The position numbers and the translations under genes are program-made. Source: Porticoccaceae bacterium (GTDB lineage Bacteria; Pseudomonadota; Gammaproteobacteria; Pseudomonadales; Porticoccaceae). Taken from it: a stretch of 50,799 nt of DNA. How positions within the stretch are numbered: the stretch's first letter is position 1; the number at the start of each line of letters is the position of its first letter. The notes beneath the pieces were generated by a model. That model was not told where the DNA came from. It saw only the letters and a program-made list of their open reading frames with translations, and did not search any database. Positions 1-50,799 of the stretch are shown one piece after another. The stretch lies in contig JABJEX010000057.1 in assembly GCA_018663035.1 (NCBI GenBank), forward strand, positions 1 to 50,799. Reading direction: 5' to 3'.

Positions 1-334
1 TGCTGCAGAGGAAGAGGCTCCAGTAGAAGAGGCATCTGCTGCAGAGGAAGCACCTGTAGCGGAAGAGGCCCCTGTAGAGGAAGCACCTGTAGCGGAAGAG
101 GCTCCTGCAGCGGAAGAGGCTCCTGTAGCTGAAGAGGCTCCTGTAGCTGAAGAGGCTCCAGCAGAAGAAGCCCCTGCCGCGGAAGAAAAGCCCAAAGCTA
201 AAGCAAAGGCTGCTCCAAAAGCCAAGGCGAAAGCCAAAGCACCGCCTAAGGCAAAGGCGGCTCCTAAGGCGAAGGCGGCTCCCAAAGCCAAAGCCAAGGC
301 AAAAGCAGCGCCCAAGGCGAAAGCAGAGGACTAG
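1..334 (+). CDS. C-terminal tail of a low-complexity Ala/Glu then Lys/Ala protein (5' end outside window)
   Basis: An open frame runs in from the left edge (first full codon at 2) and ends at TAG 332-334. It encodes about 110 residues with two opposite-charge blocks: an acidic half built on short repeats of the type EEAPVA, then a basic half of KAKAAPKAKA repeats ending in ED. Such tails occur on some bacterial DNA- or RNA-associated proteins, but no folded domain is visible. The gene before ruvC in many gammaproteobacteria is yebC; YebC does not normally carry such a tail, so the identity stays open. A strong terminator follows 38 bases after the stop, which supports this being a genuine gene end. 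Confidence 0.65.
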   Translation, partial: AAEEEAPVEEASAAEEAPVAEEAPVEEAPVAEEAPAAEEAPVAEEAPVAEEAPAEEAPAAEEKPKAKAKAAPKAKAKAKAPPKAKAAPKAKAAPKAKAKAKAAPKAKAED

Positions 335-371
335 TCTCAGCAACAGCTAGTGATCCTGCTGAATAGTCCCT

Positions 372-404
372 AAAAGCCCTCTGATCCGTTCAGGGGGCTT
401 TTTT
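372..404 (+). terminator. Rho-independent terminator
   Basis: A 13-bp stem (372-384 with 390-402, one G-T wobble) with a 5-base loop runs into a T tract. It closes the low-complexity gene and separates it from ruvC. Confidence 0.85.
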
Positions 405-466
405 AATGGTTGACTGCTGGCACTTCCATTGCAACACTTTGGCTCAACATAACCACAAGCATATCC

Positions 467-991
467 ATGAATCGAATAATTGGCATAGATCCAGGCTCTC
501 GGCGCACCGGCTACGGCATTATTGATGTAGTGGGAAGTAAGATAAGTTATGTCGGCAGTGGCATTATTCGAGTGCCACAACAGCCCCTTCCTGAGCGGCT
601 CAAGTTAATATTTGATGCCGTTAGTGAGATTATCATCCAGTACCAGCCGCAACATATGGGTATTGAAGAGGTGTTTGTGGCTCATAATGCCAGCTCTGCC
701 CTCAAACTGGGTCAGGCGCGCGGCGCAGCCATAGTTGCGGGAGTCAACGCCCAATTGCCCATTGGTGAATACTCTGCTCGCAGTGTTAAACAATCGGTGG
801 TAGGCACCGGTGCGGCGGATAAAAAGCAGGTTCAGCAGATGATTGTGCAGCTTCTAAAGCTATCCAGTGCGCCGGCGGAGGATGCTGCAGACGCATTGGC
901 TGTGGCCATCTGTCATGCCCACAGTATGCGCACCAATGCAGCGCTAGCCGGAGCCGGTGTTAAAGGTTATGCTCGCGGCAGACTAAAATAA
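467..991 (+). CDS. ruvC: Holliday junction endonuclease RuvC
   Basis: 174-residue Holliday-junction resolvase, the nuclease that cuts junctions in the RuvABC complex. The four acidic catalytic residues are in place: D8 in the IDPG motif, E67 in IEEVF, and D139 and D142 in the EDAADALA segment, matching E. coli D7/E66/D138/D141. The open frame extends upstream to 410, but the extra 19 residues are not family-like and overlap the terminator zone, so the ATG at 467 is chosen. It is followed by ruvA 38 bases downstream and probably forms an operon with ruvA, ruvB and ybgC. Confidence 0.97.
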
Positions 992-1029
992 AATCCTCAC
1001 AGGTACCGCTATAAAGGCTATCGCAGATT

Positions 1030-1629
1030 ATGATTGGACGACTTCAGGGTGTAGTGATTGATAAACAGGCACCAGATGTACTGCTTGATGTGCAGGGTGT
1101 GGGCTATGAGTTATTGGTCTCGTTAAGTACTTTTTTTGCAGTGCCTGAGGTAGGTGGTTCGGTCACCCTGCATACTCACTTTGTGGTCCGAGAAGACGCC
1201 CAGCAGCTCTATGGTTTTGCTGAGTTGTCTGAGCGTTCATTGTTTCGTCATCTGATCAGGGTCAATGGTGTTGGGCCCAAAATGGCTCTGGCAATTTTGT
1301 CTGGTATGTCGGCCAGTGAGTTTGCGTTCTGTGTGCACAATAATGATGTAGCGACACTGGTAAAACTACCGGGGGTCGGTAAAAAGACCGCTGAGCGACT
1401 ACTGATTGAAATGCGAGATCGAGTGGGCGATCTGGAAGCCGGTTCCGTTGACGCTGTTGCTGAACAGATTAAACAGCCTGATATTGTAGAAGAGGCTGAA
1501 AGCGCGCTAACTGCGCTGGGCTACAAACCCCAAGATGCTGCCAAGATGATTAGTAGGGCTGTGAGCGATGATATTTCCACCGCCGAGCAGCTTATCAGAG
1601 CTGCGCTTAAAAGCATGGTAGCCAAGTAA
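1030..1629 (+). CDS. ruvA: Holliday junction branch migration protein RuvA
   Basis: 199-residue DNA-binding subunit that clamps the four-way junction and loads RuvB. It starts with the typical MIGRLQG, has an N-terminal OB-fold (about 1-63), two helix-hairpin-helix motifs (the stretches around VNGVGPKMA and LPGVGKKTA, about residues 78-120), and a C-terminal three-helix domain (about 150-199) that contacts RuvB. Length and order are normal for the family. It lies between ruvC and ruvB on the same strand. Confidence 0.97.
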
Positions 1630-1726
1630 CTAGGTTTACTATTCCAAGGCGTAAAACCAGCTCTGTAGCTAGTGTAAAATCAGGGCTAGCAGGGTATGCT
1701 TGTGACCAAATTTGAGATGGCCTCCC

Positions 1727-2764
1727 ATGATAGAACCAGATCGACTTATTTCCGCAGATACCTCCGTAACTGAAGAGAGATTTGACCGCGCGCTTCGTCC
1801 TACGGCTCTCGCTGACTATGTGGGCCAGCCCGCAGTAAAGGAGCAGTTGCAGATCTTTGTTGAGGCTGCCCGCAAACGCTCAGAACCCCTTGATCACACG
1901 CTTGTATTTGGCCCTCCAGGGTTAGGTAAAACGACATTGGCACACATTATTGCCAATGAGATGCAAGTGGATCTAAAAACCACATCTGGTCCGGTACTCG
2001 AAAAGGCGGGAGATCTGGCAGCACTGCTGACCAATCTAGAGGCAGGTGATGTGCTGTTTATCGATGAGATTCACCGTCTTAGCCCTGTGGTAGAGGAGAT
2101 ACTCTATCCTGCACTCGAAGACTATCAGCTGGATATCGTTATTGGCGAAGGCCCGGCTGCACGTTCGATAAAACTGGATTTGCCACCCTTTACTTTGGTT
2201 GGAGCGACCACTAGAGCCGGCTTGCTGACCTCGCCACTGCGCGATCGGTTCGGCATAGTTCAGCGCCTTGAGTTTTACTCGGTGGACGATCTGCGACGCA
2301 TAGTTCAGCGCGCTGGGGATATTTTAAATGTGCCTGTGGACAGCGAGGGGGCCAAAGAAATTGCCTGTCGTTCGCGAGGTACTCCAAGGATTGCCAATCG
2401 GCTACTGCGCCGCGTGCGAGATTACGCCGAGGTCAAGTCGGATGGCTCGGTTAGTCGTGAGGTGGCCGACGCGGCTCTCAACATGCTTAACGTAGATGAG
2501 AGCGGCTTTGATCATCTGGACAGAAGGCTGTTACTTACATTGATGGAGAAATTTGATGGTGGCCCAGTGGGGGTCGACAGTCTAGCGGCTGCTCTAAGTG
2601 AAGAGCGCGGTACCATCGAAGACGTGATTGAACCCTATCTTATTCAGCAAGGATATCTGATGCGCACCTCTAGAGGTCGCATGGCGACCCGCATGGCCTA
2701 TCAGCATTTTGGTTTGAAAAGTCCCCGCCGTGTGCAGGAACAGATGGATGCCCTAGATGACTGA
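1727..2764 (+). CDS. ruvB: Holliday junction branch migration ATPase RuvB
   Basis: 345-residue AAA+ motor that drives branch migration as a hexamer with RuvA. Visible motifs are Walker A GPPGLGKT (62-69), Walker B with DEIH (113-116), the sensor segment GATTRAG, and a C-terminal winged-helix domain ending with the usual RxxYxHFG-like segment. The open frame begins at a TTG at 1712, but the ATG at 1727 gives the usual N-terminus (MIEPDRLI) and is preferred. Its last 8 bases overlap the start of ybgC, indicating translational coupling. Confidence 0.97.
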
Positions 2765-3179
2765 AGTGGTAAAAGAGGGCCTGAGGTTTGAACTACCAAT
2801 CAGAGTCTATGTTGAGGATACAGACGCTGGGGGTATAGTGTTCTATGCTAATTATTTAAAGTTTATGGAGCGAGCTCGCACCGAATATATGCGAGGCCTC
2901 GGCTTTAATAAGCCGGCGCTGTTTGATGGGCTGCAATTCGTCGTCCATGAGGTATCTCTCAAATATTACAGCCCGGCATTGCTGGATGATCAGTTGAGGG
3001 TGACCGCCGAGCCTGTAGATGCCTCGCGAGTCACCTTCGCAATGGTTCAGCAGGTGTTTTGCGGAGATAAACTACTGGTAAAAGGCCGAATCAAGCTGGC
3101 CTGCATTGATGCCCTCAGCAAACGTCCTAAAGGCATGCCAAAAGCAATGGTGACAACATTAAAGAGTCAACTCGATTGA
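2757..3179 (+). CDS. ybgC: Acyl-CoA thioesterase YbgC (Tol-Pal associated)
   Basis: 140-residue single-hotdog thioesterase. The signature [18 protein letters not shown] near the N-terminus holds the likely catalytic Asp23, the position equivalent to Asp17 of 4-hydroxybenzoyl-CoA thioesterase. In gammaproteobacteria ybgC heads the tol-pal cluster and hydrolyses short- or medium-chain acyl-CoA; its link to the Tol complex is poorly understood. It overlaps ruvB by 8 bases and precedes tolQ by 15 bases, so it bridges the ruv and tol transcription units. Confidence 0.93.
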
Positions 3180-3194
3180 ATTGGAGTTTATACG

Positions 3195-3884
3195 GTGAAT
3201 GAAGAAAACCTCTCAATACTAGCCTTAATTGCAAATGCCAGCCTGCTGGTGCAGCTAGTGATGGCCACTTTGTTTTTAGCCTCTGTACTCTCATGGATAA
3301 TGATAGTGCAGCGCGGACTGTTCCTAAACGGTGCACAGCGCAGTTTTAGGGACTTCGAAGACCAATTTTGGTCTGGCGTCGATCTGAACAATCTCTACCA
3401 TGAGCTTACCGAACGAGCCAAACAGCAGGGTGCTGCTGATGGAATCGAAAACGTATTTCGTGCAGGGTTTCGAGAGTTTAACCGTCTCGCTCAAAGCGAT
3501 AAGGCCGACCCCGACGCTGTGATGGAAGGGACAGATCGCGCGATGCGTGTCGCTCTATCCAGAGAAGATGAAAAGCTCACCATCCATCTGCCATTTTTGG
3601 CCAGTGTGGCCTCAGTCAGCCCCTATATTGGACTGTTTGGCACCGTGTGGGGAATTATGAACTCATTTCGCGGGCTGGCCATGGTTCAGCAGGCCACATT
3701 GGCCACTGTGGCTCCGGGTATCTCTGAAGCGCTGATCGCGACGGCAATGGGGCTGTTTGCCGCTATTCCCGCCGTGATCGCCTATAACCGCTATGCGGCA
3801 AAAGTTGAGGTGATCAATACCAACTACGAGACCTTTGCCGAGGAATTCTCAAGTATCCTGCACCGGCAGGTTCACGCACGTTAA
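3195..3884 (+). CDS. tolQ: Tol-Pal inner-membrane protein TolQ
   Basis: 229-residue MotA/TolQ/ExbB-family channel subunit. With TolR it uses the proton-motive force to energise TolA for outer-membrane constriction at division. There are three membrane spans: about 16-38 near the N-terminus, and a hairpin around 135-158 and 170-192 containing the conserved glycine-rich SPYIGLFGTVWGIM segment. The start is GTG at 3195, preceded by a TTGGAG ribosome site at 3181-3186. It lies 20 bases before tolR. Confidence 0.95.
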   Translation: MNEENLSILALIANASLLVQLVMATLFLASVLSWIMIVQRGLFLNGAQRSFRDFEDQFWSGVDLNNLYHELTERAKQQGAADGIENVFRAGFREFNRLAQSDKADPDAVMEGTDRAMRVALSREDEKLTIHLPFLASVASVSPYIGLFGTVWGIMNSFRGLAMVQQATLATVAPGISEALIATAMGLFAAIPAVIAYNRYAAKVEVINTNYETFAEEFSSILHRQVHAR

Positions 3885-3904
3885 TGTTGCCTGGGATCTA
3901 AGCT

Positions 3905-4327
3905 GTGAAACCTAAGAAACCAAAACGTAAATTAGTCGCTGAAATCAATGTGGTGCCCTACATTGACGTCACGTTGGTACTGCTAGTGGTGTTCATGATT
4001 ACTGCACCATTGTTGATGCAGGGGGTGAAGGTTGAGCTTCCAGATGCCAACTCGGCGCCCATGGACACCAAGGATCAGGAGCCATTTATAGTTTCCATCA
4101 AAGCGGATGGGAGTTACTGGATTGATGTTAAAGGCAATAATCAGTCTGAGTCACTGGCGGTGATCAAAGAAAGGGTGGGCAAGGTACTGCGACAAAAGCC
4201 CAGTACACCAGTTTTGGTCTGGGGCGATAGCGCCGTTGACTATGGCTCGGTGGTAAATTTGATGAGCGAGCTTCAGCTTGCGGGCGCCCCCTCTGTGGGA
4301 TTGGTCACCGAGCCGCCCAGTCAATAA
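3905..4327 (+). CDS. tolR: Tol-Pal inner-membrane protein TolR
   Basis: 140-residue ExbD/TolR-family protein with a basic N-terminus, one membrane span (about 17-38) and a periplasmic peptidoglycan-binding domain. The essential membrane aspartate is present as D21 in the NVVPYIDVTLVLLVVF segment (E. coli D23). The start is GTG at 3905. TolA begins 1 base after the TolR stop, so the two are tightly coupled. Confidence 0.95.
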   Translation: MKPKKPKRKLVAEINVVPYIDVTLVLLVVFMITAPLLMQGVKVELPDANSAPMDTKDQEPFIVSIKADGSYWIDVKGNNQSESLAVIKERVGKVLRQKPSTPVLVWGDSAVDYGSVVNLMSELQLAGAPSVGLVTEPPSQ

Positions 4328-4328
4328 T

Positions 4329-5051
4329 ATGCGCAACTTTACCAGCTATTCTTCGGCAGCCCTGTTTAGTTTTTTGCTTCATGCAGCGGTGGTTGCAGCT
4401 CTTCTGAGTAGTTGGGAGCCAGAGAGTAAAAAAATTATTATTCAGCCCCAGTATATTGAAGCCAAGTTGGTGGAGTTGGCACCAAAGAAAAAACCTCAGG
4501 TCAAACCGCCAAGTAAACCCAAAGTTGATACTGCAAAAAAGCGTCGCGAGCAGGAAAAGCGGCGCGCTGCAGAGAAGCGAGCGGAGCAGTTAAAGCGTCA
4601 AGCTGCACTCAAGGAACAGCAGCGCAAAGATCGAGAGCGCGAGGCGCTCGAACAGAAGCGTCGAGAAGAGGCAGAGCGTCAACGTATTGAAACTGAATTC
4701 GCCGAAACTCTGGCGCAGGAGCAGGCCGATATTAATGCCCGTGAAGACGAGCGCGTAGCAAATAGCTATATGCAGTTAATTCGCCAGCGACTCTCCGATA
4801 ATTGGAGTCGCCCGCCCAGCGCAAGACGTGACATGGAAGCCCTTGTCGAAATACGTCTGGTCCCAACAGGGCGGGTTGTTGGGGTGACTATTGTCAAATC
4901 GAGTGGCGATATAGCCTTCGATCGTTCAGTGGAGCAGGCGGCGTTTAAGGCTCAGCAGTTCGAGGAATTGCAACAGCTGGAATCAAGACTTTTTGAGAAA
5001 CACTTTCGCGCTGTTAAGGTAGCATTTAGCCCTCAGGATCTAAGGCTTTAA
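4329..5051 (+). CDS. tolA: Tol-Pal spanning protein TolA
   Basis: 240-residue protein that links the inner-membrane TolQR motor to TolB and Pal. An N-terminal membrane anchor (about 8-27) is followed by a Lys/Arg/Glu-rich helical stalk (about 55-140) and a compact C-terminal domain (about 145-240) with the TonB-like [12 protein letters not shown] segment. The stalk is much shorter than in E. coli TolA (421 residues total) but in the range of other gammaproteobacteria. The open frame reaches back to 4278 inside tolR; the ATG at 4329 immediately after tolR is the sensible start. Confidence 0.93.
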
Positions 5052-5068
5052 CGAATGGAGATATTATT

Positions 5069-6358
5069 GTGAACAGACTAATTCGGCTTCTGCCAATATT
5101 GCTAATGATGGCCGCGAGCGCAGCTTGGGGCGAGTTGGTCATCAGGGTTACTCAGGGCAACGATAAGCCGACCATTATCGCCATAGCGCCGATTGCCATG
5201 AATGGCATCGCAGTAGGGCAGGATATTGGCAGTATTGTTGAGGCGGATTTGCAGCGAAGTGGGTTGTTTCGCGTTACACCGCGGCGAGATATGCTGGCCT
5301 TTCCATCCAGGGCGGCAGATGTTTACTACAGAGACTGGCGTCTATTGGGTAGTGAATATCTAGTAGTTGGTTCAGCCGGCTTGATAGAGGATGGTCGTTT
5401 AGAGCTGGAATTTAGCCTGCTTAATGTGGGGGCTCAAAAAGTCGAGTTTAAGCACAGGGTGCGCGGTCGCACTAACGAGGTTCGAGACTTAGCACATTTA
5501 ATAAGCGATAAGGTCTATGAGGAAATTACCGGTATTAAAGGTGCCTTCTCTACCCGTATTGCCTACGTCAGTGCCATCAGAAATGATGGCAAATATACCT
5601 ACAGACTAAATGTGGCTGATGCGGATGGTGCTAGAGAGAAGCTTATGCTGGAGTCACCGGAACCCATTATGTCGCCCTCCTGGTCACCGGATGGAAAAGA
5701 ACTCGCCTATGTCTCGTTCGAAACTGGTCGCCCGGCGATCTTTAGACAGAATTTAGTCACTGCAGCGCGACAGCAGCTAACTAATTTTAAAGGTCTGAAC
5801 GGCGCACCATCCTGGTCACCAGATGGCACAAAAATGGCGTTGGTGCTCTCCAAAGACGGCAACCCAGAAATCTATCTGTTGGATCTAGCAAGTGGCAAGT
5901 TTTCAAGGCTTACTCGACACTTCGCGATTGATACAGAGCCCACTTGGATGGCTGATGGTAAACACCTGTTAATCACGTCTGACCGCGGCGGCACACCTCA
6001 GATTTATAAGTTAAATATTGCCTCAGGGGTGACCGAGCGTCTGACATTTAAGGGTAATTATAATGCTCGACCAAGTCTTGCGCCCGATGGCCGAACTCTG
6101 GCTCTGGTTCACAGAGAGTCAACGACTTTCCATATCGCCTCGTTTGATCTCAAAACTGGCAGGATGATCGAGCTCACAGAGACAAGATTAGATGAATCAC
6201 CTACTGTTGCGCCAAACGGTGCTATGTTAATGTATGCTACTAAGCAGGGAGATCGCGGAGTATTGTCAGCGGTGTCTCTGGACGCAGGAGTGAGATATAT
6301 TTTACCTGCTAAGAATGGAGATGTGCGGGAGCCGGCCTGGTCGCCGTTCCTGCGTTAA
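5069..6358 (+). CDS. tolB: Periplasmic translocation protein TolB
   Basis: 429-residue periplasmic beta-propeller. It has a cleavable signal peptide (about 1-21), a small N-terminal alpha/beta domain that carries the TolA box, and a six-bladed propeller whose blades show the repeated SWSPDGK/PDG motifs from about residue 200 onward. It shuttles between Pal and TolA. The start is GTG at 5069 with ATGGAG at 5055-5060 as ribosome site. Spacing to pal is 42 bases. Confidence 0.95.
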
Positions 6359-6400
6359 TTGCTACTACGTTTGTAATCAAGTAACTCAAAGGAGTTAACA

Positions 6401-6907
6401 ATGAAGACCTCGTTTAACAAAGCTGGCTTGGCCACAATTTTATTTTCACTGGTACTGGCTGGTTGTAGCTCGGCACCTGTTGAAGACAGCTCAACTGATA
6501 TTGAAGATACGTCGGTACAGACTGGTCAGGTAGACGCCTCTGCCATTGAAGAGAGCGCAGCGGTTGAAGAAGCTGCTATGGTCACCTCAGCAGATACAGT
6601 GTTCTATTTTGATTTTGACAAGGCACTACTTAAGCCAGAATCTCGCGCAGCTCTGTTAGAGCATGCGGCTGTGTTAAACAGTAATCCGCGCAGCGTCCGT
6701 CTTGAAGGTCATGCTGATGAACGCGGCACTCGCGAGTACAACATGGCGTTGGGTGAGCGACGTGCCAATGCGGTAAAAGAGTTCTTGGTGTTGCAGGGTG
6801 TTTCTGGAGGCTTGATCGAAGTGATCAGCTACGGAGAAGAGCGTGCAGCCTCCTACGGCAGCAACGAGGGTGCCTGGAGCATGAACCGTCGCGTTGAACT
6901 AAAGTAA
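6401..6907 (+). CDS. pal: Peptidoglycan-associated lipoprotein Pal
   Basis: 168-residue outer-membrane lipoprotein. The lipobox LAGC places the lipidated cysteine at residue 22. An acidic linker (about 25-62) precedes an OmpA-like peptidoglycan-binding domain (about 66-168) with the FYFDFDKALLKPES and EGHADERGTREYNMALGERRA motifs. An excellent AAAGGAG ribosome site lies just upstream. It is the outer-membrane end of the Tol-Pal system. Confidence 0.96.
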   Translation: MKTSFNKAGLATILFSLVLAGCSSAPVEDSSTDIEDTSVQTGQVDASAIEESAAVEEAAMVTSADTVFYFDFDKALLKPESRAALLEHAAVLNSNPRSVRLEGHADERGTREYNMALGERRANAVKEFLVLQGVSGGLIEVISYGEERAASYGSNEGAWSMNRRVELK

Positions 6908-7024
6908 AACCCTGTGGCCAGCAATGGTCTATGTTTTACTCTTTGCAGGCCGTATACGGCTGGAGTGTACTTTAACTCTGGCCGTTTCTGCATCTGGAAT
7001 AAACTTGGATATTTCTAAAGAGCT

Positions 7025-7864
7025 ATGAAATCACTATATGCAGTAATTCTTACTCTGGTTATCTTCTCAACTGCCGCCTTTTCAGCCGACGCTGTAGCGC
7101 AGGCGCTGCCGCCAGTGGTGGATATTAGCGCTGGTGTCGAGCCCGCGGAACAGGAGGTAGTAGTCAATCCCGCCGCAGCGGCTGAGAGCGAGCGATACTA
7201 CCAGATGCAGGTATTGCAAGAAGAAGTGCGCATGCTCAGAGGCATGGTCGAGGAGCTAAATTATCAGCTTCAGCAGATTAAACAGCGCCAGATGGATGAC
7301 TATCTTGATTTAGATCGCCGTGTCAGTGCAATAGCTACTTCCTCAGCGAATTCGGACAGTATTGCTGATGTGCCGATGCAGGGCTCTGAAGCGCCTACAA
7401 CGGCAGTTGCGGATACTGGAGTGCAGCAGGACCTAGACAGCAACCTATTGCCGGCAGTCCAATCCGAAAAGCCGTTGGATCCGGCCACACGTGTGCTGAT
7501 GAAAGAAAACTACGATCAAGCCTCAAGTCTGCTTTTAAAACAGCGAGATTTTGATGGTGCTACGCTGGCCTTTAAGCAACATATAGTAGATTACCCCTCA
7601 AGCCCATTTGCAGCTAACGCCTATTACTGGTTGGGTGAGATCTATCTACTTCAGGGCCAGGATGAATTAGCGAGGCAGTCTTTTACTGCAGTTGTAGAGC
7701 AGCATGTGGGCCATAGTAAGGCAATGGATGCCAGTTTTAAACTGGGCAAAATATACCACCAACTCGGTGACGTTGAGCGCGCCAAACAATTGCTTGAAGC
7801 TGCGGCGGCCAGTGGCGGTGGTGTGGCAAACAAAGCGCGAACCTATCTCAATAATAATTTTTAA
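7025..7864 (+). CDS. cpoB: Cell division coordinator CpoB (YbgF)
   Basis: 279-residue periplasmic protein with a signal peptide (about 1-26), a coiled-coil trimerisation segment (about 57-100, rich in EEVRMLRG/EELNYQLQQ heptads), a low-complexity linker and C-terminal tetratricopeptide repeats (about 163-279). In E. coli CpoB links Tol activity to peptidoglycan synthesis by PBP1B-LpoB at the septum. It is the standard last gene of the tol-pal cluster. The 117-base gap to pal contains a perfect 12-base palindrome (6949-6960) but no clear terminator. Confidence 0.93.
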   Translation: MKSLYAVILTLVIFSTAAFSADAVAQALPPVVDISAGVEPAEQEVVVNPAAAAESERYYQMQVLQEEVRMLRGMVEELNYQLQQIKQRQMDDYLDLDRRVSAIATSSANSDSIADVPMQGSEAPTTAVADTGVQQDLDSNLLPAVQSEKPLDPATRVLMKENYDQASSLLLKQRDFDGATLAFKQHIVDYPSSPFAANAYYWLGEIYLLQGQDELARQSFTAVVEQHVGHSKAMDASFKLGKIYHQLGDVERAKQLLEAAAASGGGVANKARTYLNNNF

Positions 7865-7908
7865 CTACCGGGTTCTGCCCGGTTAGTCTCAACTTGATTA
7901 CCCAAAAT

Positions 7909-8559
7909 ATGTCCGAAACTTCACTGCGCATTACCGAAATCTTTCATTCTTTGCAGGGTGAGACCAGCACCACTGGTCTGCCCACAGTGTTTGTGCGCCT
8001 TACCGGCTGTCCGTTGCGCTGTGGCTACTGCGATACTGCCTATGCTTTTGAAGGCGGCTCAAAGATTGCTCTGAGTGAGATTTTGCAGATTGTGGAAGGT
8101 TACGGGGCTCAATATGTCACAGTCACTGGCGGTGAGCCGCTGGCTCAGCCCCAGTGCATTGAGCTATTAGCGGCTCTCTGTGATCTTGGTTACCGGGTAT
8201 CTCTGGAGACCAGCGGAGCCATGCCTGTAAACGATGTAGATTCTAGGGTAGTAAAAATACTAGATTTGAAGACACCAGGCTCTGGAGAGGTCTCGCGTAA
8301 TCTCTACGAAAATATTCCGCTGCTGTTACCTCAGGACGAAGTGAAGTTTGTAATCTGCAATCGTCAGGACTATGACTGGTGCTGTCTGAAGATCGACGAG
8401 TTGCGGTTATCTGAGTATGTGTCTGAAATCCTTTTTTCTCCCAGTCAGGGTGAGTTATCTCCCAAGCAACTGGCAGAGTGGATTCTCGAGGATAAACTGC
8501 GCGTTAGAATGCAACTGCAAACCCACAAATACGTCTGGGGCGACCAACCCGGACATTAG
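7909..8559 (+). CDS. queE: 7-carboxy-7-deazaguanine synthase QueE
   Basis: 216-residue radical SAM enzyme that converts 6-carboxytetrahydropterin to 7-carboxy-7-deazaguanine in queuosine biosynthesis. The cluster-binding cysteines are C34, C38 and C41 in TGCPLRCGYC, preceded by the typical RITEIFHSLQGE N-terminus; the TVTGGEPLAQP motif follows. A TTG at 7894 is also in frame; the ATG at 7909 gives the family N-terminus. queC follows after 9 bases, so the two are co-transcribed. Confidence 0.94.
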   Translation: MSETSLRITEIFHSLQGETSTTGLPTVFVRLTGCPLRCGYCDTAYAFEGGSKIALSEILQIVEGYGAQYVTVTGGEPLAQPQCIELLAALCDLGYRVSLETSGAMPVNDVDSRVVKILDLKTPGSGEVSRNLYENIPLLLPQDEVKFVICNRQDYDWCCLKIDELRLSEYVSEILFSPSQGELSPKQLAEWILEDKLRVRMQLQTHKYVWGDQPGH

Positions 8560-8568
8560 GTCATAAAT

Positions 8569-9249
8569 ATGTCGAAAAAAGCCGTAATTCTAGTCTCGGG
8601 AGGGCTGGATTCCACCACTGTGCTATCCATGGCGCTCAGTCAGGGCTATGAGTGTTACACCCTAAGCTTTGACTATGGCCAGCGTCACAGGTCTGAGCTA
8701 GAGGCCGCTCGAAGAGTGTCTGGGGCGGTTGCAGTGAAAGAGCACAAGGTAGTCCAGTTAGATCTGGGCACCATAGGAGGTTCAGCGCTGACCGATCAGG
8801 CCATTGATGTTCCAGAGCATGAGACCAGCGGTATCCCAGTAACCTATGTGCCTGCTCGCAATACAGTATTTCTCTCAATTGCCTTGGGCTGGGCCGAAGT
8901 GTTGGGCGCTAATGATATTTTTCTCGGCGTTAATGCGGTAGATTACTCTGGTTACCCTGACTGTAGGCCCGACTATATCAGCGCCTTCGAAAACATGGCT
9001 AACTTGGCCACTAAGGCCGCGGTTGAAGGACAGCAACTGAGAATTCATGCTCCGCTAATTTCCATGACCAAAGCCGAGATTATCAGTGCTGGGATGGCTT
9101 TGGATGTGGATTACAGTCAAACAGTTTCCTGCTATCAGGCTAGTCTCGAAGGCCTCGCCTGTGGTAAATGTGACAGCTGCAGGTTGCGAGCACAGGGCTT
9201 TGTTGATGCTGGCGTTAAAGACCCCACCAGATACAAAAAAAGTGCTTGA
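8569..9249 (+). CDS. queC: 7-cyano-7-deazaguanine synthase QueC
   Basis: 226-residue ATP-dependent enzyme that makes preQ0 from 7-carboxy-7-deazaguanine and ammonia, the step after QueE. The PP-loop SGGLDSTT is at 10-17, and the zinc site is formed by C188, C198, C201 and C204 near the C-terminus. Length is standard. Its 3' end overlaps the -35 element of the tRNA-Lys promoter. preQ0 from this pair feeds queuosine for GUN-anticodon tRNAs. Confidence 0.96.
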
Positions 9250-9273
9250 ATTTTGTCTTCTGGCCAGTATAGT
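9246..9273 (+). promoter_or_regulatory. Promoter of tRNA-Lys
   Basis: A TTGAAT -35 (9246-9251) and TATAGT -10 (9268-9273) are separated by 16 bases and placed about 15 bases before the mature tRNA end. The -35 overlaps the queC stop codon. Confidence 0.7.
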
Positions 9274-9288
9274 ACGCACCTCATCTGA

Positions 9289-9364
9289 GGGCCGTTAGCT
9301 CAGCTGGTAGAGCAGTTGGCTTTTAACCAATTGGTCGATGGTTCGAATCCATCACGGCCCACCA
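9289..9364 (+). tRNA. tRNA-Lys (UUU)
   Basis: A full 76-base cloverleaf. The acceptor 9289-9295 pairs with 9354-9360, the D-stem is GCTC/GAGC, the anticodon loop CTTTTAA (9320-9326) carries UUU, the T-arm is GATGG-TTCGAAT-CCATC, and the CCA end is encoded at 9362-9364. It has its own promoter and a terminator directly downstream. Confidence 0.98.
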
Positions 9365-9371
9365 TATTCTC

Positions 9372-9397
9372 AAACCTCCCCCGTGGAGGTTTTTTGG
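9372..9397 (+). terminator. Terminator of tRNA-Lys
   Basis: An 8-bp perfect stem (9372-9379 with 9385-9392), a CCCGT loop, and a T-rich run. Confidence 0.85.
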
Positions 9398-9782
9398 TTT
9401 TTGGGCTGTTGTTAAAGCTCAGATCTACCATGGTTCGACAAGTTCGACTTACAGGCGAGCTTGGACGCCAAAGGCGCCCCGGAGGGGTTGTAGCAGCCCC
9501 TAGGCTGGTAAAGCCCATCCACCAGTGGCCAAAGCATTCTGTAATCTTCCCTCGCAGCCCTCGATTGTCCCTTTGTTTTTAGGATCTACCTGTCCGCAGA
9601 GTTTTGAACTACAGCACAACATTTAATTTTGATCACAGGGTAGGGTAAATCCCCGTTTCAGAGTCTTATAGTCTAGTGCTGCACTTTCTGAGTGCCTTTT
9701 TTTGGCAAACAGTGCTGCAGATTAGAAATGACTTCTAATCATAACGCTGGTCGCGGGATAGCGGCCAGAAAGGGAATTACCG
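9398..9782. other. Intergenic stretch without a recognisable gene
   Basis: About 385 bases between tRNA-Lys and the ECF sigma gene. Short open frames here cross the tRNA or have no start context, so none is called. A GC-rich hairpin lies around 9482-9498. A weak terminator-like element (GCACT-TTCTG-AGTGC followed by seven T, 9681-9703) lies about 80 bases before the sigma gene and could attenuate its transcription. Confidence 0.5.
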
Positions 9783-10373
9783 GTGACAGGGCGTCGTAAT
9801 CAGCAAGACCTAGATCGAAAGATTGGGGAATTTATTTTGGAAATGACCGCTGTAAGAAATACGCCTGAGGTCACGCAGCTATATCAGGACACATCGGATG
9901 AATTACGCCGATTGCTGGTAAGTAAAGTTGGCAATCAAGAGCAGGCCGACCAAATAGCTCGGGATGCCTATCTAAAACTCTGCAGGCTCAGACACAATCG
10001 AGATATCCGCAACCTGCGCAGCTACCTGTTTAACATGGCTGTGCGACTGGCCATCAATGTTCTGCGCAAACGTAAATCTCAGTACGCGCCAGAGGCCCAA
10101 GCAATAGATCAACTCAGTTGCGACTCGGCTTACCGGGCACTGATGGCTGAACTAAAAACTGAGAAGCTAAAAGAGGCCATTGGGCATTTGCCTGAAAAGA
10201 CCAGATATATTTTTTTACTTTACCGTTTTGAAGGGCTGAGCTATGAGTCAATTGCTGAGCGACTGCGGATGTCTGCGACCTCCGTAGAGGAGCATGTTGC
10301 TCGCTCTTTGGAAACAGTCAGGCATTCCGCGGCAGAGTTTAGCGCGCTGGACGAACAGGTATTCGGGTACTAA
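9783..10373 (+). CDS. ECF-family RNA polymerase sigma factor (FecI-like)
   Basis: 196-residue extracytoplasmic-function sigma factor with region 2 (about 28-95, including the RNLRSYLFNMAVRLAINVLRK helix that recognises the -10) and region 4 (about 135-185, helix-turn-helix GLSYESIAERLRMSATSVEEHV). The start is taken as GTG at 9783; an ATG at 9843 is an alternative that would drop a 20-residue extension. It lies 16 bases upstream of a FecR-type anti-sigma gene, so the pair is a signal-transduction module. The usual partner, a TonB-dependent receptor, is not next door. Confidence 0.85.
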   Translation: MTGRRNQQDLDRKIGEFILEMTAVRNTPEVTQLYQDTSDELRRLLVSKVGNQEQADQIARDAYLKLCRLRHNRDIRNLRSYLFNMAVRLAINVLRKRKSQYAPEAQAIDQLSCDSAYRALMAELKTEKLKEAIGHLPEKTRYIFLLYRFEGLSYESIAERLRMSATSVEEHVARSLETVRHSAAEFSALDEQVFGY

Positions 10374-10389
10374 GGCATTTAAGCGAGCC

Positions 10390-11409
10390 ATGGATTGGGT
10401 GTCGCATAGTTGGTCAGATAATAAAAAGGCCAAGGCTAGACAGCAGGAGGCAGGAGAGATCAGTCAAAAATCGCAGGACCTCAACCAGCATTGGGAAGAC
10501 ATGGATGATTTGACCCCCTGGGCTTTGGACGAAATTAGTCGTCTAAAACACAGGTTAGAGGCTTCCTCAGATGACCTAGATAGCATAAAGCCAACACTTA
10601 GCGCTCGGCTCTCCAAGCTGCTGATCAGACCCACGCGCATCGGCCTGATCCTTTTGCTGGGGAGCGCTGCATTGATAACCGTTCAATATGGTCGCTGGCC
10701 TTTGGCCACTGAGACTGTCAGCTATACAACGGCACCAGGCGAGCAGCGCAAAGTCCTTTTGCCTGATGGTTCATTACTCCATCTAAATACCGCCAGCTCT
10801 GTACTGCTGGACTATCAGACAAACACTAGAGCCCTGAGGTTTAAAAAAGGTGAGGCCTTGATTGAGGTGGTAGAAAACCCCAGCCGTCCCTTCGTTCTGC
10901 GCGCCTTTGAAAATGAACTGCTTACTCTAGGGGCAAGGTTTAATCTGCGTATCAAGAACTCGCGGGTTACTCTGGTAGTGGCAGAGGAGCAGGTGGTGGT
11001 TTTACCCAGTCAACTTAAAGCCGAGGAATATCTCTTGGCAGGTCGAGAAAGCGATCTTTCCAATGAGCCGTTACTGGTTACTGAGGGGTTTCAGCTACAT
11101 ATAGATGCCGACGGCAGCATGGCTGCTCCCCAGGCTGTGGATGCGCTGTCGGTGATCTCTTGGGACAGAGGTATGCTAAGGTTTCATGAGATGCCATTGC
11201 GCCAGGCTGCGCAGGAGGTCTCCCGCTACATGCTCACTAACATCCAGGTAGCCAGTGCTGTGCAGGACCAGTTGGTTAGCGGAGAAATCCCCATTAGAGA
11301 TCAAGAGACCATGCTGCGTCATCTCTGCGGGCTGACAGGGCTGGAGTCAGTGCAGAGGTCAGCTGATGTTGTGCTGCTTTACAACCCCTCAGCACAAACC
11401 TCAAAGTAA
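10390..11409 (+). CDS. FecR-type anti-sigma factor with STN-like C-terminal domain
   Basis: 339-residue membrane protein: a cytoplasmic segment that would hold the sigma factor (1-80), a single membrane span (about 81-98, RIGLILLLGSAALITVQY), a periplasmic FecR domain (about 108-215, with the TAPGEQRKVLLPDGSLLHLNTAS motif) and a C-terminal STN/DUF4974-like region (about 258-330) that in this family senses the N-terminal plug of a TonB receptor. The open frame extends upstream into the sigma gene; the ATG at 10390 is chosen. The N-terminal segment is more polar and longer than the common short FecR version. Confidence 0.83.
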   Translation: MDWVSHSWSDNKKAKARQQEAGEISQKSQDLNQHWEDMDDLTPWALDEISRLKHRLEASSDDLDSIKPTLSARLSKLLIRPTRIGLILLLGSAALITVQYGRWPLATETVSYTTAPGEQRKVLLPDGSLLHLNTASSVLLDYQTNTRALRFKKGEALIEVVENPSRPFVLRAFENELLTLGARFNLRIKNSRVTLVVAEEQVVVLPSQLKAEEYLLAGRESDLSNEPLLVTEGFQLHIDADGSMAAPQAVDALSVISWDRGMLRFHEMPLRQAAQEVSRYMLTNIQVASAVQDQLVSGEIPIRDQETMLRHLCGLTGLESVQRSADVVLLYNPSAQTSK

Positions 11410-11475
11410 ATATTTCAAGACGCACCTTTCGAGCTTGTATAAACTAGGCTGAAGATTTTTCCCCGCAAAAAACCT

Positions 11476-12774
11476 ATGTTTAGTCTTTTTAAAGACCGTA
11501 ATTTTTCAATCTTTTGGTTTGGTGAGATGGTTTCCGTTATAGGTGACCATATCAGCATGCTAGCTTTCCCCTGGCTGGTTTTACAGATGACTGGCAGTGC
11601 CACCCTGACCGGATTGGTATTTGCAGTTCAGGGTGTTCCTCGTGCCTTCTTGATGCTTGCGGGTGGGGTGATGGTAGATCGTACTAGCCCCAAGGCAGTC
11701 ATGGTTGCCAGTAATGGCTTGAGAATGCTGTTGGTCATGAGCCTGGCCTATATGATCAGTCAGGACAATGTGTCGATTGTTACTGTCTTCGTTATGGCTT
11801 TCGCCTTCGGTGTTGCGGATGCCTTTTTCTATCCTGCGAGCACCTCAATTCTACCCAGCTTAGTGACCACAGATAAACTGCAAGCTGGCAACGCGATAGT
11901 ACAGACCACTTTGCATCTAGGCATGACAGTAGGGCCTATGATTGCCGGCTTGATAATCGCTGGCGAAATCAATGGCATAAGCCAAAGTGGTGAGGGCAAT
12001 AATTCCGCACTGGTCAGCTACGAAAAAGATCGCGAAGGGTTGGCACGGGCTTTTTTCGTCGATGGCCTGACCTTTGCGCTATCGCTGGTATCACTGCTAT
12101 TCGTCAAAGTACAACCTCTTAACACCGACACCGATAAGGCTAACCCCCAATCTCTGTGGACTGAAGCCAAGGAAGCCATAGCCTGGGTGTGGTCGGTGCC
12201 CGCTGTGCGCATGGGGTTTGTGGGTATGGCAGTTATCCATTTTTTCTTTATGCCAATGATCTATGTAGGGCTGCCGGTACTGGCCAATCAGCGCTTTAGT
12301 GAGGGCGCCTATGTGTACGGTTTAGAGATGGCAGCTTATGGGGGTGGGGCATTTATTGGCGCCGCGCTGGGAGGTTGGTTAGCAGGCCCCAAGGACAAGA
12401 ATATTATTCCTATGATCTTTGCAGTAAATATTTTTAGCGGATCAACCCTGGCACTGGTTATTTTTTACGAGCCCTATTGGTGGGCGATGCTGCTATTTTT
12501 CTTGGCCGGACTTGCCGATAACTACTTTTGGGTACATTTTGCTACCTGGCTACAGAAGAAAACACCGAGCAGTCTTCTTGGGCGTGTGATGAGCTTACTT
12601 ATGTTTATGTCTCTGGGGTTGGTGCCTATTGCAGACGCTGTACTGGGATTCGCTATAGATTGGAACCTCCATATCACAATGGTGGGATGCTCCCTAATAC
12701 TCATGATAGTCAGTTTATTTATTGCGCTGCACCCGTCCTCCAGAAAACTAGAGTCCGCTACTGTCACCAACTAA
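11476..12774 (+). CDS. MFS transporter (EntS/MFS_3-like exporter)
   Basis: 432-residue major facilitator with about 12 hydrophobic helices. The N-terminus FKDRNFSIFWFGEMVSVIGDHISMLAFPWLVL and the GGVMVDRTSPKAVMV loop between helices 2 and 3 resemble the EntS (enterobactin exporter) and macrolide-efflux branch. A hydrophilic insertion of about 45 residues sits in the central cytoplasmic loop (about 165-225). The substrate cannot be inferred. The FecI/FecR pair upstream hints at, but does not prove, an iron or siderophore context. It converges with the LapG-like gene, whose stop is only 12 bases away. Confidence 0.8.
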   Translation: MFSLFKDRNFSIFWFGEMVSVIGDHISMLAFPWLVLQMTGSATLTGLVFAVQGVPRAFLMLAGGVMVDRTSPKAVMVASNGLRMLLVMSLAYMISQDNVSIVTVFVMAFAFGVADAFFYPASTSILPSLVTTDKLQAGNAIVQTTLHLGMTVGPMIAGLIIAGEINGISQSGEGNNSALVSYEKDREGLARAFFVDGLTFALSLVSLLFVKVQPLNTDTDKANPQSLWTEAKEAIAWVWSVPAVRMGFVGMAVIHFFFMPMIYVGLPVLANQRFSEGAYVYGLEMAAYGGGAFIGAALGGWLAGPKDKNIIPMIFAVNIFSGSTLALVIFYEPYWWAMLLFFLAGLADNYFWVHFATWLQKKTPSSLLGRVMSLLMFMSLGLVPIADAVLGFAIDWNLHITMVGCSLILMIVSLFIALHPSSRKLESATVTN

Positions 12775-12785
12775 AGACTGGCATC

Positions 12786-13478
12786 CTAGTAGTGAAACGA
12801 ACTGCTGTCCGGCAGCAGTTCGGTGACAGATGTGCTCTTCCGGTTTATAGAATCTGCCTCTAGTGTGAGGTCTAGCTGCATTTTTATAGCTGAGTGAATT
12901 AACCATATGTCCTTGGGCTGATAGCTATACAGAGGGCTAATGTCTGATCTGATAGATGCTGAGCTTATAGGTTTTTTTAAATGATCCATAATCAGTGGCT
13001 CAGAGCCCGGCGAATAATAATAGGTAAGAATCATTTGGGGGCCGTGTTCCGCAGGGGTTTCGGTGTAGGTTAATCGCAGTTTTTTACTGGCAATTCCCAT
13101 CTTGCGCAGGGTGATATATTTGGCGATGGCAAAATCCTCGGAGTCTCCAGAACCCTGCATCAAAAACTCCATAGGTGTGATCCGAAAATCCACCTCGTTT
13201 TGGTAGCCTGGGTTGCTAACAAATTTCACCTGGTTGATAAAATTATTAGTCATCTCAAGCTTTTCAAGCTCCTGTTTGGATCGGCCCAAATTAACTAGAC
13301 GCTGCCAGTCCCTGAGTCTGGTCTCGGCATCCTTGCCGTACTGAGCCTGAACCTGCTGCAACATAGGCTCTGGAATAACAAATAACTCGACGGCCTCCGA
13401 GTGAATGCTTGGTAACAGGGTAAAAACAGCGCTAACAATACTGAGTTTATGCGTGAATATTTTTGTAAATTTCCGCAT
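12786..13478 (-). CDS. LapG-family transglutaminase-like protein, probably catalytically inactive
   Basis: 230-residue protein of the bacterial transglutaminase-like cysteine proteinase family (LapG). LapG is the periplasmic protease that cleaves the giant adhesin LapA and is held by LapD. A signal-like hydrophobic N-terminus (about 10-28) is followed by family segments NNFINQVKF, TPMEFLMQGSGDSEDFAIAKYITLRKMGI, LRLTYTETPAEHGPQMILTYY and LIMDHLKKPISSAS. The positions corresponding to the Cys-His-Asp triad are S113, Q148 and D165: the spacing (35 and 17) is exactly that of LapG C137/H172/D189, but Cys is Ser and His is Gln. The DNA reads TCC and CAA. No LapD or giant adhesin is nearby. Confidence 0.8.
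   Translation of the reverse strand: MRKFTKIFTHKLSIVSAVFTLLPSIHSEAVELFVIPEPMLQQVQAQYGKDAETRLRDWQRLVNLGRSKQELEKLEMTNNFINQVKFVSNPGYQNEVDFRITPMEFLMQGSGDSEDFAIAKYITLRKMGIASKKLRLTYTETPAEHGPQMILTYYYSPGSEPLIMDHLKKPISSASIRSDISPLYSYQPKDIWLIHSAIKMQLDLTLEADSINRKSTSVTELLPDSSSFHY
12798..12822. repeat. Hairpin within the 3' end of the LapG-like gene
   Basis: A perfect 10-bp inverted repeat (12798-12807 and 12813-12822, loop TCCGG) in the overlap zone of two converging genes. It could brake transcription from the MFS gene, but there is no T tract. Confidence 0.5.
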
Positions 13479-13623
13479 TGACTGTGCCTATAAAAGTTTT
13501 AACCAGATCTTTCAACTCATTGATTTAAAACAAAAATAATTTATGCCTTCCAGTTCGTATACTGGTTTGTCAGTATTCTGTAGGCTGAGTCACAATTCTG
13601 TTGGAGTAATGGCGAACAAGTTG

Positions 13624-13655
13624 TTGTCGCAGCACCAGAATCAGGGCCGTATAAT
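13624..13655 (+). promoter_or_regulatory. Probable gltX promoter
   Basis: A perfect TATAAT -10 (13650-13655) lies 29 bases before the gltX ATG. The best -35 is TTGTCG at 13624-13629, with a long 20-base spacer, so the -10 is the stronger part of the call. Confidence 0.45.
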
Positions 13656-13684
13656 GGCGCCATTGTTAAATTTTGGATGACTCA

Positions 13685-15166
13685 ATGACCGTTCGTACCC
13701 GTATTGCACCTTCGCCCACAGGCGACCCTCATGTTGGTACCGCCTATGTGGCACTGTTTAATATGGCCTTTGCCCACAGTCAGGGGGGTCAATTTTTACT
13801 GCGAATCGAAGATACAGATCAGGCACGATCGACGCCTGAGTCCGAGAGGGCTATTTTGGATGCACTTCACTGGCTGGGGCTGGATTGGGACGAGGGCCCC
13901 GACAATGGCGGCGATAAGGGCCCATACCGCCAAAGTGAACGCTCGGAGATCTATCGTGAACATGCGGATCAGCTTTTAGAGTCTGGGCGCGCTTTTCGCT
14001 GTTTTTGTAGCTCCGAACGTCTCGATGAACTGCGTGCAACGCAGATGGCAGACAAGCAGCAGCTGGGCTATGACGGCCACTGCCTGCACCTAGATAAAGA
14101 AGAGGTTGCTGCGCGCTTATCAAAGGGTGAGCCCCATGTGGTGCGAATGCAGGTGCCAAGGGAAGGGCAATGCACTTTTGACGACATGTTGCGCGGCGAA
14201 ATCAGTATCGACTGGGCGCAGATCGACCTGCAGGTGCTACTAAAAGAGGATGGTATGCCCACCTACCATCTGGCCAATGTGGTTGACGACCACCTGATGG
14301 AGATTAGCCATGTGATTCGCGGTGAAGAGTGGATTAACTCTGCTCCTAAGCATATTCTTTTGTATCAGTACTTTGGCTGGCAGCGACCAGTATTCTGCCA
14401 TCTTCCGCTATTGCGCAATACTGACAAGAGTAAGTTATCCAAGCGTAAAAATCCGACAAGTATTCTCTACTATCAGCGCATGGGCTATTTACCCGAGGCA
14501 CTACTTAATTATCTGGGGCGCATGGGCTGGTCTATGCCAGATGAGCGCGAAAAATTTAGTCTCAAAGAAATGTTAGAAGTCTTTGATATTCAACGAGTGA
14601 GTCTAGGTGGCCCGGTGTTTGACGTTGAAAAACTGAGTTGGCTCAACGGCATGTGGATCCGCGATGAACTCAGCGATGAGCAACTCGCAGATCGGCTGCA
14701 GGAGTGGGCTTTAAACCGCGATACATTGATGGCTTTTCTGCCCTTTGCTCGTCAGCGAATGGAGACTTTCTCAGACCTTGCATCGCTGGGTAACTATTTG
14801 GTTTCAGGTATGCTGCCAATTAGTGCTGATGATCTTAAGTCTGCCGGTATGGAAGAGGATCAGTTAATAGAGGTGCTGCAGTTCGCGCTTTGGAGACTGG
14901 AGTCACTTCAGCAGTGGAATAGAGACAACATCTTCAATGCACTAAAAGCCATTGCCGATGCCATGGGCATCAAGCTAAAACCGTTTTTGGCGCCATTGTT
15001 TATTGCCATAGCGGGAAGCAGCGCGTCTATTTCAGTGATGGACTCCATGGACTTACTGGGTGCCGACATGTCCAGAGCCAGATTGCGCCACGCTATAGAG
15101 CTGCTTGGCGGCGTTGGTAAAAAGAAGCTCAAAAAAATGGAAAAAGCCTACCAGGCTATAAGCTAG
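13685..15166 (+). CDS. gltX: Glutamate--tRNA ligase
   Basis: 493-residue class I aminoacyl-tRNA synthetase charging tRNA-Glu. The HIGH-equivalent HVGT is at 16-19 ([14 protein letters not shown]) and the KMSKS-equivalent KLSKR at 250-254. A zinc site is visible as C107, C109, C133 and H135. The length is full and includes the anticodon-binding C-terminal domain. The frame opens at a TTG at 13673, but the ATG at 13685 gives the canonical N-terminus. It is followed by two strong inverted repeats, so it appears monocistronic. Confidence 0.97.
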
Positions 15167-15189
15167 ACAGAGGCTTTAAAGCCTCTGTC
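15166..15189. repeat. 24-base perfect palindrome after gltX
   Basis: A perfect self-complementary sequence beginning at the last base of the gltX stop codon (GACAGAGGCTTT and its complement). It has no T tract of its own and probably acts with the terminator just downstream. Confidence 0.7.
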
Positions 15190-15197
15190 GTAGCGCT

Positions 15198-15230
15198 AAA
15201 TCCCCCTCACAGCCCTGAGGGGGATTTTTT
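15198..15230 (+). terminator. Terminator of gltX
   Basis: A perfect 12-bp stem AAATCCCCCTCA (15198-15209 with 15216-15227), a 6-base loop and a run of six T. Confidence 0.92.
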
Positions 15231-15251
15231 ATGCTCCTAGAGTAGGCCATC

Positions 15252-15268
15252 AGCACCGCAATGGTGCT
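15252..15268. promoter_or_regulatory. Inverted repeat AGCACC-N5-GGTGCT, possible operator
   Basis: A perfect 6-5-6 inverted repeat 44 bases before the start of the His-box hydroxylase gene. It has the size of a dimeric repressor site but a different sequence from the island operator. There is no T tract, so it is not a terminator. Confidence 0.4.
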
Positions 15269-15311
15269 AGAATTTCCTCTGGCCTCAAACAATAACTAGA
15301 TCAGGTTGGCT

Positions 15312-16556
15312 ATGAACTTTGTGCCCTACGCAGTCCCGGTTTTTATTGCGCTTATCCTGCTTGAGCTATGCTGGGGCTGGATAAAGGGCAACAACACCTA
15401 CAGAGTCAACGACAGCATCAATAGCCTCAGTCTTGGCATGGTCAGTCAGACTAGCAAGCTAATATTTCTCAATATTGGCTATCTGGTGTTTGTTCAGATA
15501 GGGCAGGACTACTCCTTTGGTTTTTTTGATAGTCAACGCATCAGCCATTGGATTATCGGCCTACTTCTTTACGACCTTCTGTATTACTTGTCTCATCGCA
15601 TCAGCCACGAACGACAGTTCTTTTGGGCCTCCCATGTAGTGCACCATCAGAGCGAAGACTTTAACCTCAGCACTGCCTTACGCCAAACTAGCACCAGCTT
15701 TATTGCGACCTGGCTGTTCTATATTCCCTGCTTTTTACTCGGCATGCCGATAAGTATGTTTGTCAGTATCGCCTCTGCGCAATTGATCTATCAATTCTGG
15801 GTGCACAGTGAGCATATTCCTAAGCTCGGTGCCATTGAATGGTTATTTGTAACACCCTCCAATCACCGGGTTCACCATGCGCAGAACGCCGACTATGTCG
15901 ATAAAAACTACGGCGGTCTGTTAATTATCTGGGATCGCCTCTTTGGCACCTTTAAAGAGGAGAATCCGGATCAGCCGGCAATGTATGGAATACGCACACC
16001 GCTCAACAGTTTTAACCCATTGTGGGCCAATCTGCATATCTATGTGGACATGCTGCGAGACGCTTGGCACACCAAGTCTTGGCGTGATAAAGCTAAGGTA
16101 CTCTGGGCTAGAACCGGCTGGCGGCCTGAGGATTCAGCCTTAAAATACCCTCAGATCAAAACTGATCTAGTGCATATTGAAAAATATAACCCTCAGTTGA
16201 GCCGGATCTCAAATCTACTGGTGGTAGTTCAATATCTTATGGTTGCTGCTATCCATTTTTGGACATCGTTGCAGGCTGTTACTGGACCCTACGGTTTGAT
16301 ACTTGGCGCATCCCTAGTGCAGATAGCCAGCCTGATGATTATTGGTGCGGTACTAGATGGTCGCAGCTATGCTCGTGCGCTGGAGACCTTGCGCTGTGTT
16401 GCGGTCATCCTGATCTTATACTTAGGTTTTAACACTGGTTTAATCAACCACACAGGACTCTCCATTGGGATTCTGTATGCTCTGGTTAGCGCTTCACTCA
16501 TGCAGGCGATTATAAGGCGCGAAAACAGTTCGACTGCGACGGCTATGGCGGGCTAG
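15312..16556 (+). CDS. Sterol desaturase/fatty acid hydroxylase-family membrane di-iron oxygenase (alkylglycerol monooxygenase-like)
   Basis: 414-residue integral membrane protein. The eight-histidine di-iron signature is complete: HRISH (95-99), HVVHH (108-112), a WVHSEH segment (H165, H168) and HRVHH (185-189). The segment YDLLYYLSHRISHERQFFWASHVVHHQSEDFNLSTALRQ closely follows the alkylglycerol monooxygenase (TMEM195) pattern, and additional hydrophobic helices after residue 290 also fit that branch rather than short sterol desaturases. By family, it would hydroxylate a lipid substrate using O2; cleavage of ether lipids is plausible but unproven. The ATG at 15312 is preferred over a TTG two codons upstream. 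Confidence 0.82.
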   Translation: MNFVPYAVPVFIALILLELCWGWIKGNNTYRVNDSINSLSLGMVSQTSKLIFLNIGYLVFVQIGQDYSFGFFDSQRISHWIIGLLLYDLLYYLSHRISHERQFFWASHVVHHQSEDFNLSTALRQTSTSFIATWLFYIPCFLLGMPISMFVSIASAQLIYQFWVHSEHIPKLGAIEWLFVTPSNHRVHHAQNADYVDKNYGGLLIIWDRLFGTFKEENPDQPAMYGIRTPLNSFNPLWANLHIYVDMLRDAWHTKSWRDKAKVLWARTGWRPEDSALKYPQIKTDLVHIEKYNPQLSRISNLLVVVQYLMVAAIHFWTSLQAVTGPYGLILGASLVQIASLMIIGAVLDGRSYARALETLRCVAVILILYLGFNTGLINHTGLSIGILYALVSASLMQAIIRRENSSTATAMAG

Positions 16557-16618
16557 CTAGACTTCCATACATGGTATTAATTAGGGCTCTAAAACCAGTA
16601 ATATGCAGGGAAACAGGC

Positions 16619-16647
16619 TTGACTTAAAACAGGCTGATCCCTATGAT
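16619..16647 (+). promoter_or_regulatory. Promoter of tRNA-Ala
   Basis: TTGACT (16619-16624), a 17-base spacer, and TATGAT (16642-16647), followed by a GCGCG discriminator typical of growth-rate-controlled stable RNA promoters. Confidence 0.82.
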
Positions 16648-16662
16648 GCGCGTTCCTTTTTT

Positions 16663-16738
16663 GGGGCCTTAGCTCAGCTGGGAGAGCGCAACACTGGCAG
16701 TGTTGAGGTCAGCGGTTCGATCCCGCTAGGCTCCACCA
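16663..16738 (+). tRNA. tRNA-Ala (GGC)
   Basis: A 76-base cloverleaf. The acceptor GGGGCCT (16663-16669) pairs with AGGCTCC, the anticodon stem CAACA/TGTTG encloses loop CTGGCAG with anticodon GGC, the T-loop is TTCGATC, and CCA is encoded at 16736-16738. Confidence 0.98.
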
Positions 16739-16745
16739 ACTTAAA

Positions 16746-16774
16746 AAACCCTGCACATTGTGCGGGGTTTTTTT
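16746..16774 (+). terminator. Terminator of tRNA-Ala
   Basis: An 11-bp stem (16746-16756 with 16760-16770, one wobble), a 3-base loop and a long T run. Confidence 0.88.
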
Positions 16775-16792
16775 GTCACTGATTATTTTTAG

Positions 16793-16809
16793 CTCTGTTG
16801 AAAACAGAG
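16793..16809. promoter_or_regulatory. Inverted repeat CTCTGTT-GAA-AACAGAG before the Rieske gene
   Basis: A perfect 7-bp inverted repeat with a 3-base loop, 48 bases before the Rieske gene start. It could be an operator or a small hairpin; the promoter elements around it are not clear. Confidence 0.3.
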
Positions 16810-16857
16810 GTCTTCTGTTATACCGTCTCGTTAGTATAAAAATAATGGTACCCAATC

Positions 16858-18000
16858 TTGCACTCTAATAATCAGTCGCCACTGCTCAGTGAACAACAGG
16901 TAATAGAGCGAATTTTTCAGCATATAGACAATGGTACGACGGATCTTGGAGATACCGTCTGGCGTGAGCCTGTTGAACATTATAAATCTCAAGAGCACTT
17001 TGAGGCCGAGATAGCCTTATTGAAGCGTCTGCCGGTTCCCTACTGTCCCTCAGCAGCACTACCTGACAAAGGAAGCTATATTGCTCGACAGGCTGCTGGC
17101 ACGCCACTGGTGGTAGTTCGCGGTATGGACGGTACGGTTCGTGCATTTATCAATGCCTGCCGTCATCGCGGTATGCAGGTGGCTTCTGGTAGCGGCTGCT
17201 CTAGGGCCTTTGTCTGCCCCTATCATGCTTGGACATACAGTCTCGAGGGTGAGTTGAAAAATATTCCAGGACAGGAGGGTTTTCCGGGGGTAGATCCAAA
17301 GCAACATGGCCTGGTTGAGGTAAGTGCCAAAGAAAAAGGCGGCATTGTTTATGTCATGCAAGAGGGTGAAATAACTGAGGCCATGCTGGCCGACTGTCTG
17401 GATTACTTTACACCAGATCAAAAGATGTTTGAGTCTGAAAACATTGTCGATGAAGCCAATTGGAAGATACTCAATGAGACGCTTATGGAGGGTTACCATA
17501 TTAAGTCTCTACACAAAGAGACCTTCTACCCCTATGGGTTGGACAACGTCAATCTAGTAGAAACCTATGGTGCCAACTCCCGAGTAACGTTTCCTTTTAG
17601 GCGCATAGAAAAGATGCGTGATGTGGCACCAGAACATCGTCGTATAAATGGTTTGGCGACCTCGGTCTATCTGCTATTTCCCACTGCTAGCGTGTCCGTG
17701 CTGTCCAAACATACTAATCTGGCTATTCTTGAGCCTCTCAGCCCCAGCTCGTCTAGATGGGTGCTATACAGCATGGTAAACAGGCCTTTAGACGGTGAGG
17801 AGATTTCTCTGCAAGATGCCCAGCGTGATGCTTTGTTTGTCGCCAAGTCAGGCCAAAATGAAGATCGCGAAGCGGCCAGAGCTATTCAGGAATCTGTAGT
17901 CAGTAATGCCAATAGCCATTTTACCTTTGGTCATTTCGAGGGAGCGATTGTCAATTTTCATCGGCATCTAGCTAGGCATCTCGATAGCCTAGATCAATAA
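16858..18000 (+). CDS. Rieske non-heme iron oxygenase, alpha subunit
   Basis: 380-residue aromatic-ring-hydroxylating-type oxygenase. The Rieske [2Fe-2S] ligands are C101-x-H103 and C120-x2-H123 (CRHRG and CPYHAW). The catalytic iron histidines are H214 and H219 in the NETLMEGYHIKSLH segment. No ferredoxin, reductase or beta subunit lies next to it, so it must borrow electron carriers from elsewhere. The only start in frame after the upstream stop is TTG at 16858, without an obvious ribosome site; a nearby ATG at 16844 is out of frame. The substrate is unknown. Confidence 0.85.
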   Translation: MHSNNQSPLLSEQQVIERIFQHIDNGTTDLGDTVWREPVEHYKSQEHFEAEIALLKRLPVPYCPSAALPDKGSYIARQAAGTPLVVVRGMDGTVRAFINACRHRGMQVASGSGCSRAFVCPYHAWTYSLEGELKNIPGQEGFPGVDPKQHGLVEVSAKEKGGIVYVMQEGEITEAMLADCLDYFTPDQKMFESENIVDEANWKILNETLMEGYHIKSLHKETFYPYGLDNVNLVETYGANSRVTFPFRRIEKMRDVAPEHRRINGLATSVYLLFPTASVSVLSKHTNLAILEPLSPSSSRWVLYSMVNRPLDGEEISLQDAQRDALFVAKSGQNEDREAARAIQESVVSNANSHFTFGHFEGAIVNFHRHLARHLDSLDQ

Positions 18001-18042
18001 ATTATCTTGGGTAATCAGCCGGCGAGAAGCTCAATTTGTGAC

Positions 18043-18771
18043 TTAACTCTTGGGCTTAGCAAAACAGGGTACATTTAGATTCTGCTGGTTAATTAGCTCA
18101 AAAAATTCATGGTATTTGTGCTGAATGCAGTAATTATGTGCCAGCGCCTCGGCAGCGGCCTTAACATCTTCGCTGTCTTCACCCATCACCTCTTTGGCTA
18201 GCCTCATTACCATAGTCAGTGCAGCTTCCTCGGCTGGCCAGTTTTCGATTAAACCCTGTAGCGCATAGAGCTGGTTGTAGCGCTGCATTAGTCGGTAAGC
18301 GTCGTTTGCACCCGCTTCTTCGAGAGCGATTATTTCCTTAACCAGAGGAACCGCAGCTGCATAGTCCTCAGTAAAAATAAGAAACTTGTAATAATAGTCT
18401 CTGGTTTTTACCGTAGTTGAATGGGCAGTTCCAAAGGCCTCCATTGAGAGCGTGTAGGCCGCTTCAATCTGCGAAGGGTTTGGATTAAAGCGTCGCGTCT
18501 GCTCGTAGCTATGGTTGATGTTTTTCAGCATAACAATGCACATAGGGTGGCGTTGACTGTACCTGGCAACACATTCTGGAATTGCCTTTTCGCTGCGCTT
18601 AATAACAGATTCCCAGCGTTTTCTCGTCAGATCTCGATCGATTTTAAGGATCGCTTTGTCTAGTTTTCTCTCAGACCAAGGCCGAGCCTCAGCAAGGTTT
18701 ACCAGCCCAAAGACAAGACCAGTAACAATAGCGCAGGATGCGAAAAAATTGGATTTAGTACGATTTTTCAT
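18043..18771 (-). CDS. Secreted helical-repeat (TPR-like) protein of unknown function
   Basis: 242 residues, not recognised as a named family. A signal peptide (about 1-29, ending AEARP) precedes an all-helical protein with tetratricopeptide-like pairs of helices (for example AAYTLSMEAFGTAHSTTVKTRDYYYKF in shape, and EEAALTMVMRLAKEVMGEDSEDVKAAAEALAHNY in shape). Cysteines occur near 67, 78 and at the C-terminus. The ATG at 18771 is chosen over the longer frame to 18801 because a GAGGGGG ribosome site lies just upstream. It is divergent from the DUF2855/sulfatase operon and shares its promoter region. Confidence 0.7.
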   Translation of the reverse strand: MKNRTKSNFFASCAIVTGLVFGLVNLAEARPWSERKLDKAILKIDRDLTRKRWESVIKRSEKAIPECVARYSQRHPMCIVMLKNINHSYEQTRRFNPNPSQIEAAYTLSMEAFGTAHSTTVKTRDYYYKFLIFTEDYAAAVPLVKEIIALEEAGANDAYRLMQRYNQLYALQGLIENWPAEEAALTMVMRLAKEVMGEDSEDVKAAAEALAHNYCIQHKYHEFFELINQQNLNVPCFAKPKS

Positions 18772-18840
18772 GGCTAGCCCCCTCAAACTAAAAAACACCA
18801 TCTTTTAGAGTATAGGTGAAGAAATTTGACCTTGAGAGAA

Positions 18841-18858
18841 ATTTAGCCATTGCTAAAT
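18841..18858. promoter_or_regulatory. Inverted repeat ATTTAGC-CATT-GCTAAAT in a divergent promoter region
   Basis: A perfect 7-bp inverted repeat between the helical-repeat gene and the DUF2855 gene. It is possibly a second regulator site; its sequence is unrelated to the TGNCAY palindrome 45 bases downstream. Confidence 0.35.
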
Positions 18859-18902
18859 GGCAGGTTTTACGGGGCTCAGGTAGCCTATGGGTACTATTAT
18901 TC

Positions 18903-18919
18903 TGTCATAGTTTGTGCCA
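18903..18919. promoter_or_regulatory. Island operator copy 1 (TGTCAT-AGTTT-GTGCCA)
   Basis: A 17-bp imperfect palindrome fitting TGNCAY-N5-RTGNCA. Read on the minus strand it is TGGCAC-AAACT-ATGACA, with the same AATAAT-type flank as the copies at 25167 and 25777. It lies 42 bases before the DUF2855 start. Confidence 0.65.
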
Positions 18920-18961
18920 TTATTCTTAAAAGGGTTACGAACATTGGTTGGAGTCAAAGCA

Positions 18962-20044
18962 ATGACTGAGTACACCGCACTGTGGGTAGATCGGACTGAG
19001 ATTACCAAGACTAGGCAGGTCAGCATGCCCATCGGTCCGGTCGCGGCCGGTCAGATACTAGTGGATATTGATAAGTTCGGTCTTACCGCTAATAACGTCA
19101 GCTATGCGGTGACTGGAGACAGTATTGGTTATTGGCAATTTTATCCGGCCGAGGAGAATTGGGGGATTGTGCCAGTCTGGGGCTGTGGCACGGTGATTGA
19201 GTCCAACTGCGACGAGATACCAGTGGGTGAGCGTCTCTGGGGCTATTTCCCCATGGCCAGCCATGCTGTGCTAACGCCGGGGCGTATTCACAGTGACTAC
19301 TTTATGGATGTGATTGAACATCGCCGAGAACTTCCCCTTATCTATAATCAATTCCGTCGCACTCGTGCAGAGCCAGCGTTTATTCAGGCTATGGAAACCG
19401 AGCGCTGCCTACTTTTTCCGCTGTTTATGACCTCCTACCTTATTTATGACTATTTGATCGACAATGATTTTTTCGGTGCCCAGCAGGTGGTCATTGGTTC
19501 AGTGTCCTCAAAAACCGGTTTTGGGCTGGCACAGATGCTTCGGGGTGACAGCTCCCTGAGTCAGTCAGTCATTGGTGTTACTTCTCAAGCCAATGTCCGG
19601 TTTGTTGAGGGTCTTGGCTGTTGTGACCAGATTGTGGTTTATCAAACTGAGCATGAAATTGATGCCTCTTTGCCTACAGCCTATGTAGATATGTCTGGAG
19701 ACGCTCGGCTGACTATTAGTTTGCACAACCATCTTGGCGACAATATGGTAGAGAGTTGCATGGTGGGGGCGAGTCACTGGCAAGAAGGTGGCAAGGTAGG
19801 TGAGCTGCCGGGCGCGCGGCCAAGGTTCTTTTTTGCGCCAGGACAGATTGAGAAGCGCAATAAAGAATGGGGTCCTGGAGTGGCTATGGTCAGAGCTATG
19901 ACCGCAAGCGCTGAGGTGGCAGCCAAAGTCTCTGCGGATATCGATATCCAATGGGTAGAGGGTGTGGAGAGTTTGGCAGAGCACTGGGCCCAATTGCTGG
20001 ATAACAAAATTTCACCCAGTACAGGGCTTATGGTAAGGCTGTGA
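18962..20044 (+). CDS. DUF2855 family protein
   Basis: 360-residue cytosolic protein resembling the DUF2855 family, distantly like medium-chain dehydrogenase/quinone reductase folds: an N-terminal GroES-like half (VDIDKFGLTANNVSYAVTGDSIGYWQFYP) and a central nucleotide-binding-like half (QQVVIGSVSSKTGFGLAQ). The family function is not established. The start is ATG 18962; an upstream in-frame start at 18914 would run into the operator. The downstream sulfatase starts inside its stop codon (GTGA overlap), indicating tight coupling. Confidence 0.8.
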   Translation: MTEYTALWVDRTEITKTRQVSMPIGPVAAGQILVDIDKFGLTANNVSYAVTGDSIGYWQFYPAEENWGIVPVWGCGTVIESNCDEIPVGERLWGYFPMASHAVLTPGRIHSDYFMDVIEHRRELPLIYNQFRRTRAEPAFIQAMETERCLLFPLFMTSYLIYDYLIDNDFFGAQQVVIGSVSSKTGFGLAQMLRGDSSLSQSVIGVTSQANVRFVEGLGCCDQIVVYQTEHEIDASLPTAYVDMSGDARLTISLHNHLGDNMVESCMVGASHWQEGGKVGELPGARPRFFFAPGQIEKRNKEWGPGVAMVRAMTASAEVAAKVSADIDIQWVEGVESLAEHWAQLLDNKISPSTGLMVRL

Positions 20045-21729
20045 AGCGATTAGTTAGCGCCGTACTGCTAGTTATTATTGCCGGCCTTATCGGATGGCAA
20101 AACCGGGTTGATTTGTTGGTGTTTGCGGCGCCCAAATTGCAAGAATTATTCAGCCCAATTGCCGAGAATAGAGCCATTAACTGGTCCCAGGGGCCACAGA
20201 CAGCTAATCTTGATCCGAGTCTGAGGCCGCCCAATATTGTTCTGATTGTCACTGACGATATGGGTTTTAATGATATTTCGCTGTACAACGGTGGTGCTGG
20301 TGATGGCACATTGCAGACGCCAAGTATTGATGCGCTAGCTGAGCAGGGGGTGACCTTCACTAATGGCTATGCGGCCAATGCTGTCTGCGCTCCTTCTCGT
20401 GCATCCATTATGACCGGGCGCTACTCAACAAGGTTTGGGTTTGAATTTACGCCTTTCTTTAAAACTGGCGCCACTATTTTCGAATGGATGAATGAACTGG
20501 ATCCACGCCCTGTTCCTCTCCTGATAAATGATGAAAATGTGCAGAATATGCGACCTATGCGTGAATTGGGGCTCCCCGCCTCAGAGATCACCATCGCTGA
20601 ATTACTCAAGCAGCGGGGTTATTACACAGCACATATTGGCAAGTGGCACCTCGGCTCTGTGGGTGAGATGGTGGCAGTCAAGCAGGGTTTTGACGATAGT
20701 CTAGAGATGGGCGGAGGCCTGTATTTGCCTGAGGATCATCCGCAGGTGGTCAATGCAAAGATCAGCGGTGATCGTATTGATCGCATGATTTGGGCCACCG
20801 GCCGCTACGCCGCAAGGTTTAACAGTCTGGGTGAGTCTGGAGCGGAGTTTCAGCCCAAGGGTTATCTGACCGATTACTACACAGACGAGGCCATAAAGGT
20901 GATTGAAGCAAATCGTCACCGACCATTCTTTTTATATCTGGCTCATTGGGGTATTCACAACCCTCTGCAAGCTAGCCGGCAAGACTATGACGCTCTGGCG
21001 CACATCAAAGATCACAGATTGCGTGTCTATTCAGCGATGATTCGCGCCGTTGACCGCAGTGTCGCAAAGATTACTCAAAGCCTCGAAGACAATGGTTTGA
21101 GCGAGAATACATTGGTTATTTTTACCAGTGACAATGGTGGCGCCGGATATATAGGCTTGCCCGAGCTAAATAAACCCTTTCGTGGCTGGAAGCTGAATCA
21201 CTTTGAGGGCGGCACTCACGTCCCCTTTATGGCCAAATGGCCTGCACAGATTAACGCGGGCAGTGTTTTGGATGCGCCTATTCATCATAACGATATCTTC
21301 AGCACTGTGGCAGCCGCTGCTGGCCTTAAAGTGCCAAGCGATCGTCAAATCGACGGGGTTAATTTACTGCCCTATATTCGTAACGAGATTGCAACCGAGC
21401 CTCACCAGACATTGTTCTGGCGAGAGGGGCACCAGCAAGCAGTTTTGCATCGGGGTTGGAAATTAATTCGTGCCAACCAGCCCCATCTACCGCAACCAGC
21501 CCCCCGTGCAAAATGGTTGTTTAATCTTGCTGAAGACCCTACAGAGCAGATTAACTTGGTGACACAATACCCAGAGAAGCTAGCGCTTCTGGAGGCTCTA
21601 CTAGAGAGCCACAACGCCGAGCAGATGGAGCCACTATGGCCCAGCGTGTTCGATTCACCGCAGCTAATTGATAAAACAAGCAATGAGCCCATCGAAGAGG
21701 GCGATGAGTTTATTTATTGGCCCAATTAG
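20041..21729 (+). CDS. Sulfatase (formylglycine-dependent, N-terminally anchored or secreted)
   Basis: 562-residue sulfatase of the alkaline-phosphatase superfamily. C116 in VCAPSRASIMTGR is the cysteine converted to formylglycine by the maturation enzyme; D72/D73 in IVTDDMGFND, HIGKWHLG and FTSDNGG complete the metal and sulfate site. A hydrophobic N-terminal helix (about 4-20) indicates export or membrane anchoring. By family it hydrolyses a sulfate ester; the substrate cannot be read. The start is GTG overlapping the DUF2855 stop by 4 bases. No formylglycine-generating enzyme is in the window. An unusual residue block around 145-165 lies between the active-site loop and the GKWHLG motif. 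Confidence 0.9.
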   Translation: MKRLVSAVLLVIIAGLIGWQNRVDLLVFAAPKLQELFSPIAENRAINWSQGPQTANLDPSLRPPNIVLIVTDDMGFNDISLYNGGAGDGTLQTPSIDALAEQGVTFTNGYAANAVCAPSRASIMTGRYSTRFGFEFTPFFKTGATIFEWMNELDPRPVPLLINDENVQNMRPMRELGLPASEITIAELLKQRGYYTAHIGKWHLGSVGEMVAVKQGFDDSLEMGGGLYLPEDHPQVVNAKISGDRIDRMIWATGRYAARFNSLGESGAEFQPKGYLTDYYTDEAIKVIEANRHRPFFLYLAHWGIHNPLQASRQDYDALAHIKDHRLRVYSAMIRAVDRSVAKITQSLEDNGLSENTLVIFTSDNGGAGYIGLPELNKPFRGWKLNHFEGGTHVPFMAKWPAQINAGSVLDAPIHHNDIFSTVAAAAGLKVPSDRQIDGVNLLPYIRNEIATEPHQTLFWREGHQQAVLHRGWKLIRANQPHLPQPAPRAKWLFNLAEDPTEQINLVTQYPEKLALLEALLESHNAEQMEPLWPSVFDSPQLIDKTSNEPIEEGDEFIYWPN

Positions 21730-21750
21730 CCTGCCCACTGCTGCGGGCAA

Positions 21751-21785
21751 AAAAAAGGCGCAGCCATGGGACTGTGCCTTTTTGT
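21751..21785. terminator. Bidirectional terminator between sulfatase and SDR genes
   Basis: AAAAAGGCGCAG (21752-21763) pairs with CTGTGCCTTTTT (21772-21783) with one wobble. A-rich and T-rich flanks on both sides suit the converging genes. Confidence 0.8.
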
Positions 21786-21797
21786 TTTTGGACAGGT

Positions 21798-22562
21798 TTA
21801 GATAGTCAGGCCACCATCGACAACAATGCATTCACCATTGGTATAGCTGCCGGCGTTGGACACGAGATACAGCACAGTCCCAGCCATCTCATCGGGCTCA
21901 GCATGGCGGTGCATAGGAATAGTAGCAATCGCCTGTTTGTAGATTTTTTCGTCGCTAAACAGGGCGCCAGCAAACTGTGTCTTGGTCATTCCGGGCAGCA
22001 GTGCATTGACACGGATTCCCAGCCCGCCGCACTCCTTGGCAAAGGCCTTAGTCATGTTGACCACTGCAGCCTTGGTGATAGAGTAAATTCCCTGCATGGG
22101 GCCAGGCTGCAACGCATTGACCGAGGCGGTATTAACAATGGAGCCGCCACCATTTTCACGCATGATTTTGCCGGCTTCGATTGACATAAAGAAATACCCG
22201 CGAATATTGACATCTACTGTCTTGGTGTAGGCGCCGAGGTCGGTATCCAGAATATGGCCAAAATAGGGGTTGGTGGCCGCATTATTGACCAGAATATCTA
22301 GCTTGCCGTGTACCTGCTTAATATGTGCAAAGCAGTTTTCAATATCGCCCATATTACCCACATGACAGGCCAGAGCTTCGGCACTGCCGCCGGCTGCATT
22401 AATAGCATCGGCAACCGCTTGGCAGCCATCGATCTTGCGGCTAGAAACAATGACATGAGCCCCTTGCTCAGCCAGTAGCTTAGCGATAGATTCACCTATA
22501 CCGCGACTAGCGCCGGTGACAAGGGCCAGTTTGCCGGTAAGATCAAAAAGATTAGTAGCCAT
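21798..22562 (-). CDS. Short-chain dehydrogenase/reductase
   Basis: 254-residue classical SDR. The cofactor motif GASRGIG is at 17-23, NNAA at 93-96, and the catalytic Ser147, Tyr160 and Lys164 (YSITK) are in place; it ends with the typical VVDGGLTI. The Arg after the glycine motif suggests NADP(H), though this is weak evidence. It is the last gene of a three-gene minus-strand operon (acyl-CoA synthetase, crotonase, SDR) with a 14-base gap and a clear AGGAGA ribosome site, so it probably oxidises or reduces a hydroxyacyl or alcohol intermediate in that pathway. Confidence 0.88.
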   Translation of the reverse strand: MATNLFDLTGKLALVTGASRGIGESIAKLLAEQGAHVIVSSRKIDGCQAVADAINAAGGSAEALACHVGNMGDIENCFAHIKQVHGKLDILVNNAATNPYFGHILDTDLGAYTKTVDVNIRGYFFMSIEAGKIMRENGGGSIVNTASVNALQPGPMQGIYSITKAAVVNMTKAFAKECGGLGIRVNALLPGMTKTQFAGALFSDEKIYKQAIATIPMHRHAEPDEMAGTVLYLVSNAGSYTNGECIVVDGGLTI

Positions 22563-22576
22563 GGTTTCTCCTGGTG

Positions 22577-23263
22577 TTATTGGGTTAATTTATTTAAATG
22601 GTCGGTAATTTCCGGCCTCATTAGATTGCGAATTTTGCAGTAAGTAACTCGATCTTTGGCGGCTAATAGCTGGCTTAAACTCAGCGCCTCCGCCTGAAGC
22701 TGCTCGCTGGGATAAATACCATCGACAATTTGCAGTGCAGCACATTCCTGCCCGGTATAGGCAACACCGGTTAGCATCATATTTTTCAGCGCCTGCTGAT
22801 TGGGCAGCAAGCGTGCAATATCACTTGAGACTGGCGTAAAGGGGATTTGTATATTGACTTCCGGAAAGCAGAAACGCCCCCTGTCAGAGCGCATCAGTCG
22901 GTAGTCAGCAGCACTTGCCAAAATAGCGCCACCCGCATATGCATTGCCATTAATACAGACAACCGTGGGGGCATTTAGCAGAGCAAAACGACAAAGCAGT
23001 ATTTCGAAGCTAGTTAAAAACTCATTGCGGCCAGCCTGATCCTGCTCCGCAAGCCAGTCCAGATTAATACCCGTCGAAAAGGTTTTCTCATGCTCGCAGG
23101 TTAACAGGAGAGCTGTGTTGCCTTGATACTGTTCTACTGTATCAAGCGCGCGCAGGTATTCATGCACAACCGCAGTGGTAAAACGGTTATCACCGTCATT
23201 TGCCGCGTTGGTCAAACGCAATACATGAACAGACTCTGTAAGCTGCAGGTTCATAGTTGTCAT
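22577..23263 (-). CDS. Enoyl-CoA hydratase/isomerase-family protein
   Basis: 228-residue crotonase-fold protein, shorter than typical hydratases (about 260). The first oxyanion-hole segment reads FSTGINLDWL and the second NGNAYAGGAILASAADYRLM, with FPEVNIQIPFTP following. The single acidic residue in FPEVN and the absence of a Glu in the GGAIL stretch resemble delta3-delta2-enoyl-CoA isomerases (ECI type) more than hydratases. It lies between the SDR and acyl-CoA synthetase genes of the same operon. Confidence 0.8.
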   Translation of the reverse strand: MTTMNLQLTESVHVLRLTNAANDGDNRFTTAVVHEYLRALDTVEQYQGNTALLLTCEHEKTFSTGINLDWLAEQDQAGRNEFLTSFEILLCRFALLNAPTVVCINGNAYAGGAILASAADYRLMRSDRGRFCFPEVNIQIPFTPVSSDIARLLPNQQALKNMMLTGVAYTGQECAALQIVDGIYPSEQLQAEALSLSQLLAAKDRVTYCKIRNLMRPEITDHLNKLTQ

Positions 23264-23311
23264 TGGATAATCACCATGAACTCTTCAATAGTGTCTTGTG
23301 CACGCGACGCA

Positions 23312-25120
23312 TTAATATCCGGCAGTGCCGTTAACAAGCTGCTCATAAAAGGCTCGGTCTAGTAATTCATACTGATCAGCTTTTGGCTGGCGCACATAGA
23401 TAGATTCTTCAATCTGGTCCAGGTGGTAGGCCTGCTGCTTTAATTTACCTTTAAATAGTTTAAATGTCCCTGTGGTGTCCTGTTCCTGTTCAATGCGCAC
23501 AAAGACCGGGCGGGCAAAGACAGGCAATTCTCGGTCGACAAATTCAGTAAATGCCGCTGGGTTAAATTTCTGACCAGGGGACAATGTAATGGCAGCCATA
23601 CCTGCTTTACCTTCTGCTCCGGGGATATCTACGCCATAGACATTGCTTATCTCAACCTGTTCGCAGGCATTGAGAATCTCACCCACCTCATTGGTTGAGA
23701 CATTCTCTGCGCGCCAGCGAAAGGTATCACCGACGCGGTCTACAAATTGGTAGTGGGGCAGTCCCATGGCAAAGCCTACATCGATTTTGCGAATTAAATC
23801 GCCGGTATTAAACCAGCGGTCTCCGGGTTCGCGGAGGTCGGTAAGAATCTTGTCATTGGTCGCATCAGCGCTTTTATAGCCATCAAACTTATAGCGATCA
23901 TCAATCTGCCCCAGCATAAGTCCAGCTTCGCCAGGTTCCACTTCGATAACCTTGCCGTTTTCATCCAGCACGATTTCGTCGTTCTCAATATCGTATTTCA
24001 CCAGCATTACCACTACAGAGCCGGTCCCGATGGTGGAGTCTTTATTGAGAATATTGAGAAAAGATACATTGCCCTCGCTGGAGCCATAAATTTCGGTAAT
24101 TCGTTTTACCCCAAAGCGATTGCGGAACATATCCCACACGTCTGGGCGCAAACCATTGCCTAGCATGGTTTTAAGGGGGTTGTTTTTCTCCTCTGGGCAC
24201 TCGGGTGCCATGGCCAGATAGCGACAGAGTTCGCCAACATAGACAAACAATGTAGTCTGGTACTTTTGTACCTCAGGCCAAAATTGAGTGGCTGAAAAAC
24301 GGCGCCGCAAAAACATGGATGCACCAGAATGCAAGCAGCTGCCAATGCCCAACAAAAAGCCAGTTGCATGGTAGAGCGGCAGACAGATATACATGCGGTC
24401 ACTGGATTTAGCATGAAAGCCGACGGTAGAGTAGGGCTTGGCTGCCGACATTATTTTGCGGTGGTAGACAATCGCCGGCTTGGGCAGTCCAGTGGTACCA
24501 GAAGTAAAGATATAAAGAGCAATTTCGCCAGCAGCGATATCCTCTGTCTCTGGATGATTATCAGTAGGCATATCGGCCAACGTCGCGCTAAAGTCAGTGG
24601 CCCATTCTGGTGCGCCCTGATTGACCTGTTTGTCGGCTACCCACAGATAATCTTTATCCGCTAGCTCAAGCCCCTCTTTAACGCCCATCACTGAGGCGAG
24701 CAATTCCTGCCCAACCAGGCATTTTTTGGAGTTGACCGTGCTTATGCAATGGGCCAAAGGGCGGTCAGTAAGGCCGGTGTTAATTAAACCCGCAGTAGCG
24801 CCAATTTTGGCCAGTGCAAAGATACTGCACAACAGCTCGGTGCGGTTCTCAATTAAGACCGCTACACAGTCGCCCCGAGTAACCCCCTGCTGTTTAAGAC
24901 TGTGAGCAAACTGGTTGGTCAAGCAATTAAACTCAGACCAGTTGAGCTCTTGGCCTTCGCAGACAATGGCTGATTTTTCAGGGTATGTGGCAGCAGTGGT
25001 TTGAAACATTAACCCCAGAGAGGTTTTGGCATCCTCCAGAGGGGGTTTAAAGAATATCAATGTGGGGGCGGCTTGGAAGAAATTCCAAATCACACGGAAA
25101 AACTCGATGATCTTTTTCAT
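23312..25120 (-). CDS. Long/very-long-chain acyl-CoA synthetase (FATP-type)
   Basis: 602-residue AMP-forming acyl-CoA ligase. The P-loop-like TSGTTGLPKP is at 206-215, with EIYGSSEGN and WFNTGDLIR motifs further on and a C-terminal domain with FKLFKGKLKQQAY. An N-terminal hydrophobic stretch (about 8-25) and the VGDTFRWRAENVSTNEVGEIL segment are typical of the FATP/SLC27 and bacterial FadD6 branch that activates long or bulky acids. It heads the minus-strand operon with crotonase and SDR, has an AGAGGGA ribosome site, and starts 46 bases from an operator copy in the divergent promoter region. Confidence 0.9.
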   Translation of the reverse strand: MKKIIEFFRVIWNFFQAAPTLIFFKPPLEDAKTSLGLMFQTTAATYPEKSAIVCEGQELNWSEFNCLTNQFAHSLKQQGVTRGDCVAVLIENRTELLCSIFALAKIGATAGLINTGLTDRPLAHCISTVNSKKCLVGQELLASVMGVKEGLELADKDYLWVADKQVNQGAPEWATDFSATLADMPTDNHPETEDIAAGEIALYIFTSGTTGLPKPAIVYHRKIMSAAKPYSTVGFHAKSSDRMYICLPLYHATGFLLGIGSCLHSGASMFLRRRFSATQFWPEVQKYQTTLFVYVGELCRYLAMAPECPEEKNNPLKTMLGNGLRPDVWDMFRNRFGVKRITEIYGSSEGNVSFLNILNKDSTIGTGSVVVMLVKYDIENDEIVLDENGKVIEVEPGEAGLMLGQIDDRYKFDGYKSADATNDKILTDLREPGDRWFNTGDLIRKIDVGFAMGLPHYQFVDRVGDTFRWRAENVSTNEVGEILNACEQVEISNVYGVDIPGAEGKAGMAAITLSPGQKFNPAAFTEFVDRELPVFARPVFVRIEQEQDTTGTFKLFKGKLKQQAYHLDQIEESIYVRQPKADQYELLDRAFYEQLVNGTAGY

Positions 25121-25166
25121 TGGTTCCCTCTAGGTTTTTTTGCTAGGTATTATTATTTTTATATTA

Positions 25167-25183
25167 TGGCACTGCTTGTGACA
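25167..25183. promoter_or_regulatory. Island operator copy 2 (TGGCAC-TGCTT-GTGACA)
   Basis: A 17-bp imperfect palindrome fitting TGNCAY-N5-RTGNCA, in AT-rich DNA between the divergent acyl-CoA synthetase (46 bases away) and DUF1330 (200 bases away) genes. The flank ATATTA is shared exactly with the copy at 25777. Confidence 0.65.
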
Positions 25184-25383
25184 GTATTCTAATGCTTATC
25201 AACAGCCCTAGTATATCGACATGCAGCGGTTTTTAGGAACAACAGTAGCTAAAAAGGAAGTCCCGCGAGTCACGAGTAAATACCTATCCTGCTTCAGATC
25301 ACGGACTGCAGCTATTGCCGAAAAGCATAAGACTATTTAATGTACACAGAGGCAAAAAACCAATACAAAAAAAGGCCAAAACG

Positions 25384-25698
25384 ATGACAGATATACCAGT
25401 TTATATGGTGGTTAACCTAAAAGTCACAGATGCCGCCGAGTATCGCAAGTACGAGAAAGGGTTCTTTCCGATCCTTAAAAAATACGGTGGCAGCTTTTTA
25501 ACCTATGATGACAACCCGATTAATCTTGAGGGAGAGGCGCCGAGAGAAGGGCGGGTGATACTGTTTAGCTTTCCCTCAGAAGCCGTAGCCAAAGCCTGGT
25601 GGGCCGATGTTGAGTATCAGGAGCTCAGCGAATTCCGCCGTGCAGGCACCCGCATGGAATTTCTAACCATAGTTCATGGCTTGCCGCCCAGAGACTAA
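25384..25698 (+). CDS. DUF1330 family protein
   Basis: 104-residue small protein of the DUF1330 family (ferredoxin-like alpha/beta barrel). The pattern YMVVNLKVTDAAEYRKYEKGFFPILKKYGGSFLTYDD...GRVILFSFPSEAVAKAWW is characteristic. Function is not established; members often sit beside acyl-CoA and xenobiotic genes. The ATG at 25384 is chosen; the longer frame from 25315 adds a basic stretch outside the domain. It is divergent from the acyl-CoA synthetase operon. Confidence 0.82.
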   Translation: MTDIPVYMVVNLKVTDAAEYRKYEKGFFPILKKYGGSFLTYDDNPINLEGEAPREGRVILFSFPSEAVAKAWWADVEYQELSEFRRAGTRMEFLTIVHGLPPRD

Positions 25699-25776
25699 GT
25701 GCAGAGCGCACCCTGCGTCGTTCTTGGATTTTACTACTATCGACAAACCGATCGCCTAGCCATTCTGGGTATATTA

Positions 25777-25793
25777 TGGCACAGTAAGTGTCA
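25777..25793. promoter_or_regulatory. Island operator copy 3 (TGGCAC-AGTAA-GTGTCA)
   Basis: A 17-bp imperfect palindrome, 56 bases before the start of the next gene. It is flanked by TATTAT-type elements on both sides, so it would overlap a promoter -10. Confidence 0.68.
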
Positions 25794-25849
25794 ATATTAT
25801 GGGCCAGTTTAAAACAGGCCGTTATGGCAATTTTTTGGGGGAGACAAGC

Positions 25850-26440
25850 ATGATTTCAGCACTGGGTATCTGGAGCGCCGCTGCAATACTCTATGCCATT
25901 TTTTGGCTATGGTATGTCGGGTTCAGGGGCAAACTATCTGAGGCAGAAGTCGCTGAGTATCTGCAGCGTTTTGAATCCCTGGGATTAGCCCCTGACCGGC
26001 TGGAAAATCTGCATCACTTTCTGTCTAACGACGATGGTCGTGAATGGTTTATGGTCAATCTACTCGAAATGAAGGCACCCAAGCGAGAATCTATACAGCT
26101 ATTGCGCAGCTACACCAAAATCTTTTTGGGCGGCCTGCTTAAACGCGGGGGTCACCCGTTTTTTGTCGCCAATGCCCAGGCTAAAAATATTGAAAGCCTA
26201 CATTCTGAGCAAGCAAACAACTGGGACTCGATTGGGCTTGTTCGCTACCGCAGTCGCCGTGATCTGGCCGAGATGTTACTCGACACCTTTGGCAGTGACC
26301 ATCATGCCAACAAGTTGGCATCGCTGGAAAAGACCTTTGCCTTTCCAGCTACCACCGGCTTGCTATTAGGCTCGCCGCGGGTGCTAGTGCCCATGGGTCT
26401 GGCCCTAATTGCGGCCCTAACCCAGATTGCACTTTTATAA
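25850..26440 (+). CDS. Membrane-anchored protein of unknown function
   Basis: 196 residues, not recognised with certainty. An N-terminal membrane helix (about 3-21) and a hydrophobic C-terminal helix (about 172-195) bracket a soluble part. The middle (about 55-155, REWFMVNLLEMK then GGHPFFVANAQ and NNWDSIGLVRYRSRRDLAEML) has the rhythm of a DUF1330-like ferredoxin fold, echoing the DUF1330 gene just upstream. The ATG at 25850 with a GGGGGA ribosome site is preferred; the frame opens at 25799, which is too close to the operator. It is the first gene of a five-gene beta-oxidation-type operon. Confidence 0.65.
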   Translation: MISALGIWSAAAILYAIFWLWYVGFRGKLSEAEVAEYLQRFESLGLAPDRLENLHHFLSNDDGREWFMVNLLEMKAPKRESIQLLRSYTKIFLGGLLKRGGHPFFVANAQAKNIESLHSEQANNWDSIGLVRYRSRRDLAEMLLDTFGSDHHANKLASLEKTFAFPATTGLLLGSPRVLVPMGLALIAALTQIALL

Positions 26441-26475
26441 CCTGTATTGATAGAAAAATAAGTAGAGAGATTACC

Positions 26476-27585
26476 ATGAGCAACAATGCCTTATTTCAAC
26501 CGTTTCAGCTGGGAAACCTTGAGTTAAAGAACCGTATCGTTATGGCCCCTATGACTAGGAATTTTTCTCCCAATGACAATATACCGGGCGACAATGTGGT
26601 TGATTACTACCGCCGTCGTGCCGAGGGTGGGGTGGGTCTGATTATTACTGAGGGCACCTGCGTGGGTCATGCCGGGGCTAGCGGCTATCCCGGCGTACCT
26701 TATTTCCATGGCGAGGCGCGTCTAGCCGGCTGGAAGAAAGTCGTCGATGCGGTACATGCTGCCGGTGGTAAAATTGCACCGCAGCTTTGGCATGTGGGTG
26801 CGGTTCGCAAATCCGGCACGCTGCCGGAGGGCGATGTGCCGGGTTATGGTCCCTCTGGTATGAATGTACCGGGTAAGGCCAATCGCCATGTAATGACTCA
26901 GCAGGATATTGACGATGTGGTGGCGGCCTTTGCTCAGGCTGCGGCCGACGCCAAAGCCATAGGCTGTGATGCTGTTGAACTGCATGGCGCTCATGGTTAT
27001 CTAATCGACCAGTTTTTCTGGGCCGGTACCAATCAGCGCGATGATCATTATGCGGGGTCTATCGAAAACCGAAATCGTTTCGCTGTGGAAATTATTGAGG
27101 CGGTAAGAACTGCCGTAGGCGCAGATTTTCCGATTATCTTGCGCTGGTCCCAGTGGAAACAACAGGATTACGCGGCCCGTTTGGCAGTTACCCCAGAAGA
27201 GCTCGAACGATTTTTGTTACCTTTGTCAGAGGCCGGCGTCGATATGTTTCACTGCTCTCAGCGACGTTTTTGGGAACCAGAGTTTGAAGGCAGTGACTTA
27301 AATCTTGCGGGCTGGACCCAAAAGATTACGGGTAAGCCAGCAATTACCGTGGGTAGTGTAGGTTTGGATGCAGACTTTACTCCCAAGCCTGGGGAAGCGC
27401 ATTTTAAAGAAGCTGACCCCGCTAGCCTAGATACCTTGCTGGATCGCTTAGAGCAAAAAGAATTTGACCTTGTGGCGGTTGGCCGAGCGCTGATCTCAAA
27501 TCCAAACTGGGTCAATCTGGTTGAGGCAAAGCGCATGGATGATTTAAAACCCTTCCGTAAAGAACATCTGGGCACCTTAGTTTAA
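26476..27585 (+). CDS. Old Yellow Enzyme family NADH:flavin oxidoreductase
   Basis: 369-residue FMN-dependent TIM-barrel enzyme. The substrate-binding histidine motif HGAHGYL has H170 and H173, QLWHVG lies at 103-108, and the C-terminal VAVGRALISNPNWV binds FMN phosphate. It reduces activated C=C bonds such as enones. It follows the membrane protein gene by 35 bases and precedes an SDR gene, so both may act on an alpha,beta-unsaturated intermediate. There is no iron-sulfur extension, so it is not a 2,4-dienoyl-CoA reductase FadH. Confidence 0.88.
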   Translation: MSNNALFQPFQLGNLELKNRIVMAPMTRNFSPNDNIPGDNVVDYYRRRAEGGVGLIITEGTCVGHAGASGYPGVPYFHGEARLAGWKKVVDAVHAAGGKIAPQLWHVGAVRKSGTLPEGDVPGYGPSGMNVPGKANRHVMTQQDIDDVVAAFAQAAADAKAIGCDAVELHGAHGYLIDQFFWAGTNQRDDHYAGSIENRNRFAVEIIEAVRTAVGADFPIILRWSQWKQQDYAARLAVTPEELERFLLPLSEAGVDMFHCSQRRFWEPEFEGSDLNLAGWTQKITGKPAITVGSVGLDADFTPKPGEAHFKEADPASLDTLLDRLEQKEFDLVAVGRALISNPNWVNLVEAKRMDDLKPFRKEHLGTLV

Positions 27586-27626
27586 GCCGACCAGTAGACA
27601 GCAGCCAAAAAATAGAGGATTAGGCT

Positions 27627-28406
27627 ATGGAGTTAGACAACAAAATTGTGGTTATCACCGGTGCAGGTAGCGGCATTGGTAGGGCATTGGCCCTGCGCTT
27701 TCACGCCGAAGGGGCAAAGCAAATTGTCTGCGCCGATATTAATTTAGAAAACGCTCAGGAAACCGCCGATATGATCGGGGGTGTAGCCATGCTGGCGAAT
27801 GTTGCCAAGGAAGAAGATACGGCGCGCATTATTGAAGAAACAGAGAGCACCATAGGCCCCATCGACCTATTTTGCTGCAATGCTGGCGTGGGCTTTGGCC
27901 AGTTTATCGACTCCCCCAATGCCGAGTGGCAGGCAATCTGGGACATTAACGTTATGTCTCATGTTTATGCCGCGCGCCATCTGGTGCCGCGTATGGTGGC
28001 TCGGGGCGGTGGTTATTTTTTAAATACCTCCTCTGCCGCTGGGCTGCTTAACCAGATTGGTGGTGCCGCCTACGGGGTAACAAAGCATGCCGCTGTTGGC
28101 TTTGGTGAATGGCTGGCTATTCATCATAAACATGAGGGCATTAATGTCTCTATGCTCTGCCCGCAGGCGGTGCGAACAGCTATGACAGCAGTGGACAATG
28201 ACGCGGTTGCCGCGGCCGCGAACAACGGCATGATTGAACCTGAGGAATTAGCAGACTCTGTGATTGAAGGTTTGCGCGAAGAGAGTTTTTTGATTTTGCC
28301 CCATCCGATTGTTAAAGAGTTTATGCAAAACAAAACCAGCAACTACGATCGCTGGATTGGTGGCATGAACAAGCTGATGCGCAAAATTACCGGTATTATC
28401 GAATAA
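27627..28406 (+). CDS. Short-chain dehydrogenase/reductase
   Basis: 259-residue SDR with GAGSGIG at 12-18, CNAG at 84-87 and catalytic Tyr149 and Lys153 (YGVTK) with Ser135/136. Asp37 in VCADINLEN at the end of the second strand suggests NAD(H) preference. The C-terminal extension (FMQNKTSNYDRWIGGMNKLMRKI) differs from the other SDR in the window, so the two are not recent duplicates. It sits in the OYE-SDR-ACAD-crotonase operon. Confidence 0.87.
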   Translation: MELDNKIVVITGAGSGIGRALALRFHAEGAKQIVCADINLENAQETADMIGGVAMLANVAKEEDTARIIEETESTIGPIDLFCCNAGVGFGQFIDSPNAEWQAIWDINVMSHVYAARHLVPRMVARGGGYFLNTSSAAGLLNQIGGAAYGVTKHAAVGFGEWLAIHHKHEGINVSMLCPQAVRTAMTAVDNDAVAAAANNGMIEPEELADSVIEGLREESFLILPHPIVKEFMQNKTSNYDRWIGGMNKLMRKITGIIE

Positions 28407-28432
28407 AAATTTGAATTTAAGGGGAGTGGACA

Positions 28433-29656
28433 ATGGGTTTTGAACTAACGGCCAGAGCAGCAGAGCTCAATGAGCGCCTAAAGGTGTTTATGGATGAGCA
28501 TATATATCCTCGCGAACATGAGTATGAGGAATTTACCAGTGATCAGAACAACCTCTGGCAGTATCCAGACTGGTATCAGGGCCTAAAAGACGAAGCCAAA
28601 AGGCAGGGTCTGTGGAATCTGTTTTTGCCCGAGGAGTACAAACCCTGGAGCCCCGGCTTAACTAACCTAGAGATAGCGCCACTCTTTGAAACCATGTCCA
28701 GAGCAGCCTGGTCGCAGCAGATCTTTAACTGTAATGCCCCAGATCGCGGCAATATGGAAGTGCTGGCCAAGTACGGTACTCCAGAGCAACAGGAGCAGTG
28801 GTTGTTGCCCCTCCTAGCTGGTGAAATTCGCTCCGCCTATGCCATGACCGAACCAGATGTAGCCTCATCTGATGCCACCAATATGGAGTTAAAGATTGAG
28901 CGCGACGGCGATGAATATGTTTTAAACGGCCGCAAATGGTGGACGACTAATGTGATTGGCTCTGCCTGCAAAATTATGCTGGTAATGGGCAAGTCCAACC
29001 CGGACGCACCGCGTCACCAACAGCACAGTACTATTTTGGTACCCACAGATACTCCTGGGGTAAAAATGTCTCGACCCCTAAAAGTCTTCGGCGAATACCA
29101 TTCACCTGGCGGTGAAGGGGATATGATATTTAGCGATGTGCGGGTGCCAGTTAGCAATTTGATACTAGGTGAAGGCCGTGGCTTTGAAATTGCCCAGGGC
29201 CGCTTAGGACCAGGTCGCTTTCAATACGCCATGATGTTTGTGGGCATGGCCCAACGCAGCCTGGAGCTTATGTGTGAGCGTGCCCAGCAGCGGGTAGCCT
29301 TTGGTGAAACCCTGAGCAAAAAAACCAGCGTGCAACACGAGATTGCCCGCAGCCGCTGCGATATTGAGCAGTGTCGATTGTTGGTATTGGCCGCCGCTGA
29401 AAAAATGGATAAATACGGCATAGATGGTGCCCGTGAAGATATCAGCATGCTCAAAATTGTGGCACCGAAAATGTGTGAAGATGTGTCTAGCCGCGCCATG
29501 CAAATCTTTGGTGGCATGGGCGTGTGCCAAGACACGCCACTGGCCCATATCTGGACAACAAGTAGATTCTGTCGCATTGCCGACGGCCCAGATGAGGTTC
29601 ATATGTCCCAGTTGGCAAAGATGACCATGCGTTCTTTAAACCGACAGTCGAACTAA
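28433..29656 (+). CDS. Acyl-CoA dehydrogenase (ACAD10/11-like)
   Basis: 407-residue FAD-dependent acyl-CoA dehydrogenase. Family segments are AMTEPDVASSDATN (137-150), NGRKWWTT (165-172), and QIFGGMGVCQDTPLAHIW near the C-terminus. The position of the usual catalytic Glu carries Asp (D384 in RIADGPDEVH), a pattern I associate with the ACAD10/11 branch. In animals those proteins join this domain to an aminoglycoside-phosphotransferase-like kinase; a matching kinase is encoded at 47033-48070. The gene is followed by a dienoyl-CoA isomerase gene 15 bases away. Confidence 0.88.
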   Translation: MGFELTARAAELNERLKVFMDEHIYPREHEYEEFTSDQNNLWQYPDWYQGLKDEAKRQGLWNLFLPEEYKPWSPGLTNLEIAPLFETMSRAAWSQQIFNCNAPDRGNMEVLAKYGTPEQQEQWLLPLLAGEIRSAYAMTEPDVASSDATNMELKIERDGDEYVLNGRKWWTTNVIGSACKIMLVMGKSNPDAPRHQQHSTILVPTDTPGVKMSRPLKVFGEYHSPGGEGDMIFSDVRVPVSNLILGEGRGFEIAQGRLGPGRFQYAMMFVGMAQRSLELMCERAQQRVAFGETLSKKTSVQHEIARSRCDIEQCRLLVLAAAEKMDKYGIDGAREDISMLKIVAPKMCEDVSSRAMQIFGGMGVCQDTPLAHIWTTSRFCRIADGPDEVHMSQLAKMTMRSLNRQSN

Positions 29657-29671
29657 GGAAGGGAGCAGATC

Positions 29672-30499
29672 ATGAGTTTTTCATCCGATGTGTTAAGTAT
29701 AGAGAAGCAGGGCCAGGTGGGGATTATCTGGCTTGATCGTGAGGCAAAATACAATGCGCTGTCCACTGAACTCTGGTCAGCTATTCCCCATGGCCTAGCG
29801 GCACTCTGCGAAGATCCAGAGATCGGCGCGATTGTGCTAGCGGGTCGCGGTAAACATTTCTGCGCCGGTATTGATCTCGCGGAGGATGGCCTTAGCGAGC
29901 ATAAAAAGGCCAAGGCCCGTTCCAAGGCAGAGGCGAATATTCGCCAACTGGGCAACACCCAAAAGTTCCAACAGGCAATTAGCTCTCTAGCCGAATGCGA
30001 GCTACCGGTTATCGCGGTGGTGCAGGGTTTTTGTCTAGGAGCAGGTGTCGATCTGATCACTGCCTGTGATATCCGTATTGCCAGTGCAGACTCGGTATTT
30101 AGTGTGCGGGAAACTCGTCTTGGTCTGGTGGCCGACGTGGGTACCCTGCAGCGTCTACCTAAGATTCTCAATGCCGGTCATGTAGCTGAGCTGGCCTATA
30201 CAGGCAAGGATATTAAAGCTGATCGCGCTGAGAAGATTGGGCTGGTCAATGATGTGTATGAAACTGCGCAAGCCACTATGGCAGCCGGTATGGCTATGGC
30301 TGCAGAGATCGCAGCTAACTCACCCATGGCCGTGCGCGGTACCAAGTTTATTCTGCGCCAGTCAGAGAATCTAACAGATGAACAGAGCCTGATGTTAAAC
30401 GGCATGTACACCATGATGACCAGCTTGGAGTCCAATGACTTGCAAGAGGGAATTATGGCATTTGCTGAACGCAGGCCAGCGAAGTTTACGGGCAGTTAA
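29672..30499 (+). CDS. Delta3,5-delta2,4-dienoyl-CoA isomerase-like crotonase
   Basis: 275-residue crotonase. It carries three acidic residues, D127 (GAGVD), E147 (RETRLGL) and D155 (ADVGTLQRLP), at exactly the spacing (20 and 8) of the catalytic D176/E196/D204 of rat dienoyl-CoA isomerase, and the ADVGTLQRLPK segment is the hallmark of that branch. It would shift double bonds in unsaturated acyl-CoA with odd-positioned bonds. It is the last gene of the operon, followed by a very strong terminator. Confidence 0.88.
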   Translation: MSFSSDVLSIEKQGQVGIIWLDREAKYNALSTELWSAIPHGLAALCEDPEIGAIVLAGRGKHFCAGIDLAEDGLSEHKKAKARSKAEANIRQLGNTQKFQQAISSLAECELPVIAVVQGFCLGAGVDLITACDIRIASADSVFSVRETRLGLVADVGTLQRLPKILNAGHVAELAYTGKDIKADRAEKIGLVNDVYETAQATMAAGMAMAAEIAANSPMAVRGTKFILRQSENLTDEQSLMLNGMYTMMTSLESNDLQEGIMAFAERRPAKFTGS

Positions 30500-30516
30500 T
30501 TATTATGTTTTGGTAC

Positions 30517-30549
30517 AAAAAAGGGGATAACTAAGTTATCCCCTTTTTT
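30517..30549. terminator. Bidirectional terminator
   Basis: A perfect 15-bp stem (30517-30531 with 30535-30549), loop TAA, A6 on one side and T6 on the other. It serves the crotonase gene and the converging PQQ dehydrogenase gene. Confidence 0.93.
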
Positions 30550-30569
30550 AATGCGCTTAGCTTGAGCGT

Positions 30570-32795
30570 TTAGTACATCATGTCTCTGGTGGCATTCAGC
30601 ATCCAGGGGAATTTCTCACCCAGTTTAGCCGCTCCATAAGTGAACCAGTACTCGATCTTTTGAGCGAAAGTCATCTCGACCATCTCCGGCAGGCGCTGTT
30701 GCTGTCTGTCCAGATAGGCATGAATCGCTTCGGCATCCTCCATGCTGTTGGTTTTATAGAAGCCCACCATGCCCTTATGAGATCTTGAACCGCCCAGCAC
30801 GATACCAGCAAAGTCAATATGTGTCTGTTCACTCATATAGCGCAGATCAGGTACCACATAGTTACTCTTGGCACTGATGCCGTGACAGGCCGCACAGTTG
30901 TGGCTGTACAGCTCTTCACCTTTTTTGATGATCTCTGGATCGGTAATCGCTTCATGACCCAGAGCCAGAATAGTCGTTAAGCTCTCATCTGCTAGTGCCT
31001 GAGTTTGATTGAAATCGCCTAGCTTAAAGACCAATAATTTATTCTGATTTTCTTTGTTGCGTCTGACTTCGTCACCGATAGTCAGCATTACGGCGCCGCC
31101 GCTACCCTGTGCCACAGCGACATACTGCTCGCCATCTAGTTCATAGGTCATAGGGCCTGCCAGTACTGCGCTGTCAGATTGATAGCGCCATAGGGCATCG
31201 CCATTTTCGGCATCATAGGCAGTGAAACTGCCATCCCATGTACCCTGAAAGACTAGGTCGCCGTCCGTACTAAGAATACCGCCGTTAGCTGGTTTATCGT
31301 GACGAACAGACCAAGCTGCCTGCTGTTTTACAGGGTCCCAGGCCAAAAGTTCACCGTAGATGAGAGCGTCGGCTGATGCCTTGCCCGCCACCCAGCTCAG
31401 AGGGTCTCTAGACTCGTTGAGATCCACCCCAGTATTCCAGCGGTTGAGCTGATATTTAACCGTCTTTTGGCCGCTAAAGTAGTGGGGAATATTCTGTGCA
31501 GGAATATACATCAGCGCTGTTTTAGGGCTGTATGACATTGGCTGCCAATTGTGAGCGCCATAGGGTGATGGCCAGATATAGCTGCCACCATTTGCTTGAT
31601 AATTCGCATATTCGGTCTCTACAGGGCGGCCGGTTTTCATATCAATATGGCTAGCCCAAGTCACCTTGGCAAAGGGCTCTGCTGACAGAAGTTCTCCGGT
31701 AGCACGATCGATCACGTAGAAGAAGCCATTTTTGGGCGCCTGCATAATCACTTTGCGCATTTCGCCTTTTTGCTCAATCTCGGCCAGCGTCAGTTGCTGC
31801 GTAGCAGTGTAGTCCCAGTTATCAGCTGGCGTGACCTGATAGTGCCAGACATAGTCACCAGTATCTGGCTTTAGGGCAACGATAGAACTGACGTAAAGGT
31901 TGTCGCCACCGCCAGGACTGCGCAGTTCGCGATTCCATGGCGAGCCATTTCCTGTTCCTATATAAAGTAAGTCCAGCTCAGGGTCGTAGACAATAGAGTC
32001 CCATACGGTGCCACCGCCGCCGCCAACCTTGTGCCAAGACTTATCACCCCAGGTCTCTACGGCCACTTCCAGAGCAGGGTGTTCCTGCGGTTTGTTGGGA
32101 TCGCCTGGCACGGTGTAAAAGCGCCATAGTTGATCACCATTGTTAACGTCATAGGCGGTAATGTAGCCGCGAACACCCAGTTCTGCGCCACCGTTACCGA
32201 TAATAATTTTTCCGTCCACCACTCGAGGAGCACCGGTAACACTGTAGTTACTGTTTGCTGGGGTAGTTTGCACTGTCCAGTTGACCTTGCCAGTCTTGGC
32301 ATCTAGAGCAATCAAACGTCCATCCAAGGTGCCAAAAAATACCTGTAGGTCAGACTCCTCCTCACCTTGCCACATGGCTACACCGCGGTTTACTGCACCA
32401 CAGCAGGCTTTGATTAGGTGCTCTCTGGGAACCTCGGCATCAAAGTGCCAGAGCTCTTCTCCAGTGCGGGCGTCTAGGGCGTGGACATGCGCCCAGCCCG
32501 TGCTCACATAGAGCACACCGTCGTGCATCAGGGGCGTGGCTTCCATGCCCCGTGCGGTCGAGAATTTGAACGACCAGGCGAGATCCAAACTATCGACATT
32601 GTCGCGGTTGATTTTGTTCAGCGGGCTGAAGCGCTGCTCCTTGTAATTGCGGCCATAGCTTAGCCATTCGCTATCTGGATCTGTTATTGACGACTGATCG
32701 ACCACAGTAGCCTGAGCTTGAACCAAACCAGCCGTAAGTAACATCAGGCTGCTAAGAGACAGTGCGTTGGCAAATTTACGTAGACGAGATGCCAT
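30570..32795 (-). CDS. PQQ-dependent quinohemoprotein alcohol dehydrogenase (type II)
   Basis: 741-residue periplasmic enzyme with a signal peptide (about 1-27), an eight-bladed PQQ propeller and a C-terminal cytochrome c domain. The adjacent-cysteine pair C131-C132 over PQQ is present, and the catalytic Asp is D328 in DNWDYT. The residue two after it is Thr330, whereas lanthanide-dependent enzymes have Asp there, so calcium is expected. Heme c is bound at C634-x2-C637-H638 with M676 as likely sixth ligand. It oxidises an alcohol and passes electrons to a c-type cytochrome. An AAGGGGAA ribosome site is present. It is the last gene of a minus-strand unit with HCCA isomerase, TetR and a metallo-beta-lactamase-fold gene. 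PQQ synthesis genes are not in the window. Confidence 0.93.
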   Translation of the reverse strand: MASRLRKFANALSLSSLMLLTAGLVQAQATVVDQSSITDPDSEWLSYGRNYKEQRFSPLNKINRDNVDSLDLAWSFKFSTARGMEATPLMHDGVLYVSTGWAHVHALDARTGEELWHFDAEVPREHLIKACCGAVNRGVAMWQGEEESDLQVFFGTLDGRLIALDAKTGKVNWTVQTTPANSNYSVTGAPRVVDGKIIIGNGGAELGVRGYITAYDVNNGDQLWRFYTVPGDPNKPQEHPALEVAVETWGDKSWHKVGGGGGTVWDSIVYDPELDLLYIGTGNGSPWNRELRSPGGGDNLYVSSIVALKPDTGDYVWHYQVTPADNWDYTATQQLTLAEIEQKGEMRKVIMQAPKNGFFYVIDRATGELLSAEPFAKVTWASHIDMKTGRPVETEYANYQANGGSYIWPSPYGAHNWQPMSYSPKTALMYIPAQNIPHYFSGQKTVKYQLNRWNTGVDLNESRDPLSWVAGKASADALIYGELLAWDPVKQQAAWSVRHDKPANGGILSTDGDLVFQGTWDGSFTAYDAENGDALWRYQSDSAVLAGPMTYELDGEQYVAVAQGSGGAVMLTIGDEVRRNKENQNKLLVFKLGDFNQTQALADESLTTILALGHEAITDPEIIKKGEELYSHNCAACHGISAKSNYVVPDLRYMSEQTHIDFAGIVLGGSRSHKGMVGFYKTNSMEDAEAIHAYLDRQQQRLPEMVEMTFAQKIEYWFTYGAAKLGEKFPWMLNATRDMMY

Positions 32796-32857
32796 AGATT
32801 TCCCCTTGATTTTATTTTTTAAGTCACGGATTTTAATAATAATTTTTCGTGTTTTTC

Positions 32858-33445
32858 TTATTGTAGAGCCATTTCGATAAATTGCATACGGTCCTGGCCG
32901 AAAAACATCTGCTCACCAATAAACATGGTGGGAGCGCCAAAACAGCCTCGCGCGACAGCGGCTTCGGTATTCTCAATCAGCCGTGCCTTGACCTCAGGAT
33001 TCTGAGTGCTGGCAATGATTTGTTTTGCGTCTAAGCCTGCCTCTGTCAGTACTCTGTCAATTACTTCTAGCTCAGCCATATTCTCCTTCTGAACCCAGAC
33101 TGCCGCGAAGACGGCCTCTAAATAGGCTTCAAAGGCAATTTGACCCTGCAGAGCAACGGCACCACGCATCAGGTTGAGCGTATTGATCGGAAAGTAAGGA
33201 TTAATAGATAGAGGTACCTGATAGAGCTTGGCAAAGCGGGGCAGATCTTGAGTCATCATATACTGGCCTTTGGCCGGAACCGTGACTGGCGACATGTTGC
33301 CGGACGCTTTAAAAAGGCCACCCAAAAGAATCGGCCTATAGTCCAGGTCGCACCCATATTGGGTACTTATTTGCTGCAGACGCCTGTGGGCGAGATAGGC
33401 TGTCGGGCTGCCAAAATCAAAATAAAACTCGATGGTTTTAGCCAT
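32858..33445 (-). CDS. 2-hydroxychromene-2-carboxylate isomerase-family (DsbA-like) protein
   Basis: 195-residue thioredoxin-fold protein of the HCCA isomerase/kappa-GST family. The N-terminal FYFDFGSPTAYLAHRR places the catalytic serine at S13 (Ser11 in NahD), replacing the CxxC of DsbA; the cis-proline loop GCFGAPTMFIGEQMFFGQDR is intact. By family it uses glutathione to isomerise a substrate. The context here is lipid or alcohol oxidation rather than naphthalene, so the substrate is open. An AAGGAGAG ribosome site precedes the ATG. Confidence 0.88.
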   Translation of the reverse strand: MAKTIEFYFDFGSPTAYLAHRRLQQISTQYGCDLDYRPILLGGLFKASGNMSPVTVPAKGQYMMTQDLPRFAKLYQVPLSINPYFPINTLNLMRGAVALQGQIAFEAYLEAVFAAVWVQKENMAELEVIDRVLTEAGLDAKQIIASTQNPEVKARLIENTEAAVARGCFGAPTMFIGEQMFFGQDRMQFIEMALQ

Positions 33446-33563
33446 AGCGCTCTCCTTGACAAAAAGCGGTCACAAGTCGAATTAATAACTTTTAAGAGTA
33501 GCTGTGCGGGTATTTGTGTGTAAATGGAAAACCATGACCCATGAGTTCGGGCTTCAGAGGTAT

Positions 33564-34163
33564 TCAGGCTCTGGGTATGAGGCTCTCTAGCAGGTCAATT
33601 AGCAGCGCTGCACTGTCCTCTGGACTCAGTGACTGATGGTCGCGCAATCTGTCCCAGTACTCGAAAGACATAATCGCAAAAATAGCCTCTTGACGAGATT
33701 GAGAGAGGCGACTGATTTCCGGCAGAGCGCGTGCTATATCAGAGCGCATTTTGTTTTGATACTTGGCGTAGTTCTGTTTAAGAAAGGCAGATCGCCAGCG
33801 CCGAGTAGCTGTGGATTTCATGATGTTGCTGTTGTTCTCGTACAGCTTCTGAATCTCGTTTACGCCCCATACTATACGCTCGCGAAGTGGCAGCGCAGTG
33901 TCTACAGAGGAGGCCTTACCTATAAAGCCTTCCCGCCAGATTTGATCCCCTGTTGCAAAGATAGCTTCCATGTCCTCAAAGTGGCGAAACACCGAGCGAA
34001 TACCAACCTTGGCATGATCTGCAATTTGCTGAGCCGTGGGCACCAAATTACCCTGATTGATGAGTTGCAGCATGGCCTCGACAATCACCTGACGGCTGCG
34101 GTCGCTGCGCAGGCGGCGGCCATCTACTTTTTCTGAGGTGCTGGTACTATCTGACATAGGCAT
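33564..34163 (-). CDS. TetR-family transcriptional regulator
   Basis: 199-residue repressor. The N-terminal helix-turn-helix (about 43-62, TAQQIADHAKVGIRSVFRHF) is followed by an all-helical ligand-binding part. The C-terminal half is not close to any regulator I can name. It is the only TetR protein in the window and lies 75 bases downstream of the metallo-beta-lactamase-fold gene, whose promoter region contains an island operator at 35354. I infer that it binds the TGNCAY-N5-RTGNCA sites and represses its own operon; this is not proven. ATG 34163 is used; an ATG two codons later is equally possible. Confidence 0.85.
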   Translation of the reverse strand: MPMSDSTSTSEKVDGRRLRSDRSRQVIVEAMLQLINQGNLVPTAQQIADHAKVGIRSVFRHFEDMEAIFATGDQIWREGFIGKASSVDTALPLRERIVWGVNEIQKLYENNSNIMKSTATRRWRSAFLKQNYAKYQNKMRSDIARALPEISRLSQSRQEAIFAIMSFEYWDRLRDHQSLSPEDSAALLIDLLESLIPRA

Positions 34164-34237
34164 GGTTTCTGCGGGAAAAAACGTCCGCTGATTTTCTCAT
34201 ATTTCGTCTGAACTTGCACTCTGTCGGGCAATGCTGA

Positions 34238-35308
34238 TTAAAGCCCATTGTTTTTAATCTCGATAGAGCTAGAGTTAGCGGGCAAGGATACTTCGGTGCC
34301 ATCTTGGCCCAGAGTAAATTCGCTAAAATATTCATCAACACCGTCCAACCAGGCCGCCTCGGCACCGGGTTGATCCAGGGGTGGCACTACATGGTAGTAG
34401 AGTAGATGGCCCACGTTGGCGTCGCGAGCAGTCTCTGCGGCCTCTATTGGAGAGGCATGGTAGTCCAACACATCATGAAAAATTTGCGCCATATTTGTGC
34501 TGCCAGCATTACTTGCGCCCTGACTCATGGCTTGCAGCAGGGTAGGTGATAGCGCCTCATGAACAAGCAGATCAATGCCCTCGGCAAAGCGTTCAATATT
34601 GGCGGATTTACTGGTGTCACCGGAGATCAGTGCGCTGCGTCCAGCATAACTGAATCTATAGGCAACAGCGGGAGAGATAGGGAAATGATCAACTGCTAAC
34701 ATTTCAACTGTCAGGCCATCCTGTTGATACAGAGTAATCAGTTCGCCATCGGCGGGAAGCGGGGCGCTAACGGCGACCATGCCGGCACCACTGAGTGGTG
34801 TGACAGCATTGCCATGGTGATCGTTGCGATAGACCTTGTCCTGCCCATAGGCCAGATTAAATCCAGCGACCACATCGGCCACGCCCTCAGGGCCATAGAC
34901 CTTAAGAGGCGTTTCGTGGGAGCCGTTGGCCCAGCGCAAGGTAGCCACCTCGCCCAGACCATCGATATGATCGGAGTGAAAATGGCTGAGAAAAACGCCA
35001 CTGATTGAACCGGGCGCAAAGCCCATGCGGCCAAGATTGCGAATGCCATTACTACCAGTGTCTACCAGAAACAGTTTGCCAGCGGCGACCACCGCAACAC
35101 AGGGCCCTGAGCGACGCACCGAGGGCATTGGCCCACCGGCACCGCATAGAGCCACATGCAGGCCATCGCCCAGATCTTGGATTTTATCGCTCTGCAGATT
35201 TGCTTGCATCCCTTTGGGGACAATGCTTAGAAAAATATCCCCGCGCTTGGTGTAGAGAGCCAATGCGGTGGTGAGCACTAGCAGGCCGACAATATATGAC
35301 TTCTTCAC
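34238..35308 (-). CDS. Metallo-beta-lactamase-fold hydrolase (RNase Z/arylsulfatase-like), exported
   Basis: 356 residues with an N-terminal hydrophobic helix (about 5-20). The metal motif HFHSDHIDG gives H109, H111, D113 and H114; ISGDT and VDHFPISPAVAYRF follow as later strands, as in the RNase Z/AtsA group. The frame opens at 35323 with GTG, but the first codons (GGGAGGT) are clearly a ribosome site, so the second GTG at 35308 is the true start. The gene is divergent from a GST-like gene, with an operator halfway between them (45 bases from each start). The substrate is unknown; an ester or lactone is plausible. Confidence 0.82.
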   Translation of the reverse strand: MKKSYIVGLLVLTTALALYTKRGDIFLSIVPKGMQANLQSDKIQDLGDGLHVALCGAGGPMPSVRRSGPCVAVVAAGKLFLVDTGSNGIRNLGRMGFAPGSISGVFLSHFHSDHIDGLGEVATLRWANGSHETPLKVYGPEGVADVVAGFNLAYGQDKVYRNDHHGNAVTPLSGAGMVAVSAPLPADGELITLYQQDGLTVEMLAVDHFPISPAVAYRFSYAGRSALISGDTSKSANIERFAEGIDLLVHEALSPTLLQAMSQGASNAGSTNMAQIFHDVLDYHASPIEAAETARDANVGHLLYYHVVPPLDQPGAEAAWLDGVDEYFSEFTLGQDGTEVSLPANSSSIEIKNNGL

Positions 35309-35353
35309 TATTTTACCTCCCACAGATCAGATTCTGTTTAGAGGGTGGCATGA

Positions 35354-35370
35354 TGGCATACAGTGTGTCA
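35354..35370. promoter_or_regulatory. Island operator copy 4 (TGGCAT-ACAGT-GTGTCA)
   Basis: A 17-bp imperfect palindrome centred between two divergent start codons, 45 bases from each. Its right flank ATATAT matches that of the copy at 43870. Confidence 0.66.
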
Positions 35371-35415
35371 ATATATTTAGAGGTGGATAAATATTCCGTA
35401 TATTTGGAGCTTGCC

Positions 35416-36483
35416 ATGTCCCAACTCTCTGTGCCTCAACCGTCTTCGCCCCAACCTGAACCTATTACCCTGATCGGCGCTCCGCCATCACCTTACACCA
35501 GAAAAATGGTGGCTTTGCTCAGATACAGACATATTGCCTACAGAATTATCTGGGGCTCGCCCGATGCTGTGCTCACACAGATGGGTATTGCCAAACCCAA
35601 GGTGGCGCTGCTGCCAACCTTTATACTGCCCGATGAGTCGGGTGAGATGCAGGCTGTCTGTGACTCGACACCGATTATTCGGCGTTTGGAATCCGAACAT
35701 CAGGGACGCTCGGTAATTCCAGATGACCCAGCTATGGCCTTTATCGACTATTTGTTGGAAGATTTTGCCGACGAATGGTGCACCAAATATATGTTCCATT
35801 ACCGTTGGCATCACGAGGCTGATGCTGACAATGCGGGAACTCTGCTACCTTTGGTTCATCAGGTTAACTTGCCCGCAGAGCAGTTTAATCAGTTCAAGCC
35901 CCATATCACCCAGCGCCAGATAGGCCGATTGCATGTTGTTGGCTCTAATGATGAGACTGCGCCACTTATCGATACCAGCTATGAGCGTCTGCTCGGGGCG
36001 TTGGAGTCCCATCTAGCTCTGCAGCCCTACCTGATGGGTAATCGTCCCGGAGCATCTGATTTTGCACTCTTTGGACAGTTAACCCAGTTAATCGGATTTG
36101 ACCCTACGCCGCGCGCAATCAGCCACAGATTGTCGCCACGCGCCGTGGCCTATACCACGGTGATGGAAGACCAAACTGGTATCAACCCCTGTGCCAATGA
36201 CTGGAACACTACCGAGACTGCGCCAGATAGCTTAAAGGCTATTTTAAAAGAAGTTGGCCATGTCTATGCGCCTGCGCTGTTGGCCAATGCCAGAGCACTG
36301 CAAGCAGGAGAGAGCAGCTGGCAGATAGAAATTGATGGCAGTGTCTGGGCGCAACAGACTTTTAATTATCAGGGCAAGTGCTTGCAGTGGATCAATGCTG
36401 AATATCAGGCACTAACAGGAGCGGAAAGGGCGCGTGTTGACGCGGTGCTTGAGGGCACTGGTTGCGAGCAGGTTATTCTCTAA
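35416..36483 (+). CDS. Glutathione S-transferase-like protein with long C-terminal extension
   Basis: 355 residues. The N-terminal thioredoxin-like domain begins ITLIGAPPSPYTRKMVALLRY (about 17-95), and a helical GST domain includes PYLMGNRPGASDFALFGQLTQL. About 100 extra residues follow, ending YQALTGAERARVDAVLEGTGC. A paralogue with the same layout lies at 42603-43724. The ATG at 35416 with a TTGGAG ribosome site (35404-35409) is chosen over the frame opening at 35296, which would cross the operator. Glutathione transfer or isomerisation is possible; the substrate is unknown. Confidence 0.8.
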   Translation: MSQLSVPQPSSPQPEPITLIGAPPSPYTRKMVALLRYRHIAYRIIWGSPDAVLTQMGIAKPKVALLPTFILPDESGEMQAVCDSTPIIRRLESEHQGRSVIPDDPAMAFIDYLLEDFADEWCTKYMFHYRWHHEADADNAGTLLPLVHQVNLPAEQFNQFKPHITQRQIGRLHVVGSNDETAPLIDTSYERLLGALESHLALQPYLMGNRPGASDFALFGQLTQLIGFDPTPRAISHRLSPRAVAYTTVMEDQTGINPCANDWNTTETAPDSLKAILKEVGHVYAPALLANARALQAGESSWQIEIDGSVWAQQTFNYQGKCLQWINAEYQALTGAERARVDAVLEGTGCEQVIL

Positions 36484-36485
36484 AG

Positions 36486-36974
36486 TTAACTTCGCTTTGT
36501 TTGGGATGTCTGGCTGCGAAGCGATAGCACCAGCATAATGCAGGCAAACCCTAGCAGCGGTAAATTGGCCACAGCTCCCGGAGGCTGATATTCGTAATAG
36601 GGCGCAGACAGTGGGTGCATGGTGCCTGCGGCCATACGCAAAGGCATCTCTATGACCAGGGTTAACCACAGTAGTGGCAGCAGATTGCGGTAGCGCCACA
36701 TACAGATATAAAACATAAACAGCATTAACAGTTGAGATGAACCCCAGAGCGAGGCAAACAGATAGATCACGTTGTTTGGATCCGGGGCGCCCTCAATCAC
36801 AGGGAATAAAATTATCGAGGCGATATTGTTAATACCGGCATCTTCCGCCAGAAAATGCACAAGGCTGCGAAAGCTGTAGATGGCGATAATCAGATAGAAT
36901 CCGTATAGAGCAATAGGACTACCCTGATACTGATTGTTGGCTTGTTTGGGAAAGAGTTTTTCGATAACAGTCAC
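36486..36974 (-). CDS. Small integral membrane protein of unknown function
   Basis: 162 residues with about four hydrophobic helices (about 20-42, 66-92, 95-115, 133-152). No family is recognised. The start is GTG with a GGAG ribosome site. Its stop codon lies 2 bases from the end of the converging GST-like gene, and its start is divergent from the next operon. Confidence 0.68.
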   Translation of the reverse strand: MTVIEKLFPKQANNQYQGSPIALYGFYLIIAIYSFRSLVHFLAEDAGINNIASIILFPVIEGAPDPNNVIYLFASLWGSSQLLMLFMFYICMWRYRNLLPLLWLTLVIEMPLRMAAGTMHPLSAPYYEYQPPGAVANLPLLGFACIMLVLSLRSQTSQTKRS

Positions 36975-37013
36975 ACTATGCTCCCCGATTTGGATTTCAT
37001 TAGCTTAATTAAT

Positions 37014-37030
37014 TAACAGTGCCTATGCCA
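37014..37030. promoter_or_regulatory. Degenerate candidate island operator (minus strand TGGCAT-AGGCA-CTGTTA)
   Basis: One half-site is perfect; the other has two mismatches. It lies in the divergent promoter region, 39 and 72 bases from the two start codons, the same setting as the good copies. Confidence 0.3.
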
Positions 37031-37102
37031 GTTTATTTTTCATTGGTAAGCTGATAACTTAGACGCGCTTATAAATCACAACAATAAAAACAAGGGCTGG
37101 AA

Positions 37103-38533
37103 ATGGCTAAGCAATTTAAGGAGCAGGGTGGTATCGCCACTATGGATCCCAGTGCGCTGTTTAGATGGCTTTCGTCGAAGGTGATCGGCAGAATTATCAG
37201 CCCGCAAAGGCTGGCAAAGCGACGACAAAAATTTGAAAAACAACGTCGGGCCAATGGTGAAAAATATCTGGTGGAGTACTTTCATCAGGTGGATGATGGC
37301 TATAGTCATTTGGCTGCGCAGGTGCTTGAACCCCTTAGGCAACGCTATGATATTGAGCTGCGTTGCTATCTTGTCACTGGCCCCTCCGGCGATAATAGGG
37401 TAGAGCCTGAGCTATTGAGCAACCTCTCGCGGTACGATGCGAGCTGTATTGCGCCGCACTATGGGTTGGCGGCCCCCGCCGGGGATCCAGTGACCTCTGG
37501 CAGTTTAAAATCCTCATCAAGCCAGCCTCTGCGGCCAGAGGCCATTGCTCAGGCTCAGGGCGTAATGGCCGCTATTCTTCTGGAGCCATCTCGGGCTGCT
37601 GATGTGGCTAAACTTATCAGCGTTGTGAGTTCCGCCCTGTATTCCGCAGATAGCGCAGCTCTGGCTAGTCTCGCTGATCAGTATGGCTGCGCCTCGGCCG
37701 AGCAACAACAGCAATGTATTGCAGCAGGTAATGACCGACGTACTGCCTTAAAGCATTATTCTGGAGGCATGTTTTACTGTGCCGAAGAGTGGTATTGGGG
37801 TGTCGACCGGCTGCACTATTTAGAGACGCGATTGGCAGAGGCAGGCGTAGATAGGCAGCCCGATCAACCTCTATTAATGCCACGCCTTGCCGTAGAGCCT
37901 GGTATACACCGCGACAATGGCAGCCTGACCTTAGAAATCTACCCTTCGCTGCGCAGCCCCTACACCGCAGTGGTCTTCGAGCAAACACTTAAGCTAGCCG
38001 AAACAACGGGCGTCAAATTAGTGGTGCGGCCAGTCCTGCCCATGGTGATGCGCGGTGTGCCTGCCACGAGAGAAAAGGGCATGTATATTTTTACCGATAC
38101 CGCCCGCGAGGCACGCAGTGCCGGTGTAGCCTTTGGCAATTTTTACGATCCCATAGGCAACCCTGTGCGCAATTGCTACTCGCTCTACCCCTGGGCCTGT
38201 GAACAGGGACTTGGTAACCAGTTAATCGCCAGTTTTTTAAGTTGCGCCTTTGCCCAGGGTATCAATACCAACAATCATCGTGGGCTCAAAAAGGTGGTAG
38301 AGCAGGCCGGTCTTGACTGGTCGGTGGCAAAAACGCTTATTGGTCAGCCTGGTTGGGAAGATATTCTGGAGAATAATCGGCTGGCAATGTACGAGGCAGG
38401 CCTCTGGGGCGTACCTAGTTTTCGCCTGCTCAACCAACAGGGTGAGTCGGTGTTGGCGCTTTGGGGTCAGGACCGGCTTTGGCTGGTGGCCCGGGAAATC
38501 GAGCGACAGCTAACTTTAGATTCGGCGTCTTAA
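37103..38533 (+). CDS. Tandem DsbA/HCCA-isomerase-like thioredoxin-fold protein
   Basis: 476 residues, about twice the length of the family. After a basic N-terminal region (about 18-50) a first divergent DsbA-like domain runs from about 54 to 240 (YLVEYFHQVDDGYSHLAAQVL at its first strand, EEWYWGVDRLHYLE at its end). A second domain (about 275-470) starts LEIYPSLRSPYTAVVFEQTL, with S285 where HCCA isomerases have their serine, and has WGVPSFRLLNQ as the cis-proline loop. Neither domain has CxxC, so this is not a disulfide oxidase. It is the first gene of an operon with an acyl-CoA carboxyltransferase 12 bases later. Confidence 0.75.
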   Translation: MAKQFKEQGGIATMDPSALFRWLSSKVIGRIISPQRLAKRRQKFEKQRRANGEKYLVEYFHQVDDGYSHLAAQVLEPLRQRYDIELRCYLVTGPSGDNRVEPELLSNLSRYDASCIAPHYGLAAPAGDPVTSGSLKSSSSQPLRPEAIAQAQGVMAAILLEPSRAADVAKLISVVSSALYSADSAALASLADQYGCASAEQQQQCIAAGNDRRTALKHYSGGMFYCAEEWYWGVDRLHYLETRLAEAGVDRQPDQPLLMPRLAVEPGIHRDNGSLTLEIYPSLRSPYTAVVFEQTLKLAETTGVKLVVRPVLPMVMRGVPATREKGMYIFTDTAREARSAGVAFGNFYDPIGNPVRNCYSLYPWACEQGLGNQLIASFLSCAFAQGINTNNHRGLKKVVEQAGLDWSVAKTLIGQPGWEDILENNRLAMYEAGLWGVPSFRLLNQQGESVLALWGQDRLWLVAREIERQLTLDSAS

Positions 38534-38545
38534 CGGGATATTTTT

Positions 38546-40069
38546 ATGGCTTCAAAGCACAGAGAGCACAGCAGCATTGACGGATTTCTGCAGCGCGTAG
38601 AGGAGTCTCTCGATGGCAATCGCGCTGGGGATGTCGAAAAGCGACATGCCAAGGGATTTCGTACCGCCCGCGAGAATTTAGATGAACTGGTTGATCAGGA
38701 CAGTTTTGTTGAGTTCGGTCAGTTTGCCGTGGCTGCCCAGCGCAGCCGACGCAGCCCCGAGGAACTAAAAGCCAAAACTGCGGCGGATGGTGTAATTACC
38801 GGTTTGGCTAAGATTAATACGGCGTATTTTGGCGCTCAGCAGTCGCAGGCTGTGGTAATCATCAACGATTATATGAGCCTAGCTGGAACCCAGGGGTTTT
38901 TTCATCATGCCAAGATCGACCGCATGTTGCAGGTAGCCACTGAGCGCTCTCTGCCAGTAGTAATGTATACCGAGGGAGGCGGTGGCAGGCCAGGGGATAC
39001 TGACGTTACTACCCAGATTGCTGGTCTCAATATCACTACCTGGTTGGTCTGGGGGCAGTTAGCGGGAAAGGTCCCTAGAATTGCGGTGAATAATGGTTAC
39101 TGCTTTGCCGGCAACGCAGCGCTTTATGGAGGTGCGGATATTCGCATTGCCACTCAGTCTTCCTATATAGGAATGGCAGGACCAGCCATGATTGAAGGCG
39201 GAGGTCTGGGTACCTTTGCCCCTACTGAGATTGGCCCCGTGGAGGTCAACAGTAAAAATGGTGTGATTGATATTGTCGCCGCCGATGAAGCTGAAGCCAC
39301 AGCGATAGCCAAACAGGTGCTAGGTTATTTTCAGGGGCGGCTCAGTGATTGGACTGCGGCGGATCAATCACTCTTGCAGAGCATCATGCCGGATGATCGA
39401 CGCTACACCTACGATATTCGAAAGCTGATTAATGTGCTTGCTGACAGCCAAAGTTTTCTGGAACTACAGCCAGATTATGGCAAAACCATCATTATCGGAT
39501 TTATGCGTATTGAGGGCCACCCAGTTGGCCTGATTGCCAATGATAATCGTGTTCTTGGTGGTGCGGTGGATGCAGTTTCTGCCACCAAGGCGGCACGCTT
39601 TTTAAACCTCTGTAGTAGCTTTTCGCTGCCGGTTGTTAGCCTCTGTGATACCCCAGGGTTTATGGTCGGTCCAGCCAGTGAAGAGCAGGGCGCGGCTTCC
39701 AAAATGGCAGAGTTATTTGCCGCTGGCGCCAATCTCAGTTCACCGCTGGTATGCATTTTTGTGCGCAAAGCTTACGGTCTTGGCGCCATGGCAATGGCTG
39801 GTAGCTCCTTTGTTAAGCCTGTCTACAGTGCCGCTTGGCCCATGGGTGAATTCGGCGGCATGGGGCTAGAAGGTGCCGTCAAGTTGGGCTTTAAAAAAGA
39901 GCTGGAAGCCCTAGAGGGCGAGGCGCGTGAGTCTCTGTTCAATGAGTTGGTTGCCAAGATGTACGAGGCGGGTAGGGCAGCTGAAGCCGCGGCTTTTTTA
40001 GAGATCGATGGGGTGATAAACCCCAAGGATACCAGAGCCGTTATCATCAATAGTATTGGATTGAATTAA
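38546..40069 (+). CDS. Acyl-CoA carboxylase carboxyltransferase (beta) subunit
   Basis: 507-residue carboxyltransferase of the propionyl/methylcrotonyl/geranyl-CoA carboxylase type with the two crotonase-like halves: N-half with GTQGFFHHAKIDRMLQVA and NNGYCFAGNAALYGGAD, C-half with LPVVSLCDTPGFMVGPASEEQGAASK and KAYGLGAMAMAG. It carboxylates or, in reverse, decarboxylates an acyl-CoA with biotin as carrier. No biotin carboxylase or biotin-carrier gene is adjacent, which is unusual since these normally sit together. It could partner with a distant alpha subunit or have another role. Confidence 0.85.
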   Translation: MASKHREHSSIDGFLQRVEESLDGNRAGDVEKRHAKGFRTARENLDELVDQDSFVEFGQFAVAAQRSRRSPEELKAKTAADGVITGLAKINTAYFGAQQSQAVVIINDYMSLAGTQGFFHHAKIDRMLQVATERSLPVVMYTEGGGGRPGDTDVTTQIAGLNITTWLVWGQLAGKVPRIAVNNGYCFAGNAALYGGADIRIATQSSYIGMAGPAMIEGGGLGTFAPTEIGPVEVNSKNGVIDIVAADEAEATAIAKQVLGYFQGRLSDWTAADQSLLQSIMPDDRRYTYDIRKLINVLADSQSFLELQPDYGKTIIIGFMRIEGHPVGLIANDNRVLGGAVDAVSATKAARFLNLCSSFSLPVVSLCDTPGFMVGPASEEQGAASKMAELFAAGANLSSPLVCIFVRKAYGLGAMAMAGSSFVKPVYSAAWPMGEFGGMGLEGAVKLGFKKELEALEGEARESLFNELVAKMYEAGRAAEAAAFLEIDGVINPKDTRAVIINSIGLN

Positions 40070-40087
40070 GCCCATAAGGAGGCTGTT

Positions 40088-40378
40088 ATGGCACTGGGAG
40101 TGTTGGCAAAAATTACCGTGCAAGAGGGTAAAAATGAAGAATTTGAGCGACTATTTGCAGAGCTAACTGCGCAGGTTTTGGCCAATGAGCCGGGCACTTT
40201 GTTTTACGCCTTAAATCGCAGTAAAGCTAGCCCACAAGACTATGTGGTGATGGAGCAGTATGCCAGCGCGGCAGATATTGATGCCCATGGCAAAACTGAA
40301 TATTTTCTTGAGGCTAACAAAGCCTTGGCGAATTTGGTTGCTGCCGCCCCAATTATTGAAGTGTTTGATGTGGTTTAA
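40088..40378 (+). CDS. Antibiotic biosynthesis monooxygenase (ABM)-fold protein
   Basis: 96 residues with the dimeric alpha/beta barrel pattern: VLAKITVQEGKNEEFERLFAELTAQVLANEPGTLFYALNRS, then YVVMEQYASAADIDAHGKTEYF. Family members act as cofactor-free monooxygenases, heme-degrading or regulatory proteins, so no exact reaction is assigned. There is a strong AAGGAGG ribosome site. It lies within the operon, between the carboxyltransferase and a small membrane protein. Confidence 0.85.
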   Translation: MALGVLAKITVQEGKNEEFERLFAELTAQVLANEPGTLFYALNRSKASPQDYVVMEQYASAADIDAHGKTEYFLEANKALANLVAAAPIIEVFDVV

Positions 40379-40413
40379 ACCCTGAAATCTGTGTTAAAAA
40401 TTGGAGAATAATA

Positions 40414-40791
40414 ATGAATAAACTTTTACGTATTGTTGTTGCGCTAACGGCTCTGATCTTTGCCTCTTTGGGCCTGCGCTGGCTGGTGGCTCCAGAGGGA
40501 GTAGCGGCTGAACTAGGGATGACAATGATGACAGGTGTCGGCCTGAGTACTCAGATCGGTGACATGGGCAGCTTCTTTTTGTCCCTGAGCCTGTTTATTG
40601 TCTTGGCGCTAACCACTGGTCGCCGCAGCTGGTATTACCCACCCATTGTGTTGCTGGGGTTGACAGCCATCATGCGCACCATGGCCTGGATGTTTCACGG
40701 TGCTAGCTTGGCGGTCGATATGATTGTCGTTGAACTTGTGGTCTGCGCTATTCTTTATTTCGGTTCATCTAAATTGGCAACCCAGGATTAA
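40414..40791 (+). CDS. Small four-helix membrane protein (DUF4345-like)
   Basis: 125 residues with four predicted membrane helices (about 4-26, 46-67, 73-92, 97-118). The pattern RWLVAPEGVAAELGM at the first loop and GRRSWYYPPIVLLG suggests the DUF4345 group, with moderate certainty. Function is unknown. The sulfatase gene starts 2 bases after its stop, so the pair is coupled and the protein may assist at the same membrane. Confidence 0.7.
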   Translation: MNKLLRIVVALTALIFASLGLRWLVAPEGVAAELGMTMMTGVGLSTQIGDMGSFFLSLSLFIVLALTTGRRSWYYPPIVLLGLTAIMRTMAWMFHGASLAVDMIVVELVVCAILYFGSSKLATQD

Positions 40792-40793
40792 CT

Positions 40794-42578
40794 ATGTGGT
40801 TCACAGCCAGTAAATCCAACTGGGGGCTGAGCTTAGCTGCGCTCCTGCTTCTCGCTCATCCCCCTGTTCTGGCTGCGCAACCACAGCCGAATATTGTTCT
40901 GATCCTGGCCGATGATCTCGGTTTTAGTGATCTTGCTTCCTACGGCAGTGAAATCCATACCCCGAGTATATCGACGTTGGCCGAGCAGGGGCTGAGCTTT
41001 ACCAATTACCACACTGGTGCCAACTGCGCGCCATCGCGGGCCATGTTACTGACTGGTGTGGACAGTCATCGCTCTGGCGTACCAAATATCCCAGAAATGA
41101 TTCCCCCTGAGCAGTCTCAGTACAGCCATTATTCAGGCACTCTGGGTCAGAATGTAGTGACTGTGGCTACTCTATTACAGGATGCTGGATATCATACCTA
41201 TATGGCCGGCAAGTGGCATCTGGGTCAAGCTTCAGATCAGTTGCCAAGTGTGCGGGGATTTGAGCGCACGGTGGCACTGGCAGATTCCGGTGCCGATAAC
41301 TGGCAGCAAAAGCCCTATATTCCAATCTATAAAAAAGCCAACTGGTATGCGGATGGTCAGGAGTATCAACTGCCCGATGACTTTTACTCGTCACGCTTTT
41401 TAATCGATAAAACCATCGAATTTATAGATAGCAATCAGGGCGATGGACAGCCATTCTTTGCCTATGTGCCTTTTCAGGCAGTGCATATTCCAGTGCAGGC
41501 CCCTCAGGAATATATTGACCGCTATATGGGCGTTTACGATCAGGGTTGGACAGCGCTGCGTACAGAGCGTCTAGCCCGCGCAATAAAGCTGGGGATTGTG
41601 CCAGCTCAGACCGAGATGGTTACCATGGCCAGCACGCCAAACTGGGATTCTCTAGAGGCTGACCAACAGGCCTATGAAGCAAAACGCATGGCGGTTTATG
41701 CAGCCATGGTTGAGGCTATGGATCATCATATTGGTCGTTTAGTGGCGCATTTAAAAGCCATAGGTCAATTTGATAATACGATATTTATAGTTACCTCGGA
41801 TAATGGTGCTGAAGCCATGGGTCAGCAGGTTCAAAAATCTTGGATTAATGGTCTTCGTATGTCTCTGCAGGATTACAGTATTGATTATGAAACACTGGGC
41901 CTTAAAGGCAGCTTTAATGCTATTGGCCCAGGGTTTTCCAGTGCCGCCGCGTCGCCGCTGGCCTACTATAAATTCTATTTGGGCGAGGGCGGTATGCGGG
42001 TGCCAATGATTATTGCTGGCCCAGGTATCGCCGCTAACCAGCAGCTTACCAATGCCTTCGCTTTTGTCACTGATATCACGCCAACGATTCTAGCGTTGAC
42101 TGGTGTAAAGCCTGCGCCTGCGCGCTATGGTGGCCGCTTAGTCGAACCATTGATAGGCCGCAGCCTGATGCCCTTGCTACAGGGCACTGCTGAGACGGTG
42201 TACCAAGCACATGAGTCCATAGGCCATGAGTTGATGGGCCATGGCGCGCTATTTATGGGTGATTATAAGATTGTCTTTAACCGCGGAACTCAGGGTGATA
42301 ACCAATGGCGTCTATTCGATATTGTTGCAGACCCTGGTGAGACGGAAGATCTCAGTACTAAAAATCCCGCTCAGCTGCAGCTTATGCTGGCGCGCTATCA
42401 GCAGTACATTGAGGAAAATAACGTACTGCCCACGCCTGAGGGGTATAGATTTGAGTCACAGATTATCTTAAACGGCCTGCATCAGGTGTTTCGTGAACAT
42501 ATTCTGCTTGTTATTTTGCTAGTGCTGTTCTTTTTACCCTTTGTATTACTACGTCAGAACCAAAAAATTCAAAAATAA
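40794..42578 (+). CDS. Arylsulfatase-family sulfatase, secreted with C-terminal membrane anchor
   Basis: 594-residue sulfatase. A signal peptide (about 1-28) is followed by D40/D41 (ILADDLGFSD), the formylglycine site C78 in NCAPSRAMLLTG, MAGKWHLGQ and VTSDNGAE. A hydrophobic helix at about 566-588 followed by a basic tail (RQNQKIQK) should anchor it in the inner membrane, facing the periplasm. It differs clearly from the sulfatase at 20041 in length and insertions, so they likely hydrolyse different sulfate esters. It lies between a small membrane protein gene and a GST-like gene. Confidence 0.92.
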   Translation: MWFTASKSNWGLSLAALLLLAHPPVLAAQPQPNIVLILADDLGFSDLASYGSEIHTPSISTLAEQGLSFTNYHTGANCAPSRAMLLTGVDSHRSGVPNIPEMIPPEQSQYSHYSGTLGQNVVTVATLLQDAGYHTYMAGKWHLGQASDQLPSVRGFERTVALADSGADNWQQKPYIPIYKKANWYADGQEYQLPDDFYSSRFLIDKTIEFIDSNQGDGQPFFAYVPFQAVHIPVQAPQEYIDRYMGVYDQGWTALRTERLARAIKLGIVPAQTEMVTMASTPNWDSLEADQQAYEAKRMAVYAAMVEAMDHHIGRLVAHLKAIGQFDNTIFIVTSDNGAEAMGQQVQKSWINGLRMSLQDYSIDYETLGLKGSFNAIGPGFSSAAASPLAYYKFYLGEGGMRVPMIIAGPGIAANQQLTNAFAFVTDITPTILALTGVKPAPARYGGRLVEPLIGRSLMPLLQGTAETVYQAHESIGHELMGHGALFMGDYKIVFNRGTQGDNQWRLFDIVADPGETEDLSTKNPAQLQLMLARYQQYIEENNVLPTPEGYRFESQIILNGLHQVFREHILLVILLVLFFLPFVLLRQNQKIQK

Positions 42579-42602
42579 AACCTAATCTACGAGAACAACG
42601 CG

Positions 42603-43724
42603 ATGACTCATGCTCTCTATGCATTGCCCCATTCACTTTACTCCGGTCGTGTTCGAGCCTATCTCATAAAAAATAATATCCCGTTTCAAGAGTTTTCCTG
42701 TGGGGTTGAGAGTTTTAAAACCGAAATTTTGCCTCTTGCAAAGCTTGCAACCATCCCGGCTTTGCGCACTCCAGAAGGGCAGGTTATTCGTGATGGTGGT
42801 GCCATTATTGAGTATTTCGAATCGGCAACTGGGCGACCCTGCCAACCTTTGACACCCAGACAGCAGATCATTAGCGGACTGTTTGATTTGATAGGCGCCG
42901 AGGGGTTACTTCGTCCCGCTATGCACTATCGCTGGAATTTCCCAGAAGAGAACCTGTCATTTTTGCACTATCACTTCTTTCATGCACAGCGCGTTCATCC
43001 AGACCGCGACGCTAAGACGCAATATATGATGGATAAAATGCGCTATGCAGCCACTGTATTTGGTGTAAATGATGGTAGTCGCAACCTTGTTGAGACGATC
43101 TATATGGAGTTTTTGTTAGCTCTCGATAAGCATTTCGAACAGTACCCCTATCTTTTAGGTTGGAAGCCCTGTATCGGTGACTTCGGTCTACTAGGCCCAA
43201 TGTTTGCCCACTTGGGGCGCGACCCTAAACCACTACAAATCATGCAGCAGCAGGCCCCCAATGTATATCGCTGGGTGGAGCGCATGAATCGTTCGTACCA
43301 GGATGCATCCGAGCAATATGAGGCGGGTTCTGATTTTCTTGCCGATGATGAGATACCGAACAGTCTTCTGTGCGTGCTATCCATTGTGGCCGAAGATTTA
43401 GTGCCCGAAACCCAAGCGGCGGCAGAATCTATCAACAGCTGGCTGTCCGAGAACCCTGTGTCCAGCGGCGACCGAGCCTCACGCTATCTGGGCCAGAATA
43501 ATTGCAGAGCCAGATTTAGAGTGCGCGAACAGGCTATTGAGGCTGGCGCTCAACCCTATCGGTTTCTCCAACTACAGCTGGTACAGGATACTCATAGTGC
43601 TTGCAATGTTGCTGAGCGAGCGAGCATAGACAGCATGCTGACCGACTGTGGCCTTCAGAGCCTGCTAACAACAAAGCTCAGCCGACGACTGGAGCAGCGA
43701 GATAATCTAGAAGTCTGGGTTTAG
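42603..43724 (+). CDS. Glutathione S-transferase-like protein, paralogue of the 35416 gene
   Basis: 373 residues. The N-terminal thioredoxin-like domain (ALYALPHSLYSGRVRAYLIKNNIPF) is followed by a GST helical domain with PYLLGWKPCIGDFGLLGPM, matching PYLMGNRPGASDFALFGQL of the paralogue, and a similar long C-terminal extension. A shared YRW segment lies at the start of the helical domain in both. It ends the operon that begins at 37103; no terminator is evident. The substrate is unknown. Confidence 0.8.
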   Translation: MTHALYALPHSLYSGRVRAYLIKNNIPFQEFSCGVESFKTEILPLAKLATIPALRTPEGQVIRDGGAIIEYFESATGRPCQPLTPRQQIISGLFDLIGAEGLLRPAMHYRWNFPEENLSFLHYHFFHAQRVHPDRDAKTQYMMDKMRYAATVFGVNDGSRNLVETIYMEFLLALDKHFEQYPYLLGWKPCIGDFGLLGPMFAHLGRDPKPLQIMQQQAPNVYRWVERMNRSYQDASEQYEAGSDFLADDEIPNSLLCVLSIVAEDLVPETQAAAESINSWLSENPVSSGDRASRYLGQNNCRARFRVREQAIEAGAQPYRFLQLQLVQDTHSACNVAERASIDSMLTDCGLQSLLTTKLSRRLEQRDNLEVWV

Positions 43725-43850
43725 CCTCCAGTGCTGTTTTTGCCATTGCCCCCTGACCTTATTTGGCAACCCCATAGTCATTATTGATTGAGGCATATCC
43801 AATGCCTCTGAGTTACTATAAAACCTTATTGGGGCGCTCGTATTTTTGAG

Positions 43851-43878
43851 TTGCTTCTAGCTTTGTATTTGGCATAAT
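43851..43878 (+). promoter_or_regulatory. Possible promoter overlapping operator copy 5
   Basis: TTGCTT (43851-43856), a 16-base spacer and CATAAT (43873-43878). The -10 lies inside the palindrome at 43870-43886, so binding there would block polymerase. Confidence 0.45.
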
Positions 43879-43886
43879 CCATGCCA
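43870..43886. promoter_or_regulatory. Island operator copy 5 (TGGCAT-AATCC-ATGCCA)
   Basis: The most symmetric copy: a perfect 6-5-6 inverted repeat, extended one pair on each side (43869-43887). It lies 37 bases before the start of the multifunctional beta-oxidation gene. Confidence 0.72.
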
Positions 43887-43923
43887 ATATATTTTTAAAA
43901 ATAATCATTAAAGAGGAAAAGGT

Positions 43924-45996
43924 ATGGTCGCGCTTACGTCAATGGTTGATTACAACGTCGAAGAGGGCGTTGCAGTATTAACACTCAATAACCCCCCAGT
44001 TAATGCCCTGAGTCAGGGTGTTCGCCAGGGTTTAAAAGAGGGTGTTGAGAAGGCGTTGGATGATGTTGCTGTCGAGGCGATACTGATCTTCTGCGAAGGT
44101 CGGACCTTCATTGCCGGTGCTGATATTTCCGAGTTTTCCTCTGGGCCTATGGAGCCCAATTTCCATGCTGTGCTGTCGACTATGGACGCATCCCCTAAGC
44201 CCATAGTTGCGGCTATTCACGGGACTGCCCTCGGTGGTGGTCTTGAAACAGCACTCTGCTGCAACTATCGCGTTGCTGTGGGCAGTGCAAAGTTTGGTCT
44301 ACCGGAAGTCAATCTGGGTCTGTTGCCCGGCGCCGGTGGCACCCAGCGATTGCCCCGCGTGGTTGGCGTAGAAAAAACCCTCGCCATGGTCACCTCCGGT
44401 GTGCCGATTGGTGCAGCGGAAGCGTTTGAGCTAGGGCTTGTAGACAAGCTGGTTGATGGCGACCTGCGCGCCGAGGCCATGGCCTTTGCCGTGGCTAAAG
44501 CTGCTGAGGGCGGCTCGCACCCGCGGGTACGCGACAATGACGAAAAATTACAGAGTGCCAAAGACAACCCAGAAATTTTCGCGGCGACCCGCAAAATGCT
44601 GGCGCGCAAAACCCGTGGCTTTTTGGCGCCGGAATACAATATTCGCTGTATTGAAGCGGCGGTTAATCAGCCCTTTGATGAGGGTTTAAAAACCGAGGGC
44701 AAACTCTTTGCTGAGCTAATGGCTGGCCCTCAGTCCCAGGCCCAACAGTATTTCTTTTTCTCTGAGCGCCAAGCAGGCAAGGTGCCGGGGCTATCAGATG
44801 ATGCCAAAGAATTACCTATTGCCAAGGTGGGTGTTATTGGCGGAGGCCTAATGGGTGGAGGTATTTCCATGAACTTCGCCAATGTAGGTGTGCCCGTGAC
44901 CATCGTGGAAACCAATCAGGAAGCTCTGGATCGCGGCCTGGGTACTATCCGCAAGAACTATGAAAATACTGCACGCAAAGGCCGCCTGACAGAAGAGGCT
45001 GTGGAGCAGCGCTGTGGTCTGATTCAGGGTACGCTGGATATGTCAGATCTGGCGGACTGCGATCTGATTATCGAGGCAGTATTTGAAAATATGGCCGTCA
45101 AAAAAGATATCTTTACCCGTCTGGATGGCATTGCCAAGCAGGGCGCCATTCTTGCCTCAAATACCTCTGCGCTGGATCTCAATGAGATTGCCTCCGTCAC
45201 CAACAGGCCCGAGTCAGTGATCGGTCTGCATTTCTTCTCGCCGGCCAATGTAATGAAGCTGCTGGAAGTGGTGCGCGGGGCAAAAACTTCTGATGACGTG
45301 ATCAAAACCAGCATGGCACTGGCCAAACGTATCCGCAAAGTGGCGGTTCTGGTGGGCGTATGCCCAGGGTTTGTGGGCAACCGTATTCTGTTTGCCCGCC
45401 AGATCGAAGCCTCTAAACTGGCGCTTGAAGGTGCGCCAATCGAACAGGTCGACAGGGTGTTGTTTGATTTTGGCTTCCCTATGGGTGCATTCCAGATGGG
45501 CGACCTCGCTGGTCTAGACCTGGGTTGGGATAAAGATAACTCCAACCCAATGGATGTGAAAGACCGCCTCTGTGAACTGGGTCGTCGCGGTCAAAAGACT
45601 GCTGCAGGCTATTACGACTACGACGAGAATCGTATGCCAACCCCAGCTGCTGTTACCGCTGAGCTGTTTGCCGAAGTTGCCGCGGCTCAGGGTATTTCTC
45701 AGGCTGAGATTTCTGACCAAGAGATTCTCGATCGCTGCCTATTGCCCATGATCAATGAGGGGGCAAAAATTCTTGAAGAGGGCATCGCCGTGCGCGCTAG
45801 CGATATTGATGTGACCTATGTGTACGGCTACGGCTGGCCGGTTTATCGCGGTGGTCCAATGCACTACGCCAATACCATGGGATTAGATAAGGTGCTGGCG
45901 AAGATCCGCCACTACCACGAGACCACAGGCGATGATTTCTGGGCACCCAGCTCGCTACTAGTGTCGTTGGCAGAGCAGGGCAAGCGCTTTAAGTAA
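43924..45996 (+). CDS. Bifunctional enoyl-CoA hydratase/3-hydroxyacyl-CoA dehydrogenase
   Basis: 690-residue fused beta-oxidation enzyme. The N-terminal crotonase domain has both catalytic acids, E108 (GGGLE) and E128 (GLPEVNLG). The central NAD-binding domain begins GVIGGGLMGGGI (about 300-315), with SNTSALDLNEIA and GLHFFSPANVMKLLEVV, followed by C-terminal dehydrogenase domains. The length and domain spacing resemble the peroxisomal-type (EHHADH/FadN-like) enzyme more than E. coli FadB/FadJ (about 715-730). The thiolase that usually accompanies it is missing here. It heads a three-gene unit with operator copy 5 at its promoter. Confidence 0.93.
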   Translation: MVALTSMVDYNVEEGVAVLTLNNPPVNALSQGVRQGLKEGVEKALDDVAVEAILIFCEGRTFIAGADISEFSSGPMEPNFHAVLSTMDASPKPIVAAIHGTALGGGLETALCCNYRVAVGSAKFGLPEVNLGLLPGAGGTQRLPRVVGVEKTLAMVTSGVPIGAAEAFELGLVDKLVDGDLRAEAMAFAVAKAAEGGSHPRVRDNDEKLQSAKDNPEIFAATRKMLARKTRGFLAPEYNIRCIEAAVNQPFDEGLKTEGKLFAELMAGPQSQAQQYFFFSERQAGKVPGLSDDAKELPIAKVGVIGGGLMGGGISMNFANVGVPVTIVETNQEALDRGLGTIRKNYENTARKGRLTEEAVEQRCGLIQGTLDMSDLADCDLIIEAVFENMAVKKDIFTRLDGIAKQGAILASNTSALDLNEIASVTNRPESVIGLHFFSPANVMKLLEVVRGAKTSDDVIKTSMALAKRIRKVAVLVGVCPGFVGNRILFARQIEASKLALEGAPIEQVDRVLFDFGFPMGAFQMGDLAGLDLGWDKDNSNPMDVKDRLCELGRRGQKTAAGYYDYDENRMPTPAAVTAELFAEVAAAQGISQAEISDQEILDRCLLPMINEGAKILEEGIAVRASDIDVTYVYGYGWPVYRGGPMHYANTMGLDKVLAKIRHYHETTGDDFWAPSSLLVSLAEQGKRFK

Positions 45997-46021
45997 TCGA
46001 ACCAAACGAGGGGAGAGGGTA

Positions 46022-46990
46022 ATGAAAACGCGTATTACAGAGCTTTTGGGTATTGAACATCCGATTATTCAGGGCGGTATGCACCATGTCGGCCTGGCTG
46101 AGATGGCGGCTGCTGTATCCAATGCCGGCGGTTTGGGCATTATCACAGGTCTGACTCAGGGGACGCCGGAAAAGCTGGCGGCAGAAATTGCTCGCTGCAA
46201 AACAATGACTGACAAACCCTTTGGCGTGAATATCACTTTTCTGCCCTCTATGACACCACCGGATTATCCAGGTCTGATTCAGGCGGTGATAGATGGCGGT
46301 GTAAAGGTTGTTGAAACGGCCGGCAATAACCCGGCCCCCTATATGCCTGCGCTAAAAGAGGCCGGTATTATAGTCATTCATAAATGCACCGCAGTTCGCC
46401 ACGCGCTCAAAGCAGAAAAGGTCGGCTGTGATGCGGTTTCTGTGGATGGCTTTGAATGTGGCGGCCACCCTGGTGAGGACGATATTCCCAACTTTATTCT
46501 GCTGCCCAGGGCCGCGGATGAGTTGACGATTCCTTTCGTATCCTCCGGTGGGATGGCAGATGCTCGCAGTCTGGTGGCCTCGCTGGCGATGGGTGCCGAG
46601 GGTATGAATATGGGCACACGTTTTATCGCCACCAAAGAGGCGCCAGTACACGACAATGTAAAGGCGGCGATTCTGGCAGCCACTGAATTGGATACTCGTC
46701 TGGTAATGCGTCCACTGCGCAATACCGAGCGTGTGTTGAATAACCCTGCGGTCGAGCGACTGCTGGAAAAAGAAAAAGCCCTGGGAGCGGATATTAAGTT
46801 TGAGGATATTCTTCCAGAAGTGGCCGGTGTTTACCCCAGGATTATGAAAGAGGGTGATATGGATGCCGGCGCCTGGTCCTGTGGTATGGTGGCTGGACTG
46901 ATAAACGATGTTCCGACGGTTAAAGAGCTGATAGACCGAATTATGTCTGAAGCCGATAGCCTGATCAAAGAGCGCTTGGCTGGGCTTTGA
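46022..46990 (+). CDS. NADH:quinone reductase / nitronate monooxygenase-family flavoprotein
   Basis: 322-residue FMN TIM-barrel protein. IIQGGMHHVGLAEMAAAVSNAGGLGI at the N-terminus and SSGGMADARSLVASLAMGAEGMNMGTRF later are family motifs. The segment DGFECGGHPGEDD (142-154) is, from memory, the signature of the group typified by P. aeruginosa PA1024, re-identified as an NADH:quinone reductase rather than a true nitronate monooxygenase. It lies 25 bases after the beta-oxidation gene with a GGGGAGAGGG ribosome site. Its role may be handling quinone-like or enone side products. Confidence 0.85.
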   Translation: MKTRITELLGIEHPIIQGGMHHVGLAEMAAAVSNAGGLGIITGLTQGTPEKLAAEIARCKTMTDKPFGVNITFLPSMTPPDYPGLIQAVIDGGVKVVETAGNNPAPYMPALKEAGIIVIHKCTAVRHALKAEKVGCDAVSVDGFECGGHPGEDDIPNFILLPRAADELTIPFVSSGGMADARSLVASLAMGAEGMNMGTRFIATKEAPVHDNVKAAILAATELDTRLVMRPLRNTERVLNNPAVERLLEKEKALGADIKFEDILPEVAGVYPRIMKEGDMDAGAWSCGMVAGLINDVPTVKELIDRIMSEADSLIKERLAGL

Positions 46991-47032
46991 CAGAAACACA
47001 ATAAAAATAATAAGACTTAAAAAGAAGGAAAT

Positions 47033-48070
47033 ATGTCTGCAGTAGATTCATTAGATGAAACGCTTTTGGCCAGTTATCTCGAGGCCAACATTGAGACGTT
47101 TAGGGGGCCTTTAACTGCCAGCAAATTTGCTGGTGGTCAATCAAATCCCACCTTTAAAATTGATGCGGCCTCTGGTTCTTATGTACTGCGGCGTCAACCA
47201 CCGGGCAAGTTATTGAAGTCTGCCCATGCAGTGGACAGAGAGTACCGAGTTCTGGCCGCCCTTGCAGAAACAGATGTGCCAGTCGCCAAGGTTTATCATC
47301 TCTGTGAAGACCCTGAGGTCATTGGCTCCATGTTTTATATTATGGAATTCTGCGATGGCAATGTGCACTGGGATTCGGCGTTAGAAAATGTTTCTAGCAA
47401 CCAGCTGCGTGCCCATATGTATGATGAGATGAGCCGAGTTATGGCAGCGATTCACTCCGTGGATCTAGACCGGGTAGGTCTTGCAGACTACGGTCGCCCC
47501 GGCAATTATTTTCAGCGGCAATATGATCGCTGGAGTGCTCAGTACAAGGCCTCTGAGTTAAAGCCCATTGCTGAAATGGACGAGGTAATAGCGTGGTTGG
47601 GTAATAATATTCCCGAGGATGATGGCAAGGTATCACTGGTTCATGGCGACTACCGCCTAGATAACCTGATGTTTAGCTCAGATAATCAGCGCGTAATTGC
47701 GGTGCTAGATTGGGAGCTATCAACCCTTGGTCACCCCTATGCAGATCTGGCCTATCAGTGCATGGGTATGAGGTTGCCCTCTGGTAATGGTCCTGGAGCC
47801 TCTTCTGGTCTGCTTGGAATCGACGCGCAGGCGCTGGGTATTCCTGGCGAACAGGCGTATATCGACAGCTACTGTCAGCGTATGGGTATCGACCGGCTAG
47901 ACAATTGGAATTTTTATCTGGCCTTTAGCTTTTTCCGTTTGGCGGCTATTGCTCAGGGTGTGGCCAAGCGTGCAGCTGATGGCAATGCCTCAAGCAAGGC
48001 AGCCGGTGGTATTGCCACTATGGTTCAGCCTATAGCTGTGAACGCACTGGCGATTATTAATGGTCGGTAG
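47033..48070 (+). CDS. Aminoglycoside-phosphotransferase-fold kinase (ACAD10/11 N-domain-like)
   Basis: 345-residue kinase-like protein. The catalytic loop HGDYRLDN (204-211, catalytic D206) and metal-binding Asp226 in LDWELSTLGHPYADLAY are intact, as is the N-lobe RRQPPGKLLKSAHAVDREYRVL. This pattern is that of the kinase domain joined to acyl-CoA dehydrogenase in animal ACAD10/11, which phosphorylates 4-hydroxyacyl-CoA before elimination. A matching stand-alone dehydrogenase is encoded at 28433. It is therefore unlikely to be a drug-resistance gene. It is the last gene of the operon; an array of short repeats follows. Confidence 0.85.
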   Translation: MSAVDSLDETLLASYLEANIETFRGPLTASKFAGGQSNPTFKIDAASGSYVLRRQPPGKLLKSAHAVDREYRVLAALAETDVPVAKVYHLCEDPEVIGSMFYIMEFCDGNVHWDSALENVSSNQLRAHMYDEMSRVMAAIHSVDLDRVGLADYGRPGNYFQRQYDRWSAQYKASELKPIAEMDEVIAWLGNNIPEDDGKVSLVHGDYRLDNLMFSSDNQRVIAVLDWELSTLGHPYADLAYQCMGMRLPSGNGPGASSGLLGIDAQALGIPGEQAYIDSYCQRMGIDRLDNWNFYLAFSFFRLAAIAQGVAKRAADGNASSKAAGGIATMVQPIAVNALAIINGR

Positions 48071-48086
48071 TTTGGAGCTTTTGATC

Positions 48087-48200
48087 CGCTGAAGGCTCTT
48101 TATTCGCTGAAGGCTCTCTATCCCCGCTGAAGGCTCTCTATCCCCGCTGAAGGCTCTTGATCCGCTGAGGGCTCTTTATCTTCTAACGGCTCTTTACCCC
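48087..48200. repeat. Tandem repeat of an 18-20 bp unit
   Basis: Five clear units and a sixth degenerate one, built on CGCTGAAGGCTCTCTATCCC; units at 48105 and 48125 are identical. Unit length alternates between 18 and 20. The last unit runs into the 3' end of the CaiB gene, including its stop codon. It lies between two converging genes. Spacing is far too short for CRISPR; it looks like slippage-generated repeats or a termination zone without T tracts. Confidence 0.8.
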
Positions 48201-49372
48201 AGTGCGCCGGAGTCCTTGGCGGCTTGAATGGCGGCTTTGTCAAAACCTAGCTCTTCGAGGACCTGTTGGTTGTGCTGCCCAAGTATGGCGCCTATCGCCT
48301 CATATTTTGGTTTGGATTTAGAGAACTTGATGGGGCTGCCAATCTGTTTCTGGGTGCTGTTGTCATGAGTTTTTACATCCACCACTAGGTCTCTTGCAGC
48401 GATAAGGTCGCTGGCGCAGGCTTCCGCGAAGCTCAGCACAGGTTCTACGCAACAGTCTTTGTCATCAAAAATCTCTACCCATTCTGCCAGGGGCTTTTGC
48501 TCAATGATGGCGTCGATTTTTTGTCTCAGCTTGGTCTGAGCTTCCGCGTCCATGGGATTGGCTAGCTCGAGCAGGGAGCTGTCGCCCAGAGTGGCGCAGA
48601 GCTGCTGAAAAAACTGCGGTTCTAAGCTGCCAATACTCAGGTAGCGGTTGTCTGCGGTGCGATAGTAATCATAGAAGCTGCCGCCATTAAGATTGGTGCC
48701 GCCAGCAAGAGGCTCTTGATCAGCAGCTAGATAACCAGAACCAAACAGGCTATTCATAGCGAACATAGAATCAGTCATGCTGATATCCACATGCTGTCCT
48801 TCACCGGTTATATGCCGCTGGTTAACGGCTGCCAAAATACCAATAACGCCATGAAGCGAGCCTCCGGCAAGATCGGCAATGGGCATTCCCATAATTGGTG
48901 TACGCTCCCCCTGGCGACCCGAGTAGCCGTTGAGGCCTGACAGAGAGAGATAGTTATTATCATGTCCGGCGCGATCACTGTAGGGTCCAGTTTGGCCATA
49001 GCCAGTAATCGAGCAATAAATAATATCCGGCTTAATCTCGCAGAGCTGTTGATAGCCGAGACCAAAGCGCTCCATTACGCCGGGGCGGAACTGTTCGATA
49101 ACAATGTCGTAGTCCGCGACTAGCTGTTTGGCTATTGCCACCGCCTCAGGTTTTTTTAGGTCTAGCCCTATAGAGCGCTTGTTGCGATTTAAAAGGCCAT
49201 GCCCGGTTGAGGTTCCGTCAGCATAGGGGCCCATGGCGCGAACCATGTCGGCACGAGTCGGGGATTCCACTCTTAGAACCTCTGCGCCCATATCGGCCAG
49301 CATCATAGTGGCAAAGGGGCCTGGAACCAGGGTGGTAAAGTCGAGTATTTTTAAGTTTTCTAATGGGCGCAT
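48194..49372 (-). CDS. CaiB/BaiF family protein, alpha-methylacyl-CoA racemase-like
   Basis: 392-residue family III CoA-transferase fold. The general catalytic Asp is D167 (MPIADLAGG). H137 in GHDNNYLSLSG lies 30 residues before it, exactly the His126/Asp156 spacing of mycobacterial alpha-methylacyl-CoA racemase; formyl-CoA transferases lack this His. Racemase activity on 2-methyl-branched acyl-CoA is therefore favoured over CoA transfer. In the island this would prepare branched or steroid-type side chains for beta-oxidation. The ribosome site is weak. It converges with the kinase operon. Confidence 0.85.
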   Translation of the reverse strand: MRPLENLKILDFTTLVPGPFATMMLADMGAEVLRVESPTRADMVRAMGPYADGTSTGHGLLNRNKRSIGLDLKKPEAVAIAKQLVADYDIVIEQFRPGVMERFGLGYQQLCEIKPDIIYCSITGYGQTGPYSDRAGHDNNYLSLSGLNGYSGRQGERTPIMGMPIADLAGGSLHGVIGILAAVNQRHITGEGQHVDISMTDSMFAMNSLFGSGYLAADQEPLAGGTNLNGGSFYDYYRTADNRYLSIGSLEPQFFQQLCATLGDSSLLELANPMDAEAQTKLRQKIDAIIEQKPLAEWVEIFDDKDCCVEPVLSFAEACASDLIAARDLVVDVKTHDNSTQKQIGSPIKFSKSKPKYEAIGAILGQHNQQVLEELGFDKAAIQAAKDSGALG

Positions 49373-49501
49373 AGGTATATTTTTTTATAGTTATAAATTC
49401 TGAAACAGCCAGAGTATAAGGCCTTGAGGCGATTGGAGATATACAAAATCACAAAAATTATCTATCATTGCGCCTCTCTTATTGTGATCTGGAAACAAGC
49501 T

Positions 49502-50122
49502 ATGGCAGAGCAAAAAGCCACCAATGTGCACTGGCATGATGGCGAGGTTACCCGAGCAGACCGCCATAGGCTATTGGGTCAAAAAGGTGCCACGCTTTGG
49601 TTTACTGGGCTGTCTGGTAGCGGCAAGAGTACAGTGGCCGTAGCTCTGGAGCAGGCACTGTATGAGCGAGGCAAGCTAACATACAGATTAGATGGCGATA
49701 ATGTGCGGCTGGGTATCAATAAAAACCTCGGCTTCAGCGCAGAGGATCGCACCGAGAACATCCGTCGCATTGGCGAGATCGCTAAATTATTTGTCGACTC
49801 TGGTGTGATTGCGCTGTCTAGCTTTATCAGCCCTTACAGAGCTGATCGCGATCGTGTTCGCCAGCTTCATGCTGAATCTGATTACCCATTTATTGAGATC
49901 TTTGTCGACTGTTCGTTGGCGGAAGCTGAGGCTAGAGATCCCAAAGGCCTGTATAAAAAAGCGCGTGCCGGAGAGATTGCAAACTTTACTGGTATAGATG
50001 ACCCCTACGAGGAACCGCAGGCACCTGAAATTCATCTTCACACGGATCAAATGAGCCTTGAACAGGAGGTAGAGATTATTATCGACTATCTTCATCAGCA
50101 GGGCCTTATTGCCGATATATAA
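49502..50122 (+). CDS. cysC: Adenylylsulfate kinase
   Basis: 206-residue APS kinase making PAPS from APS and ATP. The P-loop GLSGSGKST is at 36-44, followed by RLDGDNVRLGINKNLGFS, ENIRRIGE and SSFISPYRADRD, all typical. The open frame starts at 49424, but the ATG at 49502 gives the family N-terminus (NVHWHDGEVTR). It precedes sat by 72 bases, so the two likely form a sulfate-activation unit. Its location next to a sulfatase-rich island may be coincidental, since released sulfate can enter this route. Confidence 0.95.
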   Translation: MAEQKATNVHWHDGEVTRADRHRLLGQKGATLWFTGLSGSGKSTVAVALEQALYERGKLTYRLDGDNVRLGINKNLGFSAEDRTENIRRIGEIAKLFVDSGVIALSSFISPYRADRDRVRQLHAESDYPFIEIFVDCSLAEAEARDPKGLYKKARAGEIANFTGIDDPYEEPQAPEIHLHTDQMSLEQEVEIIIDYLHQQGLIADI

Positions 50123-50194
50123 CGCCGCCGATACTGACTGCCAAGAAGGTAGTTGCAACTTGTTTTTGACCCCCCCTAATCAGGAGATATAACT

Positions 50195-50799
50195 TTGATC
50201 AAGCCCCATGGCTCAGATACCCTCAATTCGCTGCTAGTTACCGACACAGAGCAGCGACAGCAACTGTTAGCCGAAGCCGAAAGCTTACCCTCTATTGTGC
50301 TTAGTTCAGCCGCTGCCGCCAATGCGGTGATGCTGGGAGCAGGTTACTTTAACCCGCTGACGGGCTTTATGAATCTGGCTGATTCTCTCTCGGTGGCAGA
50401 GACACTGCATACAGCTGATGGGCTTTTTTGGCCTGTGCCTGTGGTAAATCTGGTAGAGGATCTAAGTTCTATAGCTGGTGCCAACCGCATTGCGCTGCGC
50501 GACCCCAATACTGAGGGCAACCCCGTAATGGCTGTGATGGATATCAGTGCTATTGAAACTGTAACTGATGCACAGATTGAGCTGATGGCGCGCGAGATCT
50601 TTGGTACTTTGGATTCCGAGCACCCCGGTGTAGCCACGTTTACCAACCTTGGGCGCAATTTGCTATCGGGCGATATTCAGGTTTTAAGCCTCAGCTATTT
50701 TCAGGCAGATTTTCCCGAGACCTTTCGCACTGCGACCGAAATTCGCGACGAAATTGCTCAGCGCGGCTGGCAAAAAGTTGTAGCCTTCCAAACCCGCAA
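50195..50799 (+). CDS. sat: Sulfate adenylyltransferase (single-chain Sat), 3' truncated by window end
   Basis: 201 complete codons of the monomeric ATP-sulfurylase type. The N-terminal PUA-like part has SSAAAANAVMLGAGYFNPLTGF, and RIALRDPNTEGNPVMAVMDI follows. The frame reaches VVAFQTR and breaks at the border, just where the ATP-binding QTRNPxHRAHE motif is expected. The start is TTG at 50195, supported by a CAGGAG ribosome site at 50181-50186; an upstream ATG is absent. It makes APS from sulfate for the CysC protein upstream. Confidence 0.9.
   Translation, partial: MIKPHGSDTLNSLLVTDTEQRQQLLAEAESLPSIVLSSAAAANAVMLGAGYFNPLTGFMNLADSLSVAETLHTADGLFWPVPVVNLVEDLSSIAGANRIALRDPNTEGNPVMAVMDISAIETVTDAQIELMAREIFGTLDSEHPGVATFTNLGRNLLSGDIQVLSLSYFQADFPETFRTATEIRDEIAQRGWQKVVAFQTR

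Follow-up and report, generated by a model that had tools for sequence, protein, structure and literature searches.

A palindrome in five promoters of a Porticoccaceae catabolic island as probable operator of the island's TetR-fold regulator

Five promoter regions of a catabolic island in a Porticoccaceae bacterium share the 17-bp palindrome TGNCAY-N5-RTGNCA. Do these sites make one regulon of the island, and which protein would read them? We examined the window, that is, the whole stretch of 50,799 nucleotides. A TetR-fold protein encoded at 33564-34163 is the candidate; this one aside, none of the proteins coded from 16858 to 48070 had a Pfam match to a DNA-binding family. From sequence comparison, the palindrome is very probably the operator of this TetR, which would repress a sulfatase/GST/acyl-CoA catabolic regulon.

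Palindromes and genes of the island

A pattern scan of the window returned exactly five matches, each an exact copy where the first-pass annotation had placed it. The bit scores below come from a matrix built from loci whose TetR homolog is less than 55% identical to that of the window; site 3 scores highest.

18903..18919, +, operator-like palindrome 1, 5′ of DUF2855 / sulfatase 1; 23.4 bits
25167..25183, -, operator-like palindrome 2, 5′ of the FadD6-like / crotonase / SDR run; 21.8 bits
25777..25793, +, operator-like palindrome 3, 5′ of the ORF 25850 / OYE / SDR / ACAD / crotonase run; 30.4 bits
35354..35370, no strand, operator-like palindrome 4, flanked by MBL(-TetR) and GST, which diverge from it; 23.5 bits
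43870..43886, +, operator-like palindrome 5, 5′ of the FadJ-like / NMO / APH-kinase run; 24.9 bits

The genes beside them are as follows, with the gap from site to start codon where a gene directly follows a site.

18962..20044, +, DUF2855 protein; ATG 18962, gap 42 bases
20041..21729, +, sulfatase 1
21798..22562, -, short-chain dehydrogenase, FadD6 run
22577..23263, -, crotonase-family protein, FadD6 run
23312..25120, -, FadD6-like acyl-CoA synthetase (NF006134, 698 bits, cut-off 625); ATG 25120, gap 46 bases
25384..25698, +, DUF1330 protein, divergent from FadD6
25850..26440, +, 196-aa protein without Pfam match, first in the OYE run; ATG 25850, gap 56 bases
26476..27585, +, old-yellow-enzyme-family (OYE) oxidoreductase
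27627..28406, +, short-chain dehydrogenase, OYE run
28433..29656, +, acyl-CoA dehydrogenase
29672..30499, +, crotonase-family enoyl-CoA hydratase/isomerase
33564..34163, -, TetR-fold regulator, probable binder
34238..35308, -, metallo-beta-lactamase-fold hydrolase (MBL); GTG 35308, gap 45 bases
35416..36483, +, GST-family protein; ATG 35416, gap 45 bases
43924..45996, +, FadJ-like bifunctional hydratase / 3-hydroxyacyl-CoA dehydrogenase; ATG 43924, gap 37 bases
46022..46990, +, nitronate-monooxygenase/FabK-like protein
47033..48070, +, APH-family kinase

Re-measured in this way, the gaps span the 37-56 bases first reported, the GST start being taken, as before, at the in-frame position 35416 (the gene caller gave 35350). 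A GST start at 35350 would put the site at 35354 within the gene. Site 25167 had been proposed to serve a divergent pair; this stands for FadD6 and is less sure for DUF1330, since the latter starts 200 bases from the site. The earlier guess of about 0.2 chance matches was right in being low, the figure by shuffling being 0.32 (mean of 100 dinucleotide shuffles), and none of the 100 shuffles reached five. When one mismatch was allowed in the window, 8 palindromes were found versus 6.98 expected, no excess over chance.

The flanks had been described as AT-rich and partly shared. They proved to extend the palindrome itself, which over 95 distinct sites from other organisms reads WTATAW-TGNCAY-N5-RTGNCA-WTATAW, approximately 29 bp. 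Sigma-54 promoters, which are directional, carry GG at -24 and GC at -12, and TGGCAY-N5-RTGC places GG and GC 12 bases apart; the sites might thus be sigma-54 promoters, in a genome that does encode an RpoN DNA-binding domain (E 6.5e-65). The GG..GC pair occurs in 18 of the 95 distinct sites, but these carry it both ways, as a palindrome must, while 77 carry it in neither direction. Moreover, read in the direction of the gene, the site before DUF2855 gives TGTCA, both in the window and in 6/6 relatives. With 77 sites devoid of the pair, sigma-54 can be rejected as a general explanation despite the presence of RpoN, and we give it next to no credence.

Conservation of the sites and co-occurrence with TetR

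The sites had been expected to persist in the same intergenic regions of related genomes. The strict site was found in all SAR92 relatives with upstream sequence for the DUF2855 (6/6) and FadJ (8/8) promoters, in 8 of 9 relatives for FadD6 (one mismatch in the ninth; G037, whose locus comes without upstream sequence, is left out of this count) and in 7 of 8 for MBL/GST (one mismatch in the eighth). The OYE-operon promoter was kept more weakly: 2 of 7 relatives carry the strict site, four have one mismatch and one has two. Several operons thus keep the same site at the promoters of their orthologs, as befits a regulon. In a dyad scan run without preset motif, TGGCA-N7-TGCCA came first among the 5-mer dyads of island loci from close relatives. 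In a Halieaceae set the first two places went to the N7 dyads of TGACA and TGGCA; two further sets did not rank the palindrome dyad first.

The candidate regulator has an all-helical fold, with a three-helix DNA-binding domain and a helical ligand domain. Its score against Pfam TetR_N is 23.4 bits, 0.6 bits short of the cut-off of 24 (E 5.1e-05), and no NCBIfam family matched at E 0.001. A PDB sequence search gave weak matches, mostly over the HTH part (best E 0.00074). By fold, EthR of Mycobacterium tuberculosis (PDB 5mym) tied with other TetR-type proteins; it is 11% identical, no common function is implied, and absence of a TetR group from the matches listed does not rule that group out. 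The octapeptide FRHFEDME is present in 59/59 distant homologs, an invariance set aside as evidence because these had been retrieved partly by means of it. Among the 26 homologs of the genus, 17 carry FRHFEDME and 9 FRHFDDMD or FRHFNDMD. Homologs in plasmids amounted to one, a distant one.

We then consider 79 loci with homologs of this TetR (29-79% identical) from gamma-, alpha- and betaproteobacteria. With spacer 5, the palindrome had 111 matches, 98 of them intergenic, in 61/79 loci, and 15 matches lay upstream of TetR at a distance of up to 300 bp. With any of the other twelve spacers (0-12) there were 5-15 matches, 0-4 intergenic and 0-1 upstream of TetR, and the reversed pattern had a single match. 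All 'intergenic' labels in this analysis come from an author-written gene caller, with 30 bp of overlap allowed in these loci and in the two further locus sets below; neighbouring genes are labelled by their best BLAST hit at E 1e-10, which in some cases is below 35% identity. The strict intergenic site was absent from 18 of the 79 loci, several of them short; 17 of these 18 carry the same FRHFEDME helix. By comparison, 30 shorter loci that encode other TetR proteins, 88 kb in all, held 2 palindrome matches, none intergenic.

Could TetR be a mere bystander of the same pathway, the palindrome being bound by another, unlinked transcription factor? Site density in the 79 loci is consistent with this, being no higher before TetR (about 0.6 per kb) than in other intergenic DNA (about 0.8). 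However, 17 loci contain no other island homolog of at least 40% identity, and here spacer 5 still gave 11 matches, 10 intergenic, in 10/17 loci, versus 0-6 matches and 0-2 intergenic for other spacers. The 15 matches upstream of TetR, before homologs down to 29% identity in all three classes, likewise argue against a bystander. As is usual in the TetR family, a short operator-like palindrome lies near the regulator's own gene or a divergent neighbour. In the window, the strict site precedes MBL, the gene ahead of TetR, and none stands directly before TetR itself; MBL ends 74 bases from TetR on the same strand, and the two possibly share a transcript.

Because of promoter conservation, co-occurrence of motif and homolog in three proteobacterial classes under spacer control, and the lack of intergenic sites in the loci of other TetR proteins, the proposal of one regulon with this TetR as candidate regulator is supported.

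Sites in the rest of the genome and in the genus

In the whole genome, the bare 17-mer gave 22 matches versus 4 for the reversed pattern. Outside the window 13 of its 17 copies fall within called genes, so that there it is mostly noise; we rejected it as a genome-wide predictor and for this reason set aside its counts across the genus. These copies would also suit chance palindromes in AT-rich intergenic DNA; yet the shuffles, the spacer control, the promoter conservation and the matrix from distant loci all contradict a chance origin, which we find scarcely credible. In the window that matrix scored the five sites at 21.8-30.4 bits and the next best at 6.7, and among the 17 other strict copies it singled out two, on contigs C69 and C95. 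The question raised at first, whether the motif is as frequent inside genes, thus went against the bare 17-mer and in favour of the flank-scored matrix.

The C69 site precedes an NMO-like gene, with a strict site in 6/6 other genomes. That of C95 precedes a MaoC/SDR/thiolase run with a strict upstream site in 4/19 relatives, making this unit a patchy member of the regulon at best. The first-pass idea of one regulon holds; its confinement to the island does not, as the regulon probably reaches these two units. The flanked pattern with up to two mismatches (86 matches in the own genome versus 73 reversed) is of no use beyond the few best matches. One of these best matches, at C88:1273, has a single mismatch.

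Among 38 genomes of the genus, the nine with a TetR of at least 61% identity had a higher density of flanked sites than the remaining 29 (p=0.00018). The difference between genomes with any TetR homolog (26) and none (12, of which 8 are less than 90% complete) was not significant (2.25 flanked sites per Mb versus 1.83, p=0.24). TetR-bearing G001, G015 and G022 displayed no excess, with 1, 2 and 2 flanked versus 0, 3 and 2 reversed matches. Genomes where TetR was not found have flanked matches above the reversed control, again in line with a bystander: in G005 (84% complete) both flanked sites are intergenic, and orthologs in G029 and G011 carry an operator-like site. In G004 and G013, also without a found TetR, all 5 flanked matches nevertheless fall within genes. 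Taken with the homolog loci, we consider a bystander TetR unlikely.

Predicted control and related systems

For TetR as the binder, a dimer would contact the two TGNCAY half-sites and block the promoters there. TetR would also repress itself, because it lies directly behind the operator-bearing MBL gene. A pathway compound (an acyl-CoA, glutathione conjugate or substrate) may release it, and the sulfatase, GST, OYE/SDR/ACAD, acyl-CoA synthetase and beta-oxidation genes would then be switched on together, along with the two units on other contigs. TetR might instead activate, or do both, at these sites: LuxR of Vibrio harveyi (PMC2628434) is among the TetR-type proteins that do both. Promoter-like pairs overlap the palindrome in 69/115 oriented cases, where shuffled flanks give 35.3 on average, a count that does not tell the sign and is confounded by the AT-rich flanks of the palindrome itself. 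Most studied TetR-type regulators are however repressors (PMC3511530), and a protein bound 37-56 bases before start codons would be expected to block polymerase. An activating or dual role seems quite improbable to us.

Among the matches listed in the open-access literature, no paper dealt with this TetR or its palindrome. PsrA is a TetR-type regulator. PsrA and FadP, the latter a TetR, regulate fatty-acid catabolism in Proteobacteria (Kazakov et al. 2009, cited in PMC5343134). As predicted for the window TetR, they place acyl-CoA genes of several operons under one regulator. As to orthology with the fatty-acid TetR groups PsrA, FadP and FabR, no NCBIfam family matched the window TetR at E 0.001; its predicted regulon is distinct in having sulfatases, GSTs, MBL, OYE and dehalogenase-family genes. 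KstR/KstR2 have an operator that differs from the window palindrome. They govern the cholesterol regulons of mycobacteria (PMC3068626). As predicted for the window TetR, these TetR-type proteins repress a large number of catabolic genes, but in a different phylum, and no steroid-specific family reached cut-off among the proteins scanned. The TetR-type CifR represses an alpha/beta hydrolase gene and a gene of the OYE family. It is named for Pseudomonas aeruginosa in PMC8244358. Both it and the window TetR are TetR-type, the window's predicted regulon being much larger.

The joint recurrence of relatives of this TetR and of the palindrome in other bacteria points to shared control of the breakdown of sulfated and fatty compounds. 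A long shot, in our estimate, is that an undescribed TetR-operator pair of Gamma-, Alpha- and Betaproteobacteria controls an uncharacterised pathway for algal lipids with sulfate esters and halogens (chlorosulfolipid-like), where sulfatases, haloalkane-dehalogenase-family hydrolases, GSTs, acyl-CoA synthetase and beta-oxidation would answer to one switch. To our knowledge, the use of algal matter beyond polysaccharides is poorly mapped in SAR92 and Halieaceae, which are common coastal bacteria. By isolating the sites, the matrix lets dispersed genes labelled 'sulfatase', 'GST', 'MBL' or acyl-CoA be tested as one pathway. Members of it that are still missing could be sought in further genomes by the same means, among them the apparent isolates SAR92 H231, whose TetR homolog is 72% identical, and H921, HTCC2207, Pseudohalioglobus sediminis and Seongchinamella unica. 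The substrate could be found by asking which compound releases the repressor.

Palindromes of the window and their flanks

The first-pass annotation had reported five copies of the 17-bp palindrome TGNCAY-N5-RTGNCA. Their coordinates proved exact, and the labels of the adjoining gene sets (the island) were confirmed by Pfam and NCBIfam:

18903, DUF2855/sulfatase
25167, FadD6-like synthetase/crotonase/SDR
25777, OYE/SDR/acyl-CoA dehydrogenase/crotonase
35354, MBL/GST
43870, FadJ-like/NMO/APH kinase

Against a chance expectation of 0.32 copies for the window, 100 shuffles never yielded as many as five. The whole genome (2.02 Mb in 104 contigs, the window being one) holds 22 strict matches, versus 4 for a reversed control pattern. 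Intergenic matches amounted to 5/5 in the window, a count requiring a GST start at 35416 rather than the gene caller's 35350 (one site affected), versus 4/17 outside (Fisher p 0.0048). Genome-wide, the bare consensus thus fails the test of frequency inside genes proposed in the first-pass annotation, and is weak evidence outside the window because only these 4/17 copies are intergenic.

The flanks settle whether the sites exceed chance. A matrix was built from 78 distinct sites, drawn solely from loci with a TetR <55% identical to that of the window (33564-34163, minus strand; the candidate regulator), and was scored on the window and the 17 other strict copies of the genome. The five window sites obtained 21.8-30.4 bits and the next-best window position 6.7. 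Two other copies, on contigs C69 and C95, scored 27.6 and 26.2, the remaining fifteen -18.1 to 13.2.

The first 11.4 kb of the window (10 of 15 called genes scanned) carries ruvCAB, tol-pal-type genes, queC and an ECF sigma/FecR pair, all of which lie outside the island. The ECF sigma factor, followed by the FecR-type protein (9783-11409), adjoins the tol-pal/queC-type housekeeping genes. A weak sixth candidate site (37014-37030, 6.7 bits), with a one-mismatch counterpart in 4/7 relatives, lies upstream of a 476-aa protein (37103-38533) with a C-terminal DSBA-like domain and ~275 N-terminal residues devoid of Pfam match.

Co-occurrence with TetR homologs

Regulators with a palindromic operator over catabolic genes are a known kind; PMC5343134 describes 33 regulator groups from several families. 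The window TetR matched no NCBIfam family, and among the open-access papers listed none described this protein or the motif. It is the sole protein with a Pfam DNA-binding family match between 16858 and 48070, where three proteins had no match at all; its closest named homologs belong to SAR92/Porticoccaceae.

In 79 named loci with a TetR homolog (1.22 Mb), spacer 5 gave 111 matches, 98 of them outside genes though intergenic DNA makes up 10.5%. Intergenic sites were present in 61/79 loci, and 15 matches lay within 300 bp upstream of TetR. Control spacers 0-4 and 6-12 gave 5-15 matches in the same loci, with 0-4 intergenic and 0-1 before TetR. These loci are partly non-independent: 91 different 27-mers are represented, of which 14 stand upstream of TetR. 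By TetR identity, an intergenic site was found in 8/8 loci at 60-80%, 31/42 at 43-53%, 6/9 at 37-43% and 16/20 at 28-37%; it was still present in 10/17 loci without another island homolog at ≥40%. Around other TetR proteins of the genus (30 loci, 88 kb), no site occurred outside genes, where ~7 were expected at the 79-locus rate.

Flanked matches (palindrome with its AT-rich, WTATAW-type flanks) numbered 64 in twelve named genomes versus 4 reversed, with none in AP024629. In close relatives, a dyad scan without preset motif gave TGGCA-N7-TGCCA the top 5-mer rank; in Halieaceae this dyad took second place behind TGACA-N7-TGTCA, and in two smaller sets it was not top-ranked. In six loci (L194, L197-L199, L201 and L210), the site lies between the TetR homolog and a short, divergently oriented gene. 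This gene is DUF1330 in L197, echoing the DUF1330 of the window, and its counterparts are alike in length and place.

Other results speak against the link. The strict intergenic site was absent from 18/79 TetR loci, 17 of which keep the FRHFEDME helix octapeptide unchanged. Across 38 genomes of the genus, TetR presence alone (26 with, 12 without a homolog found) did not predict site density (p 0.24); a close TetR (≥61% identity, 9 versus 29) did (p 0.00018). No flanked-site excess was seen in three TetR-bearing genomes (G001, G015, G022), and in G005 (no TetR found, 84% completeness) 2/2 flanked sites were intergenic. Loci L147-L149 had no strict site; a one-mismatch version, read by eye, precedes TetR in two of these genomes (L303, L304).

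Orthologous promoters and the SAR92 branch

Conservation at orthologous promoters, expected from the first-pass annotation, was borne out in close relatives with upstream sequence: the site was strict at DUF2855 in 6/6, FadD6 in 8/9, MBL/GST in 7/8 and FadJ in 8/8, the two non-strict relatives having a one-mismatch version in place. It was weaker at the OYE run (strict in 2/7 relatives, one mismatch in 4/7, two in 1/7). Half-sites were constant and spacer bases varied. A strict site also precedes the NMO-like gene of C69 in 6/6 other genomes, and the MaoC/SDR/thiolase run of C95 in 4/19 relatives fetched.

In one SAR92 branch (L290, L291, L293-L295, L297-L300; TetR 36-40% identical to the window's), the helix reads FRHFDDMD. 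FadJ is without a site and located behind GST and DsbA2 in 6/6 genomes fetched. The MBL/GST promoter, read by eye, carries TGACATACATACTGCCA in 4/6 and a CTGTCA variant in 2/6, an operator pattern of TGNCAY-N5-CTGNCA; in 3/6, a crotonase gene or a small uncharacterised gene still has a strict site nearby. We infer what looks like rewiring rather than loss, and regulator, operator and operon possibly changed together.

Genes beside the sites

Best-hit labels of site-adjacent genes in named loci, some resting on <35% identity, were GST (19), MBL (17), TetR (15), ORF25850-like (first gene of the OYE run, 11), sulfatase 1 (10), FadJ (8) and APH (6); 54 had no window homolog. Scanning 45 of these 54 gave Abhydrolase_1 (10), DJ-1/PfpI, DUF1330 and GST_C (7 each) and TonB receptor (4). 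Four site-adjacent hydrolases exceeded the NCBIfam cut-off for haloalkane dehalogenase. Two genomes of the window's genus carry one each, as do one gammaproteobacterial and one Rhodobiaceae MAG, with sites at:

L307, 2561
L310, 2515
L163, 17871
L188, 218

Separately, on short contig C68 of the window's own genome (L030), a DUF1330-like protein (by eye) adjoins a haloalkane dehalogenase (NF002938, 385 bits, cut-off 241); an intergenic strict match there (8.0 bits, a low score) lies directly before neither gene.

Flanked sites of the genus inspected in context were intergenic in 12/20 cases. Those picked from G005, G006, G012, G019, G023 and G032 were intergenic in 8/8, those of G004 and G013 (no TetR found) in 0/5. 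Seven further sites of G018 included 4 intergenic ones, adjoining a TonB receptor, a hydrolase, an acyl-CoA dehydrogenase and an unknown gene.

The pairing of APH kinase and acyl-CoA dehydrogenase is reminiscent of 4-hydroxy-acid catabolism by ACAD10/11 (PMC12440821, PMC11342911). The enzyme list fits sulfated, perhaps halogenated or hydroxylated lipids as candidate substrate.

What the first reader, a model, noticed from the sequence alone, without database searches (positions are those of the whole stretch)
18903..43886. A shared 17-bp palindrome (TGNCAY-N5-RTGNCA) links five promoters of the catabolic island into one apparent regulon
Copies at 18903-18919, 25167-25183, 25777-25793, 35354-35370 and 43870-43886 all lie in promoter regions, each 37-56 bases from a start codon. 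They precede DUF2855/sulfatase, acyl-CoA synthetase/crotonase/SDR divergent from DUF1330, the OYE/SDR/ACAD/isomerase operon, the MBL/GST divergent pair, and the beta-oxidation/kinase operon. Flanks are AT-rich and partly shared (ATATTA, ATATAT). With 8 fixed and 2 two-fold positions, a random 50.8-kb sequence of even composition would be expected to hold about 0.2 matches. I scanned by eye, so more copies may exist.
Basis: partly seen in the sequence, partly recalled or inferred. Interest (0 to 1): 0.82.

Follow-up and report, generated by a model that had tools for sequence, protein, structure and literature searches.

The report
TetR operators controlling a lipid-catabolism island
A short palindromic DNA word in front of five operons of a marine SAR92-type bacterium is probably the landing site of a repressor encoded in the same cluster, which would tie a set of lipid-breakdown genes into one switchable unit that related ocean bacteria also keep.

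Summary
In detail: the five 17-bp palindromes lie where stated, are the only matches in the window (0.32 expected; 0 of 100 shuffles reach five) and sit in promoter gaps. The regulon reading also holds. In 80 named loci centred on homologues of the cluster's TetR (33564-34163), TGNCAY-N5-RTGNCA occurs 115 times in 64 loci, against 5-25 times for every other spacer from 0 to 15; 95 of 115 copies are promoter-proximal. A dyad count given no motif ranks TGGCA-N7-TGCCA first. In three of ten relatives scanned, every strict genome-wide copy lies within 25 kb of this TetR. In seven loci the site is at the start of tetR. Orthologous promoters in seven same-genus genomes keep it exactly in 16 of 19 cases. 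Among the 45 most widespread neighbouring protein families, TetR is the only regulator recognised. Most likely these are operators of a self-regulating TetR repressor of lipid-type catabolism. Two targets, about 17 kb apart, are the separate kinase and dehydrogenase halves of animal ACAD11, so 4-hydroxy-acid breakdown is a plausible function. Binding, repression and ligand are inferred. It is a new regulator and operator of a known kind.

The parts
18903..18919 (.). operator-like palindrome before DUF2855/sulfatase
   Evidence: counterpart in G018 and G025
25167..25183 (.). operator-like palindrome before acyl-CoA synthetase/crotonase/SDR (minus strand)
   Evidence: counterpart in G018 and G025
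25777..25793 (.). operator-like palindrome before the 25850-30499 operon (unknown protein, OYE, SDR, ACAD11-type dehydrogenase, crotonase)
   Evidence: exact in G018, core only in G028, near-miss in G025
35354..35370 (.). operator-like palindrome between the metallo-hydrolase/TetR/DsbA/PQQ unit and GST; a third half-site TGGCA at 35346
   Evidence: exact in six of seven relatives, core only in G025
43870..43886 (.). operator-like palindrome before FadB-like/NMO/kinase
   Evidence: exact in G018, G008, G010, G021, G025
33564..34163 (-). TetR-family regulator, proposed to bind the palindromes
   Evidence: co-location
34238..35323 (-). metallo-hydrolase (MBL fold), first gene of the unit that contains tetR
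35416..36483 (+). GST-like protein, divergent
28433..29656 (+). acyl-CoA dehydrogenase, matches the ACAD domain of ACAD11
47033..48070 (+). APH-type kinase, matches the kinase domain of ACAD11
26476..27585 (+). old yellow enzyme
29672..30499 (+). crotonase, nearest EchA21 and dienoyl-CoA isomerases
43924..45996 (+). FadB-like multifunctional enzyme
23312..25120 (-). acyl-CoA synthetase
20041..21729 (+). sulfatase

Best explanation
The palindromes are operators of the TetR-family protein encoded at 33564-34163. A dimer would read one TGNCAY half-site with each recognition helix, within an AT-rich symmetric frame. It would repress five promoter regions, including that of its own transcription unit, until an intermediate of the pathway, most likely an acyl-CoA thioester, releases it. 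The controlled genes form a lipid-type catabolic regulon (acyl-CoA synthetase, OYE, ACAD11-type dehydrogenase and kinase, crotonases, FadB-like enzyme, sulfatase, PQQ dehydrogenase, GST-like proteins), with a few more targets elsewhere in the genome. Shown by computation: the sites, their conservation, their co-location with this TetR, the target families. Inferred: binding by this TetR, repression rather than activation, the ligand, and 4-hydroxy acids among the substrates.
For: Spacer scan in 80 TetR-centred loci: 115 hits in 64 loci at spacer 5, 5-25 hits at spacers 0-4 and 6-15. Dyad count without a given motif: TGGCA-N7-TGCCA first (39 hits, 23 loci), TGACA-N7-TGTCA joint third. 95 of 115 promoter-proximal against 40 of 118 for 12 control spacers (0-3, 6-12 and 14; 4, 13 and 15 were not used) and 19.6% of positions. 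Strict sites in ten genomes: 40 against 0 of the reversed control, 15 within 25 kb of the TetR with 0.7 expected; G155 4 of 4, G207 3 of 3, G062 3 of 3. Orthologous promoters: 16 of 19 exact, 2 core only. Site at or just upstream of tetR in seven loci. Recognition region nearly invariant in 27 and 58 sequences, fitting an unchanging motif. Only TetR recognised as a regulator in the 45 most widespread protein clusters. The halves vary independently. TetR-like fold, nearest KstR.
Against: No binding or expression data. 16 of 80 loci lack the exact motif; 10 of them carry TGNCA-N7-TGNCA in a promoter, 6 carry neither. In G016, G119 and G164 no strict site lies near the TetR; G037 has 2 of 11, G046 1 of 6, G103 1 of 7, G219 1 of 2. 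Genome-wide excess in TetR-bearing genomes is only two-fold (1.53 against 0.76 per Mb, p = 5e-4). Loci were chosen around the TetR, so another conserved neighbour cannot be wholly excluded; one 243-aa family in 8 loci has no Pfam match. Promoter elements were not convincingly found.
Confidence: 0.75

Rival explanations
1. The palindromes are operators of another, unlinked regulator; the TetR is only a neighbour in the cluster.
For: In several genomes many strict sites lie far from the TetR (G037 9 of 11, G046 5 of 6, G103 6 of 7), and genomes without a detected TetR still hold 0.76 loose matches per Mb.
Against: Co-location across families, sites at tetR itself, no other regulator among the 45 largest clusters.
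Confidence: 0.13
2. The TetR binds the sites but activates, or both activates and represses, rather than simply repressing.
For: Sites lie 37-56 bases before starts and no clear promoter elements fix their position relative to the polymerase. Vibrio LuxR-type TetR proteins are reported to do both (PMC9736018, passage).
Against: Location close to start codons and self-control are usual for TetR repressors (general knowledge).
Confidence: 0.08
3. The palindromes are transcription terminators or other RNA hairpins.
For: Site 43870 with its T-rich flank scores as terminator-like.
Against: Across 112 distinct sites the two halves pair no more than independent halves would at position 6 (63 against 63.4 expected; 27 C-A mismatches), only slightly more at position 3 (52 against 41.8). 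Sites lie before genes.
Confidence: 0.02
4. Chance cluster of a common word.
For: 13 of 17 copies elsewhere in the genome lie inside ORFs, as background would.
Against: Shuffles, spacer controls, conserved promoters.
Confidence: 0.01

Closest known systems
KstR, TetR repressor of cholesterol/lipid catabolism in mycobacteria (PMC1995591 and PMC3068626, listing and start of abstract)
   Same: TetR fold (nearest solved structures by fold search); one short palindrome before many scattered catabolic operons; CoA-thioester ligand in solved KstR complexes (titles).
   Different: About 15-17% identity in the structural alignments; operator is different (KstR operator recalled, not from a call); different gene set.
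P. putida lva operon with LvaR (PMC6692424, passages)
   Same: Kinase plus ACAD pair for 4-hydroxyacyl-CoA with an SDR and an acyl-CoA synthetase.
   Different: One operon, sigma54-type regulator LvaR; here the pair is split between two operons under a TetR-type operator.
TfmR, TetR repressor of fatty acid genes in Xanthomonas (PMC6637906, abstract and passages)
   Same: TetR that represses fadE-type genes and is released by long-chain fatty acids.
   Different: No binding motif seen in the passages; different organism and targets.
PA3973, TetR of P. aeruginosa (PMC9736018, passages)
   Same: TetR controlling an acyl-CoA dehydrogenase operon and itself.
   Different: 13-bp motif SAAGRNMTGAACG.
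ACAD10/ACAD11 (PMC12440821, PMC11342911, listing and passages)
   Same: Both domains matched by window proteins.
   Different: Fused in animals; two separate genes here.

Membership tests
TetR family | TetR_N DNA-binding domain | tested here: inconclusive
   PF00440 E 5.1e-5, 23.4 bits, just under the cut-off 24
TetR family | all-helical TetR fold | tested here: met
   model pLDDT 88.5; the Foldseek matches listed are mostly TetR-family proteins, 12 with E at most 0.001
TetR family | binds a palindromic operator as a dimer | not testable with these tools
   co-location only
KstR orthologues | sequence orthology to KstR | tested here: not met
   no KstR chain among the six PDB sequence matches at E up to 0.1; 15-17% identity for the KstR chains
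ACAD11/LvaA-LvaC 4-hydroxyacyl-CoA pair | homologous kinase and ACAD | tested here: met
   257 bits over 320 residues and 410 bits over 397 residues; HGDxxLDN kept
ACAD11/LvaA-LvaC 4-hydroxyacyl-CoA pair | activity on 4-hydroxyacyl-CoA | not testable with these tools
   needs an enzyme assay

The most novel reading that the evidence does not exclude
A previously undescribed TetR regulator family of SAR92 and Halieaceae bacteria controls, through TGNCAY-N5-RTGNCA, a dedicated pathway for oxidised or sulfated lipids of phytoplankton (4-hydroxy/4-oxo acids, unsaturated carbonyls). The two halves of ACAD11 sit in separate operons joined only by the operator, and a third half-site 8 bp away at the metallo-hydrolase/GST promoter points to a second bound protomer or dimer there.
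Probability: 0.3. Interest if true: 0.68.

Novelty: new member of a known kind. Interest (0 to 1): 0.5.

Why it matters
If right, it gives a function and a binding word to a TetR family found across SAR92 and Halieaceae genomes, lets the regulon be read in those genomes, and links genes of unknown role (DUF2855, GST-like and metallo-hydrolase proteins) to one substrate class. The split ACAD11 pair makes the substrate question directly testable: induction or growth on 4-hydroxy acids.

Tried and rejected
Covariation of recognition helix and motif could not be tested, because the recognition region hardly varies. Consensus promoter scans found nothing above chance that fixes the start site. G033, G017 and G016 (TetR about 49% identical) looked like exceptions but carry TGACACCATGCCTGCCA before tetR. 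A control of genomes with the targets but without the TetR was sought: of 25 same-genus genomes 11 have the TetR and 12 the metallo-hydrolase, 11 both and 13 neither; G031 has only the latter. G011 and G026 have the close dehydrogenase without the TetR but are 71% and 76% complete, so this control decides nothing.

A promoter set meant as held-out proved mostly not to be: 7 of its 12 distinct genes lie on contigs identical to loci already used. Ten of the 12 carry TGNCA-N7-TGNCA; of the 5 new ones 4 do. Spacers 4, 5, 6, 8, 9 and 10 give none in the 17 rows. My estimate was not changed by this.

Terminator reading rejected. Sterol or terpenoid degradation was considered and not adopted; of ring-attacking enzymes only a Rieske oxygenase (16858) was recognised. 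Residue numbers of the ACAD11 kinase could not be mapped cleanly onto the PDB chain, so only the HGDxxLDN motif is used.

Literature: six literal spellings of the motif gave 0 papers, DUF2855 0, SAR92 with TetR and transcriptional regulator 2, judged unrelated from title and start of abstract. Motif logos drawn as figures cannot be found this way.

Full report
Observation. TGNCAY-N5-RTGNCA is present exactly five times in the window, at the stated coordinates, against 0.32 expected and 0 of 100 shuffles with five. The looser core TGNCA-N7-TGNCA adds none (there 3 of 100 shuffles reach five, so the Y/R positions carry weight). All five lie outside ORF bodies, 37-56 bases before a likely start codon. 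The whole genome has 22 copies against 4 of the reversed control. Of the 17 outside the window 13 are inside ORFs and 4 intergenic. So the five are a dense cluster on a thin background.

Setting. Named homologues place the window near SAR92 clade / Porticoccaceae genomes. The left part that was scanned holds RuvB, Tol/TonB-type proteins, QueC and a class I tRNA synthetase; the right part is the catabolic island. The TetR gene follows the metallo-hydrolase gene on the minus strand, so it lies behind site 35354 and may control itself.

Conservation at orthologous promoters. Seven same-genus genomes with a TetR at 62-79% identity were examined over the stretches fetched. G018 has all five; its contig has the same length as that of SAR92 isolate H231.

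The TetR link. With a 27-row TetR alignment, 80 named loci were fetched, the best 80 of 425. In these 1.36 Mb the motif with spacer 5 occurs 115 times in 64 of 80 loci; spacers 0-4 and 6-15 give 5-25 hits each. A count of 5-mer dyads with no motif given ranks TGGCA-N7-TGCCA first (39 hits in 23 loci) and TGACA-N7-TGTCA joint third (24 in 24 loci), runs of N left aside. Of the 115, 95 are intergenic or near a 5' end, against 40 of 118 for 12 control spacers (0-3, 6-12, 14) and 19.6% of positions. The symmetric logo of those 95 is wTAtTAtTGRCAYAnWnTRTGYCAaTAaTAw. Of the 16 loci without the exact motif, 10 carry the core in a promoter and 6 carry neither. In ten genomes (nine of the 15 TetR-bearing ones, plus G016, chosen for its many matches), the strict form WWTGDCAY-N5-RTGHCAWW occurs 40 times and its reversed control never. 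Fifteen of the 40 lie within 25 kb of a TetR, 0.7 expected: G155 4 of 4, G207 3 of 3, G062 3 of 3, G037 2 of 11, G219 1 of 2, G046 1 of 6, G103 1 of 7, and none in G016, G119, G164. The other six TetR-bearing genomes were not scanned this way. In 194 order genomes, the 15 with the TetR average 1.53 loose sites/Mb and the 179 without 0.76 (Mann-Whitney p = 5e-4; 1.4e-3 without the own genome).

Is another regulator conserved? Of the 45 most widespread protein clusters in the 80 loci, 26 have window homologues, of which only TetR is a regulator. One representative of each of the other 19 was scanned; none is a regulator, and one 243-aa family (8 loci) has no Pfam match.

Targets. Behind 129 promoter copies in loci L089-L206 (some loci overlap or repeat; 112 distinct 17-mers) the first genes are most often homologues of the window's metallo-hydrolase (25) and GST (21), then the unknown protein 25799 (11), FadB-like (8), kinase (7) and TetR (7), with 70 of 193 having no window homologue. 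Of those 70, 55 were scanned: 13 alpha/beta hydrolases, 9 TonB receptors, 7 DJ-1-like and others. In the own genome, MaoC-hydratase and alpha/beta-hydrolase promoters elsewhere carry copies with counterparts before the orthologues in G012 and G018 (95% and 77% identical proteins); an NMO-like gene on contig 69 also has one, with no counterpart found in the stretches fetched.

Function. The dehydrogenase at 28433 matches the ACAD domain of ACAD11 at 410 bits and the kinase at 47033 matches its kinase domain at 257 bits, with HGDxxLDN in place. Mammalian ACAD10/11 and P. putida LvaA/LvaC phosphorylate 4-hydroxyacyl-CoA and eliminate phosphate to an enoyl-CoA (PMC12440821, PMC11342911; passages). 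Here the two genes are about 17 kb apart in two operons that share the operator. In five distinct other genomes the kinase is the first gene behind a site (seven rows, three of which are one contig). The OYE (nearest Sye4; 12-oxophytodienoate reductases among the hits) and the crotonase (EchA21, dienoyl-CoA isomerases) fit unsaturated or oxidised lipid acids; this step is inference.

Mechanism and limits. The two halves vary nearly independently, as protein half-sites do and RNA stems do not. The TetR model is all-helical with mean pLDDT 88.5; fold search puts KstR first, with weak E-values (best 2.6e-4), and the acyl-CoA-binding FadR and DesT appear lower in the list. A third half-site at N3 from the core recurs in 13 of 80 loci, other offsets in 0-6. 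The cases that I read lie at metallo-hydrolase/GST promoters, including the window's; its meaning is open. Direct binding, repression and ligand are not shown.

Noticed in passing
window 35346-35370: Third half-site: TGGCA-N3-TGGCA-N7-TGTCA at the metallo-hydrolase/GST promoter; the same spacing recurs in 13 of 80 relatives' loci.
   Followed up: partly
window 28433-29656 and 47033-48070: The two halves of animal ACAD11 (dehydrogenase and kinase) occur as separate genes in two operons of the island.
   Followed up: partly
window 43869-43887: The palindrome with its T-rich flank also scores as terminator-like; the pairing test across relatives speaks against a hairpin.
   Followed up: yes
G000 contig 68, 96-112 (L022): An intergenic copy of the motif near a contig end; its downstream gene is not in the assembly stretch.
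   Followed up: no
same-genus genomes G004, G007, G009, G013, G026, G034: Genomes of 1.2-1.4 Mb in which neither the TetR nor the metallo-hydrolase was found; some are incomplete. G059, also 1.3 Mb, has both.
   Followed up: no
G037: A 5-Mb relative with two TetR homologues and 11 strict sites, 9 of them far from either; perhaps a wider regulon.
   Followed up: no
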